NCBI RefSeq assembly: GCF_009818105.1
Contig: NZ_CP046564.1
Location: 4,154,001 to 4,218,000 of the forward strand
Reading direction: 5' to 3'
Length of the DNA stretch: 64,000 nucleotides
Origin: Bacillus sp. N1-1
GTDB lineage: Bacteria; Bacillota; Bacilli; Bacillales; Guptibacillaceae
Below, one piece after another: positions 1 to 64,000 of this stretch. The translations under genes were made by a program, and so were the position numbers. The notes beneath the pieces were generated by a model. That model saw nothing but the letters and a program-made list of their open reading frames with translations. It made no database searches and was not told where the DNA came from. Positions within the stretch are counted from its first letter, which is position 1; each line of letters begins with the position of its first letter.

Positions 1-654
1 TTTGATGATTTTCGGGCTTTGTGCGTTGTCCTCTAGCTTTTCTCTTAGACGTTTGATGTACACCGTTAACGTATTATCGTTGACGAAATCACCAGCCACA
101 TCCCAGATTCGCTCCAATAGCTGATTTCTCGTTAAAACCTGTCCAACATGATTGGCAAAAATCAGGAAGAGCCTATACTCGAGTGCCGTTAGAAGCACTT
201 CCTCCCCCTTTTTATAAACCTTGCCTTCTAGCGTATTGATTCGGATATCTTCAATCGTAATGATGCTAGTGGATTGTGGCTGTGGTTGTTTATTGTAACG
301 ACGCAAAACCGATTTAATTCTTGAAAGTAATTCACGAATGCGAAAAGGCTTTATGATGTAATCATCTGCTCCCATATCAAGACCCATAACCACATTTACT
401 TCGTCATCAAATGCCGTGAGAAAAATAACTGGTTTATCACTCTGTTTCTTCACAAGTTCACAAAGATCATACCCACTACCATCTGGTAAGGATAAATCAA
501 ATAAACATAAATCGATCTCATGCAACTGTTTCATAAGTACTTCCCTGGCCGATTCAGCATTATAGCAGACAATGGTCTCATATCCATCGTTTTGCAAGGA
601 ATAATCAAGCCCCATTGCAATCGTCTTATCATCTTCCACCATTAATAGTTTCAT
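1..654 (-). CDS. OmpR-family two-component response regulator (C-terminus cut by window edge)
   Basis: The minus frame from ATG at 654 is open to base 1 (218 codons). The first about 115 residues are a receiver domain: the acidic pair EDD near the start, the phospho-acceptor Asp in the LCLFDLSLPDGSG stretch, the conserved Thr in FLTAFDD and the Lys in IIKPF. The rest is an OmpR/PhoB winged-helix DNA-binding domain (LTALEYRLF, then the recognition segment NTLTVYIKRLREKLED). The domain is nearly complete and only the last residues are missing. A GAGGG stretch sits just upstream of the ATG. The partner histidine kinase is presumably beyond the left edge. The regulated genes cannot be told from this fragment. 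Confidence 0.9.
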   Translation of the reverse strand, partial: MKLLMVEDDKTIAMGLDYSLQNDGYETIVCYNAESAREVLMKQLHEIDLCLFDLSLPDGSGYDLCELVKKQSDKPVIFLTAFDDEVNVVMGLDMGADDYIIKPFRIRELLSRIKSVLRRYNKQPQPQSTSIITIEDIRINTLEGKVYKKGEEVLLTALEYRLFLIFANHVGQVLTRNQLLERIWDVAGDFVNDNTLTVYIKRLREKLEDNAQSPKIIK

Positions 655-1058
655 TTGGAGAACCCTCATTTTGTGTTCTTTTTGGGGGTCTGGTTCGAGC
701 CTGACCCCTTCCTTCCTCTATTCCCCCTCAAACCCTTTAATGATAAGGCTTTGAAGGAGATACTTACATTAATTTAAATATCAAAAGTGTCCCTAGAGGA
801 GGAACACTTTTCACTGTTTTGTCTTTTGGTGGGGTCAGGCTCGAGCCTGACCCCTCTCAACTATTTCCTCTTTTTCAAGTGTACAATATTTACATACTAT
901 CATATAGATCATGCCCCAAAGATTGTAAAGTTGGCCTATGTACTTTTTGCTATAATGCCTTGCACGGCTGATATCATTCAGTAAAAGAAACTTGTCCGCT
1001 TTTTCACATGTGGTGAGGGCAGAGAGGAATCACATCCCTTAACCCCGCCAATTTCTTA
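655..1058. other. Intergenic stretch filled mainly by a repeat element
   Basis: About 400 bases without a supportable gene. Bases 684-854 are a full copy of the palindromic interspersed element described separately. The rest is AT-rich. A TATAAT at 951-956 has no well-spaced -35 box, so I do not call a promoter. Confidence 0.6.
684..854 (+). repeat. Full-length palindromic interspersed element (REP-doublet type), copy 1
   Basis: About 171 bp. It starts with a degenerate palindrome (684-708), then about 75 nt of poorly conserved sequence, a hairpin with AAAAGTGTCC-like and GGAACACTTTT arms (784-810), a GTTTTGTCTTTT linker, and a perfect palindrome at 831-854 with GGGGTCAGGC arms around TCGA. 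The same order and near-identical length recur at 16969-17141, 18867-19038 and 38955-39132. Confidence 0.8.
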
Positions 1059-1469
1059 CTACCTTCTCTTCGTTAACATATACAAAAACCATACCGCATG
1101 GTTCTGCTCATCCGCTGCTGCTCTTTTGAACGTTTCTTTTATATACGGGTCCTGCGTTTGTTCAGCGATATTAAGATAGAAGTCGACTGTGTTTTGCTCA
1201 TCGTTAAAGGCTAGATCGAGACCTATTCTATAATCAGTGGCACATTCTTCAACGAGCTCGGGCTCATGCTGTCGGCCCGTTAGCTGCGTATAAATTTGTT
1301 GAAAAGCTCTGAAATGCTTCTTCTCATCCTGTCGAATTTCTTTAATACGGTTCTTTTCTGTTTCATTTGGTGCTAGTCTCGCTAACTTCTTATAGCATTG
1401 AATGGCGCTATACTGACCATTAATCGCAGTGGCAATATCATCTGCAAGAGTTCGGTAGAGATAAGACAT
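1059..1469 (-). CDS. Ferritin-like / rubrerythrin-type small protein
   Basis: 136 aa with the all-helical ferritin-like pattern. Two E/D-E-x-x-H type di-iron motifs can be seen: QDEKKHF near residue 50 and ADEQNHA near residue 120. Further acidic residues lie at the matching positions of the other two helices. An AAAGGAG ribosome binding site precedes the ATG at 1469. The size resembles B. subtilis YhjR-like and other rubrerythrin-family proteins, but there is no rubredoxin domain, so a peroxide-reductase role is not shown. It is separated from the dsbA-like gene upstream by a palindrome and a strong terminator, so it probably has its own promoter. Confidence 0.75.
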   Translation of the reverse strand: MSYLYRTLADDIATAINGQYSAIQCYKKLARLAPNETEKNRIKEIRQDEKKHFRAFQQIYTQLTGRQHEPELVEECATDYRIGLDLAFNDEQNTVDFYLNIAEQTQDPYIKETFKRAAADEQNHAVWFLYMLTKRR

Positions 1470-1520
1470 GAGCTCGCTCCTTTTGTTGGGGTGTATGGGT
1501 GTGTTTGGATACGATAGTGT

Positions 1521-1560
1521 ATTTGAGGGGGGTCAGGCACGTGCCTGACCCCCCTCAAAT
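1521..1560. repeat. Single copy of the palindromic element with extended arms
   Basis: A perfect 40-bp palindrome with no loop. The common core (GGGGGTCAGG and its complement around CACGTG) is extended on both sides by an arm unique to this locus, ATTTGAG on the left and CTCAAAT on the right. It lies between the ferritin-like gene and the dsbA-like gene and touches the terminator at 1560-1610. Confidence 0.85.
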
Positions 1561-1610
1561 ACAAAAACCGTGGATTGTCCGTCACAGACGGACAATCCAC
1601 GGTTTTTGTA
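1560..1610. terminator. Strong bidirectional terminator hairpin
   Basis: A 24-bp perfect stem (1560-1583 with 1587-1610) and a 3-nt loop. TTTTTGT follows the GC-rich part on either strand. It sits 20 bp past the stop of the dsbA-like gene and is its likely terminator. Confidence 0.85.
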
Positions 1611-1629
1611 ATTGCTCTCATTCCTTCTT

Positions 1630-2325
1630 TTATTCCGCCTTCGCTTCCTCCACCATTTCCTTCAAATCGTCAATCGTCTCTCCTTCAAATGGTTCACCGT
1701 TAACAAAGAGTGCTGGGGTGCCGGTTACGTTCAGGTTTCGTGCGCGCTCGAGGTCATAGTCCACGGCCTCTTCGCCAGCACCATCCTGGAACGCCGTGAG
1801 CACTTGCTCCGCCTGCTCTTCATCAGTGATTTCTTCCAACGTATCGAAGAGGTAATCCTCAGTATAAATATCCTGCTGTTCCGTACCTTCCGTTTGCTTT
1901 TCATACATTAAGCTGTGAAACTCCCAGAAAACGTCGTTGCCGAGCTCTTGATACACGACTTCTGCAAACTCTGCTGAACGATTGGAGTCGACATTAATGA
2001 ATGGATAGTTCATGAACGTAAATTTCACATCGCCTGTTTGGACTAGCTCCTGATCGATTTGTGGGAAGAAGGATTGCTCGAATGCTTTGCAGTAAGGACA
2101 TTTGTAATCACCAAATTCGATCACTTCTACCTGGGCATTTTCGTCTCCGAGAAACGGCTGATTCATCGCTTCTTCACTTGATTCCCCAGAGTTTGATCCA
2201 GTTGTCATGATCATGACAACGACGATAACAACAGCCGCCGCAGCCGCTAATCCATACATCCACGCTTTCGACTTTTGTTTTGACTTCGTCGCCGGGTTCT
2301 TCTTTTTACTTTTATAATTTGCCAT
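1630..2325 (-). CDS. Membrane-anchored DsbA-type thiol oxidoreductase (BdbD-like)
   Basis: 231 aa. The N-terminus is very Lys-rich, followed by one hydrophobic segment (about residues 22-42), which gives an N-in membrane anchor with the catalytic domain outside. The redox motif CPYC (FGDYKCPYCKAF) is near residue 75 and the thioredoxin cis-Pro segment GTPALFVNG is near residue 200, with a helical insertion between them as in DsbA/BdbD. The start codon overlaps the doxX stop (TAATG, one base shared), so translation is coupled. No DsbB/BdbC partner is visible. The DoxX membrane protein may be its functional neighbour (inference). Confidence 0.85.
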   Translation of the reverse strand: MANYKSKKKNPATKSKQKSKAWMYGLAAAAAVVIVVVMIMTTGSNSGESSEEAMNQPFLGDENAQVEVIEFGDYKCPYCKAFEQSFFPQIDQELVQTGDVKFTFMNYPFINVDSNRSAEFAEVVYQELGNDVFWEFHSLMYEKQTEGTEQQDIYTEDYLFDTLEEITDEEQAEQVLTAFQDGAGEEAVDYDLERARNLNVTGTPALFVNGEPFEGETIDDLKEMVEEAKAE

Positions 2326-2729
2326 TATCCTTGAACCCTTTCAGCTTGTTTTGAAAAAAGTTTGTTGTCGACAGAAATAGTTCCACCACCGCTTATGAGT
2401 AGCGCGAGTGACATACCGAGAAGTGCGAGATCAAGCTCGTAACCTCCAATAAATCCCGTTCCGCTTTTTACAGTAAAGATCGCTCCGAGCATCACGATGA
2501 TAAAAAGCGCAGCGACAATGCGTGTTCCGAGACCAATGATCATAAGAAGGCCGCCTACAAGTTCGATTGTGGCAACAACATAGGCTAATCCACCACTGAT
2601 ACCAATGCTTTCAAAAAAGCCAACGGTATTTTCAATTCCTCCTGCAAACTTATCAAATCCATGAACGGTAAAAATAAGTCCAAGAGCGAGACGAAGGACG
2701 ACTATGGCTGCGTTTGGTGATAATTTCAT
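2325..2729 (-). CDS. DoxX-family membrane protein
   Basis: 134 aa with four hydrophobic segments typical of DoxX. The N-terminal helix contains LGLIFTVHGFDKF, and later segments have GLLMIIGLGTRIVAALFI and LALLGMSLALLISG. I start at the ATG at 2729 because AAAGGAGA lies 8 nt before it. An in-frame ATG at 2753 has no binding site and falls within the operator. DoxX proteins accompany thiol-redox systems, and the one-base overlap with the dsbA-like gene supports joint function. A BlaI-type operator at 2752-2766 lies just upstream. Confidence 0.85.
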   Translation of the reverse strand: MKLSPNAAIVVLRLALGLIFTVHGFDKFAGGIENTVGFFESIGISGGLAYVVATIELVGGLLMIIGLGTRIVAALFIIVMLGAIFTVKSGTGFIGGYELDLALLGMSLALLISGGGTISVDNKLFSKQAERVQG

Positions 2730-2751
2730 GTAACATTCTCCTTTGTTTTGC

Positions 2752-2766
2752 ACTACGTAGTGTAGT
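2752..2766. promoter_or_regulatory. BlaI-type operator in front of doxX-dsbA
   Basis: ACTACGTAGTGTAGT: outer half-sites ACTAC and GTAGT with 5 bp between them. It matches 13 of 15 bases of the operator at 4049-4063 in front of blaI. It lies about 23 bp upstream of the doxX start and overlaps the expected promoter region. Confidence 0.75.
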
Positions 2767-2785
2767 GTTCATTTTCGAAAAAGAA

Positions 2786-3622
2786 TTAGGGTGTCGCCAC
2801 GGTAAACATGACGGTTAACCCTAAGACGATAGAGATCGAATAAAGTATGGTTCCCACAGGCAGCGTAGCATGTACTTCTTTTTCGGGTGAAAGAATGTGC
2901 TGAATGCGGTCATTCACAGACGTATCTGCGAACGAAACAGCAAATGCGTGTCGCTGTCTGTGCTCGTTTTTCAATAATTTCAATAATGCGCTACTAAGGT
3001 CGAGCATATTGTTTGTTTGCTGTATCGCAAATTTGTCCGCCTCGATTTCCCTTAACGTTTGATAGTGTTTCGATACCCATTTTAGGATCGGAACATACCA
3101 GAGCGCGGTCACTAGAAGCGTGATGAGAAACTTTTTTAACGGGTCGCGATGCTGTTGATGAAATTGTTCATGACACATGACGGCACGAAGCTCTTCTTCA
3201 GTAAGCATGTTCACAAGCGCAGTCGAAAGAACGATCTTCGGTTTTAGCCCATATGTAAGCGCGATCGGTTCTTCGCTAATGATAACGGTGATTTGGTGCA
3301 GATTATACTGAACGATCACTTTCTTGGTAACCAGTTCGTCCTGTAGAAGCGACAATCGTTTTGAAAAAGTGATGTACCGTGCGATCTGCTTCACGAGTAC
3401 GATCACGACAAGCGCTAACGTTGAGAGAATCAGCACTTCTAAAAAAATATTCATTGATGATATTCCGATTGCGCGAAACAAGTTATGACAAGCTTCAAGA
3501 ACGGTAAACATCAGATTCCAGTTTGAGAAAAGATGCAGACTGTACATCGCCATTTGCACGATCACAGCTGCGACGAGAAAAATAGACAGCGTGAAAACAA
3601 GCCCTGTCTGTTTGATTTTCAT
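2786..3622 (-). CDS. BlaR1/MecR1-type M56 membrane metallopeptidase lacking a sensor domain
   Basis: 278 aa. Hydrophobic segments lie near residues 5-28, 55-78 and 160-180, with another close to the C-terminus. The zinc motif HEQFH (CHEQFHQQHRDP) is near residue 150 and the distal ligand region EIEADKFAI near 190. Family BlaR1 proteins of about 580-600 aa carry a C-terminal penicillin-binding sensor, which is absent here, so the signal is unlikely to be beta-lactam bound to that domain. By family knowledge, M56 proteases of this type lead to cleavage of the BlaI repressor. The ATG follows the blaI stop by one base, with the AAGGAG site inside the last blaI codons. Confidence 0.85.
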   Translation of the reverse strand: MKIKQTGLVFTLSIFLVAAVIVQMAMYSLHLFSNWNLMFTVLEACHNLFRAIGISSMNIFLEVLILSTLALVVIVLVKQIARYITFSKRLSLLQDELVTKKVIVQYNLHQITVIISEEPIALTYGLKPKIVLSTALVNMLTEEELRAVMCHEQFHQQHRDPLKKFLITLLVTALWYVPILKWVSKHYQTLREIEADKFAIQQTNNMLDLSSALLKLLKNEHRQRHAFAVSFADTSVNDRIQHILSPEKEVHATLPVGTILYSISIVLGLTVMFTVATP

Positions 3623-3623
3623 C

Positions 3624-4034
3624 TTACTTCTCCTTTAGCTGCTTGATTTTTTGCTCAAGCTTTTCGATAAGAATAGGATCTGCTTCATCAAGCGCATCAA
3701 GCATATGATTAACCGCTAGCGGACCGAATTCATCCATCAAATCCTGCGTTAACTCTTTCGACTGCGTTTGTAAAAACTCTTCTTTTGAGAAAATCGGTTT
3801 GAACATCGACGTTCGCTTCTCAGTTCTCTTCGCAAGTACGCCTTTATCGACGAGACGATTCATCACCGTCATCACCGTGTTAAAGTTCGTACTCTTTTCC
3901 TGATCAAGCTTTTGCTTCACATCTTTAATCGTCATCTCCGGACTATTCCAGAGAATGTCCATAATCTTCGCTTCAAGCGAACCAAAGAAGCGATTCAATC
4001 CCGTCTCATTTGTCTTGAACTGCTGAATTTTCAT
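3624..4034 (-). CDS. BlaI/MecI/CopY-family winged-helix repressor
   Basis: 136 aa. An N-terminal winged helix (LEAKIMDILW, then NFNTVMTVMNRLVDKGVL, the typical BlaI recognition region) is followed by a helical dimerisation tail. I choose the ATG at 4034, because GAGGTG lies 6 nt before it; a GTG at 4043 would sit in that site. The 15-bp palindrome ACTACACAGTGTAGT at 4049-4063 overlaps the expected promoter, as for autoregulated BlaI genes. A second copy is in front of doxX, so the regulon includes that operon. Confidence 0.9.
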   Translation of the reverse strand: MKIQQFKTNETGLNRFFGSLEAKIMDILWNSPEMTIKDVKQKLDQEKSTNFNTVMTVMNRLVDKGVLAKRTEKRTSMFKPIFSKEEFLQTQSKELTQDLMDEFGPLAVNHMLDALDEADPILIEKLEQKIKQLKEK

Positions 4035-4048
4035 CGCGTCCACCTCAC

Positions 4049-4063
4049 ACTACACAGTGTAGT
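4049..4063. promoter_or_regulatory. BlaI-type operator (autoregulatory)
   Basis: Perfect palindrome ACTACAC-A-GTGTAGT. It fits the known TACA/TGTA core of BlaI/MecI operators and lies immediately upstream of the blaI ribosome binding site. Confidence 0.85.
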
Positions 4064-4117
4064 TTAAATGGATGGAGGGGTCAAGAGGAATTGAGAGTGT
4101 TCTTCGTAGGAGGACGG

Positions 4118-4166
4118 TTGTATGTAAGGGGGGTCAGGCTCGAGCCTGACCCCCCTCTTCATACAA
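4118..4166. repeat. Single copy of the palindromic element, between blaI and sat
   Basis: Core palindrome at 4127-4156 (AGGGGGGTCAGGC arm and its complement around TCGA). A further locus-specific arm pair follows, TTGTATG at 4118-4124 and CATACAA at 4160-4166. Confidence 0.8.
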
Positions 4167-4258
4167 TCTTTTTTCCCATTCGCCCTCTCTTCTCCTCCTC
4201 TTCTTTCATAAGCTAGTAGCATCGATAATACATGAACGAGCAAGAAAGGAGATTATTT

Positions 4259-5398
4259 ATGATCGAACCACATGGCGGTCACCTGGTGAACCGCATTCCG
4301 TGTGAAGAAGATCGCCTGGTGCTGCTTGAGAAAGCCGCAATATTTCCAGCGATTACGTTAACACCATGGAATTTATCTGATTTGTATCTGATCGCAACCG
4401 GAGCCTTCAGTCCGTTAACGGGCTTTATGAACCGAACTGATTACCAGCACGTCCTAACGAAAATGCGGCTCGCAAATGGGACAATCTGGAGCTTGCCCAT
4501 TACACTTTCCGTTTCTGATGAAATGCGAGAACAAATATCTTTTAGCCCTACTGTTTGTTTAAAGGGGAATGACGGCGAAATCTACGGACTTATGGAAGTA
4601 GAAGATATCTATGAAACCAACAAACCTGAAGAAGCGCTATCGGTTTATGGAACGAACGATCCAGCTCATCCTGGTGTACAAAAAACGTACGAGCAGCCGG
4701 CTTTTAACCTTGGAGGACCGATCACCCTCCTTCAACATCCAAAGGCACTTCGGGAACTTTTTCACACTCCAGCTGAACTGAGGGAATTATTTCAACAACG
4801 TGGCTGGCAAACGATTGTAGGTTTTCAAACGCGCAATCCGATTCATCGCGCTCATGAGTATCTTCAAAAGACGGCACTTGAAACAGTTGATGGCCTTCTG
4901 ATCCATCCGCTCGTTGGTGAAACAAAAAAAGATGACATTTCAGCGGACATTCGCATGAAAAGCTATCGTACTCTTTTAGAAAACTACTATCCGGCCGACC
5001 GCGTTATTCTCTCCGTCTTTCCAGCCGCCATGAGGTATGCCGGCCCGCGTGAAGCCGTTTTTCATAGTCTTGTTCGGAAAAACTTTGGCTGTACCCATTT
5101 CATCGTTGGAAGAGACCATGCAGGCGTTGGTGACTTTTACGATACGTTCGCAGCTCAGACAATTTTTAACCAATTTGCAAAAGATGAAATCGGTATTGAG
5201 ATCATGGCCTTCGAACATGCTTTTTATTGTGAAAAATGTGGAAGTATGGCAACTTCCAAAACGTGTCCACACGACAGTGAATGTCACATTCACCTGAGCG
5301 GTACAAAAGTTCGAGAGATGTTGACCAATGGGCAGCGTCCACCAAAGGAATTTTCTCGACCTGAAGTGATCGACATTTTGATTAACGAGGTGCAATAG
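4259..5398 (+). CDS. sat: Sulfate adenylyltransferase (ATP sulfurylase)
   Basis: 379 aa. It makes adenosine 5'-phosphosulfate (APS) from ATP and sulfate. The signature [13 protein letters not shown] (ATP-binding HxxH) is near residue 195, and GRDHAGVG near 290. A C-terminal Cys/His cluster (YCEKCGSM...[20 protein letters not shown]) matches the bacterial Sat zinc-binding region. The start at 4259 is chosen because AAAGGAG is 7 nt upstream and the protein then opens MIEPHGG, as in other bacterial Sat proteins; an ATG at 4232 has no binding site. It is first in an operon with a permease and cysC, which together take up and activate sulfate. Confidence 0.95.
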
Positions 5399-5399
5399 C

Positions 5400-5444
5400 A
5401 TGACCCCGAAGAAACCTAATGCCGGCATCCTACTCTCACTATGA
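5400..5444 (+). CDS. 14-codon leader ORF coupling sat to the permease
   Basis: ATG at 5400 with GAGGTG in the last sat codons as ribosome binding site. It encodes MTPKKPNAGILLSL, and its TGA overlaps the permease ATG in an ATGA arrangement. The permease start itself has no visible Shine-Dalgarno sequence, so it may be translated by reinitiation after this mini-ORF. This is a proposal from sequence layout only; the peptide has no recognised function. Confidence 0.4.
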   Translation: MTPKKPNAGILLSL

Positions 5445-7192
5445 CTGCCTTCTATTTTGTTATCATCACCATGATCGCAATGCTAATCGGTCTTTTCTTT
5501 GAACTGGGACGGCCTGAGGTTATCCTCACTTCCGTTCTCGTCTTATTTCTTTTCACAGGCATTATTACGCCGGAGGAAGCGACGGTCGGATTCTCTAATG
5601 AAGGAATGCTCACCATCGCCCTTCTTTTCATTATTGCTGGTAGTATTCAGAAAAGCGGAATTGTCGACCGCACGTTTCTGCGTCTCCTAAAAGGGTCGTA
5701 TTCACCAAAGAAACGATTAGCCAAATTGCTCTTTCCTATTTCGATGATTTCCGCATTCGTGAACAATACGCCGATCGTCATCGCTTCCACGCCAATGGTG
5801 AAAAAATGGTGTATGGAAAACGGTGTTTCGCCTTCTAAATTTCTCATTCCGCTTTCTTACGCTACCATTCTCGGCGGCACGATTACGCTAATCGGGACAT
5901 CAACCAATTTGGTTGTTCACGGTCTTCTTGTTGAAAACGGCTATGCTGGCTTTTCTTTTTTTCAGCTTAGCGCTATTGGCATTCCAATCACATTACTCGG
6001 ACTCTTGTATTTGGTTCTATTTAGTCATCATCTGCTTCCAGGGCGCCGTATTTCTAATCTCTCTGAGCCAGTGCTTAAGGAATACACCGGTGAAGCACTC
6101 ATAACTGTCCAATTCCCTTATTTAAATCTTACGGTGAAGGAAGCGCAGTTAAGGAGCTTGAAAGGATTATTTCTCGTCAGTATTTTACGAAACGAACATG
6201 CGATAGCGCCCGTGTCAGGCAACACGATTTTAAAGGAAGGTGACCGCCTGGTGTTTAGCGGTGATATTTCAACAATCACCGATATTCAGCGGATGAAAGG
6301 GCTGGAACTTCAGGAAAGCACAGGTTCCTCTTTTCCAGATCATCATCGGCTGGTAGAAGGAATCGTCACCCATCATTCTTCCCACCTTTTTAAAAAGGTG
6401 AAAGACACCAATTTTAGAAGCCTCCATCAAGCCGCGGTGATTGCTGTTCATCGACACAACCAGCGTTTGCAAACGAAAATCGGTGATATTGTGTTAAAGC
6501 CTGGTGACGTGCTGTTAATGGTGACTGGAGAACAGTTTGATAAGAGAAACGATTTCTACGCCATTACACCAATCGATCATAAGCTTGTGTCCAATCGACA
6601 AATTCGAATGGGCTGGCTGTCGATCGGATGGCTCGGAATGATGATTGCCCTCGTCACGTTCAACGTTCTCTCAATGCTTACCGCGATGGCTGTGACCACA
6701 CTGCTACTCTTTTTAACAAAGCTTGTGACACCTGGCGAAGCGCGGGACCTCATTCAATGGAACGTTCTCTTGATGATCGCTTGTTCTTTCGGGATTGGAA
6801 CTGCGCTATTAAATTCAGGCGTGGCTACATCAATAGCTGATTTCTTAATTACGATCACCTACCCTTTTGGTCTTTTTGCCACGCTTCTCATGCTCTATTT
6901 AGTAACGAATGTCTTTACCGAAATGATGACAAATAGCGCCGCAGCCGTCTTTATGTTTCCGGTTGTGATGGAAGTGGCACGGACGCTTGAAGTTGAACTC
7001 ATGCCACTCGCTATCACTGTTGCGATCGCTGCCTCCGCAAGCTTCATGACGCCAATTGGCTACCAAACAAATTTAATTGTTTATGGCGCAGGTGGTTATC
7101 GGTTCCACGACTTTTTAAAAGTTGGATTCCCTTTAACCATCATTGTGATGGTGACCACATTAGTCCTTGTTCGATTTTATTTAATGGCTTAA
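5441..7192 (+). CDS. SLC13/ArsB-type sulfate permease with two TrkA-C (RCK_C) domains
   Basis: 583 aa. Hydrophobic helices lie in the first about 190 and last about 195 residues. Between them (about 200-375) is a soluble region with two TrkA_C/RCK_C-like repeats (LRSLKGLFLVSILR...LKEGDRLVFSGD and FRSLHQAAVIAVHR...LKPGDVLLMVTG). The motifs AFVNNTPIVIASTPMV and TLIGTSTNLVVHG, and later NSAAAVFMFPVV and PIGYQTNLIVYG, are the paired Asn-Ser/Thr regions of the DASS/SLC13 superfamily. Position between sat and cysC makes sulfate the likely substrate. It ends 18 bp before cysC, so the three genes form one operon. Confidence 0.88.
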   Translation: MTAFYFVIITMIAMLIGLFFELGRPEVILTSVLVLFLFTGIITPEEATVGFSNEGMLTIALLFIIAGSIQKSGIVDRTFLRLLKGSYSPKKRLAKLLFPISMISAFVNNTPIVIASTPMVKKWCMENGVSPSKFLIPLSYATILGGTITLIGTSTNLVVHGLLVENGYAGFSFFQLSAIGIPITLLGLLYLVLFSHHLLPGRRISNLSEPVLKEYTGEALITVQFPYLNLTVKEAQLRSLKGLFLVSILRNEHAIAPVSGNTILKEGDRLVFSGDISTITDIQRMKGLELQESTGSSFPDHHRLVEGIVTHHSSHLFKKVKDTNFRSLHQAAVIAVHRHNQRLQTKIGDIVLKPGDVLLMVTGEQFDKRNDFYAITPIDHKLVSNRQIRMGWLSIGWLGMMIALVTFNVLSMLTAMAVTTLLLFLTKLVTPGEARDLIQWNVLLMIACSFGIGTALLNSGVATSIADFLITITYPFGLFATLLMLYLVTNVFTEMMTNSAAAVFMFPVVMEVARTLEVELMPLAITVAIAASASFMTPIGYQTNLIVYGAGGYRFHDFLKVGFPLTIIVMVTTLVLVRFYLMA

Positions 7193-7210
7193 GGAAAGGA
7201 GAACGATTTG

Positions 7211-7813
7211 ATGAAAGAAAAACATATTACCTGGCACGAAGGAAGTGTGACGAAGCAGGATCGCGAAAAAATGAAGGAGCATAAAGGCGCCGTTCTCTGG
7301 TTTACAGGGTTATCCGGTTCCGGTAAATCAACGATAGCGGTTGAGCTTGAGAACGTTTTACACGTATCAGGTGTCCATACGTATCGGCTTGATGGCGATA
7401 ATGTGCGGCATGGGTTAAACCGGGATCTTAGCTTCAGTGATGATGACCGGGTCGAGAACATCCGGAGAATTGGTGAAGTGTCTCGGCTATTTGTTGATGC
7501 TGGACTGATGACCCTAACAGCCTTCATTTCTCCTTTTCAGAAAGACCGCGACATGGTTCGTTCTCTATTCGATGATGGGGAATTCATTGAAATTTTTGTA
7601 AAGGCAAGTCTTGAAGCATGTGAAAAGCGAGATCCAAAGGGTTTATATACAAAGGTCCGCCGAGGAGAGATTCATCAGTTTACCGGCATCGACTCTCCAT
7701 ATGAACCTCCTACTACTGCTCATATCGTTCTTGATACAGAAAAACTTACAGTAGATGAAGCTGTCCAGTCGATTGTGGCGTATTTGCAGAAGCATGAGTA
7801 TTTGAAAGGTTAA
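7211..7813 (+). CDS. cysC: Adenylylsulfate (APS) kinase
   Basis: 200 aa. It phosphorylates APS to 3'-phospho-APS (PAPS). The P-loop GLSGSGKST is near residue 35, with the family motifs [20 protein letters not shown] and [10 protein letters not shown] in the expected order. The length is standard for a stand-alone CysC. The GGAAAGGAGA site best serves the ATG at 7211; a TTG sits one codon earlier. It completes sulfate activation begun by sat. The next gene is a PAPS-using sulfotransferase remnant. Confidence 0.95.
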
Positions 7814-7868
7814 AACAATCAGGCTCTTTTTTAAACGTAAGGTTGACAATAAAATTGAAAAACTGGAC

Positions 7869-7895
7869 GTATGATGGTGAAAAGTTCCATCATAC
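7869..7895. promoter_or_regulatory. Inverted repeat upstream of the sulfotransferase remnant
   Basis: GTATGATGG and CCATCATAC (9-bp arms, 9-nt spacer) lie between cysC and the sulfotransferase start. A TTGACA occurs at 7843-7848 with a TATGAT at 7870-7875, but the spacing of 21 is long. It could be an operator or RNA hairpin; function unknown. Confidence 0.3.
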
Positions 7896-7923
7896 TCTAA
7901 TAGATTTAAGGAGGTTTTAAGGT

Positions 7924-8678
7924 TTGAGTCAGATTGAAAATCCACGCTTTTTCTTAAATTCAATCGCTAAAAGTGTACACATCTCTTAAAACAGCTGCTT
8001 CTTGGAATTCCTGGCATCAAATACAATTCTCAAATTGGGTTATACGGACATTACCATTATCAGACTGATGAAAAACTAAATCCAATTAAAAATCTTACAC
8101 CACATTCTTTTGCAAATGGGCACCTTCATTACTCAGTGGAATGGGAGACATTCTTCAAAGAACTCAATATGAAACAGGTCTTTGTATTGCGCGATCCGCG
8201 AGATTTATTGATTTCTTATGCTCACTTCATTCCTAAAACGCAAATAGACCACCTTTATCCTACTTTTACACAAGAAGGGTTCACACATCGTGATCGTATC
8301 AAGTTTCTGATAGAAGGAGGGCCACTTTTAGAGGATGGAAAGCCAGATCACCCAGGCATTCGAGAGTGGTATCAAAGCTTTTCAGGTTGGTTAAACCGTC
8401 CAAACGTGCACGCCATTCGCTTCGAAGATATGATTGCTTCTGCACAAATGAAGTGGAATACCACTGGAGAATTGCTTGATTTCCTATCTGATGGAGTCGA
8501 CAATCCACTTCATCGAGGAGACTGGATTACCGCAATGATTTCGAACATCCGACCAGAAGCCTCCGTTACATTCCGCAAAGGAAAAAGCGGTGGATGGAAA
8601 GATGAGATGGATGATGAACTCAAAGCACTGTTTCAAGCGCGAGCTGGAGATTTACTTGAAGAATTAGGGTATGAGTAG
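7924..8678 (+). pseudogene. Sulfotransferase-domain gene with a frameshift in the PAPS-binding loop
   Basis: AAGGAGG precedes a TTG at 7924 that opens LSQIENPRFFLNSIAKSVHIS and stops at 7987. From 7971 another frame continues KCTHLLKQLLLGIPGIKYNSQ... to a stop at 8678. Joined, they give NSI(P)KS(G)THLLKQ, the 5'-PSB loop of sulfotransferases, so about one base seems lost near 7974-7980. The distal part keeps QVFVLRDPRDLLISYAHF (the 3'-phosphate-binding region), a conserved RFEDM-type stretch and FRKGKSGGWKDEM near the end. A GTG at 8136 could start a shorter protein, but it would lack the loop. Position after cysC fits a PAPS-consuming enzyme. A sequencing error cannot be excluded. Confidence 0.75.
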
Positions 8679-8757
8679 AGATTTACTCTGTGCTTCTTCT
8701 TGCGGGCCTCTTTGTCACCACATTATCTTTTCTATTAAAAACAATTTAGTGCTATTC

Positions 8758-8831
8758 AAAGAGTCCTTCTATGAGGGACTTTTTGCTTGTTTTGTTTTCA
8801 AAGGGGGTCAGGCTCGAGCCTGACCCCCTTT
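8758..8831 (+). repeat. Partial palindromic element (hairpin, linker and palindrome)
   Basis: Hairpin AAAGAGTCC/GGGACTTTTT (8758-8784), a TGTTTTGTTTTC linker and a 32-bp palindrome at 8800-8831 (AAAGGGGGTCAGG arms around CTCGAG). It is the right-hand half of the full element. The hairpin with its T-run could end transcription of the sulfotransferase remnant. Confidence 0.75.
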
Positions 8832-9205
8832 CGCACCCCACCCCACCATTTACCACCTCTTTTTCTTCTCTTCAACCCCCACCGCAATGCCTTTTGTACT
8901 ACTTTTTAATGAGATAAATTTCGTTAATGAAAACGCACAAAAAATGTAATCATTTTGTAATAATTGTATTTAAATCCTTCCTGTTTTTCAGAAAACCCTT
9001 ACACATCAAGGAAACTTTCATTACAAAAGTTTTGTTAATTAGGAAAAGATGTCTTAAAAATGGCTCTTTACTGTTTATTAGGAAATAGTGGTAGTTTCAA
9101 GCTATTCAGACCGAGGTATATTCCGATTAATCAACGTTCAACTCTACTACAAAAATCCAGTTCAAAAGTCACGTATCGACTATTCGTGTTTAAAGGAGTG
9201 AAATC
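8832..9205. other. AT-rich leader region of the gas-vesicle operon
   Basis: No gene seen. After a C-rich stretch (8832-8890) the sequence is very AT-rich up to the gvpA ribosome binding site. A sigma-A-like promoter candidate is listed at 9032-9060. The about 145 nt between it and gvpA would be an untranslated leader; I see no strong hairpin there. Confidence 0.5.
9032..9060 (+). promoter_or_regulatory. Candidate sigma-A promoter of the gas-vesicle operon
   Basis: TTGTTA at 9032-9037 and TAAAAA at 9055-9060 with a 17-bp spacer. The -10 match is mediocre. No convincing sigma-B or sigma-D pair was found in the same region. Confidence 0.35.
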
Positions 9206-9466
9206 ATGAGTATTCAAAAAAGCGCCGATAGCTCGAGTCTTGCGGAAGTGATTGACCGTATTCTCGATAAAGGGATTGTGATTGATGCATTTGCGAGAGT
9301 TTCTCTTGTTGGGATTGAAATTCTAACGATTGAAGCTCGCGTCGTGATTGCAAGTGTGGATACATGGCTTCGTTACGCAGAAGCCGTCGGATTACTTCGA
9401 GATGAGGTACAAGAAGAAGGTCTGGCGAAGCAAAGTAACGATCGCGCACCACAGTTTAGTGTTTAG
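9206..9466 (+). CDS. gvpA: Gas vesicle major structural protein GvpA
   Basis: 86 aa. It has the highly conserved GvpA core: [54 protein letters not shown], broken here only for description. This small amphiphilic protein polymerises into the ribs of the gas-vesicle shell. AAAGGAG lies 8 nt upstream of the ATG. It is the first gene of a 14-gene operon whose order equals that of P. megaterium. A near-identical paralogue, gvpB, lies 1 kb downstream; they differ at few positions in the core and mainly in the last 13 residues. Confidence 0.97.
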
Positions 9467-9498
9467 TGAATCCATTTTAATAGAGATGAGGGAAAAAC

Positions 9499-9984
9499 AT
9501 GAGTGAAAACGATGTGAATCATACAAGCGGAAAAATCTTATCGCAGCCGGAAAACGGTGAGAACGCGAAACAAGAATCGAGTGAACGCCCATCAATGAAC
9601 TACGCCATCATTGGTGGTGTTGTTGGCGCCGGGGTTGGCTTACTCTCAAATCCTGGAACAGGCAAAAAAGTCGTTGAAAGCCTCGGCAAATCCGAAGCGG
9701 TAAGAAATGCCGGTAAGGAACTAAGAAGATCGGCACAAGAATTCATAACAGAACAAGCGATGATTACGTTAAGGCAAACGGCGACTGGCTACATGAGTAA
9801 ATATGAAGGGCGTCTCCTTTCACCAACGAAAAAGGGTGGTGGAGAACAGCAACAAGCGAATGAGGAAGTTGCGGCTTCATCCTCTAATGAAGAAATCGAT
9901 GAAATTAAAGAAGAAAACAAGCAGTTAAACGATCGGTTAGACCGAATCGAAAACATGCTTTCTAGCTTAGTAGATTCAAAATAA
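9499..9984 (+). CDS. gvpP: Gas vesicle protein GvpP (YtxH-like, coiled coil)
   Basis: 161 aa. After a polar N-terminus, a glycine-rich hydrophobic segment (YAIIGGVVGAGVGLLSNPGTGKK, about residues 33-56) resembles YtxH/GvpP proteins. Next comes a charged helical region, and the C-terminus is a predicted coiled coil (EIDEIKEENKQLNDRLDRIENML). It occupies the gvpP position between gvpA and gvpQ. The role in P. megaterium operons is accessory and poorly defined. The C-terminal heptads suggest an oligomerising protein; gvpJ and gvpT here end in similar segments. Confidence 0.8.
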   Translation: MSENDVNHTSGKILSQPENGENAKQESSERPSMNYAIIGGVVGAGVGLLSNPGTGKKVVESLGKSEAVRNAGKELRRSAQEFITEQAMITLRQTATGYMSKYEGRLLSPTKKGGGEQQQANEEVAASSSNEEIDEIKEENKQLNDRLDRIENMLSSLVDSK

Positions 9985-10009
9985 CAGACGTCCCTTAAGG
10001 GGGAATTCG

Positions 10010-10468
10010 ATGAGTGTCGGCAAGAAAATTGCAAAGAAGGTCGTAGAGCATACGCCAGAGCCGGTTAAAGAAAAGGTCATGGATAAAGCGAAGGAAAAAT
10101 TCGCTGATGATATGCAGGATTACGTGCAGAACGGCGTGCAGTCAAAAGTAAAAGAAGCTTCCGAGAAATTAGAGAAAACTAAAGAGGAAAATGCTGAAAA
10201 CGTTCATTCTAAAGCAGAAGATGCGAAAGAAAAAGTACAAGATGTGCTTTTATCTGTTCGTGAAAAGCTCGGAAATGCAAAAGAAGCTGGCGAAGAATTT
10301 CAGGAAAAAATGTCCGATTCTGATCAGAAGAAGACAAAGGTAAAAGGCCCCGGAAGTCTTAAAGGTGTCAGTGATATCAAAAGTTCACTCGACATTAAAA
10401 GCTCCACTGAAATCAAAAGCTCGGAAAACATTAAATCGTCGAAAGACATTAAACGGATAACATCTTAA
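10010..10468 (+). CDS. gvpQ: Gas vesicle protein GvpQ with C-terminal hexapeptide repeats
   Basis: 152 aa, highly charged, Lys/Glu-rich and mostly helical ([21 protein letters not shown]...). The last 30 residues are a tandem array with a period of six residues: [28 protein letters not shown]. Assigned by position (A-P-Q-B) and composition; GvpQ proteins diverge quickly. AAGGGGG lies before the ATG. No enzymatic motif is seen. A structural or chaperone-like role in vesicle assembly is inferred from the operon only. Confidence 0.75.
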
Positions 10469-10488
10469 AGAATGAAAGGAGAATGATG

Positions 10489-10749
10489 ATGGCTATTCAA
10501 AAAAGTGCCGATAGTTCAAGTCTTGCTGAGGTAATCGACCGTATTCTTGATAAGGGGATTGTCATTGACGCTTTTGCTCGTGTCTCTGTTGTAGGAATTG
10601 AGATTCTTACGATTGAAGCTCGCGTCGTTATTGCAAGTGTTGATACATGGTTGCGTTATGCAGAAGCGGTTGGTTTGCTTCGTGATGACGTGCAAGAAGA
10701 AGGTCTTGCGAACCAGCAGAATGAGCGTAACGCACAGTTTAGTATTTAA
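10489..10749 (+). CDS. gvpB: Gas vesicle structural protein GvpB (second GvpA copy)
   Basis: 86 aa and nearly the same as GvpA. Core changes include SLVG to SVVG and LRDE to LRDD, and the tail is [13 protein letters not shown]. Three ATG codons are clustered at 10483, 10486 and 10489. The third is best spaced (7 nt) from AAAGGAG and gives the same length as GvpA. In P. megaterium gvpB is the main rib protein gene of the cluster; which copy dominates here is unknown. DNA identity to gvpA is lower than protein identity, so the duplication is not recent. Confidence 0.95.
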
Positions 10750-10804
10750 CTGAAATCAATTGTGAGGCGGTTCGCCGCCTCCCCTATTACGATAGGAGGA
10801 CACT

Positions 10805-11071
10805 ATGGAAATCAAGGAAATTATGAATCAAGTAGCCGATTTTTTTAACCAGCATGTAGCTCCTCTCCATAAAATTACTTCCGTCGAAATGAATGAACAA
10901 GAAGGCTGGAAAGTGATTGCAGAGGTCATTGAAGAAAAAGAATATATGAAAAAGTACGCAAAAGATGAAATGCTCGGAACGTATGAAGTGCTTTTAAACA
11001 ATGAAAAAGAAGTGGTCTCTTTCTCGAGACGTGATGTGCGCTATCGAAGTGCGATCGGACAAGAAATGTAG
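10805..11071 (+). CDS. gvpR: Gas vesicle protein GvpR (GvpO family)
   Basis: 88 aa. It begins IKEIMNQVADFFNQHVAPLHKITSVEMNEQEGWKVIAEVIEEKEYMKKYAKDEMLGTYEVLLN. The WKVIAEVIEEKEYM segment and the ending SFSRRDVRYRS are typical of the GvpO/GvpR family (Pfam GvpO). GATAGGAGG precedes the ATG. It sits directly before gvpN, as in P. megaterium. The homologous haloarchaeal GvpO is required for vesicle formation; here the role is inferred. Confidence 0.85.
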   Translation: MEIKEIMNQVADFFNQHVAPLHKITSVEMNEQEGWKVIAEVIEEKEYMKKYAKDEMLGTYEVLLNNEKEVVSFSRRDVRYRSAIGQEM

Positions 11072-11094
11072 GCGACGAGCAGGAGGTATGTGAC

Positions 11095-12009
11095 GTGACC
11101 GTTTTAACTAATCACAAGAAAAAGGATCGACGAGCGCTTATACAGGATGACGAAACAAAGGAACTGCTCTCACGTTCACTTCAGTACCTGAAATCCGGCT
11201 ATCCTGTCCACTATATCGGCCCATCTGGTGCTGGAAAAACATCTCTTGCCCTAGCTTTAGCAAAAAAGCGAAATCGTCCGGTGATGCTTATCCACGGAAA
11301 TCATGAATTAAACAACAAAGATTTAATCGGTGATTTTACTGGTTATACAAGTAAAAAAGTCGTCGATCAATATGTTCGATCGGTTTATAAGAAAGACGAA
11401 AGTGTGACGGAAACGTGGCGAGATGGACGCTTATTGGAAGCTGTAAAAAATGGCTATACGCTCGTCTATGATGAATTTACGCGTTCACAGCCAACGACAA
11501 ATAACCTTTTCCTATCGATTCTTGAAGAAGGTATTCTCCCATTATACGGTTCCAAGCTAACGGAACCTTTTATCCGCGTTCATCCTGCATTCTCGGTTAT
11601 TTTTACAAGTAATCCCGCCGAATATGCCGGTGTTTATCGAACGCAAGATGCCTTATTAGATCGCCTAATTACGATCAATGTCGATTACAAGGATCCTGAA
11701 CGCGAGGCGCTAATCGTATCTGAGAAGGCGAACCTGGTAATCAGTGAAGCACGTGCGGTTACTTCCATGATCTCAGAGTTACGGAGCCATTGTTCGAATG
11801 GTTATGGACCTAGTTTGCGCGCTTCCATGATGATCGCCACCCTCGCGATTGAATCTGATATTCCCATAGATGGACAAAATGCTGATTTTCAACGTCTATG
11901 TCTTGATATAACAGCTCACACGATGAGCGAATGCTTAGAAGAAGACCAAGAATCCGTAGAAAAAGTGATACGAAATGCTTGTGAAAACATGAAAGTTGTT
12001 GAGGAATAA
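11095..12009 (+). CDS. gvpN: Gas vesicle AAA+ ATPase GvpN (MoxR-like)
   Basis: 304 aa. Walker A GPSGAGKTS is near residue 45, Walker B (GYTLVYDEFTRS) near 125, sensor 1 TSNPAEYAG near 180, and an arginine-finger-type DALLDRLI near 195. This is the MoxR-type AAA+ layout of GvpN. It probably drives remodelling during vesicle growth. The start is a GTG at 11095, with AGGAGG 8 nt upstream. Length is near the usual 300-310 aa. It ends 14 bases before the gvpF start. Confidence 0.95.
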   Translation: MTVLTNHKKKDRRALIQDDETKELLSRSLQYLKSGYPVHYIGPSGAGKTSLALALAKKRNRPVMLIHGNHELNNKDLIGDFTGYTSKKVVDQYVRSVYKKDESVTETWRDGRLLEAVKNGYTLVYDEFTRSQPTTNNLFLSILEEGILPLYGSKLTEPFIRVHPAFSVIFTSNPAEYAGVYRTQDALLDRLITINVDYKDPEREALIVSEKANLVISEARAVTSMISELRSHCSNGYGPSLRASMMIATLAIESDIPIDGQNADFQRLCLDITAHTMSECLEEDQESVEKVIRNACENMKVVEE

Positions 12010-12022
12010 AGGAGTGTCAACG

Positions 12023-12790
12023 ATGAGTGAAGCAGAAACAACAGGCATATACATTTTTTGTGCCATTCAAACGAACCAGGATGATGATTTTGGAACGGTT
12101 GAGCTTGAAAATGAAACGCGTGACATTTTTACGATTCGCTATAAAGATGCCGCAATGGTGGCCGCAGAAGTGCCGATGAAAATCTATCATCCAAAGAAAG
12201 ATAATCTCTTAACGCACCAGAACGCGGTCTCTCAAGTGATGAGTCAGAAAGATACGGTCATTCCGATTAGCTTCGGAAATGTATTTAAATCGAAAGACGA
12301 TGTGAAGGTTCTACTTGAAAACCTCTATCCGCAGTTCGTGAACCTTTTCCCGAATATTAAAGGCAAAATCGAAGTCGGGTTAAAAGTGATTGGTAAAAAA
12401 GAATGGCTTGAAGCCGCTGTGAACGACAACCCTGAGGTAGAGAAAATGGCAGCAGCTGTCAAAGGAAAATCAGAAGCTGCTGGGTATTATGAGCGCATTC
12501 AGCTCGGGGGAATGGCGCAAAAGTTCTTTGCCTCCCTTCAAAAAGAAATTGAACAGGAGATCTTCGTTCCATTAGAAGAAACAGCAGAGTCGGCGAAAGC
12601 AAATGACCCACTTGGTGAAAAAATGCTCTTAAATGCTTCTTTTCTCATTGACCGTGATCGTGAGGAGGAATTTGATCAGAAAGTAAATGAAGCTCATGAA
12701 AAGTGGAAAGACAAAGTTGATTTTAACTACACTGGACCATGGCCAGCTTACAACTTTGTCAATATTCACTTAAAGGTAGAAGAAGCCTAA
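12023..12790 (+). CDS. gvpF: Gas vesicle protein GvpF
   Basis: 255 aa of the GvpL/GvpF family. It opens TGIYIFCAIQTNQDDDFGTV and ends DFNYTGPWPAYNFVNIHLK, the family's conserved GPWPxYxF terminus. AAAGGAG at 12008-12014 sets the ATG at 12023; upstream in-frame codons overlap gvpN and have no binding site. GvpF and GvpL act as assembly factors that bind GvpA at the growing end in other systems. The stop overlaps the gvpG start (TAATG). A separate paralogue, gvpL, follows gvpG. Confidence 0.93.
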   Translation: MSEAETTGIYIFCAIQTNQDDDFGTVELENETRDIFTIRYKDAAMVAAEVPMKIYHPKKDNLLTHQNAVSQVMSQKDTVIPISFGNVFKSKDDVKVLLENLYPQFVNLFPNIKGKIEVGLKVIGKKEWLEAAVNDNPEVEKMAAAVKGKSEAAGYYERIQLGGMAQKFFASLQKEIEQEIFVPLEETAESAKANDPLGEKMLLNASFLIDRDREEEFDQKVNEAHEKWKDKVDFNYTGPWPAYNFVNIHLKVEEA

Positions 12791-13050
12791 TGATTCAAAA
12801 ACTGGTTACCGCGCCCTTTGATCTTGTCATTAAAGTCGGTGAGAAAATTAAAGAAGAAGCTGATAAAGAATTATACGATCTCCCTACCATTCAAAAGAAG
12901 TTAATTCAGCTTCAAATGATGTACGAGCTTGGCGAACTGCCAGAAGATGCTTATACGGAAAAAGAAGAAGAATTGCTGTTGCGCTATGAAATTGCGAAGC
13001 GCCGTGAAATGGAACAATGGGAAGAATTAACGAAAAAAGATGGAAGGTGA
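12790..13050 (+). CDS. gvpG: Gas vesicle protein GvpG
   Basis: 86 aa. It opens with the family's conserved hydrophobic stretch (KLVTAPFDLVIKVGEKIKEEADKELYD) and continues as a charged helix rich in Glu (ELPEDAYTEKEEELLLRYEIAKRREME). The ATG shares one base with the gvpF stop, so translation is coupled. It lies between gvpF and gvpL, and the three products are known to work together in vesicle assembly in other organisms. No enzymatic residues are expected. Confidence 0.92.
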   Translation: MIQKLVTAPFDLVIKVGEKIKEEADKELYDLPTIQKKLIQLQMMYELGELPEDAYTEKEEELLLRYEIAKRREMEQWEELTKKDGR

Positions 13051-13054
13051 CGAT

Positions 13055-13858
13055 ATGGGGGACCTCCTCTACTTATACGGTCTTATCCCAACAAATGAAG
13101 CGACTCACCCCCTCCCTTCTGTAAAAGGGTTTGATGGTGAGCATGAGATCTTTATGCTTCCTAATGAAGACGTGACAGCGATCGTTTGTCATCTGGATCA
13201 TGCAGCCTATTCAGAAGAAACGATTAGCGACAAAATCAACAATGATATGGAATGGCTACAAGAAAAAGCTTTTCACCATCATGAAACGGTTCAACAGCTC
13301 GCAAAGCAGTATACGATTGTACCGTTAAAATTCTGTACGCTTTATAAAAATGAAGAAAGCTTACGAGAAACGGTTGATAGAAATAAGACGAAGCTAAGTG
13401 AAACGTTCGCCCTTCTTGATGGCAATGAAGAATGGAACCTTAAAATCTATTGTGATGACGAGCAGATCAAGCAACAAGTTAGTGAAAGTAACCCTGTCAT
13501 TAAGGCAAAAAGAGATGAGATTAGTGCGTTACCTCGTGGCAGGCAATTTTTCGAGAAAAAGAAAATGGATGAGCTGATTAATCAAGAGCTCGAAGCTGAA
13601 AAAAATCGTTTTTGTGAAAACATTCATGAAAAGCTGAGCAGCGTTTCCCTCTTCGGAAGTATTAAGAAAACCTGGGGTAAGGATGTGACGGGCCGCAAGG
13701 AAAAGATGGCGTGGAACAGCGTCTTCCTCCTCCCGACGCCAAACGTTGAACAGTTTTTAAACAACGTGGAGCAATACGAGGGAGATTTTGAAGAAGCCGG
13801 ATGGAAATTTGAAGTGTCTGGACCATGGCCACCCTACCATTTTTCTAGCTTTTCTTAA
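13055..13858 (+). CDS. gvpL: Gas vesicle protein GvpL
   Basis: 267 aa of the GvpL/GvpF family. It opens DLLYLYGLIPTNEA, has the middle motif YTIVPLKFCTLYKNEESLRE (where GvpF has TVIPISFGNVFKSKDDVK), and ends FEVSGPWPPYHFSSFS, the shared GPWPxYxF signature. I choose the ATG at 13055, since GGAAGGTGA precedes it; an ATG at 13040 lies inside gvpG. It is a diverged paralogue of gvpF in the same operon and probably an assembly factor. Confidence 0.93.
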   Translation: MGDLLYLYGLIPTNEATHPLPSVKGFDGEHEIFMLPNEDVTAIVCHLDHAAYSEETISDKINNDMEWLQEKAFHHHETVQQLAKQYTIVPLKFCTLYKNEESLRETVDRNKTKLSETFALLDGNEEWNLKIYCDDEQIKQQVSESNPVIKAKRDEISALPRGRQFFEKKKMDELINQELEAEKNRFCENIHEKLSSVSLFGSIKKTWGKDVTGRKEKMAWNSVFLLPTPNVEQFLNNVEQYEGDFEEAGWKFEVSGPWPPYHFSSFS

Positions 13859-13882
13859 TGAAGACAGTGAGGATGAATTGCT

Positions 13883-14164
13883 ATGACGGTACGAGAAACC
13901 ATTGAAAATAAAGACATTGCCCTTATCGATATTTTAGACGTCATTCTTGATAAAGGGGTGGCGATTAAAGGAGACTTAATCATTTCCATTGCCGGGGTTG
14001 ACCTCGTCTACCTCGACTTACGCGTACTGATCTCATCTGTAGAGACGCTCGTGCAGCACAAACAGGGCACTCGAAAAACAATAAACTCAGAACAATTTGA
14101 TCGAGAAAGGGAGGCTTTGGATCATGCAGCAGCAGAACCCGACGAGTGGTCGCATCAACGTTGA
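13883..14164 (+). CDS. gvpS: Gas vesicle protein GvpS (GvpA/J/M family)
   Basis: 93 aa. It has the GvpA-like fold signature: IALIDILDVILDKGVAIKGDLIISIAGVDLVYLDLRVLISSVETL. The changes from GvpA match GvpS/GvpM-type minor proteins. The last 41 bases overlap gvpK in another frame; the tail EALDHAAAEPDEWSHQR lies in this overlap. It is thought to be a minor shell or tip component that nucleates assembly (family knowledge). Confidence 0.9.
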   Translation: MTVRETIENKDIALIDILDVILDKGVAIKGDLIISIAGVDLVYLDLRVLISSVETLVQHKQGTRKTINSEQFDREREALDHAAAEPDEWSHQR

Positions 14165-14408
14165 CCCTGATAACGCCGAGCAAGGGCTCGCCCAGCTTGT
14201 GCTTACGGTCGTCGAACTTCTACGGCAAATTGTCGAGCGACATGCGATGAGACGCGTTGAAGGCGGCACCTTAACCGATGAACAGGTCGAGAATCTTGGC
14301 GTAGCGTTAATGAATTTAGAAGAAAAAATGGAGGAATTAAAGGATGTATTTGGCCTTGATGCAGAAGATTTGAATATTGATCTTGGTCCACTTGGCAACT
14401 TGCTTTAA
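14124..14408 (+). CDS. gvpK: Gas vesicle protein GvpK
   Basis: 94 aa. The family core is clear: GRINVDPDNAEQGLAQLVLTVVELLRQIVERHAMRRVEGGTLTDEQVENLGVALMNLEEKMEEL. AAAGGGAGG places the start at ATG 14124, inside the end of gvpS (41-base overlap). A longer in-frame start at 14097 lacks a binding site. GvpK is a conserved accessory protein needed for vesicle formation in other hosts; its exact role is unknown. Confidence 0.92.
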   Translation: MQQQNPTSGRINVDPDNAEQGLAQLVLTVVELLRQIVERHAMRRVEGGTLTDEQVENLGVALMNLEEKMEELKDVFGLDAEDLNIDLGPLGNLL

Positions 14409-14435
14409 TTCGTTTCAGGTAAAGGAGGCATTTGG

Positions 14436-14759
14436 ATGGCTATTGAGCATCAGATGCAGTCAAATACGATTGTCGATGTGTTAGAAAAAGTACTCGATAA
14501 AGGTGTCGTAATTGCCGGTGACATTACGGTAGGCATCGCTGATGTCGAACTTCTTACGATTAAGATTCGCTTAATCGTCGCTTCCGTTGATAAAGCGAAA
14601 GAAATTGGCATGGATTGGTGGGAAAATGACCCCTATCTTAGCTCGAAAGCAGCCGATAACAAAACGGCCGCTCTTGAACAAGAAAACAAGCAATTACAAG
14701 AACGATTGGAAGCACTTGAAAATTCGTTAAGTCAAAATCGTCTTAGCATTGAAAAATAA
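14436..14759 (+). CDS. gvpJ: Gas vesicle protein GvpJ with coiled-coil tail
   Basis: 107 aa. The N-terminal about 60 residues are GvpA-like (TIVDVLEKVLDKGVVIAGDITVGIADVELLTIKIRLIVASVDKAKEIG). This is followed by WWENDPYLSS and a C-terminal coiled coil (ALEQENKQLQERLEALENSL). AAAGGAGG precedes the ATG. It is a minor GvpA-family component, probably at the vesicle tip. The C-terminal heptads resemble those of GvpP and GvpT in the same operon, which suggests these proteins may pair (inference). Confidence 0.92.
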   Translation: MAIEHQMQSNTIVDVLEKVLDKGVVIAGDITVGIADVELLTIKIRLIVASVDKAKEIGMDWWENDPYLSSKAADNKTAALEQENKQLQERLEALENSLSQNRLSIEK

Positions 14760-14778
14760 TTTATTGGAGGGATTTATC

Positions 14779-15708
14779 ATGACAGAACAAAACACTAAAG
14801 TTGAAAACCAAACGCAGGATCAGCAGCAGAATGGAACGGATAAGAAAAAGGCCGGTATGAATGGACCACTTACAAGAACCGTAACAGGAAGTATTCTTGG
14901 TGCTACAGTTGGGTACCTCGCCACTCCAGAGAACGGGAAAAAATTAATTGGCAAGATTGATCAAGAAAAGCTTAAAAACAAAGGAAAAGATTTTGGACGA
15001 GTGACTAAAGAAAAATCAAAACAAGCAGCAGGTTCGATTCGAAATTCAACCGCTAACCTTTTTAAACGGGACAAGCAGGAAGAATCTCCAGAAAACGAGG
15101 AATCGAATGAAACGAATGAAACGACTCTCGCTTCGAATGAAGCAGCACCAACGATTGAAGCTGAAGAGCAGGTTGAGACACAGTCTGATCAGCAGCAGGA
15201 TTCTAATAACGAGGACTACAACTCGTTGAAAGAAGAAAATGACTCTCTACAAAATCGCCTTAGCCAAATCGAAGAAAAGCTTGATCGTTTAACGAGAGCA
15301 CTTGGAGAAGATGTTGAAGGCGAGGACGAGGATGAAAGCGAGGACGAAGAAGAAAGCAAGCCTTCTTCAAAAAAGCAGAAACAGAAAACTTCTCGTAAAC
15401 CAGAGAATAAGAAAGACGATCAGGACGATGAAGATGTAGAAAGTGAAGATGAGGATGAAAACCAAACTGAAGCTCCAGGAAATAAGCAGTTAAAAGCGGA
15501 TGCTGAAAATAGTGAAGATGAAGATGAGGACGAGGAAGAAGATGATGAGGAAGAATCAGAAGAACCGAAGTCCGCATCAAACAAAAAGAAACGAAGCACT
15601 TCCCGAAAATCGAACAGTTCGAAAAAAACAAGTGATAAAAATGATGAGAAAAATCGTGAAAAAGAGAAGGTAACAACACTTTCTAGTAATGACGACACGT
15701 CTTCTTAA
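14779..15708 (+). CDS. gvpT: Gas vesicle protein GvpT with long acidic/lysine low-complexity tail
   Basis: 309 aa. A glycine-rich YtxH-like segment (GSILGATVGYLATPENGKKLIGKI, about residues 34-57) resembles that of GvpP. It is followed by a Lys-rich region and a coiled coil (YNSLKEENDSLQNRLSQIEEKLDRLTRAL, about 155-183). The final about 120 residues are almost only Glu, Asp, Ser, Lys and Asn and are probably disordered. GGAGGG sets the ATG at 14779. The low-complexity tail is longer than needed for the family core and may differ between strains. Confidence 0.82.
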   Translation: MTEQNTKVENQTQDQQQNGTDKKKAGMNGPLTRTVTGSILGATVGYLATPENGKKLIGKIDQEKLKNKGKDFGRVTKEKSKQAAGSIRNSTANLFKRDKQEESPENEESNETNETTLASNEAAPTIEAEEQVETQSDQQQDSNNEDYNSLKEENDSLQNRLSQIEEKLDRLTRALGEDVEGEDEDESEDEEESKPSSKKQKQKTSRKPENKKDDQDDEDVESEDEDENQTEAPGNKQLKADAENSEDEDEDEEEDDEEESEEPKSASNKKKRSTSRKSNSSKKTSDKNDEKNREKEKVTTLSSNDDTSS

Positions 15709-15735
15709 TAACCTGCACCGAAAGGAGAAGTGAAT

Positions 15736-16122
15736 ATGGGCATTGAATCAAGCAAAGATAGTATTCTTGAATTTTTTACGCAAGCTTCGAACAAACATGA
15801 TTTTGCACTCGATATTACGTTAAATGTAAATGGTGCGCTCATTACTGGCACCACGATTTCGGCAAAAGAGTATTTCGATACGTTGAGCGATTCCATTGGC
15901 AACGGCAATGAGGTCGCTCAGAAATTAAGCGAAAAACTCTCGGACGCTGGACAGTCTATCGAAGATGCCGCCGATGCACAAACCAATTTTATTCATTTAA
16001 AGAATACAAAGGTTTACCTTGGTGACAGCAAGCCAACGCCTTCACAGGGAAAGATCGTGTGGCGAGGGAAATTAAGTGAAGTAGACGGATTTTTCTTAGG
16101 GAAGATTTCAGATTCAAAATAA
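15736..16122 (+). CDS. gvpU: Gas vesicle protein GvpU
   Basis: 128 aa. Family features: FTQASNKHDFALDITLNVNGALITGTTISAKEYFDTLSD near the start and NFIHLKNTKVYLGDSKPTPSQGKIVWRGKLSEVDGFFLGKI at the end. AAAGGAGA is 7 nt before the ATG at 15736. It is the last gene of the cluster and is followed by a strong terminator. In P. megaterium GvpU has been linked to vesicle clustering; this function is carried over by homology only. Confidence 0.9.
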   Translation: MGIESSKDSILEFFTQASNKHDFALDITLNVNGALITGTTISAKEYFDTLSDSIGNGNEVAQKLSEKLSDAGQSIEDAADAQTNFIHLKNTKVYLGDSKPTPSQGKIVWRGKLSEVDGFFLGKISDSK

Positions 16123-16130
16123 GTTTAATT

Positions 16131-16171
16131 AGGGACAGAGAAGGCATATCGCCATTCTCTGTCCCTTTTTT
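16131..16171 (+). terminator. Terminator of the gas-vesicle operon
   Basis: AGGGACAGAGAAGGC pairs with GCCATTCTCTGTCCCT (one bulged base), followed by a run of T. It begins 8 bases after the gvpU stop. Confidence 0.9.
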
Positions 16172-16234
16172 CATAGGATTTCCTCAATCAGGGTAGCATA
16201 CGAATACCTAGACCTATGAAGGAGGAAACCGGTC

Positions 16235-16951
16235 ATGACTATGAAAATCGTTACAATTGTCGCTTACTTCTATTTGATCGCCTCATCATTTATTTTTTCA
16301 GGAGATATGTCTGGCGGGAATGATGTGCTCATCGCCCCTTCCGGCTACACGTTCTCAATCTGGTTGTTGATTTATTTGCTTCTTCTCATTTCACTCGTTC
16401 GCCAATTTACGGCAAGTGAGTGTGATCAGGCACTGTATGTGAAAATTTCCTATCTTTTTGCTAGTAGCATGCTTTTATCTGGAACCGCTGTTCTTGTAAG
16501 TGATTCAGTGGCGCTCATCTTTATCGCCGGTTCCTTGATTACCCTCTCTATCCTTTACGCCATTATCACCAAAAATGCTGAGCGCTCTTCCTTTTTCAGC
16601 GTACCGTTCTCGTTCTACCTCGCCTGGACATCGATCGCCACGATTGTGGATGTATTCGTTGTGGCAGAAGAAAATAACGTATCGTTGATTTTGGGTATGA
16701 ATGAGCTAACCTGGACGATTATTATGCTCATTATCGGTGCAGGACTCGCTGTCTACTTTAGCCTCTACAACGACGATTTGATCTACCCGATCGTGTTTTT
16801 GTGGGGTTACTTTGGCATCTTTGTGAAAGAAGATAAACCGTTGCAGCTGACGTACACGCTTAGTATTGTGATAATCGGGCTTGTGGGGTTTGTGATATGG
16901 AAGGTCGTGCGTGAGGTGCGTGGGCGGAGGATGAGAGCGGAGGCGGTTTGA
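16235..16951 (+). CDS. TspO/MBR-like multispanning membrane protein
   Basis: 238 aa with seven or so hydrophobic helices. Motifs APSGYTFSIWLLIYLLLL near residue 33 and PFSFYLAWTSIATIVDVF near 128 match the longer TspO-like (tryptophan-rich sensory protein) proteins of bacilli, although it is longer than classical TspO (about 160 aa) and not very Trp-rich. AAGGAGG precedes the ATG at 16235. It has its own space between the gvp terminator and a repeat element. Ligand and role are unknown. Confidence 0.6.
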   Translation: MTMKIVTIVAYFYLIASSFIFSGDMSGGNDVLIAPSGYTFSIWLLIYLLLLISLVRQFTASECDQALYVKISYLFASSMLLSGTAVLVSDSVALIFIAGSLITLSILYAIITKNAERSSFFSVPFSFYLAWTSIATIVDVFVVAEENNVSLILGMNELTWTIIMLIIGAGLAVYFSLYNDDLIYPIVFLWGYFGIFVKEDKPLQLTYTLSIVIIGLVGFVIWKVVREVRGRRMRAEAV

Positions 16952-16968
16952 AAGTGGGAGGGTATTTC

Positions 16969-17141
16969 GTAGGGGGTCAGGCTCGTGTCTGACCCCCTAC
17001 CCCTCTCATTGTGCGCAATCTCTTACTGCGTAAGGGGTTTGCAGCTGGAATGCTTCACAATTAATGTGAAAAAGTGTCCTTTGGAGGAGGACACTTTTGT
17101 TGGTTTTGTGTTTATGGGGGGTCAGGCTCGCGCCTGACCCC
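16969..17141 (+). repeat. Full-length palindromic interspersed element, copy 2
   Basis: 173 bp. Imperfect palindrome at 16969-17000 (GTAGGGGGTCAG arms), about 70 nt that align by eye with copy 3, hairpin AAAAGTGTCC/GGACACTTTT (17070-17098), a GTTTTGTG linker, and palindrome 17118-17141 with a CGCG centre. The right edge is 6 bp from the amylase stop, so the element probably provides its terminator. Copy 3 lies in the same orientation on the other side of the amylase gene. Confidence 0.85.
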
Positions 17142-17147
17142 TTTCCA

Positions 17148-18710
<1,563 letters not shown>

Positions 18711-18716
18711 TCAATG

Positions 18717-18730
18717 TGAAAGCGTTTGCA
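18717..18730. promoter_or_regulatory. Catabolite-responsive element (cre) of the amylase gene
   Basis: TGAAAGCGTTTGCA fits the cre consensus TGWAARCGYTWNCA at every position. It lies just upstream of the amylase ribosome binding site, where CcpA binding would block transcription. Confidence 0.85.
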
Positions 18731-18866
18731 TTTATAAGTCTACGTGTGCATTTTGTGCATCTCAATCGACTATTTTCACATATAGGGGCGAGTCTTTTGG
18801 TTCATAATTCCGGAATATATCGTCTACTGTGCTATCTGTATCGGTACTAAAGTCATGCGAAACACG

Positions 18867-19038
18867 GGTAGGGGGACAGGCTCGTGCCTGACCCCCTACC
18901 ACTTTCATTTTGCTAAAAATCTTACTGTATAAGGGATCAGCTTTGGAATTTGCCATAATCAATTTGAAAAAGTTTCCTCTCGTTAAGGACACTTTTGTTG
19001 GTTTTGTCTTTATGGGGGTCAGGCTCGCGCCTGACCCC
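18867..19038 (+). repeat. Full-length palindromic interspersed element, copy 3
   Basis: 172 bp. Palindrome 18867-18900 (GGTAGGGGG and CCCCCTACC outer arms, one T-to-A change in the left arm), a 70-nt middle resembling copy 2 (both contain TTACTG, then TAAGGG, then TTTGAAAAAG or TGTGAAAAAG), a degenerate hairpin (GAAAAAGTTTCC/GGACACTTTT), a GTTTTGTCTTT linker and palindrome 19015-19038 with a CGCG centre. Its right palindrome runs into the next gene and supplies that gene's last codons and stop. Confidence 0.85.
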
Positions 19039-19414
19039 TTTCCAAAATCGTTTGAACGAGCTGTTCATCACTACCTTCCACTCTCGTAACTCCGCTTGTG
19101 TAGTAAAAGCTGCTCGCTTCTTTAGCGTTCTGAAATCCTTTTTGATTGAAAAGGTAAACCGGAATATCACGACCAAGCGCAATGCCAAGTTCAATATGGG
19201 TTCCCTTTCCTCCTGGAAGCAGAACAATAAGAATATCAGCTTTTTTAACTGCCTCTAATTCTGCTTCTCCAATTGAAGCAAGTTCATCAATCGTCGCGGC
19301 TTTTTCGTTTTTCGTCCAATCGTATGTATGCTTGAAGCCATGACGTTTCAGTTCAGCAGCTAGTGTCTGTACATGTTGTTTGTTTTGAAAACTTGATGCG
19401 ATGTAAAAGTTCAT
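19019..19414 (-). CDS. Nucleoside 2-deoxyribosyltransferase-like protein
   Basis: 131 aa. It opens MNFYIASSFQNK and has IGEAELEAVKKADILIVLLPGGKGTHIELGIALG, the core of the nucleoside 2-deoxyribosyltransferase family (Pfam Nuc_deoxyrib_tr), including the acidic residue in the TxxELG segment. The role may be base exchange or nucleotide-linked hydrolysis; this is not certain. The last residues GQARA and the TGA come from the palindrome of repeat copy 3, so the original C-terminus has been replaced or extended. An AGGAAAAG site precedes the ATG at 19414. Confidence 0.75.
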   Translation of the reverse strand: MNFYIASSFQNKQHVQTLAAELKRHGFKHTYDWTKNEKAATIDELASIGEAELEAVKKADILIVLLPGGKGTHIELGIALGRDIPVYLFNQKGFQNAKEASSFYYTSGVTRVEGSDEQLVQTILERGQARA

Positions 19415-19471
19415 GTTTCTTTTCCTCCGTTCCCAATCCGTGGCGAAGCACTATACACTTCATTTCTTCTC

Positions 19472-19750
19472 TCAATCAGCCGATGCCAGCTGTTTTTGGA
19501 GCACTTTTTTCAATTTCCGTTCTTTCCGCTCTTCATACATCGGTGATCGTTTCATCTTTTTCATTTTCATTTTCCCAATCACATACCGTACAGACGTATT
19601 TTCTTGAACTAACTTGTTGTATTGAGGTTTCTCAACAATCTCCACAAACCAGCGGTACGCCATCAGTGCCACAATATTGGCTTCAATTCGCTGCTCATCT
19701 GGTGGATCGCCCCACCAAAATAAATCACCCGCTAATGCTAAAATCTCCAT
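19472..19750 (-). CDS. Small basic protein of unknown function
   Basis: About 93 aa if it starts at ATG 19750. A GTG at 19756 is nearer a GAGGAG site, and a TTG at 19762 is also in frame. The N-terminal half is hydrophobic/aromatic (ILALAGDLFWWGDPP, then NIVALMAYRWFVEIVE). The C-terminal half is very basic (KMKMKKMKRSPMYEERKERKLKKVLQK). I do not recognise the family. It lies just upstream of the deoxyribosyltransferase-like gene on the same strand (57 bp apart), so the two may be cotranscribed. Confidence 0.5.
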   Translation of the reverse strand: MEILALAGDLFWWGDPPDEQRIEANIVALMAYRWFVEIVEKPQYNKLVQENTSVRYVIGKMKMKKMKRSPMYEERKERKLKKVLQKQLASAD

Positions 19751-19859
19751 AAACACTTCCAACTCCTCGCCCCCCCTCTACTAAGTCAATTTTACAATAA
19801 TGACCAATCTATCTATAGATACGAAATTGGAGTTGAAATTGTTTCAAAAGATCGATCAA

Positions 19860-19941
19860 TGGAGTGTCCACAATACGTGGATTATTTTGCTATTATTGGG
19901 CGATTTGTCTTTGAAGGGGGTCAGGCTCGAGCCTGACCCCC
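19860..19941 (+). repeat. Partial palindromic element next to D-serine dehydratase
   Basis: A degenerate hairpin region (GGAGTGTCCACAATACGTGGATTATTTT), a CGATTTGTCTTTG linker and a perfect palindrome at 19916-19941 with GGGGGTCAGG arms. The palindrome ends 13 bp from the dsdA stop. Confidence 0.7.
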
Positions 19942-19954
19942 ACCCTATCACTTA

Positions 19955-21229
19955 TCACTTTTCCTTCCACTCTTCTCCCCACTCCTCATCCGGCACGAGG
20001 CTACCGCCTGTTGCCCACACCAGATGTGTGCCGCGAGAACTCTTTCCTTCTACTGCTTGCGGACCGCTCATTCCTGCAAGAGCAGAAGGCTCAAGCTTAA
20101 TGCGTTCTGTTTCATAGATCCATCGGAGCATTTCCTTCATTCGCTCATCTGTCACCGTGTAGACACCTTCAAGCATTGGTTCCATCACACGGCCAACAAA
20201 ACCAGATGGTCGCCCTACAGCTAAGCCATCTGCCGCTGTCTTATTATCGATTCCAAAGTCTTGAACAGATACTTGATCATGCAATCCTGTCATCAAGCCA
20301 ATCAACATAGAAGGAGAGTGCGTCGGTTCAGCGAAGTAACAGTGAACGTGCTCGCCGAACACTTGATGAAGACCAAACGCAATCCCACCGGGTCCTCCAC
20401 CTACTCCGCATGGCAGATAAACATGTAGGGGATGTTCAGCATTCACTTTTATCCCCCGCTCATCGAACTGCTTTTTCAAGCGAAGCGCTGCTACGGCATA
20501 TCCGAGAAAAAGATCTTTAGAATTTTCATCATCAATGAAATAACACGTTAGCTTCTTCTCACACTGCTTTCGCCCTTCTTCTACAGCCGCGCCGTAGTCT
20601 GCCTGATGCTCCACAACTTGAACTCCCTTTTCACGCAAGAGGTCTTTTTTCCACTGTTTCGCATCACTCGACATGTGCACGGTGACGGTAAATCCGAGTT
20701 TTGCCGACATGATGCCAATACTTAACCCGAGGTTCCCTGTTGAACCGACGGAAATTGAAAAAGCCGAGAAGAATTCGGTGAATTTTTTATCAGCTAGAAT
20801 AGAATAATCGTCGTCCTTCGTTAAAATCGCATGACCGAGCGCTAGTTTCTCAGCATGTTTGATGACTTCATAAATCCCGCCACGTGCCTTAATACTGCCA
20901 GCAATCGGGAGGATATCATCTCGTTTTAAAAGAAGATCTCCTGAAATTTTGATCTGTTCTTCCTCCTCCAGCTTCGCTTTCATGTTGCTGATTTCAGAAA
21001 TGGGCGATTCGATGATGCCGTTCGTTTCTGGAAACACTTTGCGAAAATAAGGCGCAAAACGTTTCATCCGAGCTTCAGCGTCCAGAATATCTGCCATCGA
21101 AAGATCCGTTGTTTGAGGGATTATTCCTTTTTGCGGATTTCTCCAATAAACTTCCTTGAACTGAAGTAGGTCGTCTAACAGTGGATGTTCCACTTTCCAC
21201 TGTTTAAGTGATTTTCCAGCTATGGGCAT
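19955..21229 (-). CDS. dsdA: D-serine dehydratase (D-serine ammonia-lyase)
   Basis: 424 aa of the PLP fold-type II family. The PLP lysine is in [16 protein letters not shown] (near residue 115), the phosphate-binding loop in [11 protein letters not shown] (near 160), and a glycine-rich loop in [17 protein letters not shown] (near 275). The N-terminal WRNPQKG motif is typical of DsdA. It converts D-serine to pyruvate and ammonia in the cytoplasm, for detoxification or use of D-serine. AAGGAG lies 9 nt before the ATG. No dsdC or dsdX neighbour is present. Repeat elements flank both ends. Confidence 0.93.
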
Positions 21230-21250
21230 GAATTCTTCACTCCTTTACTG

Positions 21251-21290
21251 TAATAGGGGACAGAGAGGGGTCTGACCCCTTCCCCCTATT
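21251..21290. repeat. Short form of the palindromic element
   Basis: Centre GGGGTCTGACCCC at 21267-21279, where the two core arms meet directly as if the middle were deleted, within outer arms AATAGGGGA and TCCCCCTATT. It lies between dsdA and the terminator of the transglycosylase gene. Confidence 0.6.
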
Positions 21291-21318
21291 TAAAAACCCT
21301 CTGACCGAAATCAGAGGG
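21291..21318 (-). terminator. Terminator of the transglycosylase-CWB2 gene
   Basis: CCCTCTGA (21297-21304) pairs with TCAGAGGG (21311-21318). On the minus strand it is followed by TTTTTA. It begins 9 bp past the stop. Confidence 0.85.
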
Positions 21319-21327
21319 CAGTTATCA

Positions 21328-23148
21328 TTATTTTACCGCAAGACCAGCAAGCTCGGAATCCACATTGATAGCGGCTGGTCCGCCTATTAGAACAAAGAGA
21401 CTGAGTTGTTGATCAACAATCGTTTTTTCCATCGCTGTTGAAAGATCAGTTTTCTTTGAGAGTATTAATGGTGCATCATTTTTAGCCGCAAGGACTGCAC
21501 CTGTTAGAGCGTCAGCAAATCCCATACCATTGGCGACATAGCCTGTATTCGATCCATTGCCAAAGTAATCCATGATTTCCTTTGCTGTTCCGAAACGGTC
21601 ATTCCCAGCAAGACGGACGCGGTCATCTGATAATTGTTGATAAACACGGTCGTTTACAACAGCAGAACCGCCTAAAACGATGGTCCTTTTAACACCTGAA
21701 AGTGCGTCCTTTGTTGAATCAGGTAGTGAATCTTTTTTTGTCAACAAAATGGGCATGCCTTCTTTCGCAGCATATGGTGCTACTGCAAGAGCATCTGGAA
21801 AATCCATACCTAATGCTAATACAGCTTTGTTATTAGTAGAATGAAGTTCAGCTGCTATGAGCTCAGCAGTTTCAAATCGGTCATCGCCACCGATTCGGTT
21901 AATTTTCATTCCCATATTAGAAAGCTCATTTTCAATGGCTTGACTAACAGCATTTTCACTTCCGAGAATAACTGCTGTCTTTGGATTGAGACGTTTTATT
22001 TCGTTTCTAAGTTCATCTGTTAACTCATTATCCGGTGTCAGTAGAATTGGCGCATCTTCCTGATAAGCTAGTGGAGCACCAGCTAAAGCATCCGGAAAGT
22101 TTCCACCGCGGCTAATTACTACTGTCTCTGCACCGTCCTGCCAGCCATCTTTTGAAATTTCAATTGAGGTATTGTATCGATTGCTACCTGAAAGACGTTC
22201 GGTTAATGGAATTAAGCTACTAGAAGCCATATAACCTGTTCTTCCATCTACGAGTTTCACATGGTAGCGAACCCAATGTTCCGTAGGGTTAAGGCTGTTT
22301 TTGGTTTCATCGATGTAAAATTGGCTATCCAATACAGTCGCTGTTTCAGATTTGTTGATCTTTATCTCTTTCGTACTGCTTGGAGAATCTTTCATTACTT
22401 TACCTTCTACTGTTGAAACTTTATCGCCTTCTTTTAATAACGTTCTCGAACGAGTCAATTCTTCATCAACAGTATAATGCATTTTGTTAAATACAATGGA
22501 GGCATCTTTCTCGGAATCATAAGTAAAATCATCGCGTTGAAACACAAGCGCTTCTGTATTCAGATCCAAATAATTGTGTTTTTCAACGAGAGCAAGAACC
22601 TTATCCTGATAAGTATCTACATTTCTTGTTCCGTCATTAGAATCACGAAAGTATGGACTATTAACTGGGACAGTGCCATTGTAAGCCATAATCGCAAAGT
22701 ACCAGTGTTCTAGAATGTCTCGATCATTTGTGTTAATTGTTGGAATAATCCCATCAACACCGTAGCTCCATTTTTCATTTAAAATATCTAAACCGGCATC
22801 GATGTTGTATCGTACATCACTTCCGAGTCTTTCAGGATCATAGCAATTTTTTGTTTCGTCACCTTCACATACATGACTGGTCACTTGCATTAAACCAATT
22901 CCACCATCTTTCGAGTTAACGTATGGCTCTGTTTGCGCGTCATCCGCCCATTGCCTCCACGCACTCTCTTTAAGGGCCACCGCCTTCGCAATTTCTGGTG
23001 GAATATTATGTTCTAACGCACTCTCTGTTAACATCTGATTGATGTCATTATAAGTAACCTTTTCTTTCTCAGCTGCTGCCATCGATGGCATAACCAGTGC
23101 TAAGGTTAGGCATGTTACTAGTAAACTCTTTAATTTTTTCCCCATCAT
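21328..23148 (-). CDS. Secreted lytic transglycosylase-like protein with three CWB2 repeats
   Basis: 606 aa (605 if the second ATG at 23145 is used). A signal peptide ends near AAA (about residue 26). Residues 35-195 are SLT/lysozyme-like: EIAKAVALKESAWRQW carries the probable catalytic Glu, followed by GGIGLMQVTS and ILNEKWSYG and a TVPVNSPYF stretch. An SH3-like linker spans about 225-315. From 317 to the end are three CWB2 (Pfam PF04122) repeats with signatures RLSGSNRYNTSIEIS, FPDALAGAPLAY and ILGSENAVS. It probably cleaves peptidoglycan while held non-covalently on wall polymers. Own terminator at 21291. Confidence 0.85.
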   Translation of the reverse strand: MMGKKLKSLLVTCLTLALVMPSMAAAEKEKVTYNDINQMLTESALEHNIPPEIAKAVALKESAWRQWADDAQTEPYVNSKDGGIGLMQVTSHVCEGDETKNCYDPERLGSDVRYNIDAGLDILNEKWSYGVDGIIPTINTNDRDILEHWYFAIMAYNGTVPVNSPYFRDSNDGTRNVDTYQDKVLALVEKHNYLDLNTEALVFQRDDFTYDSEKDASIVFNKMHYTVDEELTRSRTLLKEGDKVSTVEGKVMKDSPSSTKEIKINKSETATVLDSQFYIDETKNSLNPTEHWVRYHVKLVDGRTGYMASSSLIPLTERLSGSNRYNTSIEISKDGWQDGAETVVISRGGNFPDALAGAPLAYQEDAPILLTPDNELTDELRNEIKRLNPKTAVILGSENAVSQAIENELSNMGMKINRIGGDDRFETAELIAAELHSTNNKAVLALGMDFPDALAVAPYAAKEGMPILLTKKDSLPDSTKDALSGVKRTIVLGGSAVVNDRVYQQLSDDRVRLAGNDRFGTAKEIMDYFGNGSNTGYVANGMGFADALTGAVLAAKNDAPLILSKKTDLSTAMEKTIVDQQLSLFVLIGGPAAINVDSELAGLAVK

Positions 23149-23336
23149 TTCCCCCTCATAGACTTCTTAATTGAACACTTCTTTCATTCTAGCATTACTA
23201 GAAATAGATTCCAATTTTTAACACGAATTTGATAATCACTCCCCAGGCTTCGTGGATGGCGATGCTAATTCGTTTTCTCATGAGGTTATAAGATTGATAA
23301 CAGTCGTTTCAAGGATTATACCGTTCTTTATATAGC

Positions 23337-23398
23337 AAAAGTGTCCACCTGTGGTGGACACTTTTGGGTGTTTTGTCTTTTAGAGGGGTCTGACCCCC
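23337..23398 (+). repeat. Partial palindromic element at the 3' end of the NlpC/P60 gene
   Basis: Perfect hairpin AAAAGTGTCCACC/GGTGGACACTTTT (23337-23365), a GTTTTGTCTTTT linker and the short palindrome GGGGTCTGACCCC at 23385-23397. It ends directly against the stop of the minus-strand gene at 23400. Confidence 0.8.
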
Positions 23399-23399
23399 A

Positions 23400-25283
23400 T
23401 TAATGCGCGCGCTTCGCTCCTAAATACCTTGGAGCCCAGTAGCTTGATGTCATATCGCTAATGGTGACGCCTGTTGATGAGCCGGCGTGGATGAATTTAT
23501 TGTTGCCGATGTAGATTCCGCCGTGCGAAGCACCTGGTTTGTAGGTGGTGAAATACACGATATCGCCGACTGACGGTGAGCTTACTGACGTTGTAACGTT
23601 CCACATTTGTGCCATCGTTCTTGGTAATGAAACGCCTTGCTTTTTAAATACATAGACGAGGAAACCGCTACAGTCGAACCCTTGTGTTGGGGTGTTTCCG
23701 CCCCAAACGTAAGGAACACCTATGTATAACGATGCGTCTGCGATCAGGTCCATGACGCTGAAGCTTGAATTCGAGCTTCCGTTATCGCTGTTACCGTCAC
23801 TGCTGCTTCCTTCATAACCAGTTGATTGCTTTAGTTTCTCCCATGTAGCTGGTCCTACAATCCCGTCAACAGTCAACTTGTTTCGTGATTGGAAGTCACG
23901 AACCGCTTGCTCAGTACCATTTCCGAAATCACCATCAAGAGAACCGCTGTATAAGCCAATCGCTTTTAATTTGGATTGTAACTCTTTTACAAGTGATCCT
24001 GTTGAACCTTTTTTCAATAAGTCACCGTAGTCTTCTCCAGTAGAAGGTGATGAAACGACTTTTTCTGTTAAGCCGTCAAGCGCATCCAGTGTTTCCTTTG
24101 TTGCAGTGCCTGTAACCTGCAGTTTCTTTGCTTTCTGAAAGTCCTTGACCGCTTTTTCAGTGACAGGACCAAAGTACCCTGTCGCCTGCGCATGGAATGT
24201 GCCGGCTTTTTTTAACTTGTTCTGGAGATCCGTTACCGCACTTCCAGTTGATCCAACTTTCAAAACGGTCGTTGTCTCCTGCGAGCTTCGCGATTTCAAT
24301 GCATCCACTGTTTTATCATCGGCTACACCTGTTACGGATAATCCTACGATACTTTGAAACTCTTTCACTGCTTTTTGCGTAATACTACCAAAGATCCCGT
24401 CTATGTTATACGAATAATAGCCACGATCTTTCAATAACTGCTGAAGATTGGTTACTGCACTTCCGCGAGATCCAATAGTAAGTTCGCTCGTCACAGGTTT
24501 CGCCGCATCGCCGCTCTCTGATAGCGCTGATAATGTTTTACTATCCACTATACCCGTTTGTGAGAGACCTTTTTCTTTTTGAAAATGTTGGACCGCTGTC
24601 TTCGTGATCTGACCAAAAATACCATCTACATGATATGTATAATAGCCTTTTGCTTTCAGTTTTGTCTGAAGATCCGTTACCGCACTTCCGCGCATCCCAA
24701 CTGAAAGATCTGAAGAAGAACTTGATGATTGTGAGCTTGTAGAACCTAGATTGGCAACTGCACTGATCGTAGCGGAATCTGCCTTTCCTGTTACCGCAAG
24801 TCCTTTTGCTTTTTGAAAATCCTGCACGGCTTTTTGCGTGATCTGACCGTAAATGCCATCCACATTGTACGAATAGTAGCCGGCTTCTTTTAGTTTGGAC
24901 TGAAGATTGATTACGTCTTGACCGCGAGATCCGACTTGTAAAACGGATGAAGATTTGGAAGCTGAAGATTTGCTAACTGTTCCAGCTCCGAGCTTTTGAA
25001 GCGTATCAGTTGTTGCGACCCCGGTGACCTTTAACCCGACAGCCTTTTGGAACTGGCTAACGGCATCTTCTGTAATTGGACCGTAGTACCCTGTAGACGT
25101 GTGGTAGGTAAAATACCCTTTCGCCTTCAATACATCCTGTAGCTCTTTCACGTCCTGATTGTTCATTCCTAGCTTAAGCTCTCGATCTCCAAACGCTGCT
25201 TCTGCACCATCAGGCTGAACAAACATGACGCCCGCGACAATCGCAGAACCAGTTATTGCTTTCTTGACCAATGAAGGTTGCAT
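23400..25283 (-). CDS. NlpC/P60 peptidoglycan endopeptidase with six PG-binding repeats
   Basis: 627 aa. I start at ATG 25283 because GAGGAGG is 6 nt upstream. A signal peptide (MQPSLVKKAITGSAIVAG, cut near AEA) is followed by six PG_binding_1 domains of about 65 aa, each with a pattern like L-x-x-GYY-x-Y-x-DGI-G-x-T-AV-FQ-x-GL-TG, at about residues 30-470. A Ser/Asn/Gly linker then leads to the NlpC/P60 domain (about 515-627): catalytic Cys in FDCSGFLVYVF, His in GASHGGIYIG, and a third polar position in FIHAG. It hydrolyses wall peptides outside the cell and probably helps growth or separation. It has no CWB2 repeats, unlike its neighbours. Confidence 0.92.
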   Translation of the reverse strand: MQPSLVKKAITGSAIVAGVMFVQPDGAEAAFGDRELKLGMNNQDVKELQDVLKAKGYFTYHTSTGYYGPITEDAVSQFQKAVGLKVTGVATTDTLQKLGAGTVSKSSASKSSSVLQVGSRGQDVINLQSKLKEAGYYSYNVDGIYGQITQKAVQDFQKAKGLAVTGKADSATISAVANLGSTSSQSSSSSSDLSVGMRGSAVTDLQTKLKAKGYYTYHVDGIFGQITKTAVQHFQKEKGLSQTGIVDSKTLSALSESGDAAKPVTSELTIGSRGSAVTNLQQLLKDRGYYSYNIDGIFGSITQKAVKEFQSIVGLSVTGVADDKTVDALKSRSSQETTTVLKVGSTGSAVTDLQNKLKKAGTFHAQATGYFGPVTEKAVKDFQKAKKLQVTGTATKETLDALDGLTEKVVSSPSTGEDYGDLLKKGSTGSLVKELQSKLKAIGLYSGSLDGDFGNGTEQAVRDFQSRNKLTVDGIVGPATWEKLKQSTGYEGSSSDGNSDNGSSNSSFSVMDLIADASLYIGVPYVWGGNTPTQGFDCSGFLVYVFKKQGVSLPRTMAQMWNVTTSVSSPSVGDIVYFTTYKPGASHGGIYIGNNKFIHAGSSTGVTISDMTSSYWAPRYLGAKRAH

Positions 25284-25395
25284 CCAGATCCTCCTCATTC
25301 CAATTAAGTTGCTGCCCAAATATCGACACTCTGCCTATACTATCGGCTATAATTCAACAAAGTTTAAGCAATATCCTGTTATTTTTTCCTAAAAA

Positions 25396-25429
25396 TAAGA
25401 GATACAGGTCAAATTCCCTGTATCTCTTA
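25396..25429 (-). terminator. Terminator of the M6 protease gene
   Basis: TAAGAGATACAGG (25396-25408) pairs with CCTGTATCTCTTA (25417-25429), an exact 13-bp stem. TTTTTA follows on the minus strand. Confidence 0.85.
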
Positions 25430-25454
25430 ATGATTTACTGCATCTCTTGTCGCA

Positions 25455-28211
25455 TTATTTCTGATATAAGCGCTGTTCGACTTTCTCATTTATTGCTGAG
25501 GGGCCACCTAACAAGTTAAAGTCCGTCACATTTTTTATCGCTTCTACCGTTTCTGGAGGAAGCTCATCTGACTTCACTAACAAAAGTGGTGCACCTTCTT
25601 TTGCCGCGAGAACAGATCCTGCCAGGGCATCGGCAAAGCCAAAACCAGTGGCCAAATAAGCGGTTTTTGCGCCTGGATAAAAAGCGGTTTTCACTTTAGC
25701 AGCCGTTGCAAAACGATTATCTCCCGCGATCCGATTTGGTGATGGTAGATTACTATAAACCTTCTGCGTAATGACACTTTCGCCACCAATCACAATCGTC
25801 TCTTCAATGTTTTTCAATGCGAGCTTTGTTGCTGACGGAATTGTATCTTTGTTTACTAATAAAATCGGAAAGCCTTGTTGCGCGGCATAAGGAGCGATTG
25901 CAAGGGCATCTGGAAAATTAAGACCATACGCAATAATCGCTTTTTCAGGATCTCCTCCCATGCGCTTCGCAATTTTCGCGGAAGTGTCATAGCGATTTTC
26001 TCCACTAATCCGCTCGACTTCTAAGCCAAGTGCCTTAATTGCCTTTTCTGTGGTAGGTGAAATCGCATTTTCTCCGCCAAGAATAATTGCTTTCTTCGCT
26101 TTAAGTCGCGCAATTTCTTTTTTGGTCTCGGTTGGAAGCTCATTCGTTTTCGAAAGCAGAATCGGTGCTTTTAACTGATACGCAAGCGGTGCGCCAGAAA
26201 GTGCGTCTGGAAAATCGAGACCTCTTGCGATGACAACCGTTTCCGCTTGATCATATGTTCTTGCACTTACATTCGCTGCTGTTTCAAAGCGATTCAGCCC
26301 TTCAATTCGTTCCACGGTGTTCGCTGACGTACTAACATTTAATTTCGGTCCATTGGACGTCGCGTAGCCTTTTTTGTCAACGGCTTCTACTTTAAAATCG
26401 TACGCCTTATCGGTCGCAAGCCCTTGAACCGTTAGCTTTCGCATCGATCCATCGACTTCTTTTAGTACGCTACCATTTTTATAAACCACATAGGAAGCAA
26501 CCCCCGAATCATCGATGGCTTCCGACCAGTTTAACGTGAGACGATCATTTTTAATCATGGTCGCTGTCAGTTCTGCGTTCTTAGACCATAATGGCGGCTG
26601 TTGATCTTCGCCCTGTGGTACTTTAACAGAGACCGTCATTGCATCACTTGATGGATCAAGAACGGTAACTGAAACACCTGAGCTTGCTCCTGAATACACT
26701 TTACTCGTTGGAGCTGTTGAGCTATTAAAGCGATCATAACCGTTTCCGCTAAAATAATGGTCGTAATACAGTCGAAAAACTTGCTGCTGATCGAGTTCTG
26801 GATAACCAAGCCTGCTTTCGTTGGCCTCTTCGATATCGACCGCTTTATGTGCTTCATTATTGTTATTTTGACGATTCTTAAACTGCTGTTCATCAATATG
26901 CCAGATGGCAACCCCTGGCGCTGCTACTTCATCGGCTAACCCGATATCAAAACCAGTAAACTGACGATTTTCAATTAAAAAGTACTCTGATGGATCAGTC
27001 GTCTTCAATTTCAGCACAGACGGCTGTTCTGCTTTAAAACTCGTCACCTCGTATGCCCCATTATTTTGTACGTCGATAGGTCGAACAAAGCCAAGCACCA
27101 TTTTTGACCAAGGATCAAGATGCGTTGGATAAGTTCCTTGATCCTCACCGTTATGGGTCGTCCAAGAACCGCTTGCCATTAAACTATGAATGCCTACGCC
27201 CTGTGACGATCCATCCGTATCATATAAATCTGGTAAACCGAGGTCATGCCCCATTTCATGTGCAATGATGCCCACCGTGGCCATGTGTCCACCATGTTTT
27301 TCCCCAAACATCGTATAGCTGCCACCTGTTTGATATGAGCCAACTTTTACTCCATCAAGCAGCGGTGCTTCGCTTTCATACAAGCTAGACATATGACCCC
27401 AAACTACTTTTCCTGTATCGCCATAGCTCGCTTCGCCACCAGCAACGATCGTGACAATATGTAATTCTTCTGAAGAAAGGGAGCCGTCTTTGTTTTGATC
27501 AAATTGCGCATAATTCACTTTTGCATTTGATGCCTTTAACGCTTCTTTCACGATTTGTGAATAGGTACTATCAGAATTATTCGCCGTCTCAGGGCGAGGA
27601 TGTGCTTTTGGAAGCGTCACTTTTACAATGCCATCATTAGAGCCACTCGCATCTGTTGCCCCTTTGAATCCTAACTTGCCTTTTGAAACTTCCTCATAGT
27701 AATGATTCAGCGTACTTCCTTCCATCCCAAAGAAACGATTGCGCCACTCTGCATCTGAATAGGCAATTTTCGCATCGGTATATTCCACTAATAAAACAAG
27801 CGTATTTTCCTGCTTCCCTGCACTCAATAAATCTACTTGTTCTTCTGGATTCGGAATCTCTTTTTGCTTCATACCTTCTTTCGGTTGAAGTAATCGTACT
27901 TCTTCAAGCTCTGCTGCATCAGATGGTTTATCATCTATCCCATATTTAGCATTGGTTACTTGTAAACTCTGACCTACTATTTGAGCGTAATACCAATAGT
28001 GATCCGCTCCCATTTTTATCACAGCTTCATCACCTGTTGTCCACCAGCTCAGGTTTTCACTACCGCTTAGTGAAGCTTGAAAGGCTTCCCCAGATGGCTG
28101 AACAAGCTCCTGCTTTTCTTCTAGCGCAGGCATAGCGTTCGCCTCATTCACCCCAAAAATCATAAATAGACTACATAGCAGTAATCCAATCCCATAGATG
28201 CTTCTTTTCAT
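25455..28211 (-). CDS. M6-family secreted metalloprotease with FN3 and three CWB2 repeats
   Basis: 918 aa. A signal peptide ends near NANA (about residue 26) and a propeptide-like region reaches about 125. The M6 (immune inhibitor A-like) catalytic domain has the zinc motif HEMGHDLGLPD near residue 318, preceded by an EF-hand-like calcium loop (DQNKDGSLSSEE, about 237). An FN3-type domain lies near 540-630 (LTLNWSEAIDDSGVASYVVYKNGS). Three CWB2 repeats (RIEGLNRFETAANVS... to LLGGPSAINEKV) fill the last about 285 residues. It is probably a wall-attached protease that digests extracellular protein. GGGGGA precedes the ATG; own terminator. Confidence 0.9.
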   Translation of the reverse strand: MKRSIYGIGLLLCSLFMIFGVNEANAMPALEEKQELVQPSGEAFQASLSGSENLSWWTTGDEAVIKMGADHYWYYAQIVGQSLQVTNAKYGIDDKPSDAAELEEVRLLQPKEGMKQKEIPNPEEQVDLLSAGKQENTLVLLVEYTDAKIAYSDAEWRNRFFGMEGSTLNHYYEEVSKGKLGFKGATDASGSNDGIVKVTLPKAHPRPETANNSDSTYSQIVKEALKASNAKVNYAQFDQNKDGSLSSEELHIVTIVAGGEASYGDTGKVVWGHMSSLYESEAPLLDGVKVGSYQTGGSYTMFGEKHGGHMATVGIIAHEMGHDLGLPDLYDTDGSSQGVGIHSLMASGSWTTHNGEDQGTYPTHLDPWSKMVLGFVRPIDVQNNGAYEVTSFKAEQPSVLKLKTTDPSEYFLIENRQFTGFDIGLADEVAAPGVAIWHIDEQQFKNRQNNNNEAHKAVDIEEANESRLGYPELDQQQVFRLYYDHYFSGNGYDRFNSSTAPTSKVYSGASSGVSVTVLDPSSDAMTVSVKVPQGEDQQPPLWSKNAELTATMIKNDRLTLNWSEAIDDSGVASYVVYKNGSVLKEVDGSMRKLTVQGLATDKAYDFKVEAVDKKGYATSNGPKLNVSTSANTVERIEGLNRFETAANVSARTYDQAETVVIARGLDFPDALSGAPLAYQLKAPILLSKTNELPTETKKEIARLKAKKAIILGGENAISPTTEKAIKALGLEVERISGENRYDTSAKIAKRMGGDPEKAIIAYGLNFPDALAIAPYAAQQGFPILLVNKDTIPSATKLALKNIEETIVIGGESVITQKVYSNLPSPNRIAGDNRFATAAKVKTAFYPGAKTAYLATGFGFADALAGSVLAAKEGAPLLLVKSDELPPETVEAIKNVTDFNLLGGPSAINEKVEQRLYQK

Positions 28212-28316
28212 TATCTTCCCCCTAAACTTGTCGAGCGAACTTCACTACCACTTATACTCTACAAGTCTATCACTAGCGAGTTAAAATTTGCCATAATTCT
28301 GTATGTTTTTTCATGT

Positions 28317-28350
28317 AAAAGGGACCAGCTTTGAAGCTGCCCCCTTTTTT
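28317..28350 (-). terminator. Terminator of the SGNH-CWB2 gene
   Basis: AAAAGGG...AGCT and AGCT...CCCTTTTTT form a hairpin with an ACC/GCC internal mismatch. It lies 2 bp past the stop; T-rich on both strands. Confidence 0.75.
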
Positions 28351-28352
28351 AA

Positions 28353-29975
28353 CTATTCAACTCCGATTAGCTGTCTCTCAATTAATGGGCTAACGGCTTT
28401 CGGCCCTCCTAGAATGGTAAAATGATAGATTCCTAGCTTCTCTTTAGCTTCAACTACCGAATCCTGCATCTTATTTGGATCTACGAGAAGAAAGCTACTG
28501 TCTCTCTTAGCCGCCAAAACGCTTCCAGTTAGGGCGTCCGCAAATTCAAGACCCGTGGATACTAACGCTTTATGAGATGGATTTAGTTCCATTGCAATGA
28601 TTGACGCGGTTTCATAACGATCTGCTCCGCCGTATCGCTTTGCTTTTGGGAGCTTGTTAAAGAGATCTTCAGATAGAACAGCCGTACCACCAACAGCAAT
28701 GCTTTCCGGATAGCGTTCTAACATTGTCGCCGTATCATCTGGGAGCTCGTCTTGTTTTGCGAGCAGAATCGGATACGTATTTTCCGCCGCATAAGAAGCG
28801 ATAGCCAGGGCATCAGGAAATTTCATTCCGTTCGCAATAACAGCTTTATTTGAGTGTGGGAGGGTCGCGGCAATCATCGCAGCCGTTTCATAGCGATCTG
28901 CCCCAGCAATCCGTTCGACAGGAATACCCATCTCTTCTAATGCATCTTCAACATCTTTGGAAAGAGCCTTCTCTCCTCCAAGTAGAATTGCAAATTCTGG
29001 ATCAAGACGCTCAACCTCATCCTTCACGATTTGATCAAGTGCGTTCGTGTGCGTTAATAAAATCGGTGAGTCCAAGTCATAAGCAAGTGGCGCACCAGCT
29101 AAGGCGTCTGGAAAATCATCGCCTCGTGCGATAACGACTCCCTGCGCATGTTCCGCCCAGCCTACCTGAGAGATTTCCACTGCTGTTTCATACCGATTGG
29201 CACCAGCAATCCGCGTCACGTTTGTCGGTAAATTTAGTTTAACTTGTTTCCAAAATTCATCTGCAATCGCCATATAGCCTGCTGGCGACGGATGTACATT
29301 TTTAGGATTTGGCAAATAAGTCAGTGAATCAGTCGAAATGGTATCATAGGTCGGAACATAGTGACTGTTTGAATCGGTTGCAATTTGTTTGATGATGCTA
29401 TTTACTGTTTTCATAATCTCTACAAGAGGACGCTGCTGAGCTTCAGGGAAAGCGTAAAAACCGTTGTAATACCCCATTAAATAAATTTCAGCCGAAGGAT
29501 TAACACTTCGGATAATCGACATAATGGAGACATAATTTTCCGAGAGCTCAGTGATGATCTTCTTTACTTCTTCAGGATCTTGTAATCGCTCGGGTTCCTT
29601 ACTGAGCACTTGAAGAAAATCATTGGCTCCGATCGTAATTGTGATCATATCCTTCGAGGCGATTTTGATTTGCATATCACGATCCATCAGAGCATTAAGC
29701 ATATCCTGAGATGTCGCACCTGGTATTGCATAAGGTTTTTCATAGCTTCCTAACAGATCGACACGTTGGAGATCTTGAGCTATGTAGTCAGTATAACTTA
29801 ATCCGATCGTATTATCTGATAACACACCAGCAGCCAATGAATCGCCTAACGCAGCATAATGCACCGCATTTTTTTCTTCATCGACGCTTGCAATAGCGAA
29901 CGCTTGAGACGGCATGAGCATCGTGATTACGAGAATGACCAGCAACAGTGGACTTAGCTTACCGAATCTCTTCAA
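28353..29975 (-). CDS. SGNH/GDSL-type esterase with three CWB2 repeats
   Basis: 540 aa with a TTG start at 29975 (GGGAGGG 8 nt upstream). A signal peptide covers residues 1-28. The SGNH hydrolase domain is about 38-255: block I YAALGDSLAAG with the catalytic Ser, the block III Asn in ITIGANDFL, and block V NVHPSPAGYMAIADEF with the catalytic His (the usual Asp three residues before it is Asn/Lys-like here: PNPKNVH). Three CWB2 repeats follow from about 258. It probably cleaves acyl esters on wall polymers, lipids or polysaccharides at the surface; substrate unknown. It stands alone with its own terminator. Confidence 0.85.
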   Translation of the reverse strand: MKRFGKLSPLLLVILVITMLMPSQAFAIASVDEEKNAVHYAALGDSLAAGVLSDNTIGLSYTDYIAQDLQRVDLLGSYEKPYAIPGATSQDMLNALMDRDMQIKIASKDMITITIGANDFLQVLSKEPERLQDPEEVKKIITELSENYVSIMSIIRSVNPSAEIYLMGYYNGFYAFPEAQQRPLVEIMKTVNSIIKQIATDSNSHYVPTYDTISTDSLTYLPNPKNVHPSPAGYMAIADEFWKQVKLNLPTNVTRIAGANRYETAVEISQVGWAEHAQGVVIARGDDFPDALAGAPLAYDLDSPILLTHTNALDQIVKDEVERLDPEFAILLGGEKALSKDVEDALEEMGIPVERIAGADRYETAAMIAATLPHSNKAVIANGMKFPDALAIASYAAENTYPILLAKQDELPDDTATMLERYPESIAVGGTAVLSEDLFNKLPKAKRYGGADRYETASIIAMELNPSHKALVSTGLEFADALTGSVLAAKRDSSFLLVDPNKMQDSVVEAKEKLGIYHFTILGGPKAVSPLIERQLIGVE

Positions 29976-30075
29976 TCAGAACCCTCCCTAAAACACATTC
30001 GTTATAACGAATGATTACTTAAAGTATACATTTAGCTTTCCATGTTCCAATCCCTGCCTATACAAAAAATAAATA

Positions 30076-30116
30076 TAAAAAAGCGCAAGGGAGCGTATCA
30101 GTGCCCCTGCGCTTTC
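30076..30116 (-). terminator. Terminator of the 5'-nucleotidase-CWB2 gene
   Basis: AAAGCGCAAGGG pairs with CCCCTGCGCTTT with minor mismatches. An A-rich tract on the plus strand gives a U-run for minus-strand transcripts. It begins 12 bp past the stop. Confidence 0.75.
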
Positions 30117-30127
30117 ATTGTGGTTGA

Positions 30128-32575
30128 TTATTTTTTAAGTTCGTCTACGATTTCTTTGCTAACTGCATTCTCGCCACCAAGAACATTAAAATCATATGAT
30201 TCCATATCCTTGATTGCTTCTGCTGTTTCTTTAGGAAGCATATCTGGTTTTACAAGAAGCATCGCTGCATTTTGCTTCGCTGCAAGAACAGAGCCTGAAA
30301 GAGCATCCGCAAAGTTCATGCCTGTTGAAACGTAAACGCGTGCGGAAGGATTTAAGTTTGTTGCGATATCAGCAGCAGTACCGAAACGGTTGTCTCCAGC
30401 ATAGCGGTCTTCCGCATGTAACTTCGTATCTAGCTTACCGTTAACAGCCGTTTCGCCACCAACGATAATCGATCCATCAATGCCTTTGAGTGCGTTGCTT
30501 GTTGCTGATGGAACTTCGTCCGCTTCTGTTAAAAGAATTGGATAACCCTTCTGTGCTGCGTATGGCGCAATCGCAAGAGCATCAGGGAAGTTCATGCCGT
30601 TTGCCACAATTGCCTTGTCTGGTGAGCCACCAAGACGTGCAGCAATGTTTGCAGCTGTATCGAAACGGTTGTCACCTGCAATACGCTCAACGTCGATGCC
30701 CAATCCTTCAAGTTGGAACTTCACATAGTTGCTAACTGCACTTGTCCCACCAAGAATAATGACATCTTTTGCCCCAAGACGTGCAATTTCTTCTTTCGCC
30801 ATCTTGTTCAGTGATCCACTTTCTGTTAAAAGAATTGGCGCATCATATTTATAAGCAAGTGGTGCTCCTGCTAGTGCATCCGGGAAAGAATCACCGCGTG
30901 CGAGAACAACGGTATCAGCAGACTCCCAACCTTGTTGTGAAATCTTTACTGAGGTTTCGTAGCGTGTTTCACCTTCGATACGCTCTGCGTCAGCTTCAAC
31001 GATACGTGCTTCGTCTTTCGCTTTCACCGTTCCAATTTCATCCAGATATTCTGTAAATACTTCAAAGTCTACGAAGAAAAGTTCTTCCATACGACCGTCA
31101 GCTGCAGCTTCACCCATTGCATCATAGCCATCGCCACCTTGTGCAATATATGCGTTTGTTGCAACAGTGTACATCGCTTCTGGATCAATGTCTTCGTAAC
31201 CATTCTCAGTTTTCACATTTACATCGAGAATTCGCTCTCCAGAAGGAAGATCTTTGTCAAAAGAATATTGAAGTCCTGATACTTGAGCGAAGCGCCCCTG
31301 TTCCGATTCAACCGCACTGACACCGTGTTCTAAAGAAGCGATAATTTCAGCACCTGTCATATCAAGTGTGACGAGATTATTACCAAATGGCATTGTTGTT
31401 AACACTTCACCTAATGTGATTGGTCCTTCGTCGATTGATTCACGGATTCCTCCGCCGTTCGTGATGGCGATCGTTGCATCTGTGTATTGTTGGGCTTTGA
31501 ATAGCATTCCGTCCGTAATTAAGTTTCCTAGATTTGTTTCGCCTGTTCTAACTGATCCACGTTTACCGTTAAGATAAACTTCTGAGTTTCCGACAACTTC
31601 TTTTTCGATTTCTTCAAGTGGTTTTTTCAACTCATCAAAAAGATTCTGTGCCTCAGTATCCGCTTCAAAGCTACCATCTGAACTAAGGTCAAGGAGTTCA
31701 TTGTCCCATTCTGTTAAAACACCTTCTTCATTGAACGTCACTTCCAGATCACCTAAATATTTGCTATATTCATTGGCTTGTACAACAAGTGTTGGGTCTT
31801 CAAATGTGTCTACAACCACAGCCTCTTCGATTTTCGTATGGCTATGTCCACCAACGACAACATCAATGCCTTCCACCGTTTTAGCAAGCTCAACTTCAAC
31901 CGTTTTTCCAAGGTGAGTGAGGGCTACGATTTTGTTTACACCTTTATCCTGGAACATTTTTACCATTTTCTCTGCTTGTTCCTGATGGTTTTGGAAAGAA
32001 ATTGTTTCACCAGGACTTGAGAGTTCATCTGTCGATTCAATTGTTAGACCGAATACCCCAACTTCTTCTCCGTTCACATCAAGAATAACGGCTGGATAGA
32101 TCGTGCCATCATCCCCTGTCATTGCCATTTCATTTTTGTAAAGGGGGCTAAGATAAGGATCCTGGCTATAATCGATGTTTGAACTTACGATTGGGAATTT
32201 TGTTTGCTTTACGAATTCAGAGAATGTTTTTGGGCCTTCATCGAATTCATGGTTACCTGGTACCATTGCATCGTATTTCATCATGTTCATAAATTGAACG
32301 TCAGCAAGACCTTTATATTTATTGAAAAAGAGTGTACCTGAGAAAACATCTCCAGCATCTAGTAGAATGGAATTTTCACGAGCAGCGCGAATTTCTTCCA
32401 CTGCCGTTAGTCTTCTTGGTGCATTATCAAGGTGCGCATGCGTATCGTTTGTATGCATAATTGTAAGATCAAAATCGCCCGCTGCCGCTTCTGCAGGTGA
32501 CGGTGAAGCTGCTGCAATCCCCATTGCTAGTGCAGCTGTTGATAGAACGCCGAAAAGAGGTTTTTTCATATTCAT
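30128..32575 (-). CDS. Cell-wall 5'-nucleotidase / cyclic phosphodiesterase with three CWB2 repeats
   Basis: 815 aa. A signal peptide ends near AEA (residue 31). The metallophosphatase domain (about 35-270) has metal-ligand motifs IMHTNDTHAH, DAGDVFSGT, VPGNHEFD, TH (ALTHLG) and GGHSHT in order. The 5'-nucleotidase C-terminal domain (about 330-500) has AITNGGGIRESI and AQGGDGYDAM. Three CWB2 repeats follow from about 530. It would dephosphorylate nucleotides outside the cell. It is next to the nuclease-CWB2 gene on the same strand, so the pair could turn extracellular nucleic acid into nucleosides and phosphate. Confidence 0.93.
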   Translation of the reverse strand: MNMKKPLFGVLSTAALAMGIAAASPSPAEAAAGDFDLTIMHTNDTHAHLDNAPRRLTAVEEIRAARENSILLDAGDVFSGTLFFNKYKGLADVQFMNMMKYDAMVPGNHEFDEGPKTFSEFVKQTKFPIVSSNIDYSQDPYLSPLYKNEMAMTGDDGTIYPAVILDVNGEEVGVFGLTIESTDELSSPGETISFQNHQEQAEKMVKMFQDKGVNKIVALTHLGKTVEVELAKTVEGIDVVVGGHSHTKIEEAVVVDTFEDPTLVVQANEYSKYLGDLEVTFNEEGVLTEWDNELLDLSSDGSFEADTEAQNLFDELKKPLEEIEKEVVGNSEVYLNGKRGSVRTGETNLGNLITDGMLFKAQQYTDATIAITNGGGIRESIDEGPITLGEVLTTMPFGNNLVTLDMTGAEIIASLEHGVSAVESEQGRFAQVSGLQYSFDKDLPSGERILDVNVKTENGYEDIDPEAMYTVATNAYIAQGGDGYDAMGEAAADGRMEELFFVDFEVFTEYLDEIGTVKAKDEARIVEADAERIEGETRYETSVKISQQGWESADTVVLARGDSFPDALAGAPLAYKYDAPILLTESGSLNKMAKEEIARLGAKDVIILGGTSAVSNYVKFQLEGLGIDVERIAGDNRFDTAANIAARLGGSPDKAIVANGMNFPDALAIAPYAAQKGYPILLTEADEVPSATSNALKGIDGSIIVGGETAVNGKLDTKLHAEDRYAGDNRFGTAADIATNLNPSARVYVSTGMNFADALSGSVLAAKQNAAMLLVKPDMLPKETAEAIKDMESYDFNVLGGENAVSKEIVDELKK

Positions 32576-32703
32576 GTACGTAATCCCTTCCCTTTCGAAT
32601 ACTCAATTTTTTGTCGGATGATCTCCGCGGTTTTCATTATATCCTAGATTAATAGGTTAATGGTCCCTTTTTACGCAATATTTCACAAATTCAAAACATT
32701 ACT

Positions 32704-32756
32704 TTTTCACTAGTTTTAGTGAAAAGGAGGAGGCGGAGATTTTCCGCCTTATCCTT
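32704..32756 (-). terminator. Double hairpin terminator of the nuclease-CWB2 gene
   Basis: Two adjacent inverted repeats: TTTTCACTA/TAGTGAAAA (32704-32725) and AAGGAGGAGGCGGA/TCCGCCTTATCCTT (32724-32756, two mismatches). On the minus strand the GC-rich one comes first after the stop and is followed by a stretch ending in TTTTTCAC. Confidence 0.65.
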
Positions 32757-32762
32757 ACATCT

Positions 32763-35700
32763 TTAGTTGTTTTTTAATTCTTCCATTACATTCTCGCTCA
32801 CGGCATTCGGACCACCAAGAATGTGGAAGTTATGAATGTCATTTTCGTCAATCGCATCTGAAATCTTTTCTGGAACCTCTTCCTTCTTCACAAGAAGAAT
32901 CGCTGCATCCTCTTTTGCTGCAAGGACAGAACCAGAAAGCGCATCGGCAAATTTTACACCAGTGGCTACAATCGCTGTATCTGCATCTGGAGTTAGAACG
33001 GTTGCGATAGCAGCTGACGTTTCATAGCGGTTTTCTCCACTAATTCGGACGGCATTTGAAAGGCTATCTTTGATTTTGTCATTGATTGTAGTTTCTCCGC
33101 CAACGACAATTTGCTCGTCTGTCGCGTTCAGAATTTTTTTCGATACGGCTGGAAGCTTATCGTCATCTGTTAGCACAATTGGGTAGCCATTTTTCGCCGC
33201 ATAAGACGCAACAGAAAGCGCATCTGGGAAGTTAAAGGCATTCGCCAAGATCGATTTTTCAGGCGTTCCGTCAAGCTTCGCTGCAATGTTCACAGCTGTT
33301 TCATAACGCGTTTCCCCTCCGATACGATCTACTTTCAGGCCAAGACCTTTTAGTTCATATTCCGTGTAAGAAGAAATTGCGGATGTTCCACCAAGAACGA
33401 TCGCTTTTTTCGCGCCAAGACGCTCAATTTCTTTCTTAACAGCTGCGTTTAGCCTGTTTTGTTCGGTTAAAAGGATTGGCGCATCGTATTTGTATGCAAG
33501 TGGTGCTCCTGCAAGGGCATCTGGGAACTCATCGCCTCTTGCAATCACGACGGTCTCTGCACTTTCCCAACCTTTTTTCGAAATTTCTACCGCTGTTTCA
33601 TAACGCGTTTCTCCTGAAGTACGGTCTACGCTGTTTTCCATTTGAATCTTCGCAAGAACCGGATCGTGGTCACTTGCACGTCCATCTGCTTCACTAAAAT
33701 CAGAGTTAATGTTAATGCTATCAATCATCGTACGTTTTGCTAGGTTGTTAGATACGAGAATATGATCGAGCACTTGCGCGTTACCTTGATAGTTGTACGT
33801 GTAACGTTGCTCTGTTGGAAGCTTATTGATCATGTTTGTTAGAACATCGCCTTCAAGCGTTTCGATTGGCTTTGAAAATTCAAAGTCATTCAAGTCACCT
33901 AGAACAACAACGTTGCCATCATCCATGTTCGTTACAACCTCATTTACGAAGTTGTTTACGATCGATGCTTGCTTGATGCGCTGTGCTTCACTTCCTAAAA
34001 CAACAGGATGATCCGCGCCAAATAGTGCGCCATCGCCACCTTTTGAGTTGAAGTGATTCGCTACAACGACCACTTTTTCACCGTTAAATTCAAACTCAGC
34101 TGCTAGTGGTTTACGAGAATCTTCAAATGCTTCATTAGTTGGATCAATGCGACCAGGATTAAGCGTTAGGCCGTTTTCATCCACGCTAACGGAAGACGTT
34201 GCATCGCCAGATTCCTTCTCAGGGAAATCAACGCGATCAGGATTATAGATGAAACCAACGCGAATATTTCCGCCCGGCTGACCGCCGTCCGTTTTATCGG
34301 TTGGTGCGATATCAGCAAACTTGTACGTTGGGCCGCCTGCTTCTTCAATCGCTTTAATGATCGCTTCGTAAGACTCGTTTGCCTTTGTCGTGCCATCATC
34401 TGTTGGACCGTTATTATCTTGTACTTCGATTAAGCCAACGATGTCTGGTGTCTTCATGTTCTTTACAATCGATTCAGCAATCTTGCCTGTTTTCTCTTCC
34501 CCAACACCCGGATAGTAGTTTTCGATGTTGTAAGAAGCAATCGTTAAATCACCTTTTGCTGATTCGATTGTCGTCACTTCACGCTCGGTATCCCCGTCAA
34601 TAACAGTAGGGAACGTTCCCGTTGGACGAATTTTAAAGTTGCTGTAGTCGTAACTCACGTTTCCTGTAACGGAACCGTCAAGTTGATCTCCAGTTGTTAC
34701 GTCAATATCAATGCCATCAACGTCAATGAGGAGACGTTCAGGGTTAGGATCGTCTTCAGAAAGAAGAAGTCCGTTCGCACGAGTGAACAGTTGATCTTCA
34801 CTTGCGTTTACGTAAACAGGAAGCTCATCGTATTTCACTGGACCTGTTACCGTTGCATCCGGAATCTCAATTAACATACCTTCAAGACTTTCGTAAAAGT
34901 CCAGTCCATCTGTTTTTGGATCAAATGTCTTCATTTCATCGTCTTCTACAATTTCAGTTGGAGGTGTGCGATCTTCTCCGATCACGATTGCCTTTGGCAA
35001 AGCGCTATCTGAAGAAACAACCGTTACGTTTGAAGCTGTAATTTGAGTTGTTAGAAGATCTTTTGCATCACTATAACCATCTTCTCTCCACTCTTTCACC
35101 TGACCGTCAACCTCTACTTTGTCACCTACATTAACGCCAGCGCCGCCGCTTTTGTAAACATAGATTCCTTCTGAAGTTGCGACGTTATCGTCAGGGTTTT
35201 CTTCTTGCATGTAAAACGCGCTATTGCCGGCTTTTGCTGTCACGATCCCAGCAATTTTTGTAACAGCTTTTCCTTCATACGGGGAAGTGTGACCTGCACC
35301 TTGAATATCGTGAATGCTAATGCCGTCAGCAGATTTTAGGACGGTGTAGTCGAATGTTGCTACTTCACTTGTTTTACCGTCTTTTGCTGCAACGGCTTTG
35401 ATTGTTGTATCTTCTGTTAGTTCAATTGGAGCTGTGTATGCTGTGCTTTCAGCTGTCGGTTCGCTACCGTCCATTGTGTAATGAACCGTTGCACCTTCTT
35501 CCGCTGTCGCAAGCTTGACCATCGCGCCTTCAAGAACAGATCCTGATGTAGGATTGGCTGTTACAGAGAAAGCTTTTTCGATGACGTCAGCTGCGCTACG
35601 TGGCACGAGTTTGTATTCGTTAAAGTTATAATCGATAACGCCTTTTAGGAGTTCATATGTTTTGCCTACTTCTAGTAGCGATTTGTCGACTGGTTTAATA

Positions 35701-36737
35701 ACAAATTCGCCTGTAGCGTCTTCAGCCGTGAAATTACCGTTGCTGTCGACTGATTTAATCATGACGTCTTTAAATTGTGTGAACGAAGCTTCGTGCTGTT
35801 CACCATTTTCTTTGGAAAGATCTGTTGATGTAAGTGGCTGAGGGGACGGAATACCTTTGTCTTCTGTTGTCGTTACAACTTTAGAAGCGTCTGTTTGAAT
35901 TTGCTGCATGCCATAATAATCTGACATGGCGCCTTCTACGGTTACTTCATCACCAGGCTGAGCTGTAATACCTGCTGCACGCACAATAATGGCTGCAGTG
36001 TCATCCTGAATAAATAGGTTTGTTTGACCACCCGTTTCAAAGGATGCAGTGGCAGTTCCTTTTATTTTCACTTGTGTACCGTTTGCTACTTTTCTAGCAT
36101 CAGTAATTGTTGAGAGTTTGATAGGTTCCGGGTCAGGAGTAGTGCCGTCAGAAAGGTGGGCACCGAGGTAGTCTGTCGTGTCTTTGGCGTATTTCGTCCA
36201 TTCACTTGTAACGTCATAGGCATCAGTCGCATCTGTATCGCCAGATTTCACGTCGTTATTACGAACAAGCGTCATATCTTTCGCAAAATCGTCAGCTGAA
36301 CCAATTTGACCTATGGAATCAATCACTACGTTTGTTTTTTTGAGGACAACAACATCATTTCCGTTAAAATTCACAACGGATTGATTTGTTACATCAGCCT
36401 GATCTAAAATCGGCTGAATGGATTGATCGTGGGCGAGGACAAACACTTCTCCATCAGCAAGTTTTCCTTCTAGAGGTAAAGAATACTTAGGAGCAGTCTC
36501 CCCATTGGAGTAAAGTTCAAGAGTGTAATTTGCTAAATCAAGTTCATTTCCTGTTCCATTGAAAAGTTCAAGCGCTTTGTTATAGCTCCCGCCTTCAATG
36601 TACTCTGAAATGATTAAGTCCTGAAACGTCTCATCAGCAGCTGAAGCATACTGAGAAACAGGAGCCGCGAAAAAACTAAGAACCATTGAGAATATTAGCG
36701 CAAAGCTAATAAAACGACTGGTTGACCTTCGTTTCAA
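32763..36737 (-). CDS. Large secreted nuclease (EEP family) with LTD, OB-type and three CWB2 repeats
   Basis: 1324 aa with a TTG start at 36737 after GGGGGGA. Signal peptide, then a lamin-tail domain (about 38-130: LIISEYIEGGSYNKALELFNGTG), an OB-fold region (about 205-385), a chitobiase/FN3-like domain (about 390-465: VHYTMDGSEPTAESTAYTAP) and a further OB-type domain (about 470-590). The endonuclease/exonuclease/phosphatase domain is about 730-1035 (LTIASYNIENYYPG, IVGLIEVQDN, VVVLGDLNDFEF, SDHDPVL), and three CWB2 repeats close the protein. The order resembles ExeM-type and B. subtilis YhcR-type extracellular nucleases. It probably degrades DNA at the cell surface. Confidence 0.9.
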   Translation of the reverse strand: MKRRSTSRFISFALIFSMVLSFFAAPVSQYASAADETFQDLIISEYIEGGSYNKALELFNGTGNELDLANYTLELYSNGETAPKYSLPLEGKLADGEVFVLAHDQSIQPILDQADVTNQSVVNFNGNDVVVLKKTNVVIDSIGQIGSADDFAKDMTLVRNNDVKSGDTDATDAYDVTSEWTKYAKDTTDYLGAHLSDGTTPDPEPIKLSTITDARKVANGTQVKIKGTATASFETGGQTNLFIQDDTAAIIVRAAGITAQPGDEVTVEGAMSDYYGMQQIQTDASKVVTTTEDKGIPSPQPLTSTDLSKENGEQHEASFTQFKDVMIKSVDSNGNFTAEDATGEFVIKPVDKSLLEVGKTYELLKGVIDYNFNEYKLVPRSAADVIEKAFSVTANPTSGSVLEGAMVKLATAEEGATVHYTMDGSEPTAESTAYTAPIELTEDTTIKAVAAKDGKTSEVATFDYTVLKSADGISIHDIQGAGHTSPYEGKAVTKIAGIVTAKAGNSAFYMQEENPDDNVATSEGIYVYKSGGAGVNVGDKVEVDGQVKEWREDGYSDAKDLLTTQITASNVTVVSSDSALPKAIVIGEDRTPPTEIVEDDEMKTFDPKTDGLDFYESLEGMLIEIPDATVTGPVKYDELPVYVNASEDQLFTRANGLLLSEDDPNPERLLIDVDGIDIDVTTGDQLDGSVTGNVSYDYSNFKIRPTGTFPTVIDGDTEREVTTIESAKGDLTIASYNIENYYPGVGEEKTGKIAESIVKNMKTPDIVGLIEVQDNNGPTDDGTTKANESYEAIIKAIEEAGGPTYKFADIAPTDKTDGGQPGGNIRVGFIYNPDRVDFPEKESGDATSSVSVDENGLTLNPGRIDPTNEAFEDSRKPLAAEFEFNGEKVVVVANHFNSKGGDGALFGADHPVVLGSEAQRIKQASIVNNFVNEVVTNMDDGNVVVLGDLNDFEFSKPIETLEGDVLTNMINKLPTEQRYTYNYQGNAQVLDHILVSNNLAKRTMIDSININSDFSEADGRASDHDPVLAKIQMENSVDRTSGETRYETAVEISKKGWESAETVVIARGDEFPDALAGAPLAYKYDAPILLTEQNRLNAAVKKEIERLGAKKAIVLGGTSAISSYTEYELKGLGLKVDRIGGETRYETAVNIAAKLDGTPEKSILANAFNFPDALSVASYAAKNGYPIVLTDDDKLPAVSKKILNATDEQIVVGGETTINDKIKDSLSNAVRISGENRYETSAAIATVLTPDADTAIVATGVKFADALSGSVLAAKEDAAILLVKKEEVPEKISDAIDENDIHNFHILGGPNAVSENVMEELKNN

Positions 36738-36870
36738 ATTTCATCCCCCCGGATATGTAGTCTAATTTTGGTGATAGTCCCACCAATTGTCAGTATACAA
36801 TAACTTTCGACTCATATGTGTAAAAATAGCGTAAATTGTCTAACTTTAGAATGCGCTTACATTTTATGAA

Positions 36871-36960
36871 GGGGGTCAGGCTCGAGCCTGACCCCCCTTA
36901 AAGACAAAACCACTATTATCACCCCATTTGTCCGCGCTGACGGGACACCACTCATTATAA
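36871..36960 (-). repeat. Partial palindromic element in inverted orientation
   Basis: Palindrome 36871-36896 (GGGGGTCAGG arms around CTCGAG), then on the minus-strand reading the GTTTTGTCTTT linker (36899-36911) and a degenerate GTGTCC...GGACA hairpin (about 36925-36953). This is the only clear copy with the linker on the right. Confidence 0.7.
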
Positions 36961-37095
36961 AAAGCGACCTTTATTGAATGCTTCTCATTGTAAAGATTAT
37001 ATAAATTTAATATATGCCAATAGGTTTACTAGTTTAGCCCTGTTGTGCTCCCACGCTAACGCACAAGTCTAAAGTACTAGTTTTGTGCATTAAAA

Positions 37096-37127
37096 AACCA
37101 CCCCATCGATGGCTCGATAAGGTGGTT
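37096..37127 (-). terminator. Terminator downstream of dprA
   Basis: AACCACC (37096-37102) pairs with GGTGGTT (37121-37127), with an inner CCATCGATGG. The minus strand continues TTTTTTA. It is about 147 bp past the dprA stop, so the transcript would have a long 3' tail; the 37128-37273 stretch holds no gene that I can support. Confidence 0.75.
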
Positions 37128-37273
37128 AAGAGGCAGGTTTATCTTCTTCTCTCTTACATCACTTCCCTGATGGGTTGGATCCATCATGCTCTAGTTAGGG
37201 AAAGATGTTCTTGAAGATCCTTGAGGGATCAAATCACGGAATGCTTGCGAAGGTTTTTCATTGTTTGATGGTT

Positions 37274-38131
37274 TCAGAGAATAGGAATAATCTCATTTTC
37301 AATTGATTCAAAACTATAATAAGGACATATACCTTGATTGATTAGACAGTTTGTCCCCTGCCTAAATCGAGCGTCATTGCTTATAAAAACAAAGACTTTT
37401 TTTGCATGCTTTCGAGCAAAGTGAGCGGTCGTCATCGCACCACTTTTTACGTTAGCTTCCATGATCACAACATGACTTGACCATGCACTGATTAACGCGT
37501 TTCGCTGAATAAATTGTTTTGGTGTAGGTGCTGTGCCAGGTGGATACTGCGAGATGACAGCGCCTTCATTAATGACTGCTTCGTAGAGCGAGCGGTGCTC
37601 TTTCGGGTAACAGTCATCAACCCCAGTTGCAACAAAAGCAATCGGTTGCCCACTATTTGCGAGGCAGGCAGTGTGAGCAGCATAATCGATGCCTTTCGCG
37701 AGACCGCTAACGACAGGTATGCTCAGGCTTGAGAGTCTGGTGGATAACTCTTCCGCAGCACGTCGTGCGTGATTGGAACAAGAACGAGAACCAACAATAC
37801 CGACAGAAGGTAAGCATGGTTTGATATGACCTTTGACGTATAAAAGAACTGGCGATTCAGCAACATCTTTTGCATAACTCGGATATAGCGGGTCATCCCG
37901 GGGTAAAAGCCAGATCTCCTTTTGCTGAACAAGTTCAAGAATCCGCTTCGATTTCTCAAGAGATCGCGTAGCCTCAATGGCTTCGCGTGCACGACGAGAG
38001 ATTCCTACTTCCTTAAGTTCAGATGGAGAGGCGTTATAGACTCGTTCTGGATTTCCGAAAGTGCCCAATAGTTTCTTTTGCGTTATAGGGCCCACGTACG
38101 GAATCGAACTTAGCCAGATCCAGCGCTCCAT
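37274..38131 (-). CDS. dprA: DNA-processing protein DprA (Smf)
   Basis: 285 aa. An N-terminal helix-hairpin-like region (MERWIWLSSIPYVGPITQKKLLGTFG) is followed by the Rossmann-like DprA core: VGIVGSRSCSNHARRAAEELSTRL, VVSGLAKGIDYAAHTACL, PIAFVATGVDDCYPKEHRSLYE, FIQRNALISAWSSHVVIMEANVKSGAMTTAHFARKH. There is no C-terminal winged-helix domain, as in B. subtilis DprA. It binds single-stranded DNA entering by transformation and loads RecA. It is not next to topA or sucD here as in many bacilli. A RAYT gene ends 46 bp upstream on the same strand with no terminator between them. Confidence 0.93.
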   Translation of the reverse strand: MERWIWLSSIPYVGPITQKKLLGTFGNPERVYNASPSELKEVGISRRAREAIEATRSLEKSKRILELVQQKEIWLLPRDDPLYPSYAKDVAESPVLLYVKGHIKPCLPSVGIVGSRSCSNHARRAAEELSTRLSSLSIPVVSGLAKGIDYAAHTACLANSGQPIAFVATGVDDCYPKEHRSLYEAVINEGAVISQYPPGTAPTPKQFIQRNALISAWSSHVVIMEANVKSGAMTTAHFARKHAKKVFVFISNDARFRQGTNCLINQGICPYYSFESIENEIIPIL

Positions 38132-38177
38132 TCATTCACTTCTCTTTCATTATAAATTTTAGAGTAAGGCGCTTTAT

Positions 38178-38795
38178 TTACTGCGGTAAATTGGAGAGCA
38201 GATAAACCTTTTTTCCTTTCCATTCTGGCAATTCTTTCACAAGGTCTGGTGGTAAAAACGGCTCTTCATTTTCGACGTACCGCTGATAAGCTTCACGAGA
38301 AGGTTTTTGAAACAGTGAAAGTATGTAATCAGGGTAAGCGTGCGGATTCTTTCGATATGAAATATAAGCACGATAACTGCTCCACATATAGTCCGCTGGC
38401 TTTACAACCATTCGGGCTTTAACTGGATTAAGGTGAATGTATTTACTTACGTCAATTTCATAATCAATTGAATCAAGCAGTTCAGCATTGTAGCGACCTT
38501 GAAAAACGTGGCCTGTGTACTCATATTTGTCGTTGAAATATCTAGCATAGTTGGAGTTGATCACTTTCATGATTTCACCAGGGGGATGGTCGAAGGTTTC
38601 GATGGAGAGATGCACATGGTTAGTCATGAGACAGTATACGTGTAGGCGAAATGGAAAGGTGAGACGAGCTTGTTCTAGAATTTGAAAATACTTTTGACGA
38701 TCAATTCGTTCTTCAAACAATGGTGCTTTTCGATTTCCACGGCAGATAATATGATACTTTGCACCAGGAAACCAGGTTCGTTTCTTACGAGGCAT
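38178..38795 (-). CDS. REP-associated-type tyrosine transposase (RAYT, Y1_Tnp/IS200-like)
   Basis: 205 aa. It opens MPRKKRTWFPGAKYHIICRGN and has the HUH motif in YCLMTNHVHLSIE (near residue 60). Next is the probable catalytic Tyr region in NYARYFNDKYEYTGHVFQGRYNAE, then VSKYIHLNPVKARMV and MWSSYRAYI, all typical of RAYT proteins. Such HUH enzymes nick single-stranded hairpins of REP sequences. There is no tnpB and there are no IS200/605 ends. A full copy of the window's palindromic element (38955-39132) starts about 160 bp upstream of its ATG. AAAGGAG precedes the start. The frame is intact, so it may be active. Confidence 0.9.
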   Translation of the reverse strand: MPRKKRTWFPGAKYHIICRGNRKAPLFEERIDRQKYFQILEQARLTFPFRLHVYCLMTNHVHLSIETFDHPPGEIMKVINSNYARYFNDKYEYTGHVFQGRYNAELLDSIDYEIDVSKYIHLNPVKARMVVKPADYMWSSYRAYISYRKNPHAYPDYILSLFQKPSREAYQRYVENEEPFLPPDLVKELPEWKGKKVYLLSNLPQ

Positions 38796-38954
38796 TCGAA
38801 TTACTCCTTTGGCAAGGAAAATGGGGAATTTCTACTATAGCGGGGCTGATAATTGTAGTATACCACTTTTCAAGAATTTGGGAATAGTTAATTAATAAAT
38901 TATTCAGAAATATTTTTTAGTTGTTTTGAAGGAAAATGAAGAGAGAGGTAATAG

Positions 38955-39132
38955 AGGAGTGTGAGGGGGTCAGGTACGAACCTGACCCCCTCACACTCCT
39001 TTATCCCGCAAACCCATATCCACCATAGCTTTTCAGCTTATTAAAGGTAATTTGCTAATGAAAAAGTGTCCACCTGAGGTGGACACTTTTGGGGTGTTGT
39101 CTTTTGGAGGGGTCAGGCTCGAGCCTGACCCC
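38955..39132 (+). repeat. Full-length palindromic interspersed element, copy 4 (next to RAYT)
   Basis: 178 bp. The left palindrome 38955-39000 has a perfect 21-bp stem and a 4-nt loop, whose outer part AGGAGTGTGA is unique to this copy. The hairpin AAAAGTGTCCACC/GGTGGACACTTTT spans 39062-39090, followed by a GTGTTGTCTTTT linker and right palindrome 39109-39132. The right end is 22 bp from the amylopullulanase stop. Confidence 0.85.
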
Positions 39133-39154
39133 CATTAGACACCACAATCAACAA

Positions 39155-42100
39155 TCACTTCAATCCTTCCACCACTTCATTACCAACCGCACTTTCGCCA
39201 CCGAGAATGGTGTACGAGTCAGCCTTAAGTTCTTTAATGGCTTCCGCTGTTTCTGCTGGTAGTTCATTTGGTTTTACAAGAAGCATCGACGCATCTTGTT
39301 TTGCTGCAAGAACGGAACCTGTTAAAGCATCAGCAAAATCCATGCCGGTTGCAATGAACACATGAGTTGATGGATTCAAATCCGTTGCAATTGACGCCGC
39401 TGTACCAAAACGGTTATCTCCTGCATAGCGCGTTGCGTCCGGTAGCTTGCTAAACGCATGCTCACTAATAACTGCTTCGCCACCAGCCACGATCGTCTGA
39501 TCAACACTGCGAAGCGCTACTTTAGTTGCTTTTGGAACCTGATCCTGCTTTGTAAACAGAATCGGGTAGCCATTTTCTGCTGCATAAGAAGCGGCAGAAA
39601 GAGCATCAGGGAAGTCCATTCCATTTGCAACAACCGCTTTATCAGGACTACCACCAAGGCTTGCCTGGATATTCGCAGCTGTTTCAAATCGATTTTCACC
39701 ATATATCCGTTTTACTTTTAAATCCAGTCCTTCTAACTGATAAGCGATAAATTTCGGCACCGCCGAAGTACCGCCTAGAATAATGGCTTTCTTCGCACCA
39801 AGGCGCTTAATTTCGTTAATCACAGACTTATCAAGTCCCTTTTCACGCGTTAAAAGAATCGGCGCATCCACTTTATACGCGAGCGGTGCCCCAGCTAGCG
39901 CATCTGCAAAGTTATCGCCTCGTGCAATGACGACAGTATCCGCTTCATCCCATCCTTCTTTAGATATTTCAACGGCTGTTGCATAGCGATCATCTCCAAA
40001 CAACCGAACAGGCTCTTTCGCCTCCGCTTCCCCAGCATTCGAAGTCACTTGCCACGTATATTTCTTCGTGTTTTTCCCAATCGCACCACCATCGTTATTA
40101 AAGATCGCGGTTTTATTTTCTTCTGATGGTTCAATCGTAATCGGAATTTCATTCTCGCCATTTTCAATCGTCACTTCATGCGTAAATGTCATATCATCAT
40201 TTACTGCCACTTTTTCACCATTGATCGTCAGGTTACCTTCTTTAATCGCATTTCCTTTAAACGTAATCTTGTCACCTTCCACAACAGCTCCATTTTCAGG
40301 CGAAGTCACCACAACTGGCATGTCGATCCATCGGAGAATTTCATCCTGTACGACCATTTTATTACTGCCCTGGTTCGTTACCGTTACTTTAAGATCAGTG
40401 CCTTCCGCTCCGTAACCATAGTAGCTCACGTCATCATCTGACTTATCGTTACGTGTATGATCGGCAAGGCCCTCTTGCTCCCAAGATTCCCCTTTTACAT
40501 ATTTGTACGTTAAAATCGTCCCTTCTGGGAAAGACTTTTGAATCTCCCAGTCTGGTGATACCGCTCCGTTACGAGACATTTCCCATGCGCTTGTACTCCA
40601 GCCATTTTGATCACCTGGCATCGTTACTTTCGCGCTAAGCGGAGTATCCTCAGGGGCATGCACTTTAAACGTTACGTCCACCATTACAATGTCTGGCGTA
40701 ATCTTCACTTCATTCGAAGCAGTTTGATTTCCTGCTTGATCATACGCCACGATGCGATACGTATACGTTTTTCCGTTCTCTACCGCAAAATCGGTATACG
40801 TGATCGTCTCTGCATTTTCGATTAGCTCAAGTCTTTCGCCATTACGCTCCACCGCTAAAAGATAGGCACCGTCAGCTCCATCAAGCTTCCAGTTTAACAT
40901 CACTTGCCCTGACTCCTTCAGTGGCTCTTCTAGTTTCACCGCATCCGCTGGCGCTTTCGTATCATCTTGATTTTGGGTAAACATCACTTCTTCTGTGTTC
41001 GTTGTTTTCCACGTTGCACCACGGTCGGTTGAAAAAGCAAGTCGATAAGCATAGGACCCTTTTTCAATCGGACGAAAATCAGCTTTAAATTTATTAAATG
41101 CTCCATCCTGTCCCGTATAGGTTGCCTTCGACTCCTGCCATTCGCCACCCTGCTTGACTTGAAGCTTTCCAATTAAGCCTTCTGCAAGGCTCGATTCTGT
41201 AGCGCCGTCGATTTTTACACCCGCTTCAATCGCAAAGGTATTTGCTAGATCTAGCACCTGGTCTTCGATTGCGGTTACAGAAGAAATCTCAAACTTTCCT
41301 TCTTTCCACTCAATGTGTGGAATGGTTGGTTCCGTCGTTTCTACCTTAACTGATTCATTTCCATCTTCATCTACTGCTGTTACAGCAAAATAGTAGGCCT
41401 GGCCGTTTGTTAATCCGTCGACGGTCAGGTCATTGCCTTCTGTCACCTCAACTTCTTCATACATCGCTCCTTGAAGCGTTGAGCGATACACCTTGTATTT
41501 TGCCGCGTCCCCTGTCCATGAAAGAATAGCGCTTCCTTCTCCAGTAGCGACTTTTAAATCACTTGGTGCTTTCGGAAGTTCAAAATTCTGTCCTTGATCC
41601 GCAATTAGCATGCGGCCAGTCATCGCAGGAATTGTGACAGATACTTTACCGTCTTTTACCGATACGCTGTAATCCTTCGCAAGTCCATCAGTAAATGAGA
41701 TTTTATTTTTCACAACATCTTTTACATCTAGATCGATCGTCTGTGCTTTCGTGCCGCGGTTCACTGCAATGATTGCTGCACCGTCTTCATTCGTACGCGC
41801 AAATGCATAAACATCGCCATCTGCATGTAGCGTTGTAAGCTTCCCGTATGCAAGAAGATCTGAATGATCAGTACGAACTGCTCCTGCAGCTTGGTAGTGC
41901 TCTACTAGGTCTGTATTTTCATCACCCCATGGGTACGTGCGGCGGTCATCAGGATCTTTAGAACCCGTTACGCCAGCTTCATCACCATAATAAATCGTCG
42001 GAGCACCAGGGTAGCCCATTTGCAGCACGGCAGCTAGCTTTAGACGCTGCACGCCAAGCTCATGATCGTAATTCGGATCAAACTCTGCTCGCTCATACGT

Positions 42101-44668
42101 ATCCGTTCCGCCACCAAGGACATAGATGGCACGCGGCGTATCGTGTGATCCCATTAAGTTCATAAGCGCATGGAACGCTTCAGCAGGATAATCTTCCTGT
42201 ACCGCCATCAGCTTCTCATCTGCACTCGCTGCATTTCCGTTTTTTAAGAAATCGAGAATGGCGCCTTCAAAGCGATAATTCATAACTGAATCATATTGGT
42301 CGCCAAGGAAGTATTTCGAAGCATCATCCCAAATTTCACCGAGAATAAGCGGCTCTTCACCTTCTTTTAACGTCGCGCCAGCACCAGCTATTTCTTCAGA
42401 CTTTAATTCATCACGGAACTCACGCCAGAATTCCATATCTACTTCATTCGCCACATCAAGGCGCCAGCCGGACGCTCCATTTGTTAACCATGATTTTGAT
42501 GCAGAATCTTCGTCATACATAATGTAGTCCGCAAATTTTTCATTATTTAATTCGCTATCATAATCAACGGCATCGCCTTCAATGCTTTTGATTTCAGGAA
42601 GGGAATCGTATCCCCACCATGCCTGGTAATCGTAACGTTCATTCCCATTTTCATCCGTTACTTTTTCATTTTTAAGATTAAACCAGTTGTGGAAACCGTA
42701 TTCGTCATTAAACGTTTGGCCCTCATCCTCGAGCTGTTTACGCGCTTCTGTTTTTGCATCTTCTTCACTCATGCCTTCTTCATTCATCAAATCATAAATG
42801 CGAGACCAGTATTCATAAGCTCCGACCACATCGTATTTGCCATAGCGGTCAAAATAGATCGAGTCGTCACCTACGTGATTGAAAACCCCATCCATAATGA
42901 GATGCATCTCACGTTTCTCAAGTTCATCCGTAAACGCTTTAAATTCTTCCGGTGTGCCAAACATCGGATCAATCGCTTTCCAATCCGTTGCATCATATTT
43001 ATGGTTTGATGCTGCCTTAGCGATTGGATTTAAATAGATCGTATTAACACCGAGTGATTGGATGTAGTCGAGCTTTTGCTGAATCCCTTTAATGTCGCCA
43101 CCAAAGAAATCATTGCTCCAAATCCCATCACCATCGTAGTTGGCACTATCCGCAAGCCTAGGATTATCCGGAAGCTCTCCCCATTCTTGATCTTCAATTG
43201 GTTCAGGACCTCGCGCCGTTTCCTTCGCATCGTCATTCGCTTCGTTTCCATTGTAGAATCGATCAGGGAAAATTTGATACACAACAGCTTCCTTCATCCA
43301 GTCTGGCGTTTCATATCCTGGATCAAAGACCGTTAATTGGTAGAGTTCTGCATTCGCATCCACTGCTTTTCCTGCTTCACCCTGCTTCGTATCTTCTCCG
43401 TATTCCGCTTTAGCAGAACCATCACGAACGATAAATTTATAGCCGTAAAGGCCCTTTTCTTCAGGCGTTACTGTCGCTTCCCAGTAATCTTTCCCGTCAG
43501 AAGTAGCGGCTTTTTCCATTGCAATGAGAAGACTTGTACCTGTATTTTGATTTTTAATATAAAGATCGGCTTTCGTTAAATCACCTTTTTTTGCGGCAAG
43601 GCGAAGTGTTACCGTCTTTCCTTCTTGCACGGCACCAAATGGAGCACGAAAAGCTTCTTCCCACGAGTTATGTAGAAGACTTGCCTTAGAAACGGCGCCA
43701 TCTGATCCTTCCGCTGTATAATCTGTGCTTACTTCTTTTGTTTCTGTATTAAAAAAGAACGTAACGTCTGCCTTTTCTATCACGTTTAACTTTGCATTAT
43801 CTGCTGGATAATCTTCTCCCCATGTATCTCCAAGGACGACTTTATACTCATAGTTTCCTTTAGGAACACTTGTCGAAAAGGAATAAATGTTATCATAATC
43901 GTCATCACAGAACAGCGCAGTGGACTGTTCAGGACTCCATTCAGCCCCTGCATCAATCGCAGGTTGGATCGAACCAACAAGTCGTGGTTGTTTATCTGTC
44001 GTCACCGGCGTATAGGTAGTTGAGTTCGCAATAGCGTGCGTTTCATCATGATAATAAAACGTTACATTCGTTTTTTCATCTAGCGTTAATGTAAAATTGT
44101 TCGCACCATCACCATAGCTCTCTCCCCACGATTGGTTGATCGCTACCTTATACTCATAAGTCCCAGCTGGAAGTTCACCAGAGATTTCGTAAAATCCGTC
44201 TCCTTTTGCTTCCATCTTTGTTTCCTCAGACGCTGGATCCCATTCTCCCGCAGCTCCAAGCTCGTCCTGCAAATCACCGACAAGGGTTACAATCCGTTCA
44301 TCTGTCGTCTCACCAATTGTAAACGTACTGTTATCGTTACCATTTGGATTTAAAGGATCTTTCATCCATTCATCCCCCACGATAAATTTGTACTGATGAA
44401 GTCCATCGGATAAATCATCTACCGTTAACTTCCAGACACCATCTACCTTCTCGAGTGGTAGCGCTCCTTCCTGCCAATTAGTGAAATCACCGGCTACAAG
44501 AACCGATTCCTCGCTCCCATCTCCTTCGAAAATAAACGTAGCTGACGTTCCATCAATAACAGGACTACTAGCTGCCTTCACTGTTCCTGGAATAGCCCCA
44601 GCAAGCAGTTGTATAACAAGAATAATGACGAGTGACAGTGAAAGTTTTCTTCGATTACCCCTTTTCAT
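39155..44668 (-). CDS. Giant multidomain amylopullulanase-type GH13 enzyme with three CWB2 repeats
   Basis: 1837 aa. I start at ATG 44668 (AAGGGGG upstream). Signal peptide, then three starch-binding E-set/X25-like modules (about 30-320; VAGDFTNWQEGALPLEKVDGVWKLTV and two LVGxxQ...GAEW-type repeats), a GH13 N-domain (about 325-460) and the GH13 catalytic domain (about 465-1030): LIMDGVFNHVGDDS, nucleophile Asp in GWRLDVANEVDMEF, Glu in LILGEIWDDA, Asp in MGSHDTPR. FN3 domains, a CBM20-like module (about 1325-1430) and an Ig-like domain follow, then three CWB2 repeats. It probably cuts starch and pullulan at the cell surface. Two cre-like sites lie upstream. Confidence 0.88.
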   Translation of the reverse strand: MKRGNRRKLSLSLVIILVIQLLAGAIPGTVKAASSPVIDGTSATFIFEGDGSEESVLVAGDFTNWQEGALPLEKVDGVWKLTVDDLSDGLHQYKFIVGDEWMKDPLNPNGNDNSTFTIGETTDERIVTLVGDLQDELGAAGEWDPASEETKMEAKGDGFYEISGELPAGTYEYKVAINQSWGESYGDGANNFTLTLDEKTNVTFYYHDETHAIANSTTYTPVTTDKQPRLVGSIQPAIDAGAEWSPEQSTALFCDDDYDNIYSFSTSVPKGNYEYKVVLGDTWGEDYPADNAKLNVIEKADVTFFFNTETKEVSTDYTAEGSDGAVSKASLLHNSWEEAFRAPFGAVQEGKTVTLRLAAKKGDLTKADLYIKNQNTGTSLLIAMEKAATSDGKDYWEATVTPEEKGLYGYKFIVRDGSAKAEYGEDTKQGEAGKAVDANAELYQLTVFDPGYETPDWMKEAVVYQIFPDRFYNGNEANDDAKETARGPEPIEDQEWGELPDNPRLADSANYDGDGIWSNDFFGGDIKGIQQKLDYIQSLGVNTIYLNPIAKAASNHKYDATDWKAIDPMFGTPEEFKAFTDELEKREMHLIMDGVFNHVGDDSIYFDRYGKYDVVGAYEYWSRIYDLMNEEGMSEEDAKTEARKQLEDEGQTFNDEYGFHNWFNLKNEKVTDENGNERYDYQAWWGYDSLPEIKSIEGDAVDYDSELNNEKFADYIMYDEDSASKSWLTNGASGWRLDVANEVDMEFWREFRDELKSEEIAGAGATLKEGEEPLILGEIWDDASKYFLGDQYDSVMNYRFEGAILDFLKNGNAASADEKLMAVQEDYPAEAFHALMNLMGSHDTPRAIYVLGGGTDTYERAEFDPNYDHELGVQRLKLAAVLQMGYPGAPTIYYGDEAGVTGSKDPDDRRTYPWGDENTDLVEHYQAAGAVRTDHSDLLAYGKLTTLHADGDVYAFARTNEDGAAIIAVNRGTKAQTIDLDVKDVVKNKISFTDGLAKDYSVSVKDGKVSVTIPAMTGRMLIADQGQNFELPKAPSDLKVATGEGSAILSWTGDAAKYKVYRSTLQGAMYEEVEVTEGNDLTVDGLTNGQAYYFAVTAVDEDGNESVKVETTEPTIPHIEWKEGKFEISSVTAIEDQVLDLANTFAIEAGVKIDGATESSLAEGLIGKLQVKQGGEWQESKATYTGQDGAFNKFKADFRPIEKGSYAYRLAFSTDRGATWKTTNTEEVMFTQNQDDTKAPADAVKLEEPLKESGQVMLNWKLDGADGAYLLAVERNGERLELIENAETITYTDFAVENGKTYTYRIVAYDQAGNQTASNEVKITPDIVMVDVTFKVHAPEDTPLSAKVTMPGDQNGWSTSAWEMSRNGAVSPDWEIQKSFPEGTILTYKYVKGESWEQEGLADHTRNDKSDDDVSYYGYGAEGTDLKVTVTNQGSNKMVVQDEILRWIDMPVVVTSPENGAVVEGDKITFKGNAIKEGNLTINGEKVAVNDDMTFTHEVTIENGENEIPITIEPSEENKTAIFNNDGGAIGKNTKKYTWQVTSNAGEAEAKEPVRLFGDDRYATAVEISKEGWDEADTVVIARGDNFADALAGAPLAYKVDAPILLTREKGLDKSVINEIKRLGAKKAIILGGTSAVPKFIAYQLEGLDLKVKRIYGENRFETAANIQASLGGSPDKAVVANGMDFPDALSAASYAAENGYPILFTKQDQVPKATKVALRSVDQTIVAGGEAVISEHAFSKLPDATRYAGDNRFGTAASIATDLNPSTHVFIATGMDFADALTGSVLAAKQDASMLLVKPNELPAETAEAIKELKADSYTILGGESAVGNEVVEGLK

Positions 44669-44691
44669 CCTTTTCCCCCTTAAAGAAAATG

Positions 44692-44705
44692 TGAAACCGT
44701 TTGCA
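44692..44705. promoter_or_regulatory. cre-like site 1 of the amylopullulanase gene
   Basis: TGAAACCGTTTGCA matches the cre consensus except for one position (C for R at base 6). It lies 24 bp upstream of the start codon, in the same relative position as the amylase cre. Confidence 0.7.
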
Positions 44706-44766
44706 CAAAACGCTAAAAACAAGGAAATCGCTTGTCTTTAAAAATTAACCAACGATTCCATAATTA

Positions 44767-44780
44767 AGCAAGCGCTTTCA
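44767..44780. promoter_or_regulatory. cre-like site 2 of the amylopullulanase gene
   Basis: AGCAAGCGCTTTCA matches 12 of 14 consensus positions, about 100 bp upstream of the start. Confidence 0.5.
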
Positions 44781-44834
44781 CTCTTTATTTTGTCACAGGT
44801 TTTAAAAGGAATCAACTATTTTTAGAATATTGTT

Positions 44835-45221
44835 TCATTTCTCGTATAGTTCAATTGGTAGGCCGTCTGGATCAGCGAAAAAGGTAAAGCGCTTGTTTGT
44901 GAGCTCATCTAGTCTAATGTTTTCAAGTGATGAAACGCCTTTTTCCTTAAGGTGTTGCACCGCCTCATCAAGATCCGTTGCTTCAAACGCCACGTGCCTT
45001 AAACCTCTCGCTTCAGGGTAACTCAGTCTCTCAGGGGAATTAGGAAAGGAAAACAATTCAATTTGAGTATGTTCCCCTACAGCTAAATCGAGTTTGTACG
45101 AATTTCGTTCTTTTCGATACGTTTCTTCGATAACTGTTAATCCCAGTGTATTCGTATAAAATTCTTTGGATCGTTCATAATCTGAGCAAATAATGGCCAC
45201 ATGATGGACTTTTGTAAACAT
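44835..45221 (-). CDS. VOC-family (glyoxalase-type) metal-dependent protein
   Basis: 128 aa. Two beta-alpha-beta-beta-beta repeats. Likely metal ligands are His in VHHVAIIC, Glu in QIELFSF, His in LRHVAFEA and Glu in LPIELYE, the pattern of small lactoylglutathione-lyase-like proteins such as B. subtilis YwkD. The exact substrate cannot be told. GAGAGGTG precedes the ATG. It is the last gene before the amylopullulanase promoter, and a terminator separates it from the SDR gene upstream. Confidence 0.8.
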   Translation of the reverse strand: MFTKVHHVAIICSDYERSKEFYTNTLGLTVIEETYRKERNSYKLDLAVGEHTQIELFSFPNSPERLSYPEARGLRHVAFEATDLDEAVQHLKEKGVSSLENIRLDELTNKRFTFFADPDGLPIELYEK

Positions 45222-45272
45222 TCATTTCACCTCTCTTCAAAGATAGTCCGGCGATCTCCTGGCGTCAATAAG

Positions 45273-45297
45273 AAAACCTGACTCACAGCCAGGTTTT
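45273..45297 (-). terminator. Terminator between the SDR and VOC genes
   Basis: AAAACCTG pairs with CAGGTTTT around an 9-nt loop, T-run on either strand, 6 bp past the SDR stop. Confidence 0.7.
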
Positions 45298-45302
45298 TCC
45301 CT

Positions 45303-46070
45303 TTATAATAGCGATTCTGCTCCATCGACAAACATCGCTGTTCCTGTCACATGACTGGATGCATCCGAAGCTAGAAAACAAACCACATCCGCTACTTGCT
45401 CTGGAGAGCCTGGTTTTTGCTCAAGCGGATGACTTCCTTCAGGATATTCAACCGGGATTTCGATGTCTTCCACACTTTCTTTTTTGTCGGTATTCTGATC
45501 AATGTTTGTTTCAATCGCGCCGGGACAAATCGCGTTAACACGAATGCGATACTGAGCCAGTTCAAGCGCAGCCATTTTCATAAAAGCAACTTGTCCTGCT
45601 TTGGACGTACTGTAGGCCGACATGCCGAAGTTTGAGAAGGTGCGATTGCCATTAATGGAGCTTGTAATAATCATGCTACCTCCATTTTCTTTCATATAAG
45701 GAATCGTGTGCTTCACCATTAAAAACGTACTTCGCAAGTTTGTTTCAATCGTTTGATCCCATTCCTCTACCTTCATTTCTTCTATTGGATTGAGCGTCCC
45801 ATTTATGCCCGCATTATTAAAAAGAATATCAATGCGTCCCCATTCGTTGACAACTTGCTTTAATCCGTATGTAACCCGTTCTTCATCGGCAACATCAACA
45901 TCAAGGACAAATGCTTCACCCCCGTCATTGATAATCGCTTCCTTTACCTTTTCTGCACGACTTTCTTTTAAATCAAATAAACAGACGCGAATCCCTTCTT
46001 TCGCCATTCGCTTAGCTGTCGCTTCTCCAATGCCAGAACCTCCACCTGTAATCACTGCCACCTTTTTCAT
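45303..46070 (-). CDS. Short-chain dehydrogenase/reductase (classical SDR)
   Basis: 255 aa. The cofactor motif TGGGSGIG is near residue 8, NNAG in ILFNNAGINGT near 88, catalytic Ser in MIITSSINGN, and YSTSK (Tyr-x-x-x-Lys) near 155, then NAICPGAIET. FDLKESR at the end of beta-2 with an Asp favours NAD over NADP. A mid-protein insertion (DKKESVEDIEIPVEYPEGSHPLEQ) precedes the last helix. I start at ATG 46070, since AAAGGAGG is 8 nt before it. It is separated from the kduD-like gene by a terminator. Substrate unknown. Confidence 0.88.
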   Translation of the reverse strand: MKKVAVITGGGSGIGEATAKRMAKEGIRVCLFDLKESRAEKVKEAIINDGGEAFVLDVDVADEERVTYGLKQVVNEWGRIDILFNNAGINGTLNPIEEMKVEEWDQTIETNLRSTFLMVKHTIPYMKENGGSMIITSSINGNRTFSNFGMSAYSTSKAGQVAFMKMAALELAQYRIRVNAICPGAIETNIDQNTDKKESVEDIEIPVEYPEGSHPLEQKPGSPEQVADVVCFLASDASSHVTGTAMFVDGAESLL

Positions 46071-46286
46071 GTTCATAACCTCCTTTTTTTTGCCTATTCC
46101 CGCAAGTTAGCTTTTTAAGCCCATTATTTTTCAAAAAACTAGCAGTGTCTGATCGAACCGTCGAACAGTATATACTATAAATTGATTGGAAAAAGGCGTT
46201 TTGAAATGTCCATTGCACATATAGTGGTGAATCTTTAAAAGTATAATGCGCTAATCTATTTAAAGATAATAGAAAATGATCGAACA

Positions 46287-46329
46287 AAAAATGTTCCGTT
46301 TATCAACTATCGATAAACGGAACATTTTT
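46287..46329 (-). terminator. Terminator of the TRAP/SDR operon
   Basis: Exact 18-bp stem AAAAATGTTCCGTTTATC (46287-46304) with 46312-46329, 7-nt loop, U-run on the minus strand; 14 bp past the kduD-like stop. Confidence 0.9.
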
Positions 46330-46343
46330 CTGCCTCTCTCATT

Positions 46344-47105
46344 CTATCTACCTAACCATCCTCCATCTACTGCCAATAGATGTCCATGTACATAATCAGA
46401 CGCCGCGGAAGTTAAATACAAAATCGTCCCTTTAAAATCTTCTGGGTCACCCCACCTCTCCGCTGGAATGCGATCTAGTATTTGGGCATTACGGGTAGCA
46501 TTTTCTAATATTGCCGTATTCATATCCGTCGCAATGTAACCCGGAACAATCGCATTTACATTCACGTTATGTTTTGCCCACTCGTTTGAGAGTGCCTTCG
46601 TTAACTGAGCCACACCACCTTTAGCCGCCGCATAAGCTGGTACAGTAACTCCCCCTTGATAAGAAAGTAAAGAAGCCAGATTCACAATTTTCCCATGCCC
46701 TTCAGGCACCATATATCGACCAGCTTCCTGGCACAGAAGCCAAACAGCCTTTAGATTAATATCAATCACATCGTCCCAGTCTGATTCCAAAAAGTCGATA
46801 GAAGGTGACCTTCTTTGAATTCCAGCATTATTGATCAAAATGTCGATTCTACCAAAATGATTGATGACATTAGGAATTGCTTCCTTCACCTGATCTTGAT
46901 CTTCCAAATCGCACGGTATAATTACACACTTTCTTCCTAGAGTTTCTATTTCATTCTTTATGTCTAGTTGCTCTGGGTTTCTTTGAAGGAGAGCAATATC
47001 TGCTCCTGCTTCTGCTAATGCTACTACCATTGATTTGCCTATCCCTCTTGTAGCCCCTGTAATAGCAGCTACCTTTCCTTGTAGATTAAATAATTGTAAA
47101 CTCAT
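46344..47105 (-). CDS. SDR dehydrogenase, KduD-like (2-deoxy-D-gluconate / 5-keto sugar-acid type)
   Basis: 253 aa. SDR motifs: TGATRGIGKS near residue 17, ILINNAGIQRRSP, IVNLASLLSYQGG, YAAAKGG (Tyr-x-x-x-Lys), NAIVPGYIATDMN. The RRSP segment after NNAGIQ and the IPAERWGDPEDFKG ending are characteristic of KduD/gluconate 5-dehydrogenase-like enzymes. The ATG at 47105 is best spaced from AAGGAG. It lies 43 bp after dctM in the same operon as a TRAP transporter, so it probably oxidises or reduces the imported sugar acid. The specific substrate (uronate, keto-deoxygluconate or other) is inferred only at class level. Confidence 0.85.
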   Translation of the reverse strand: MSLQLFNLQGKVAAITGATRGIGKSMVVALAEAGADIALLQRNPEQLDIKNEIETLGRKCVIIPCDLEDQDQVKEAIPNVINHFGRIDILINNAGIQRRSPSIDFLESDWDDVIDINLKAVWLLCQEAGRYMVPEGHGKIVNLASLLSYQGGVTVPAYAAAKGGVAQLTKALSNEWAKHNVNVNAIVPGYIATDMNTAILENATRNAQILDRIPAERWGDPEDFKGTILYLTSAASDYVHGHLLAVDGGWLGR

Positions 47106-47148
47106 TTTCATTCTCCTTTTTAGTAAACTATGCGATTTCTAATAACCA

Positions 47149-48429
47149 CTACTCAATTAAATTCGGTATGAAGGTAACGAGCGTCGGGAAAAAGACAATA
47201 AGTAATAGCGCAACGCATAAGACTCCTACAAATGGGACTGCACTCTTCATAGCGTGATCCAGTTTTACTCCTGAAGACGAACATGCCACAAATAAACAAA
47301 CTCCTACTGGTGGAGTCAACGTTCCGATCGCGATATTAATAACAATCATCACACCGAAAACAACAGGATCCATGCCAGCGCTCATAGCGATCGGTAACAT
47401 AATAGGGACAAACATGATCAATAAAGCAAGTCCCTCAATAAACATCCCACCGACTATGAAAATGACATTGATAACTAAAATAATAAAAATAGGGTTATCT
47501 GATATACTCAAAATAAGGTTGCTTAAAATCTGCGGGAAATTATGACTTATGAGAATCCAACTGAACAAAGATGAAGCTGCAATGATAAGCAACACATTTC
47601 CAGAACTGATAATTGCTTCAACAAAAATTCCAGTCATATCTTTTAATTTTATGCTTTTATAGACGGCCAAACCTAGAATTAGCGTATAGACTACTGCGAT
47701 AACACTAGACTCAGTAGGTGTGAAAATCCCGGTTAAAATCCCTCCCACAATGATAATTGGCGCCATTAGAGGTAAGATTGCTTTTCTAAAACTCTTTATA
47801 AAATAAATAATAGAAAATCTTTTCTTTTCAGAAGATCCATAGTTTTTTATTGAACAAATAAATCCGGACACTACCATAAGCAAGATACCAATTAGTAACC
47901 CTGGAATAATCCCACCTAGAAAAAGTTTTCCAACTGATATGCTTGCTATTCCACCTAAGACGACCATTGGTATACTCGGGGGAATAATAATTCCGATCGA
48001 ACCTGATGCCGCTTGTAGAGCAGCTGCAAACCTTGCAGGAAAGCCCATTTTCACCATGCTTGGCGTCATGACACTGCTTAAAGCAGCCGTGTCAGCAGGC
48101 GCTGAGCCAGATATCCCCCCCATCAGCATACCCGAAGAAACACTTACATAACTCATTCCACCTCTTGTCCATCCAATGATCGAGTCAGCAAAGTTTACAA
48201 GCTTTTGTGTTAGTCCACTTTTATCCATAATGACACCTGTCAGCATAAAGAAAGGAATGGCTAATAACGTAAAACTATCCATTGAAATAAACATCTTTTG
48301 TGGAACGACTAATAACGGAATTGAACCTTCATACAATATTGTGAAAATAGATGCTACACCTAAAGAAATACCTACTGGAACACCGAAAATAAGGAGTAGA
48401 AAAAACGAAATAAATAAAAGCGCTATCAT
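47149..48429 (-). CDS. dctM: TRAP transporter large permease subunit (DctM)
   Basis: 426 aa with about twelve hydrophobic helices. Family motifs: LLAIPFFMLTGVIMDKSG, MLMGGISGSAPADTAALSSVMTPSMVKMGF, GIIIPPSIPMVVLGGIASISVGKLFLGGIIPGLLIG, and LTPPVGVCLFVAC near the end. It is the channel half of a sodium-driven tripartite transporter. Its ATG overlaps the dctQ stop by four bases (ATGA), so translation is coupled. Confidence 0.95.
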   Translation of the reverse strand: MIALLFISFFLLLIFGVPVGISLGVASIFTILYEGSIPLLVVPQKMFISMDSFTLLAIPFFMLTGVIMDKSGLTQKLVNFADSIIGWTRGGMSYVSVSSGMLMGGISGSAPADTAALSSVMTPSMVKMGFPARFAAALQAASGSIGIIIPPSIPMVVLGGIASISVGKLFLGGIIPGLLIGILLMVVSGFICSIKNYGSSEKKRFSIIYFIKSFRKAILPLMAPIIIVGGILTGIFTPTESSVIAVVYTLILGLAVYKSIKLKDMTGIFVEAIISSGNVLLIIAASSLFSWILISHNFPQILSNLILSISDNPIFIILVINVIFIVGGMFIEGLALLIMFVPIMLPIAMSAGMDPVVFGVMIVINIAIGTLTPPVGVCLFVACSSSGVKLDHAMKSAVPFVGVLCVALLLIVFFPTLVTFIPNLIE

Positions 48430-48896
48430 AAATTTCCCTTCCCCCTAACGTTTATGAGAATAATAAAGATAATCGCAAAAATACCTGATAGGGGAATAAT
48501 TGAATAAATATAACCTATTCCAATAGGCAATACCGAAGCGGTTCCTGAAAAGTTTTCAATCACAAACAAAGTCCCTTGCCAGGTTAGCACACAGAAGAAT
48601 GCCCCCGTGATGATGTGAATAACCAGGTTCACTCCCTTAAAATACTTCTCAATCTTTTCAACAACAAATGTTATCGCGATATGTCTTTGTTTATAGATCC
48701 CCATCGTTATGCCCAAGAACATTAACCACACAAATATAAATCTTTCGAGCTCTTCGGCCCACACCATTCCGCTTGAAAAAACATATCGGAGAACGACCTG
48801 CATAAACACCAGAGTCACAAGGACTAACATTAAAATTAAAATGACTTTCCCCAATATGCTTTCTATTCGATCACCTACTGCGGCACTTTTATTCAA
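48426..48896 (-). CDS. dctQ: TRAP transporter small permease subunit (DctQ)
   Basis: 156 aa with four hydrophobic helices. It contains the DctQ signature MVWAEELERFIFVWLMFLGITMGIYKQRHIAI (paired acidic residues before helix 2). TTG start at 48896 after GGGGGGAG. It works with DctM and the DctP binding protein. Confidence 0.92.
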   Translation of the reverse strand: MNKSAAVGDRIESILGKVILILMLVLVTLVFMQVVLRYVFSSGMVWAEELERFIFVWLMFLGITMGIYKQRHIAITFVVEKIEKYFKGVNLVIHIITGAFFCVLTWQGTLFVIENFSGTASVLPIGIGYIYSIIPLSGIFAIIFIILINVRGKGNL

Positions 48897-48934
48897 ATTT
48901 CTCCCCCCTGATTAAAAATAATAAAATAACAGAA

Positions 48935-48956
48935 GGGGCGCTTTTAAATTCGCCCC
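48935..48956 (-). terminator. Intra-operon attenuator between dctP and dctQ
   Basis: GGGGCG (48935-48940) and CGCCCC (48951-48956) with a 10-nt loop, followed on the minus strand by a T-rich stretch. A partial terminator here would give more binding protein than membrane subunits; this role is inferred. Confidence 0.55.
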
Positions 48957-48963
48957 AGATGCG

Positions 48964-49986
48964 TTATTTTGTATCAATGATTTTTTGAATTAAATCTTCT
49001 CCAAATTCCTTACCGTACTCGTCGTATACAGACTGTACAGACTTCCTCCATGCATCTTTATCCGGGTCCTTTTCAATCTGTAACTCCCCAGTATCTTCAA
49101 GAAACTTAATTTCTTCCTTTTCCTTATCACGGATTAATTTTCTTTCATAATCTCCAGCTTCCTTCGCAGCCTCCATCAACGATTCTTGAATATCGGCAGG
49201 GAGCTTATCGAACTTCTTCGGGTTCATAATTAGCAACATCGATGTATAAGTGTGCCCATCAAGGACCATATAGTCCTGTACTTCATACATCTTTGAGCTT
49301 TTAATTGCGAATACTGGTCCTTCTTGACCATCTACTACACCATGTTGGGAAGCCATATATAATTCAGAAAATGGCATCGGCACAGGGTTTGCCCCCAAAG
49401 CTTCTGTGGTTGAAATTAATACTGGCCATTCTGGTGTTCTAATCTTTAATCCTTTAAGATCTTCAGGGGATTCAATAGGTCTAGCACTATTCAAAAAATG
49501 TCTGAAACCCGATTCCCAATAACTCATGACTTTGATGCCACCCTTTTCTTCAGCCTCTTTGGCAAGTAGTTCTCCAACTTCTCCTTGCAAAACCTTATCT
49601 ACGTGTTCTGCGTCTCTAAAAAGAAAGGGAAGATCGAATATGGAATATCTCGGATAATATTTTGTAACGCTTCCTGAAGCAACTAAAGAAATATCAACAG
49701 TCCCCATCTTGGTCCCTTCTGCCAGTTCACCCTCATCTCCTAGCTGACTATCATGGTATACTTCTATCTCTACTTTGCTTTCTGTCTTTTCTTCAACTAG
49801 TTCTGCAAATTTCTCAGCACCAGCATGAAATTGGGAGCTAGTAGGTTGATTGTGTCCTAACTTAAGCGTAATTGTTTCTCCATCCCCTGCTGATGTGCCG
49901 CTTTCGCTCGCACCGCACCCTGTTAGACTGATTGTAAGAATGACTGTTAACAAGAAAATTGAAATACCCTTAAACTTTCTCCCCAT
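48964..49986 (-). CDS. dctP: TRAP transporter solute-binding lipoprotein (DctP)
   Basis: 340 aa. Lipobox LTGC at about residue 23 for membrane anchoring. DctP-family features: KLGHNQPTSSQFHAGAEKFAELVEE, DLPFLFRDAEHVD, GLKIRTPEWPV with the conserved Arg that binds the substrate carboxylate (near 180), and FSELYMASQHGVVDGQEGP. The Arg means the ligand is an organic acid, in line with the sugar-acid dehydrogenase downstream. GGAGGG precedes the ATG. The operon promoter region carries the paired GntR-type sites at 50168-50217. Confidence 0.94.
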   Translation of the reverse strand: MGRKFKGISIFLLTVILTISLTGCGASESGTSAGDGETITLKLGHNQPTSSQFHAGAEKFAELVEEKTESKVEIEVYHDSQLGDEGELAEGTKMGTVDISLVASGSVTKYYPRYSIFDLPFLFRDAEHVDKVLQGEVGELLAKEAEEKGGIKVMSYWESGFRHFLNSARPIESPEDLKGLKIRTPEWPVLISTTEALGANPVPMPFSELYMASQHGVVDGQEGPVFAIKSSKMYEVQDYMVLDGHTYTSMLLIMNPKKFDKLPADIQESLMEAAKEAGDYERKLIRDKEKEEIKFLEDTGELQIEKDPDKDAWRKSVQSVYDEYGKEFGEDLIQKIIDTK

Positions 49987-50167
49987 CTTTTTCCCTCCAG
50001 GTTAATAAAATTGTATAAAACAGCAATGGTCGATTACTGTATCTACCAAATTTCAAACAAAACTCTCCCTATGTAGGTTAACCAGCAACCCGCCCTAAAT
50101 GTTAGCGCTTACAAACCAAGCAAAGGTTTACTGAAAGTAATACCTTTTATTTGTTAAATAATAAAAT

Positions 50168-50217
50168 CCCTTAAATATTATATATAATACACTATGATTA
50201 TATATAATATTTAAGGG
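50168..50217. promoter_or_regulatory. Paired operator upstream of the TRAP operon (putative GntR sites)
   Basis: A 21-bp perfect inverted repeat (50168-50188 with 50197-50217, 8-bp spacer) that contains two copies of ATTATATATAAT, at 50177-50188 and 50197-50208. The 12-mers are 20 bp apart, about two helical turns. A further ATTATATATAAA is at 50230-50241. Confidence 0.7.
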
Positions 50218-50308
50218 CATGTCTAGGGGATTATATATAAAAAAGTAATATATATATATCCCAGCCTATTTTGTTGATTTCTTTTTAAATAATTCCTTAT
50301 CAATTTTT

Positions 50309-50947
50309 TTATTTAACCATTTTCATAATATGTTCTCTAAACGCTTCCTGAACCTCTTCCACATCACCTTTTTCCATTAATTTTACCAGGTCTAGATGAT
50401 ATTTATAAACTTCCTCAGGAAGGATCTGAACTTTAGGATTAAGCGCTGTAATATACCTCCTGATATGTCCAGTCAGCATACTCCATATTCTAGTGTAGAC
50501 TTCTATTTTGGACCACTGAATAATGGTTCGGTGAAACTCCATATCCAAATCAGACTGCAGTAAATATTCTGGCTTACCGAACTTCATTCGATCCACAATG
50601 TCATAAAGTTCACCTATATCTCTTTTTCTCAAATTAGGTAAAATAATTTCTAGTGCATTTGTTTCAATTTCAGCTCTCATTGAAAATATATGGTACATTT
50701 CCACCTTATCAATTTCAGTAACGAAAGCTCCTTTATACTTAACCGTGCGAATAAGCCCTTCTTCTTCTAATCCTCTCAATGCCTCTCGAACAGGAACTTG
50801 GCTTATTCCAAATTTCTTTGCTACTTCTGTTTCCACTATTCGATCACCAGGTTTTAGATTGTTTAAAATAATCTCATCTCTTAGTTTTTGTTTAACTTTA
50901 TCCTTTAATGAGACTAACGACTGTTTACTTGATTTTTTTTCTTCCAT
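50309..50947 (-). CDS. GntR-family regulator, FadR/FCD subfamily
   Basis: 212 aa if started at ATG 50947 (upstream in-frame codons are AT-rich and carry the operators). N-terminal winged helix: VKQKLRDEIILNNLKPGDRIVETEVAKKFGISQVPVREALRGLEEEGLI, the GntR signature. The C-terminal FCD domain has the candidate metal ligands Asp and His in LDMEFHRTI and His residues in YHLDLVKL and FREHIMKM. It probably senses the sugar acid and represses the downstream dctPQM-SDR operon, and itself, through ATTATATATAAT sites present on both sides of the gene. Confidence 0.9.
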   Translation of the reverse strand: MEEKKSSKQSLVSLKDKVKQKLRDEIILNNLKPGDRIVETEVAKKFGISQVPVREALRGLEEEGLIRTVKYKGAFVTEIDKVEMYHIFSMRAEIETNALEIILPNLRKRDIGELYDIVDRMKFGKPEYLLQSDLDMEFHRTIIQWSKIEVYTRIWSMLTGHIRRYITALNPKVQILPEEVYKYHLDLVKLMEKGDVEEVQEAFREHIMKMVK

Positions 50948-51027
50948 TTGCCCCAACCCTTTTCGAATAGTATTAAAACCTTTTATATGATAATGAATAA
51001 AAGACGTTTTATAAATAATGATGTAAA

Positions 51028-51054
51028 TTATATATAATATCATTATATATAAGC
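51028..51054. promoter_or_regulatory. Putative GntR sites upstream of its own gene
   Basis: ATTATATATAAT at 51028-51039 and ATTATATATAAG at 51043-51054, the same 12-mer as at 50177 and 50197, about 80 bp upstream of the gntR start. They suggest autoregulation. Confidence 0.6.
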
Positions 51055-51076
51055 ATTTTTGAATCATCAATATGAA

Positions 51077-51105
51077 CAAAAAAAAGAGACCTGTATAGGC
51101 CTCTT
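51077..51105 (-). terminator. Terminator of the acidic lipoprotein gene
   Basis: AAGAGACCT/AGGCCTCTT with one mismatch, eight T on the minus strand. It overlaps the stop codon. Confidence 0.7.
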
Positions 51106-51397
51106 ATTGCTGATCTTCCGTTTCATCATTCTGCTGCTTCTCGGCGTCGTCCATATCGCCTTCCTCCATGTTGCCATCTTCATCTTGATCGCCTTCTTGC
51201 TTCCCATCCTGATTCATCGTATCGTCATCTTCTTGATCAATTGTCCCATCGTCTTCATTCACGTTCTCTTCATCCTCAGGAGCATTTTCCTGCATTTCTG
51301 GGTCTTCAACTGGTCCCTCTTCTTCATTTGCATTTGAGCATGCCGCCATGTTCAAAGCGAGCAAACAAGTAAATAGTGATAGCATCCACTTTTTCAA
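51104..51397 (-). CDS. Small acidic lipoprotein
   Basis: 97 aa with a TTG start at 51397 (GAGGAGG 7 nt upstream). Signal sequence KKWMLSLFTCLLALNMAAC with a lipobox Cys at about residue 20. The rest is almost wholly Glu, Asp, Gln, Asn and Gly (e.g. EDEENVNEDDGTIDQEDDDTMNQ) and probably unfolded. No domain is recognised. It is membrane-anchored outside the cell. A similar but shorter lipoprotein lies at 53522-53695 on the other side of the sin genes. Confidence 0.75.
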   Translation of the reverse strand: MKKWMLSLFTCLLALNMAACSNANEEEGPVEDPEMQENAPEDEENVNEDDGTIDQEDDDTMNQDGKQEGDQDEDGNMEEGDMDDAEKQQNDETEDQQ

Positions 51398-51744
51398 CGT
51401 TATTCCTCCTCGTAGCTGTAATAATGGTATTATTGCCATCTCTTTAAAAAGTATGTATCTACAAAAAAATCTTCTCTTAATAAAGCTATATTCAGCGAGT
51501 TTATTACAAAAAAAGTCATAAACAATTGTTATTTTTTACAAATTTCTACACCTTTCTTAGGTTGAATGTCCTATGATAAAAGTAGTTATTTTCGTTACCA
51601 CTCGTTAATCGTACAAAGTATCCTCCAGAAAAGGGCAACCATTTTTGAAAAAAAGTGGACGCAAAGTAAACGGATCTAAGGAAGGTTTTTTGTAAAGCTT
51701 CTATGATGGCTGAACTACCTGGAATGAGTTGAAGGAGGAGTTAC
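51398..51744. other. AT-rich intergenic region upstream of sinI
   Basis: No gene seen. Divergent promoters of the lipoprotein (minus) and sinI (plus) must lie here. TTTACA at 51534 and TATGAT at about 51572 are possible boxes but are not correctly spaced. AACAATTGTT at about 51521 is a short palindrome. Confidence 0.4.
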
Positions 51745-51864
51745 ATGGGCGTACATACGGAGGAAAAGCTTGATGAAGAATGGATTGCACTAATCATTGA
51801 AGCGAAAGAGCTTGGCATGGATATTAACGAAATAAAATCATTTCTTCATCAAAACGGAAAGTAA
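51745..51864 (+). CDS. sinI: SinI-like anti-repressor micro-protein
   Basis: 39 aa: MGVHTEEKLDEEWIALIIEA, then KELGMDINEIKSFLHQNGK. The DEEWIALIIEAKELGMDINEIKSFL stretch matches the SinI dimerisation helix pair, which in B. subtilis binds SinR and pulls it off DNA. GGAGGAG lies 6-7 nt before the ATG. It is followed by a hairpin and, 113 bp later, by a sinR gene, as in B. subtilis sinI-sinR. It is much shorter than most annotated genes and easily missed. Confidence 0.85.
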   Translation: MGVHTEEKLDEEWIALIIEAKELGMDINEIKSFLHQNGK

Positions 51865-51868
51865 CTTT

Positions 51869-51902
51869 AACGAAAGCGGCATCGCATTATGCCGCTTTCG
51901 TT
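51869..51902 (+). terminator. Hairpin between sinI and sinR
   Basis: Exact 14-bp stem AACGAAAGCGGCAT (51869-51882) with 51889-51902, 6-nt loop. It is only weakly T-rich afterwards, so it may attenuate rather than stop transcription into sinR. Confidence 0.6.
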
Positions 51903-51915
51903 CTATTTACGGAAC
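51900..51915. promoter_or_regulatory. SinR-type operator upstream of sinR copy 1
   Basis: GTTCTATTTACGGAAC: GTTC and GAAC half-sites 8 bp apart. The same 16-bp layout (GTTCTGTTTACAGAAC) lies upstream of the second sinR. GTTC is part of the known SinR heptamer GTTCTYT. Confidence 0.6.
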
Positions 51916-51977
51916 AAAAACATACTGGTATAATTAATAATAATAAAGGATTTTGTCGAAGTATCGGAGGGATAGAC

Positions 51978-52313
51978 GTGATCGGAGAAGAAGTTAAAAA
52001 GTATCGTTTACGCAAAGGGTTATCACTTTCAGAGCTAGCAGAGCGCGCCAACGTTGCTAAATCGTATTTAAGTTCCATTGAACGAAATATACAATCAAAT
52101 CCCTCTATTCAATTTTTAGATAAAATATCGAATGTTTTGGACGTGTCAGTTGAAGTACTTCTTCAAGGGGATGATCCCATTCATCAAAGTGAATTAGATG
52201 CAGAATGGAAGAAGTTAGTGAAGGAAGCTATGGAGTCCGGTGTTAGTAAAGATCAATTCAAGGAATTTCTTGAATTTAATAAATGGCGCGCAAAGCAGGG
52301 GCCTCATCAATAA
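51978..52313 (+). CDS. sinR: SinR-type transcriptional regulator, copy 1
   Basis: 111 aa with a GTG start at 51978 after GGAGGG. The N-terminal HTH_3 domain MIGEEVKKYRLRKGLSLSELAERANVAKSYLSSIERNIQSNPSIQFLDKIS is very like B. subtilis SinR. The C-terminal SinI-like helix pair (LDAEWKKLVKEAMESGVSKDQFKEFLEFNKW) is for tetramerisation and SinI binding. It probably represses biofilm matrix genes. An operator-like palindrome lies 60 bp upstream. No sipW-tasA operon is in the window. Confidence 0.9.
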   Translation: MIGEEVKKYRLRKGLSLSELAERANVAKSYLSSIERNIQSNPSIQFLDKISNVLDVSVEVLLQGDDPIHQSELDAEWKKLVKEAMESGVSKDQFKEFLEFNKWRAKQGPHQ

Positions 52314-52436
52314 AGTGTCATGCAAGAGCCGACACCTTTTGGTAGGCTCTTATTTCATTTTAAAATAAGGTCGCGCAAGCACAAATCTAGCGAGTAAACC
52401 GGGGAAGCCTGATGAAACATTGCGATCCTTTTCCCA

Positions 52437-52703
52437 TCACTCATAATGAGGTGAAATGGTTTGGTTTTTAATAATTTTACTTAGTTCCTCATACATCTTC
52501 TGTTCATCTTCAATCAGTCCTTTGATGTCCTGTTCTTTATATTCGAGACTGTGTATTTTCTTTAGAATAAAAGACAGATCACATTTTCCTTTATATTCAT
52601 CGTTAATATAAAGCTTGCCGATTTGTTCATCAATCGCAATCACTTTGATCCTTTTCCCTAGTATATAGGATACAAAAGTCCCCTCACCTAACTTAATCAC
52701 CAT
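52437..52703 (-). CDS. Small protein of unknown function, cotranscribed with a SinI-like gene
   Basis: 88 aa from ATG 52703; ATG 52706 or GTG 52700 are also possible, since TAAGGAGGA lies directly upstream. Predicted beta strands at the start (VIKLGEGTFVSYILGKRIKVIAIDEQIGKLYINDEYKG) are followed by a helical, Glu/Lys-rich half (EYKEQDIKGLIEDEQKMYEELSKIIKNQ). I do not recognise the family. It starts 9 bases after the stop of the second sinI-like gene, so the two form an operon. A partner of the Sin regulators is possible but unproven. Confidence 0.6.
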   Translation of the reverse strand: MVIKLGEGTFVSYILGKRIKVIAIDEQIGKLYINDEYKGKCDLSFILKKIHSLEYKEQDIKGLIEDEQKMYEELSKIIKNQTISPHYE

Positions 52704-52712
52704 CATTCCTCC

Positions 52713-52835
52713 TTACTTTTTTGAGGAATTGATTAAAAACCGCTTCACTTCCTCCTTAGATAAACCTATATTTCTTGCGATTGACATAAGGGTCACCCAT
52801 TCCTGATCCAATTTTTCGTCAGTATACGTTCTCAT
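52713..52835 (-). CDS. Second SinI-like anti-repressor micro-protein
   Basis: 40 aa: MRTYTDEKLDQEWVTLMSIA, then RNIGLSKEEVKRFLINSSKK. The DEKLDQEWVTLMSIARNIGLSKEEVKRFL stretch aligns with SinI and with the C-terminal helices of both SinR copies. A GGGGGATGGGG stretch precedes the ATG. It runs opposite to sinR copy 2, with a shared 309-bp control region that carries GTTC/GAAC palindromes. Its direction away from either sinR suggests control separate from the first sinI. Confidence 0.8.
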   Translation of the reverse strand: MRTYTDEKLDQEWVTLMSIARNIGLSKEEVKRFLINSSKK

Positions 52836-52874
52836 TCCCCATCCCCCTAATCAAATTCAGCAATAACCGACACT

Positions 52875-52899
52875 AATAAAGAACGTTTTGTTCTTTATT
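52875..52899. promoter_or_regulatory. Putative SinR operator upstream of the second sinI-like gene
   Basis: AATAAAGAAC and GTTCTTTATT (10-bp arms, 5-bp spacer). Each arm contains the SinR heptamer GTTCTTT in inverted orientation. It lies 40 bp upstream of the sinI-like start. Confidence 0.65.
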
Positions 52900-53070
52900 T
52901 AGAATGTACATCTAATATAGTCTTATTTTGGAAGATTAAAAAGAGTGAAAATTCTTCGTTTTAAACTAATTTTTTGGATAAACTTGCTATTTACTTATAA
53001 ATCCTTCGCTATTCTTAATTTTTCGCAATTTTATTTCTTATATTAGTGTTTATAGTTAAAATCTATGACT

Positions 53071-53092
53071 ATTGTTCTGTTTACAGAACAAT
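53071..53092. promoter_or_regulatory. Putative SinR operator upstream of sinR copy 2
   Basis: ATTGTTCTG and CAGAACAAT (perfect 9-bp arms, 4-bp spacer), followed at 53096 by another GTTCTT. It includes the same 16-bp palindrome layout as 51900-51915. Confidence 0.65.
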
Positions 53093-53144
53093 ACGTTCTT
53101 GATAAAATTAATTCATTAAATAATGATAAAGTCGAGGTAAAGGG

Positions 53145-53486
53145 ATGATCGGTGAAAAAATTAAACTTTATCGGAATCGAATGGGATTGTCGTTGACGGA
53201 ATTAGCGAAGCGAGCAGGCGTTGCAAAGTCCTATCTAAGTTCCATCGAACGGAATCAACAAGCGAATCCCTCTATTCAATTTCTTGAAAAAATTGCAGCA
53301 GAACTTAAAGTACCGATTGAGGTATTCATTCTTGAAGAAGATCATGAGGAACCTGTGCTTGATACAGAATGGAAAGAATTGATCGAAGAAGCCATGCGCT
53401 CTGGCATTACAAAAGAAGATTTTGCAGATTATTTAGAGTTTAAAAAGTGGCAAATGCATCATGGAAAAAGCGAGCCGGAAAAATAG
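53145..53486 (+). CDS. SinR-type transcriptional regulator, copy 2 (SlrR-like role possible)
   Basis: 113 aa. HTH_3 domain MIGEKIKLYRNRMGLSLTELAKRAGVAKSYLSSIERNQQANPSIQFLEKIA and a C-terminal SinI-like helix pair (LDTEWKELIEEAMRSGITKEDFADYLEFKKW). It is a close paralogue of copy 1, especially in the recognition helix (VAKSYLSSIERN is identical), so the two should bind the same or similar sites and could form mixed oligomers, as SinR and SlrR do in B. subtilis. AAAGGG lies just before the ATG. Confidence 0.88.
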   Translation: MIGEKIKLYRNRMGLSLTELAKRAGVAKSYLSSIERNQQANPSIQFLEKIAAELKVPIEVFILEEDHEEPVLDTEWKELIEEAMRSGITKEDFADYLEFKKWQMHHGKSEPEK

Positions 53487-53489
53487 AAA

Positions 53490-53512
53490 CTCCTGTCCAG
53501 GATGGACAGGAG
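53490..53512. terminator. Terminator between sinR copy 2 and the small lipoprotein gene
   Basis: CTCCTGTCC/GGACAGGAG, exact 9-bp stem, 5-nt loop. T-rich on the minus side, so it best serves the lipoprotein gene. Confidence 0.7.
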
Positions 53513-53521
53513 AGAAAGTTC

Positions 53522-53695
53522 TTATTCAGCAGAGTTCTCGGAGTTTTCGTTAGCTGCGGGCTCTTCGGTGTTACTACCATTGTTCATAGAGTTGTTGCCG
53601 TTCTCTGAATCATTTTCACCACTGCTACACGCTGTGATTAACATAACAGCTACTAACGAAGTTGCAATTTTGAGCATGAATTTCTTGTTATTCAT
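53522..53695 (-). CDS. Small Asn/Glu-rich lipoprotein
   Basis: 57 aa. Signal MNNKKFMLKIATSLVAVMLI and lipobox ITAC with the Cys at residue 23. The mature part is about 35 residues of Ser, Asn, Glu and Gly (SSGENDSENGNNSMNNGSN...). GGGAGGG lies 11 nt upstream. No known domain. It is the second low-complexity lipoprotein near the sin genes. Confidence 0.75.
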   Translation of the reverse strand: MNNKKFMLKIATSLVAVMLITACSSGENDSENGNNSMNNGSNTEEPAANENSENSAE

Positions 53696-53868
53696 TTCCA
53701 AAATCCCTCCCTGAACTCGATAAGTTTACCGCTACTAATTAACGGTTGAGTAAATCATATCAGGTCAAAAAGGGAAAATGTTGAAATTTACATAGTCTCT
53801 ATTATGGTTTTACAATACGTATAAGTGGTTAACATGCCGTCAATAATTCCGTTCTAGATCTAAAAAAC

Positions 53869-53914
53869 AATCCTCCTTTCTTGTGTCAAAATACTGACAG
53901 AAGAAGGGAGGATT
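53869..53914 (-). terminator. Terminator of the mbl-epuA-fabZ transcript
   Basis: A 20-base inverted repeat with a few mismatches (AATCCTCCTTTCTTG against AGAAGGGAGGATT), TTTTTTA on the minus strand, 12 bp past the fabZ stop. Confidence 0.8.
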
Positions 53915-53926
53915 CGTTCTTTTGGC

Positions 53927-54349
53927 TTACTTAAGAGCAAACATAATTTCAGCTTCAGCAGCAACTTCACCATCAACAGTGGCTGTTGCTTTTCCTTTGC
54001 CAATCGGTCCTTTAATGCGGATAATTTCCACTTCAAGACGAAGCTGATCACCTGGTTTTACCTGTCTTTTGAAACGGCATTTATCAATGCCTGTAAAGAA
54101 AGCAAGCTTCCCCTGGTTCTCTTCTTTCTTAAGCATCGCCACTGCCCCTACTTGAGCAAGTGCTTCTACAATCAAAACTCCTGGCATAACCGGGTAGTCC
54201 GGGAAATGGCCATTAAAGAATTCTTCATTTGCTGTCACGTTCTTAATACCGACCGCGCGTACTTCTTCTTCTACTTCAAGAATTCGATCAACAAGAAGGA
54301 AAGGGTAGCGATGCGGGATAATCTTTTTAATTTCCTGACTATCTAACAT
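53927..54349 (-). CDS. fabZ: 3-hydroxyacyl-[ACP] dehydratase FabZ
   Basis: 140 aa, standard length. Catalytic His in [14 protein letters not shown] and the second active-site stretch [25 protein letters not shown] with the catalytic Glu. It dehydrates hydroxyacyl-ACP in fatty-acid synthesis. TAGGAGA precedes the ATG. It is last in the mbl-epuA-fabZ group, as in many bacilli. Confidence 0.97.
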
Positions 54350-54367
54350 ATCTTATTCTCCTATCTG

Positions 54368-54652
54368 TTACTCTTCTTTTTTTACTATCTCACTAATCTT
54401 CACCCAGGTACTCTTTTTAAACACATCGCCAGGGCTACCATCACCAATTACACCGTAACCGATCATCGCGCCTGCAAGAAGTGATGCCATGAGCAAGAGG
54501 GCAACGAGAAGAAGGCGTAGCCAGATGGGGATTAACCGCACCTTTGGCTTACGCTCTTGCTCGTCGTGATTCTTATTCGTTTGTGCGACCTCTTTATTAA
54601 GAATGACTTTTTCTTCAGAGGCCTGGTTCACCTTTTCATGGTTGTTCGCCAT
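54368..54652 (-). CDS. EpuA-family small membrane protein (often labelled RNA polymerase subunit beta)
   Basis: 94 aa. A polar N-terminal half is followed by the family core KVRLIPIWLRLLLVALLLMASLLAGAMIGYGVIGDGSPGDVFKKSTWVKI (Pfam EpuA), with one membrane helix. Databases often call it "DNA-directed RNA polymerase subunit beta", which the sequence does not support. It sits between mbl and fabZ in the usual place. Function unknown; a link to cell-envelope synthesis is suggested by context. Confidence 0.8.
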   Translation of the reverse strand: MANNHEKVNQASEEKVILNKEVAQTNKNHDEQERKPKVRLIPIWLRLLLVALLLMASLLAGAMIGYGVIGDGSPGDVFKKSTWVKISEIVKKEE

Positions 54653-54688
54653 TATGATTACACCCTTACGAATAGTTTCGGTTCAAAT

Positions 54689-55690
54689 TTAGATTAATTT
54701 TTTCTTAGCAATCTTGTCAATATGTTCAAGCATAAGGCCTGTCCCTTTTGCCACACAGCTCATTGGCTCTTCTGCTACGAGAACTGGAACCATAAGCTCC
54801 TCAGCAAAGAGCTGATCGATCCCGTGAAGTAATGCGCCTCCACCTGTCATAATGACACCACGGTCGATAATATCCGCTGAAAGCTCTGGAGGTGTACGTT
54901 CTAGGACGCTCTTAGCAGCCATCACCATGTGGGAGATTGGCTCTTGAAGGGCCTGCTGAATTTCATCCGATTTTACAGTGATTGTCCGTGGAAGCCCTGA
55001 TACCATGTCTCGTCCACGAATATCAAGTTCTTCATTCCGGCCGCCTGGAAATACCGTTGCTACATTAATCTTAATTTGTTCTGCTGTTCGCTCCCCGATG
55101 AGAAGCTTATACGTTTTCTTGATATAATCCAGGATTTCGTAATCGAACTTGTCCCCTGCCATTTTAATGGAAGAGGCGGTGACAATATCGCCCATTGAAA
55201 GTACTGCGATATCTGTCGTTCCACCGCCAATGTCCACAACCATATTACCGCTTGGCTGAAAAATATCCATGCCAGCGCCAATTGCAGCTACTTTTGGTTC
55301 TTCTTCAAGAAAAATTTGTTTCCCACCGCTTTTTTCAGCAGCTTCTTTAATCGCTTTCTTCTCAACAGATGTGATATTCGTAGGCGTACAAATTAAAATA
55401 CGCGGCTTTGATAGAAAGCTTTTTACATTAATTTTGTTCAAGAAATGTCTTAGCATCACTTCTGTAATATCGAAGTCTGCGATCACGCCGTCCTTAAGTG
55501 GACGCGTTGCAACGATGTTTCCAGGAGTCCGACCAACCATTTGTCTTGCTTCTTCACCAACAGCAAGCGCTCTTCCAGTACCCGTGTCTAGTGCTACAAC
55601 AGACGGTTCATCTAAAACAATGCCTCTGCCTTTCACATAAATCAGTACGTTCGCCGTACCTAAATCGATCCCAATATCACGTGAAAACAT
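54689..55690 (-). CDS. mbl: MreB-like actin homologue Mbl
   Basis: 333 aa. I start at ATG 55690 (GGGAGG upstream), giving MFSRDIGIDLGTANVLIYVKGRGIVLDEPSVVALD. Actin-type ATP-binding motifs: phosphate 1 (IDLGTANVLIY), phosphate 2 (MVVDIGGGTTDIAVLS) and the adenosine motif (IIDRGVIMTGGGALLHGIDQ). It forms filaments that guide lateral wall synthesis. Position directly after spoIIID identifies Mbl and not MreB. The flagellar flhO-flhP pair that follows mbl in B. subtilis is absent here. Confidence 0.96.
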   Translation of the reverse strand: MFSRDIGIDLGTANVLIYVKGRGIVLDEPSVVALDTGTGRALAVGEEARQMVGRTPGNIVATRPLKDGVIADFDITEVMLRHFLNKINVKSFLSKPRILICTPTNITSVEKKAIKEAAEKSGGKQIFLEEEPKVAAIGAGMDIFQPSGNMVVDIGGGTTDIAVLSMGDIVTASSIKMAGDKFDYEILDYIKKTYKLLIGERTAEQIKINVATVFPGGRNEELDIRGRDMVSGLPRTITVKSDEIQQALQEPISHMVMAAKSVLERTPPELSADIIDRGVIMTGGGALLHGIDQLFAEELMVPVLVAEEPMSCVAKGTGLMLEHIDKIAKKKLI

Positions 55691-55829
55691 GACGTATCCT
55701 CCCTGTATTCTAACACTCATCTATAGTTTCAGTACTAGTATGTTTAAACTACGTATCCATTAGTATATTGTACCATAAATTAAGAAACAGGAAGAAAGTA
55801 TTTAGAAAAAATTGTCGTTTTTAGGCGCA

Positions 55830-56102
55830 TTATTTGACAGCTTCTTCTTTTTCCGTATCCTTTCTATATTTTATTCTCGTTGCTTCGCCGCCGCGGAGAT
55901 GGCGTATCGATTTATGATACTCGAGAATGCCCTTCACCTCATTGGCGAGGTCCGGATTAATTTCGGGAAGTCGTTCTGTTAAATCCTTGTGAACGGTACT
56001 TTTAGAAACGCCAAATTCTTTTGCGATCACCCTCACCGTTTTCTTAGTCTCCACGATGTAATTTCCAATCTTGATGGTTCGCTCTTTGATGTAATCGTGC
56101 AC
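55830..56102 (-). CDS. spoIIID: Sporulation transcription factor SpoIIID
   Basis: 90 aa with a GTG start at 56102, after GGGAGG. The core (HDYIKERTIKIGNYIVETKKTVRVIAKEFGVSKSTVHKDLTERLPEINPDLANEVKGILEYHKSIRHLRGGEATRIKYR) is almost the same as B. subtilis SpoIIID. It is a mother-cell DNA-binding regulator made under sigma-E. Upstream in-frame codons extend the frame but have no binding site. The neighbouring mbl gene is the standard context. Confidence 0.97.
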   Translation of the reverse strand: MHDYIKERTIKIGNYIVETKKTVRVIAKEFGVSKSTVHKDLTERLPEINPDLANEVKGILEYHKSIRHLRGGEATRIKYRKDTEKEEAVK

Positions 56103-56396
56103 ACCACTCGCCTCCCTAAATTGGATGTGAGAGATGCGAAATGAGACTGATAAAGTGATCATGCTACGAAGCTCTAGTCATCAGGTGACCTACATGATGT
56201 CAGGAGTATTGCATGCAAGAATACTTCGAAGCCTTACCACAACTTCTCACCTCTGCCCCTCATTTACTAAGTTTTGTAACATTTTATTAAAGCAAAGGTG
56301 GTTATATTCCAAAAAGTCAAGAGGGACAAGGGATTTTATTTAAATATTCTTTTAAATGGACCATGTTGGTTTTTTGTATGTTCCGAAACAAGAAAA
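56103..56396. other. Control region of spoIIID
   Basis: No gene seen between spoIIID and the symporter terminator. A palindrome-like stretch AGTATT-GCATGCAAG-AATACT lies at about 56205-56226. I could not place a sigma-E promoter with confidence. Confidence 0.4.
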
Positions 56397-56427
56397 AAGA
56401 ACCTCCAGTTTAGAACTGGAGATTCTT
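56397..56427 (-). terminator. Terminator of the sodium symporter operon
   Basis: AGAACCTCCAGTT pairs with AACTGGAGATTCT, T-run on the minus strand, just past the symporter stop. Confidence 0.75.
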
Positions 56428-56430
56428 CTT

Positions 56431-58092
56431 TTAGATGACCTCATCGTCTTTCCATACCTCTCCATCTTTGAATGTAAGCTGTTCAGGATACCTGAGATCC
56501 ATCACCTCATCCTGAAGCTTCTCAGAAGGTGGTTTTGTACTCAATGACACGATCACATTTGTTAAGATGGCTGAAGTAGCACCGAAGATTCCTGCTCCAG
56601 TGTCAATAATGCCTAAAATCGTAAAGCCTCCGTACTTTGCAAGGAAAATGTACGTTAAGGTGACCAATAATCCTACGATCATCCCAGCAATAACACCTGG
56701 TGCATTCGCTCTCTTCCACCACACCCCGAGTATAAGTGCTGGAAAGAACGTCCCTGAAGCAAGTGCAAAAGCCCACGCTACAATTTGCGTGATTACTCCA
56801 GGTGGATTTAATGCCACGACTCCCGCTACAATCGTCGCAATCAAAATAGACCAGCGCGCAACAGACATCCGCTTCCGCTCCGTTGCTCTAGGATTAATGA
56901 TGCGGTAGTAAATATCATGAGAAAATGAAGAGGAAATCGCAATCAGTAACCCTCCAGCTGTCGATAACGCTGCGGCCATCGCTCCTGCTGCGACGAGACC
57001 AATCACTAATATGCCTAAGTCAGCAATTTCAGGTGTGGCCATGACGACAATGTCGTTGCTGATCGCAATCTCTTGCCACTGAAGAATGCCATCCCCACTC
57101 GTATCAGCCATTGTTAAAAGACCGGTGTTCACCCATTTTTCGGTCCAGGCAGGTAAAGAATCGATCGGACTGCCTGCGACTTCCTTCATCAAAATAAAGC
57201 GTGAAAAAGCCGCATAGGCAGGAGCAGATAAATAAAGAAGACCGATAAAAAGTAGCGCCCATGCGCCGCTCCACCGCGCCGCTTTCATGGTAGATACGGT
57301 ATAGAAGCGAACGATAACGTGCGGCAACCCAGCTGTTCCGGCCATTAAACTAAACATAAGGGCAATAAATTGCCACTTTGAAGCTGATTCAAACGGTGCA
57401 AAATACTCAGAGATTCCGAGCTCTCGATCTAATTCACCAAGTTCTGATACAACATTTCCGTAGCTTAGCCACGGAATCGGGTTATTCGTAATTTGAAGTG
57501 ACATGAAAATAACTGGTATTAAGTAGGCCAGAATTAAAATAATATACTGAGCCACCTGGGTCCACGTAATTCCTTTCATTCCACCAAATGTCGCATAGAT
57601 TGCGATAATGACGACCCCAATCATAACGCCCACTTTGGCATCTACTTCAAATAGCCTCCCGATCACCACGCCAGACCCTGCTAACTGACCAATCGAATAG
57701 GTAAAGCTAATAATGATGGTCGCAATCGCCGCGATGACTAAGGCCGTTTTGCTTTGAAAACGATCGCCAATGAATTCTGGAACCGTGTAACGCCCGTATT
57801 TCCGTAATTGCGGTGCTAATAGAAAGGTTAACAGTAAATAACCGCCTGTCCAGCCCATAATATAAGCGAGCCCATCATAGCCAAGTACCATAACCGTTCC
57901 AGCAAGACCGATGAATGAAGCAGCACTCATCCAGTCCGCTCCGATCGCCATGCCATTGTATATCGCGGGTACGCCTCGACCGGCTACGAAGAACTCGGAG
58001 GTTTGACGTGCGCGATTAAAGACGGCAATCCCAATGTATAGACCAAATGATGCAACTATGAGTAAAAGTGATACTAGAAATTGTGTATCCAT
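56431..58092 (-). CDS. Sodium:solute symporter, large subunit (SSS family, acetate/VC_2705-type)
   Basis: 553 aa with about 13 hydrophobic helices. Family features: FFVAGRGVPAIYNGMAIGADWMSAASFIGLAGTVMV near the start, GRYTVPEFIGDRF, GSGVVIGRLFEV, MAGTAGLPHVIVRFYTV, and AALSTAGGLLIAISSSFSHDIYYR. The latter pattern is that of cation/acetate symporters (ActP and the VC_2705 subfamily). The gene for a small DUF4212 membrane protein lies 12 bp upstream, the usual partner. Substrate is probably a short organic acid; no regulator is adjacent. Confidence 0.9.
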   Translation of the reverse strand: MDTQFLVSLLLIVASFGLYIGIAVFNRARQTSEFFVAGRGVPAIYNGMAIGADWMSAASFIGLAGTVMVLGYDGLAYIMGWTGGYLLLTFLLAPQLRKYGRYTVPEFIGDRFQSKTALVIAAIATIIISFTYSIGQLAGSGVVIGRLFEVDAKVGVMIGVVIIAIYATFGGMKGITWTQVAQYIILILAYLIPVIFMSLQITNNPIPWLSYGNVVSELGELDRELGISEYFAPFESASKWQFIALMFSLMAGTAGLPHVIVRFYTVSTMKAARWSGAWALLFIGLLYLSAPAYAAFSRFILMKEVAGSPIDSLPAWTEKWVNTGLLTMADTSGDGILQWQEIAISNDIVVMATPEIADLGILVIGLVAAGAMAAALSTAGGLLIAISSSFSHDIYYRIINPRATERKRMSVARWSILIATIVAGVVALNPPGVITQIVAWAFALASGTFFPALILGVWWKRANAPGVIAGMIVGLLVTLTYIFLAKYGGFTILGIIDTGAGIFGATSAILTNVIVSLSTKPPSEKLQDEVMDLRYPEQLTFKDGEVWKDDEVI

Positions 58093-58104
58093 CCCTTATC
58101 CCCC

Positions 58105-58404
58105 TTAAGATTGTAAGGTTTGTCCTTTCGCTGCTTTAACTCGCTTTTCGACTAACCCATACTTTTGATCAATCCTATCCGATATGTAAGCGTTAACAAA
58201 TAATAAAATAATGAAGACGACAATCGAACCTTGCGCGCCCATAAAATAATGAAGAGGGAACCCGTTAAACGTATATTTCGCAAGCGTTTCAGCAAACAGT
58301 ACCATTCCAAAAGACACAGCAAACCAGAAAAAAAGCAAGATGGAAATCAACTTTACTCTTGCATGAAAGTAGGCATCCGCAATTTTCTTATCAATCTTTT
58401 TCAT
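58105..58404 (-). CDS. DUF4212 small membrane subunit of the sodium symporter
   Basis: 99 aa, two hydrophobic helices. It opens KKIDKKIADAYFHARVKLISILLFFWFAVSFGMVLFAETLAKYTFNGFPLHYFMGAQGSIVVFIILLFVNAYISDRID, the DUF4212 signature. Always paired with the SSS large subunit in this arrangement. TAGGAGG precedes the ATG. Confidence 0.88.
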   Translation of the reverse strand: MKKIDKKIADAYFHARVKLISILLFFWFAVSFGMVLFAETLAKYTFNGFPLHYFMGAQGSIVVFIILLFVNAYISDRIDQKYGLVEKRVKAAKGQTLQS

Positions 58405-58419
58405 AATTGAACCTCCTAA

Positions 58420-58638
58420 CTATTTTAAGTTAAAAATAAGTTCGATCGTTTCGACAAAGCCAAGCGGAACTCTAGCAATTTCAATGACAAAATAGATTCC
58501 CATTAGCGCAATTGGAACTAGTAAATAAACGCCTTTTCGCTTTTTGATTGTGAAAATTAAACAGACTATAGCAGCAGCTAGGAACACGTATAAAATAAGT
58601 AGTCTCTCCTTCCTTGTTAAATTATCTGAATTTTCCAA
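58420..58638 (-). CDS. Small two-helix membrane protein, first gene of the symporter operon
   Basis: 72 aa with a TTG start at 58638. Two hydrophobic helices (LLILYVFLAAAIVCLIFTI and VYLLVPIALMGIYFVIEIA) with a basic KKRKG turn between. It ends 15 bp before the DUF4212 gene. Family not recognised. The weak binding site and rare start make the start uncertain, but position and membrane pattern support a real gene. Confidence 0.55.
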   Translation of the reverse strand: MENSDNLTRKERLLILYVFLAAAIVCLIFTIKKRKGVYLLVPIALMGIYFVIEIARVPLGFVETIELIFNLK

Positions 58639-58823
58639 AATACACTTCTCATTATGTTTCTACTATACTAGGAAGTCAATGAGACTAATTTACCAGCAAT
58701 TGTATATAGCAGTATGACAATAGACCTGTATTCCCGACACAAAAAAGCGAATCTTTCCAATCGATAAGGAATGATAGCGCTATTTCCCGGGAAAGGTCGA
58801 ATGGTGTCCGATTTCATTCCATA

Positions 58824-58852
58824 CAAAAAGCCCCCGATCACTCGGGGACTTC
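58824..58852 (-). terminator. Terminator of spoIIQ
   Basis: AAGCCCCCGAT/CTCGGGGACTT type stem with a U-run on the minus strand (TTTTT), directly after the spoIIQ stop. Confidence 0.8.
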
Positions 58853-58854
58853 TG

Positions 58855-59757
58855 TTATTCTGAATCCTTTGTATCTGATTTTTGATCGTCCGATTTCTGC
58901 TCGTTGCTTTTTTGCTCGTCGGATTGATCCTCGTCAGCACTGTTTGCATCTTCTTCGGCGTCATTCTCAGCATCCATTTCGGATTCTGTACTGTTGTCCT
59001 GATTCTCAACGTCAGTACCTTCTGAGGCTGATGGGTTTGAAACTTCATCACCAGCGTCTGGCGCTTCGACTGCTGAAGAAGGCTGATTTAACACATCAAG
59101 TGGGTTAACTGGCACATCATCTTTACGTACTTCAAAGTGTACGTGGACACCTGCGTCTGTATCAAACGTGTTTGTTCCAGCTGTACCAAGCTTATCGCCT
59201 TGCTTTACAGTATCGCCTTGTTCTACATCAAGAGCTTCAAGCGATTCGTAAACAGTCACAACACCATCGTTATGTTCTAAATGAACAACATTTCCAAGTA
59301 ACTGGTCGTTCGTTGCTTTCACAACCTTACCACTCATCGCGGCTTTGACATCAAAACTAGCGCCATCTTCTTTAGCATAGTCGATTCCTGCGTTCTGGTA
59401 GTAGGTATTATTATAGAAAACAAGGGCTGCTTGTTGTTCTTCCGTGCTAGCTGATGTGTCATAGAATTGTTTCTGCACAAATACGCCACTATCTTCGGAT
59501 GCAGGTACTTTAAAGACTTCTGAATCACCTAGAACTGGGACAGACTCTTCATTTGTGTCAAAGGCACTTCTTTCTTCATCAATTCCACTTAAATCTTTTG
59601 CATTTTCTTGCCCGCCTTGCATCCATAGAACGGTTGCAAGAACAATTGCTGCAAAACCAAGATAGACTGCTGGATAAATCCAACGTTTTCTTGCTAGCTT
59701 CTGCCATTTAGAAGCGCTTTTTTCAACAGGATGAGATCGTTGTTTTTCGTCTCCCAT
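58855..59757 (-). CDS. spoIIQ: SpoIIQ-like forespore membrane protein with degenerate M23 (LytM) domain
   Basis: 300 aa. One membrane helix (IYPAVYLGFAAIVLATVLWM, about residues 30-50), then a LytM/M23 domain at about 100-225. The first zinc-ligand region reads YYQNAGIDYAKEDG, where active peptidases have His (H-x-G-x-D), while the last keeps HVHFEVRKD. The loss of the first His is also seen in B. subtilis SpoIIQ, which does not cut peptidoglycan but binds SpoIIIAH. An acidic, repetitive tail (SDEQKSNEQKSDDQKSDTKD) ends it. GTATA...GACCACAAT upstream (59778-59806) is a poor sigma-F candidate. Confidence 0.88.
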   Translation of the reverse strand: MGDEKQRSHPVEKSASKWQKLARKRWIYPAVYLGFAAIVLATVLWMQGGQENAKDLSGIDEERSAFDTNEESVPVLGDSEVFKVPASEDSGVFVQKQFYDTSASTEEQQAALVFYNNTYYQNAGIDYAKEDGASFDVKAAMSGKVVKATNDQLLGNVVHLEHNDGVVTVYESLEALDVEQGDTVKQGDKLGTAGTNTFDTDAGVHVHFEVRKDDVPVNPLDVLNQPSSAVEAPDAGDEVSNPSASEGTDVENQDNSTESEMDAENDAEEDANSADEDQSDEQKSNEQKSDDQKSDTKDSE

Positions 59758-60023
59758 TTGTTCATCACCTCAGCAACATTGTGGTCAGGTTGCGAGATTT
59801 ATATACCTCTTACGAAAAAAAGTTCTATTTATTTTTCGACAAAGGGGTTTCTTTTATGCATGGATTTGAAATTTCTTTGCATTCCTTAATGGATAAACGC
59901 ATGATATCACTGATCTAATTACCCAGTTCTTTACTCATTATGTAAGTGTTTCTTGTATCTATTTTGTTATCTATTTGTAAGAATGATTCCTTAGGCAATA
60001 GGGTATATAACCTTTATACGCTT

Positions 60024-60057
60024 TTGACAACAAAATCTATTTTGATTTAATCAAAAT
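60024..60057 (+). promoter_or_regulatory. Promoter and overlapping palindrome of the glycosyltransferase gene
   Basis: TTGACA at 60024-60029 and TTTAAT at 60046-60051 (16-bp spacer). ATTTTGAT-TTA-ATCAAAAT (60039-60057) is a perfect palindrome covering the -10 box, as expected of a repressor site; the regulator is unknown. Confidence 0.55.
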
Positions 60058-60081
60058 GATATTAAAGGGGATTAACCATTT

Positions 60082-61569
60082 ATGAATTACGTGATTACGT
60101 CAACACTGCCTGAGCAATATGGAGGCAGAACAAAGTCCCTCCTTGACCGCACGAAGAAGTTAGTTGAGCAAGCTGACATGGCATATACGATTATTACGAC
60201 AAACTATAACCCTTACTACGGAGATATCTATGAGCAATATTATAGCCAGAATAAAGTCCCGCGCTCGGTAAAAATGATTAACATTTACGATTATCTCGCC
60301 AATCGTTCTTACTCTGGTAATAAAGTTGAGCAGCCGATCGAAGAAGAAGGACTTACCTATCGTGAAATAAAGAAAAATAAAGCCTATCGCTTTTTTGAAA
60401 ACGGAGAATATGTTCTTTATAAAAACTATGATACAGAAGATGGCTCTTTGAAATTTATCGACTTTATGGATTCTTACAACCGTAAACGCGCTTGTAGAAA
60501 AGAATTTAATAGCCTTGGGAAATGTCACAGAAAGATTAACTACAAGCAAGGAACGACAAATAAGCTTGAAGAAATCTATTATGATGACGCTGGCTATGCC
60601 TATGTAAACAAAACGTATGATGGTTCAAATGAAAATAAATTGATTCGCATGCATCTCTTTAGCGGACAAGACATTCTAGAATTCAAAACGGAAAAAGACT
60701 TCTTCCGCTATTGCCTTGAGCACATGATTGAAGACGGTTCGACCGTTATTAATGATGCTCGCCTTCTTGATAAACCAATGTGTGAGATGAAGGGAAATGA
60801 CGTAACGAAAATCGCTATCCTTCATAATACACATCTACAAAGCGAAGACATTCATGACATTAAGTCGTCTTATCAGTATTTGATTGAGCATGCGGATGAC
60901 GTCGATCATATTGTTGCATTAACTCATGAACAGAAAAAAGATCTTTCTCATCATATATTTAACAATGAAAAAATCAGCATCATTCCGCATTCCATTGCTC
61001 CTTCCACTCGAAACAGGAGTGTTAAGAAGGAAAATAAATTTGTTTTTATCGGCAGGTTAACCGATGTGAAACAACCTGACCATTTAATTGAAGCGTATCA
61101 ACTGGCGAAAGAACAGCTATCCGACTTTACGCTTGATATTTATGGAGAAGGACCGGTAAAAGAAAATCTTGAAGAGCAAATTAAAGAATACAAGCTTGAA
61201 AACCATGTAACTTTAAAAGGATTAACCGATGATCCAGAAGGTGTCTTTGCATCAGCCAAAGCTTCTTTCCTCCCAAGTCAGTATGAAGGATTTGGGCTCG
61301 TGATTATGGAAAGTCTTAATAATGACTGCCCTGTTGTGGCTTACGATATTAAATATGGTCCGAGAGATTTAGTCAAGGATCATGAAAATGGACTAATCGT
61401 TGAGAAAAACAATATTGAAGCTCTATCAAAAGCAATGGTACAAGTAAAGGATATGGATTTTGGTACGATTGACGTCGAGAAAGATTTCCGAGAAAAAGCC
61501 TTTGTATCAAATTGGAGTGCTCTGCTTGGAAAACAACAGAAAAAATTTAAACTTCCCTTCTTTAACTAA
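60082..61569 (+). CDS. Glycosyltransferase family 4, TagE/GtfA-like
   Basis: 495 aa. The N-terminal half (MNYVITSTLPEQYGGRTKSLLDRTKKL) is typical of poly(glycerol-phosphate) glucosyltransferase/GtfA-type proteins. The C-terminal GT-B half has FVFIGRLTDVKQPDHLIEAY, LDIYGEGPVKENLEEQI, VTLKGLTDDPEGVFASAKASFLPSQYEGFGLVIMESLNNDCPVVAYDIKYGPRDLV with the E-x7-E motif (EGFGLVIMES). It may glucosylate wall teichoic acid or a surface protein. It is monocistronic between divergent spoIIQ and convergent spoIID. AAAGGGG precedes the ATG. Confidence 0.85.
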   Translation: MNYVITSTLPEQYGGRTKSLLDRTKKLVEQADMAYTIITTNYNPYYGDIYEQYYSQNKVPRSVKMINIYDYLANRSYSGNKVEQPIEEEGLTYREIKKNKAYRFFENGEYVLYKNYDTEDGSLKFIDFMDSYNRKRACRKEFNSLGKCHRKINYKQGTTNKLEEIYYDDAGYAYVNKTYDGSNENKLIRMHLFSGQDILEFKTEKDFFRYCLEHMIEDGSTVINDARLLDKPMCEMKGNDVTKIAILHNTHLQSEDIHDIKSSYQYLIEHADDVDHIVALTHEQKKDLSHHIFNNEKISIIPHSIAPSTRNRSVKKENKFVFIGRLTDVKQPDHLIEAYQLAKEQLSDFTLDIYGEGPVKENLEEQIKEYKLENHVTLKGLTDDPEGVFASAKASFLPSQYEGFGLVIMESLNNDCPVVAYDIKYGPRDLVKDHENGLIVEKNNIEALSKAMVQVKDMDFGTIDVEKDFREKAFVSNWSALLGKQQKKFKLPFFN

Positions 61570-61590
61570 GGTCTTAAGGTCTCTACAGAA

Positions 61591-61620
61591 AAAGACCGCT
61601 ACTTCGCAGTAGCGGTCTTT
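61591..61620. terminator. Bidirectional terminator between the glycosyltransferase and spoIID
   Basis: Exact 13-bp stem AAAGACCGCTACT/AGTAGCGGTCTTT with a TCGC tetraloop, T/A tracts on both sides. Confidence 0.92.
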
Positions 61621-61623
61621 CTT

Positions 61624-62625
61624 TTACCTTTGCGCCGTATAATCTGTCACGTAGTTCTCCATCTCACTAATCGCGACACCTTGATAATAATGTTTCACAA
61701 TATCAGCGTACGCCTTACCATCTTCCGCCATTCCATTTGCTCCATATTGGCTCATCCCAACTCCATGTCCGTACCCTTTTGTTACCACGTTAATCGTGTC
61801 TCCCACTCGTTCCCATGTAAAGTCAGAAGACCTAAGTCCGAGAAGATCTCTTATTTCTCTTCCAGTAAACGTTTTTCCACCTACTGAAACTTCGGCTACT
61901 CTCTTACCTTCGGTTAAGTTTTCTATCGATCCAATGGAACTTTTCGAAAGATTTACACCAAGTTTCTGTTCAAATTCTGCCACTGTGAACGTTGCTTTAT
62001 CTTCGTATTTTGGCGAATCAACATCCCACGGACTTTCAACACTTCTTAAGTAAGGTGCTTTATTTTCCCAATAGTCTTCTGAATTCTCTGTATAGCCATT
62101 ACTCGTGGAGAAAAACGAAGCGTAGATTGGATTGCCTTCATAGGTTAAAATTTGACCAGCCGTTGCTTGAACCGCTTCTTCAATTCTCGCAAACTTTTCG
62201 TCAAATTCTTCTCCCCATGCCTTTTTTAGCTGTGCTTGATCCTTATATACCTGATCCTGGATCGTATCCGTTACGACAGCTTGATCAGGAAGATTTGCAG
62301 AAGGATTTTTAAGCTTTGTTACGACAAACGTTCTTGCGGTGAGCGCCTGAGCTTTCAACGCCTCCATATTAAAGTCTGAAGGCATTTCAGCAGCGACGAC
62401 ACCTTTTACATAGTCTTCGATCGGAATACTCATCGTTTCTTTCTGTTCTGATCGAAAGACCGGAACGTCCACTTCCACCGCTTCTGTTATTTTCTCCTTC
62501 GTCATCTGATTCCCTTCACTGGTCGGTGGTTTCATCTCTGTTGATTCAAAAGGTAAAACCAGAATAGATGGAAGAAGGATTAGAATCGCCGCAAACAGAA
62601 TCAGTGAGCCAACAATTCGCTTCAT
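61624..62625 (-). CDS. spoIID: Stage II sporulation protein D (SpoIID)
   Basis: 333 aa. One N-terminal membrane helix. The SpoIID core includes [36 protein letters not shown] (catalytic Glu in AAEMP), [17 protein letters not shown] and [16 protein letters not shown]. It is a lytic transglycosylase that cuts denuded glycan strands during engulfment. AAGGAGG precedes the ATG. It lies between spoIIQ/glycosyltransferase and murA, as in related bacilli. Confidence 0.96.
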
Positions 62626-62765
62626 TCACATGCCTCCTTCTCGATTGCTTACCCCTATCATCGTATGGAGATGGACAACCATTTAGAACAGAAACGGCAA
62701 GCAGATACGGAGTTTTTTTACCATATATATGTAAACGATTGATCGCACAGCCACTTTTTGCACAT

Positions 62766-62796
62766 AAAAAAAGAGGAGGCCATGGCCACCTCTTTT
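62766..62796 (-). terminator. Terminator of murA
   Basis: AAAGAGGAGGCC and GGCCACCTCTTT around ATG (one mismatch), followed by a U-run on the minus strand; 7 bp past the murA stop. Confidence 0.8.
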
Positions 62797-62803
62797 ATTC
62801 ACA

Positions 62804-64000
62804 TTATGCGAATTTTGGTTTCATATCAACAGATTGCTCAGACTCTTCTGTTGCAGGCTTTGCTGTCTCGTCAACTGTTACACGTTCAACGTCAGCTCCA
62901 AGGCTTGCAAGCTTTCCAGAGAAGTTAACGTAACCGCGATCAAGGTGCTTCAGCTCATCAACGCGAGTGTAGCCATCAGCTACAAGTCCTGCAAGAATTA
63001 AAGCAGCTCCAGCGCGTAAATCAGTAGCAGAAACTTCTGCACCTTGAAGTGTAGAAGGTCCTTCAATAATAGCCGCGCGTCCTTCAATCTTGATGTTTCC
63101 GTTCATGCGACGGAATTCTTCCACGTGCATGAAGCGATTTTCAAAGACTGTTTCTGTAATAACACTTGTACCCTTCGCTTGAAGTAACAGCGCCATCATC
63201 TGGGATTGCATATCAGTAGGGAACCCAGGGTGAGGCATTGTTTTCAAGTCAACTGGCTTTAGAGTTTCAGGTCCAATAATACGAAGTCCCTGACCTTCTT
63301 CAGTGATTTGAACGCCCATTTCTTCCATCTTCGCAATCAATGGACGAAGATGTTCCGAAACAGCATTTTCAATTAATACGTTACCACCTGTAATTGCAGC
63401 AGCTACCATGAATGTTCCTGCTTCAATACGGTCTGGGATAACAGCGTGCTCTGCTCCTACGAGCTTCTCCACACCTTCAATACGAATCGTACCAGTACCT
63501 GCGCCGCGTACTTTCGCACCCATCGCATTTAGATAGTTCGCAAGACAAACGATTTCAGGTTCTTGAGCAACGTTCTCCATTACCGTTGTACCTTCTGCAA
63601 GTACAGCTGCCATCATAATATTTTCAGTGGCGCCTACACTTGGGAAATCAAGATAAATCTTTGCCCCTTGTAGTCTTCCTTTAATACCAGCTTCAATAAA
63701 GCCATTACCGATTGTCACTTCTGCACCCATTGCTTCAAAGCCTTTAAGATGCTGATCAATCGGTCTTGAACCAATTGCGCAACCTCCAGGTAGTGCGATA
63801 CGGGCATGACCCACGCGGGCCAAAAGTGGTCCCATTACAAGAAACGAAGCTCGCATTTTACGAACTGCTTCAAATGGTGCCTCTGTTTCCAAAGGTTTTG
63901 TTGCGTCTACTTTGATCGTGTTACCTTCTATTTGCGTCTCAACATTAAGATAGCTTAATACTTCACTAATCGTGTGTACATCTGAAAGGGCAGGCACATC
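62804..64000 (-). CDS. murA: UDP-N-acetylglucosamine 1-carboxyvinyltransferase MurA (5' end cut by window)
   Basis: 399 codons remain. The frame is open through 64000, where it reads [15 protein letters not shown], an internal MurA stretch, so about 45 N-terminal residues are missing. The catalytic Cys is in [28 protein letters not shown]. Other motifs: [34 protein letters not shown] and [19 protein letters not shown]. It commits UDP-GlcNAc to peptidoglycan synthesis in the cytoplasm. The C-terminus carries an extra polar tail ([24 protein letters not shown]) beyond the usual end. Confidence 0.95.

Follow-up and report, generated by a model that had tools for sequence, protein, structure and literature searches.

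A putative REPtron/TIRtron-like system linked to recombination genes in Bacillales

Introduction

REP-associated tyrosine transposases (RAYTs) are recognized by a Y1_Tnp domain, with an HUH pair and a catalytic Tyr in a YIHxNP block. IS200/IS605 elements and their short derivatives have two hairpin ends, and DprA is known as a loader of RecA. According to the description of REPs in PMC2817692, their copy number is usually above 100. TIRtrons, or TIRYTs, were described in 2013 as a RAYT-like gene that has on either side longer repeats with a common GGGGWSAS motif; in that account some of the repeats are self-complementary, and further copies lie in the genome as dimers or groups (PMC3733652). 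RadA is presented as having a transformation role in Firmicutes, and ComM as the canonical helicase of Gram-negative bacteria (PMC11612176).

The association of RAYTs with REPs is thus already known. We found no published report of a RAYT link to ComM or DprA, although one in a RAYT-group paper outside our search is possible; the literature in which YifB, transposase, and REP occur together was unrelated by title. Here we analyze a repeat family in a window of 64,000 nucleotides (the whole stretch of DNA under study) from a 4.5-Mb genome. Sequence comparison suggests that it belongs to a system that resembles REPtrons and TIRtrons and has a link to recombination genes.

Results

The repeat unit and its copies

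The full unit runs from a palindrome through a spacer, a GTCC/GGAC hairpin, and a TTTTGTCTTT linker to a second palindrome. An earlier note on this DNA had placed four full copies with this order in the window, and the alignment confirms both places and order; the lengths it gave, 171–178, included flank, and from palindrome to palindrome the units have 167–170 nt. Five occur in the genome, four of them inside the window. Partial copies that had been claimed at 8758, 19860, 23337, and, inverted, 36871 are all present. So are the palindromes near 1521, 4118, and 21251, but the first two are not lone, as had been thought, and the third is degenerate. The copies, with bit scores from a covariance model of the unit, and the two genes between the last two of them are as follows.

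684..854, plus strand: full unit, 168.3 bits (G000:C1:4154682-4154857), one of the model-building rows
1527..1605, minus strand: inverted right half; palindrome 1529-1552 adjoining the inverted linker and a long GTCC/GGAC hairpin with T-run
4111..4155, plus strand: single palindrome, 4130-4153, preceded by a GGAC..TTGT motif; gene-content junction against G009 and G006
8758..8830, plus strand: right half (hairpin, linker, palindrome), 76.6 bits at 8663-8830; junction of a gene-content difference against genome G010
16969..17141, plus strand: full unit, 161.9 bits; borders an alpha-amylase gene cassette on the left
18867..19038, plus strand: full unit, 144.9 bits; right border of the alpha-amylase cassette
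19860..19940, plus strand: partial copy, with a decayed hairpin, the linker, and palindrome 19917-19940
21256..21286, no strand: degenerate palindrome core GGGGTCTGACCCC, outside the two-mismatch count
23337..23398, plus strand: right half with shortened palindrome GGGGTCTGACCCC, 63.2 bits at 23266-23400
36869..36960, minus strand: right end that follows the putative RAYT-DprA2 operon, 49.7 bits (minus strand), with palindrome 36872-36895, GTTTTGTCTTT linker, and a GTCC/GGAC hairpin in decay
37274..38131, minus strand: DprA2, a second DprA, 285 aa; PF02481 at 6e-60, 202.5 bits
38178..38795, minus strand: RAYT, REP-associated tyrosine transposase, 205 aa; PF01797 at 2.4e-13
38966..39132, plus strand: full unit upstream of RAYT, 171.6 bits; its left palindrome is the nearest palindrome to the RAYT start

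Searching the genome with the palindrome pattern GGGGTCAGGCNNNNGCCTGACCCC, with up to two mismatches, gives 39 palindromes, 13 of them in the window, and none with the reversed pattern used as control. The same search bears out the absence of copies at 39.2–64 kb of the window: this part is empty because the match following the final window copy, which ends at 39132, lies ~152 kb beyond it. The array is not confined to the left 39 kb, since it starts ~26 kb to the left of the window, and further clusters lie at 1.33–1.44 Mb and 3.78–3.85 Mb. The first of these clusters consists mostly of TACGTA-loop palindromes without the hairpin. Nor do the elements "fill" the left 39 kb, an expression that was too strong, as copies mostly occupy intergenic spots among ordinary genes (20 of 22 palindromes in the 84 kb of G000 examined). 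The unit consensus includes GGGGTCAG, which fits the GGGGWSAS motif, and GTAG stands immediately 5′ of GGGG in three of the 39 copies, the others varying, with GAAG the commonest (five copies). In several copies a T-run comes after a long hairpin, as at window 1568-1602 and in four copies at 4131–4138 kb of the genome. The sole Rfam match in the window at gathering scores was a c-di-GMP-I riboswitch, situated far to the right, and a literature text search with GGGGTCAGGC returned, among the matches listed, only titles of unrelated work.

We took as full units the covariance model matches of at least 110 bits, because at E 0.01 many palindrome-only and reverse matches are also listed; the reverse reading of one unit was left out of the alignment. 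There are 37 full units in 11 Pseudalkalibacillus genomes (21 are model-building rows and 16 are new), so the palindrome-hairpin-palindrome order is kept in 10 genomes other than that of the window. All 37 lie within ~46 kb of RAYT, on the strand opposite to it. Covariation in the hairpin is 0.133, against 0.078 in shuffled alignments (0 of 500 shuffles as high); of five measures based on pair counts, two were unremarkable (15/500 and 389/500 shuffles as high). No recent movement of units was seen in the near relatives compared, where most units are at the same place.

Both palindromes of the unit are symmetric, and the hairpin and TTTTGTCTTT linker are found only at the right one; the unit therefore has distinct left and right ends. 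Its reading as a REP doublet (BIME) in the earlier note agrees with this in part. A BIME or REPIN has two inverted REPs a constant distance apart; the palindrome-to-palindrome spacing is indeed fixed, but the left palindrome, symmetric and linker-less, has no defined orientation of its own by the BIME/REPIN criterion. As judged from its layout, the unit would be more like a short nonautonomous derivative of a RAYT element than like two inverted REPs.

A RAYT gene followed by a second DprA gene

Neither the RAYT gene at 38178-38795 nor the association of the transposase with DprA and ComM figured in the first reading of this DNA. The RAYT scores 56.7 bits against NF047646 (REP_Tyr_transpos), below the cut-off of 80, and has no match in the PDB by sequence. 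Its HUH and Tyr motifs are intact, with H60, H62, and Y119 invariant in 11 sequences. DprA2 begins ~46 bp behind RAYT. Its PF02481 score is far above the cut-off, and its score against the equivalog TIGR00732 just below (185.7 bits for a cut-off of 191.15). The genome has two DprA genes. RAYT and DprA2 are the only open frames of at least 90 aa listed between the flanking palindromes.

Twelve of the 15 genomes of the family have one RAYT orthologue each (74–97% identical), in all 12 with DprA2 directly behind it. This agrees with the single copy and vertical inheritance expected of RAYTs. All 12 loci have at least one palindrome, and 10 have palindromes on both sides; the remaining two (L037 and L046) show no downstream palindrome within the flank examined. 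The view that these are REP-type elements is thus upheld: the RAYT lies between two palindromes, its orthologues are accompanied by the same palindromes, and intact copies are few where RAYT was lost. Both genes are under purifying selection in Pseudalkalibacillus, with dN/dS of 0.08–0.21 for RAYT and 0.18–0.30 for DprA2 among the listed pairs (30 of 55 for each). A stop lies inside the RAYT match in G014 and another inside DprA2 in G008; the RAYT alignment was made without L042 (stop) and the DprA2 alignment without L038 (one stop). Two more distant Y1 transposases also occur in the genome. They were rejected as owners of the repeats, since no copy adjoins either and other-looking palindromes lie by their genes.

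The number of intact palindromes follows the presence of RAYT

The 12 genomes with RAYT have 23–45 intact palindromes each, with 0 throughout in the reversed control. There are nine where RAYT is absent and a DprA2 remnant is left, two where RAYT is a broken fragment, and none in another genus, whose RAYT is 54% identical. In G013, DprA2 is intact beside a RAYT fragment; hence, DprA2 can persist without RAYT. G002, with RAYT and 23 palindromes, lacks full units. With the loose model at E 0.01 (150 candidates scored per genome), G007, which lacks RAYT, has 85 matches, within the 33–100 of RAYT-bearing genomes, and G013 and G001 have 16 and 2; a looser palindrome pattern gives 16 in 80 kb of G007. 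Because loose matches abound in G007, the link with RAYT holds for intact copies and not for decayed ones.

ComM lies beside RAYT in many other Bacillales

A RAYT is found within 600 bp of 63 of 80 ComM loci in Bacillales, always on the same strand (63/63), and in 60 of the 63 the matched parts are no more than 200 bp apart; 12 of the 80 have no RAYT. In these counts ComM matches below ~440 bits were left out, except one, and L281, with two ComM copies, was counted once. The chance expectation, from 254 Y1 transposases in 65 genomes, is ~0.2 neighbours, and in other classes no RAYT stands beside ComM at 30 loci. The neighbours of ComM span all three RAYT types, with at least eight changes forced on a quick tree that omits rows shorter than 150 aa and rows whose match contains stops, and in which some genes are present twice, being held by two loci. 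ComM and RAYT distances correlate (r = 0.298, 56 of the 63 pairs used; 0 of 5,000 permutations as high). Gene order varies: among 56 pairs, RAYT precedes ComM in 26 and follows it in 30.

Seen from the side of RAYT, ComM is the neighbour at 17 of the 26 named loci from outside the genus and, among 18 further loci of the order, at six. RAYTs of this kind occur in 166 and ComM in 91 of 397 genomes (sets with which the named RAYT loci overlap in part); therefore, many RAYTs lack ComM. Six proteins taken for ComM and scored individually all pass TIGR00368 at full length (535–565 bits, cut-off 362.4), a model that scores above cut-off in 76 of the 397 genomes, and the ComM of Cytobacillus matches the ComM of known structure 8rxd (2.3e-97). 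The genome of the window has no ComM.

Words of at least 13 bases common to both flanks of putative RAYT-ComM operons occur at 10 of 41 loci, whereas swapped flanks give a mean of 2.7 and a maximum of eight; the flanks of L323 have CGGGGGTCAGGCCCC in common, and those of L319 a word with GGTGACAGGCACC. These words point weakly to a REP link of ComM-linked RAYTs, and each RAYT may have its own repeat. The idea that flanks in other genera carry the same repeat family was abandoned, as only these 10 of 41 loci share flank words. Scanning the flanks of 15 ComM-DprA2 loci for hairpins revealed no signal in common.

Gene-content junctions fall on palindromes

Near RAYT, 27 of 39 sites of gene-content junctions are at a palindrome, where 6.0 are expected (0 of 20,000 as high); the sites are not independent, and merging them by place leaves ~11 with and five without a palindrome. 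At the 27 sites, the variable segment has a palindrome at both ends in eight cases, only at the left in 17, only at the right in one, and at neither in one, counting one representative pair per nonindependent site. Junctions are seen just 3′ of palindromes. Where the window has the alpha-amylase cassette bordered by two full units, G009 lacks the amylase and has a single unit. Genes may thus be exchanged at the repeats.

Discussion

Taken as a whole, we consider it probable that the palindromes are the REP/TIR palindromes of the resident RAYT, that RAYT cuts at them and hands the strand over to recombination, and that REPs are places of DNA gain and loss. The 170-nt unit would be a short nonautonomous element whose two ends match those of the RAYT-DprA2 locus, namely the left palindrome and, at the right, hairpin, TTTTGTCTTT linker, and palindrome. 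When the region becomes single-stranded, RAYT would bind the folded palindrome and cut beside it, by analogy with studied RAYTs, and the cut strand would pass to the recombination proteins encoded beside RAYT, with which it is presumably co-transcribed in the case of DprA2. DprA2 would load RecA onto this strand; in many other Bacillales ComM would drive branch migration. We infer from their neighbourhood that RAYT, DprA2, and ComM act together. RAYT action would have moved REPs in the past, and these would now be sites of loss or gain of the DNA next to them, which would offer a reason for gene-content changes near RAYT falling on palindromes. This explanation is weakened by the loose-model matches in G007 and by the RAYTs that lack ComM.

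The strongest alternative, to which we give somewhat less than an even chance, is that junctions arise by homologous recombination between repeats or by hairpin slippage, RAYT having spread the repeats long ago and being uninvolved now. The palindromes at both segment ends at eight of 27 sites are what direct-repeat deletion predicts; the amylase cassette between two units, with a single unit in G009, and the inheritance of units largely at fixed places in near relatives also fit. Yet plain recombination between repeats requires copies on both sides of the segment and should favour neither side, and 17 of the 27 sites have a left palindrome only, against one right-only and one with neither.

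A second alternative is that RAYT, ComM, and DprA2 are co-travelling passengers of mobile DNA or share an insertion hot spot, with no joint function. The patchiness of ComM (91/397), the variable gene order (26 against 30), the many RAYTs without ComM, and a DprA2 that outlives RAYT in G013 would all be expected of passengers. One would not expect them to be always on the same strand, with gaps of at most 200 bp in 60 of 63 cases, to associate ComM with all three RAYT types, or to keep RAYT and DprA2 under purifying selection in Pseudalkalibacillus. We regard this explanation as rather unlikely.

More doubtful still is an extension of the preferred explanation in which RAYT, ComM, and DprA2 form one machine and REP arrays are programmed exchange sites for gene cassettes. 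RAYT would open a REP site, DprA2 would load RecA on the freed strand, and ComM would carry out branch migration, so that gas vesicles, amylase, and other cassettes near RAYT would be swapped at REP arrays. The G007 matches and the RAYTs without ComM weigh against it as well. If true, REPs would be more than transposase debris and would serve a dedicated recombination pathway of Bacillales as its address system.

It is very unlikely that the units are selected transcription terminators, alike because of that role, with no transposable element: several copies do have a long hairpin and T-run, and palindromes are mostly intergenic (20/22), but terminators would be expected neither to have a 24-bp palindrome sequence in common with another, T-less palindrome at constant distance nor to be scarce where one transposase is missing. 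The least probable view, that DprA2 is an antitoxin-like partner in a defence or addiction module and not a recombination mediator, draws on one of its seven solved matches, named DprA-like antitoxin protein ShosA, and has against it that the best two are ordinary DprA structures (3uqz at 3.8e-32, then 9.4e-31) and that only RAYT and DprA2 are listed as frames of at least 90 aa between the flanking palindromes.

The conserved ComM/DprA neighbourhood is a direct, testable lead on the purpose for which RAYTs are retained and on how REPs spread. The work of RAYT may end in RecA-type recombination, ComM and DprA having known biochemistry on single-stranded and branched DNA. A role is also suggested for ComM in Bacillales, which belong to a bacterial group where RadA has a role in transformation.

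Comparison with known systems

ComM/YifB helicase and the DprA of transformation are recognizable here, as the Cytobacillus ComM and DprA2 match known structures; the difference is that ComM in Bacillales lies mostly beside RAYT. As in IS200/IS605 derivatives, the unit has two hairpin ends, and full units keep one orientation relative to RAYT; unlike in IS200/IS605, the transposase is single-copy and of REP type, and there is no sign of recent gene movement. The likeness to REPtrons and to REP/BIME with TnpAREP, as these are presented in PMC2817692 and PMC8266576, lies in a Y1 transposase with conserved HUH and Tyr, in its own flanking palindromes, and in many intergenic palindrome copies in the genome. 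Copies are fewer, 39 here and 23–45 across RAYT-bearing genomes, against the figure above 100 given in PMC2817692. They form local clusters, a recombination gene lies directly behind the transposase, and, unlike in classical GTAG REPs, GTAG precedes only three of the 39. With TIRtrons, as described in PMC3733652, the locus shares a RAYT flanked by repeats whose GGGGTCAG fits the GGGGWSAS motif; it differs from that description in its 170-nt unit with an inner hairpin, in its occurrence in Bacillales, and in the DprA2 gene behind the transposase, the TIRtron description considered here including no ComM or DprA partners.

Palindromes and Full Units

The palindrome pattern occurs at 39 places in the whole genome, versus none for the reversed control (≤2 mismatches; 4,497,340 bases on one contig, of which the window is 4154001–4218000). 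Of these, 19 lie at 4.12–4.20 Mb, the region of the window, and the rest at 3.78–3.85 Mb, at 1.33–1.44 Mb, and at two single places. The earlier note had described four full copies of a palindromic element and several partial ones in the left 39 kb, with a palindrome-free right side. All these copies are present, the window has 13 palindromes left of 39.2 kb and none right of it, and the 39 places supply the further genome copies. With a covariance model one finds five full units in the genome; four are inside the window, and the fifth lies about 4.6 kb to its left. Under a looser pattern, 20 of 22 palindromes in the 84 kb examined are intergenic. A second palindrome cluster of this genome (G000:C1:1330000–1445000, loci L021–L024) has many TACGTA loops and lacks the hairpin unit; similar TACGTA runs are also listed in the congeners G003 and G004.

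The alignment of 21 full units from this genome and its relatives (178 columns) gives the following anatomy.

Parts of the full unit
Left palindrome: GGGGTCAGG(N)6CCTGACCCC
Spacer: about 70 nt, weakly conserved
Hairpin: AAAAGTGTCC..GGACACTTTT
Linker between hairpin and right palindrome: TTTTGTCTTT
Right palindrome: after the TTTTGTCTTT linker

The covariation score of the helices is 0.133, versus 0.078 in shuffled alignments (0/500 as high) and 0.029–0.083 for sliding partners. Double-sided changes occur in 5 of the 31 pairs of the three helices, a count that does not stand out (15/500 shuffles as high), and neither does the number of further pair types (389/500). Shorter copies retain the right side of the unit (GGAC motif, TTGTCTTTG, and palindrome), and several have a long stem followed by a T-run, as terminators do. 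At locus L073 of the related genome G008, a full unit (minus strand, 10618–10792) has a tandem TTCTTTGATGGTG run that ends flush against its left palindrome.

Large proteins are encoded in a row among and next to the window's palindromes (21328–44722): SLT, SleB-like, M6 protease, ExeM-like nuclease, and a pullulanase of 1855 aa. Some carry CWB2 or S-layer-type repeats, which probably account for many of the other direct repeats in the window. A c-di-GMP-I riboswitch lies at 51624–51722 (51 bits, gathering score 35).

The RAYT-DprA2 Locus

Two genes stand among the palindromes of the window.

38178–38795, minus strand: Y1 transposase gene of the RAYT (REP-associated tyrosine transposase) kind, flanked by the palindromes at 36872 and 38966
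37274–38131: DprA2 gene, directly behind RAYT

DprA2 is the second DprA of the genome and is 31% identical to the other, at 1.947 Mb. Behind it, the right end holds a decayed hairpin and a GTTTTGTCTTT linker. The locus and the 170-nt unit have both their left and their right ends in common, which points to the unit as a shortened derivative of the locus. Judged from their sequences, both genes are under purifying selection, with dN/dS of 0.08–0.21 for RAYT and 0.18–0.30 for DprA2 (in 30 of 55 pairs listed for each). Two more Y1 transposases of this genome (L019 and L020) lie beside other palindrome-like sequences, by eye of GAACCGTCCC and GTGCCTGTCAC type, perhaps two further REP families.

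Distribution among Relatives

Among named records, those closest to this genome are mostly Pseudalkalibacillus, with some Alkalihalobacillus or Bacillus. The RAYT orthologue is present in 12 of the 15 family genomes, and DprA2 adjoins it in all 12; G014 has one stop inside its RAYT match and G008 one inside DprA2. Among the other three, G013 has an intact DprA2 next to a RAYT reduced to a stop-containing fragment, G007 has a 79-aa DprA2 remnant and no RAYT orthologue was found there, and G001, of another genus, has a nearest RAYT only 54% identical. Palindromes (GGGGTCAGG, six free bases, CCTGACCCC; ≤1 mismatch) number 23, 27, 34–40, and 45 in the RAYT-bearing genomes, versus 9 in G007, 2 in G013, and 0 in G001.

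The unit itself is conserved outside the window genome: the covariance model at ≥110 bits recovers 37 full units across 11 genomes, 21 being the rows used to build it and 16 new. None reaches this score in G002, G007, G013, or G001. Relative to the RAYT gene, all 37 are on the opposite strand and at most about 46 kb away; many occupy the same inherited places, so that 37 units are not 37 events. Loose matches to the model (E 0.01; 150 candidates scored per genome) number 85 in G007, 16 in G013, and 2 in G001, versus 33–100 in RAYT-bearing genomes. Hence, decayed copies can remain where RAYT is lacking.

Gene-Content Junctions

The 40–100 kb surrounding the RAYT locus were compared across 13 genomes. 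With clean differences defined as ≥400 bp on one side and ≤60 on the other, 59 of 73 pairwise junctions fall at a palindrome, versus 11.5 expected. When each short-genome junction is taken once, 27 of 39 sites lie within 25 bp of a palindrome, versus 6.0 under random intergenic placement (0/20000 draws as high; largest 16). These sites are not independent; merged by position on the window genome, they become about 11 places that have a palindrome and 5 that have none. A single 4.8-kb insertion in G005 makes up 7 of the 12 palindrome-free sites. In window coordinates, G009 lacks 4154–16121 and G010 lacks 8832–16163, both spans including gas-vesicle genes; G006 lacks the segment enclosed by the palindromes at 4130 and 8804; and both G009, which has one unit there, and G010 are without the amylase gene that the units at 16969 and 18867 enclose. 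The gas-vesicle genes (11095–15708) code for two GvpF/L, GvpG, a GvpA-like protein, and an AAA protein; their span aligns to G008 and is missing at that place in G009 and G010.

Counting one representative pair per site (a site's other pairs can differ), the 27 variable segments have a palindrome at both ends in 8 cases, at the left only in 17, at the right only in 1, and at neither in 1. This left-side preference would fit cleavage on the palindrome's 3′ side and differs from what plain recombination between repeats predicts; we regard it as a lead, not proof. The TnpAREP of E. coli is described as cleaving C|T sites on either the 5′ or the 3′ side of its REP (PMC8266576).

RAYT, ComM, and DprA2

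A search with the RAYT alignment gives 34 loci in named genomes. Eight hold the orthologue of the window's RAYT with DprA2, and in 17 of the other 26 RAYT adjoins ComM (also YifB), a branch-migration helicase, followed in 5 of the 17 by DprA2. ComM also adjoins RAYT in 6 of 18 further loci of the order (L189–L206, 1.5-kb flanks). Among 397 genomes of the order, 166 have RAYTs of the window's kind (E ≤1e-45) and 23 have DprA2-like proteins (E ≤1e-60), 13 in the same genus and 10 in others. In seven of these 10, RAYT, ComM, and DprA2 share one gene cluster, both orders occurring, with a broken form in G083; RAYT is absent from the DprA2 cluster in G186, G137, and G074. The middle protein is ComM/YifB in 6/6 tested (NCBIfam, 535–565 bits, cut-off 362.4), and that of locus L089 matches a solved ComM structure. 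At four ComM-DprA2 loci (L135, L136, L137, and L139) an SSB-like gene lies a few kb away (a family search confirms it in L136 only), along with another gene that is YwpF-like by eye and has no NCBIfam match in L136. The neighbourhood may thus hold more single-strand proteins.

Starting from ComM gives a similar picture. ComM is present in 91 of the 397 genomes (E ≤1e-50), 76 above the family cut-off. We examined 80 loci (L244–L323), the 30 best and 50 more, matches below about 440 bits being left aside, one excepted. The nearest RAYT (tblastn, three query types, E ≤1e-6) is within 600 bp in 63 loci and at 0.9–2.1 kb in 5; none was seen by this test in 12. All 63 close neighbours are on the strand of ComM; in 60 the matched parts are ≤200 bp apart, and in 3 a stop interrupts the RAYT match. 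About 0.2 neighbours per 80 loci would be expected by chance, from 254 Y1 transposases (E ≤1e-5) in 65 ComM-bearing genomes, itself an undercount that misses one RAYT seen by tblastn. At the 30 best ComM loci outside the class, taken from a sample of 329 genomes in the phylum, the same test finds no RAYT in flanks of ≤1.5 kb, although very divergent ones could escape it. Hence, ComM in this order seems as a rule to have a RAYT next to it on its own strand, independently of the window's palindromes.

ComM-linked RAYTs occur in all three RAYT types of a tree of 118 rows, made by a quick method and with long branches. The link changes 18 times on it, versus 31.3 when shuffled, at least 8 changes being forced by well-supported branches. 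Among 56 pairs, RAYT comes first in 26 and ComM in 30, and their distances correlate modestly (r 0.298, 0/5000 permutations). G011 has two ComM genes on one contig (L291 and L292), each beside a RAYT, and G109 also has two on a single contig (L281).

No ComM was found in the window genome and 9 others of its genus, and the putative RAYT-DprA2 operon looks, on this basis, like a ComM-less form of RAYT-ComM-DprA2. In G003, G004, G009, and G011, of the same genus, ComM is present beside another RAYT type.

Comparison with Known Systems

The link of RAYT to DprA2 and ComM has good support as a gene neighbourhood; joint action as its meaning is likely, though unproven, and that the REPs are programmed exchange sites is a bold reading. 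Gram-negative bacteria have ComM as their canonical transformation helicase, and RadA also has a transformation role in Firmicutes (PMC11612176). RAYTs with flanking REPs are already known (PMC2817692), as are TIRtrons, RAYT-like genes whose flanking repeats carry a GGGGWSAS motif (PMC3733652). The main text of the latter does not contain the word "Firmicutes" and describes GTAG and CGTC repeats from other phyla. Our literature search found no report linking RAYT with DprA or ComM. In conclusion, the repeat family of the window joins the RAYT-associated repeats as a new member whose unit is unusual and whose copies cluster strongly in places, and the new part is the link of RAYT to DprA2 and ComM.
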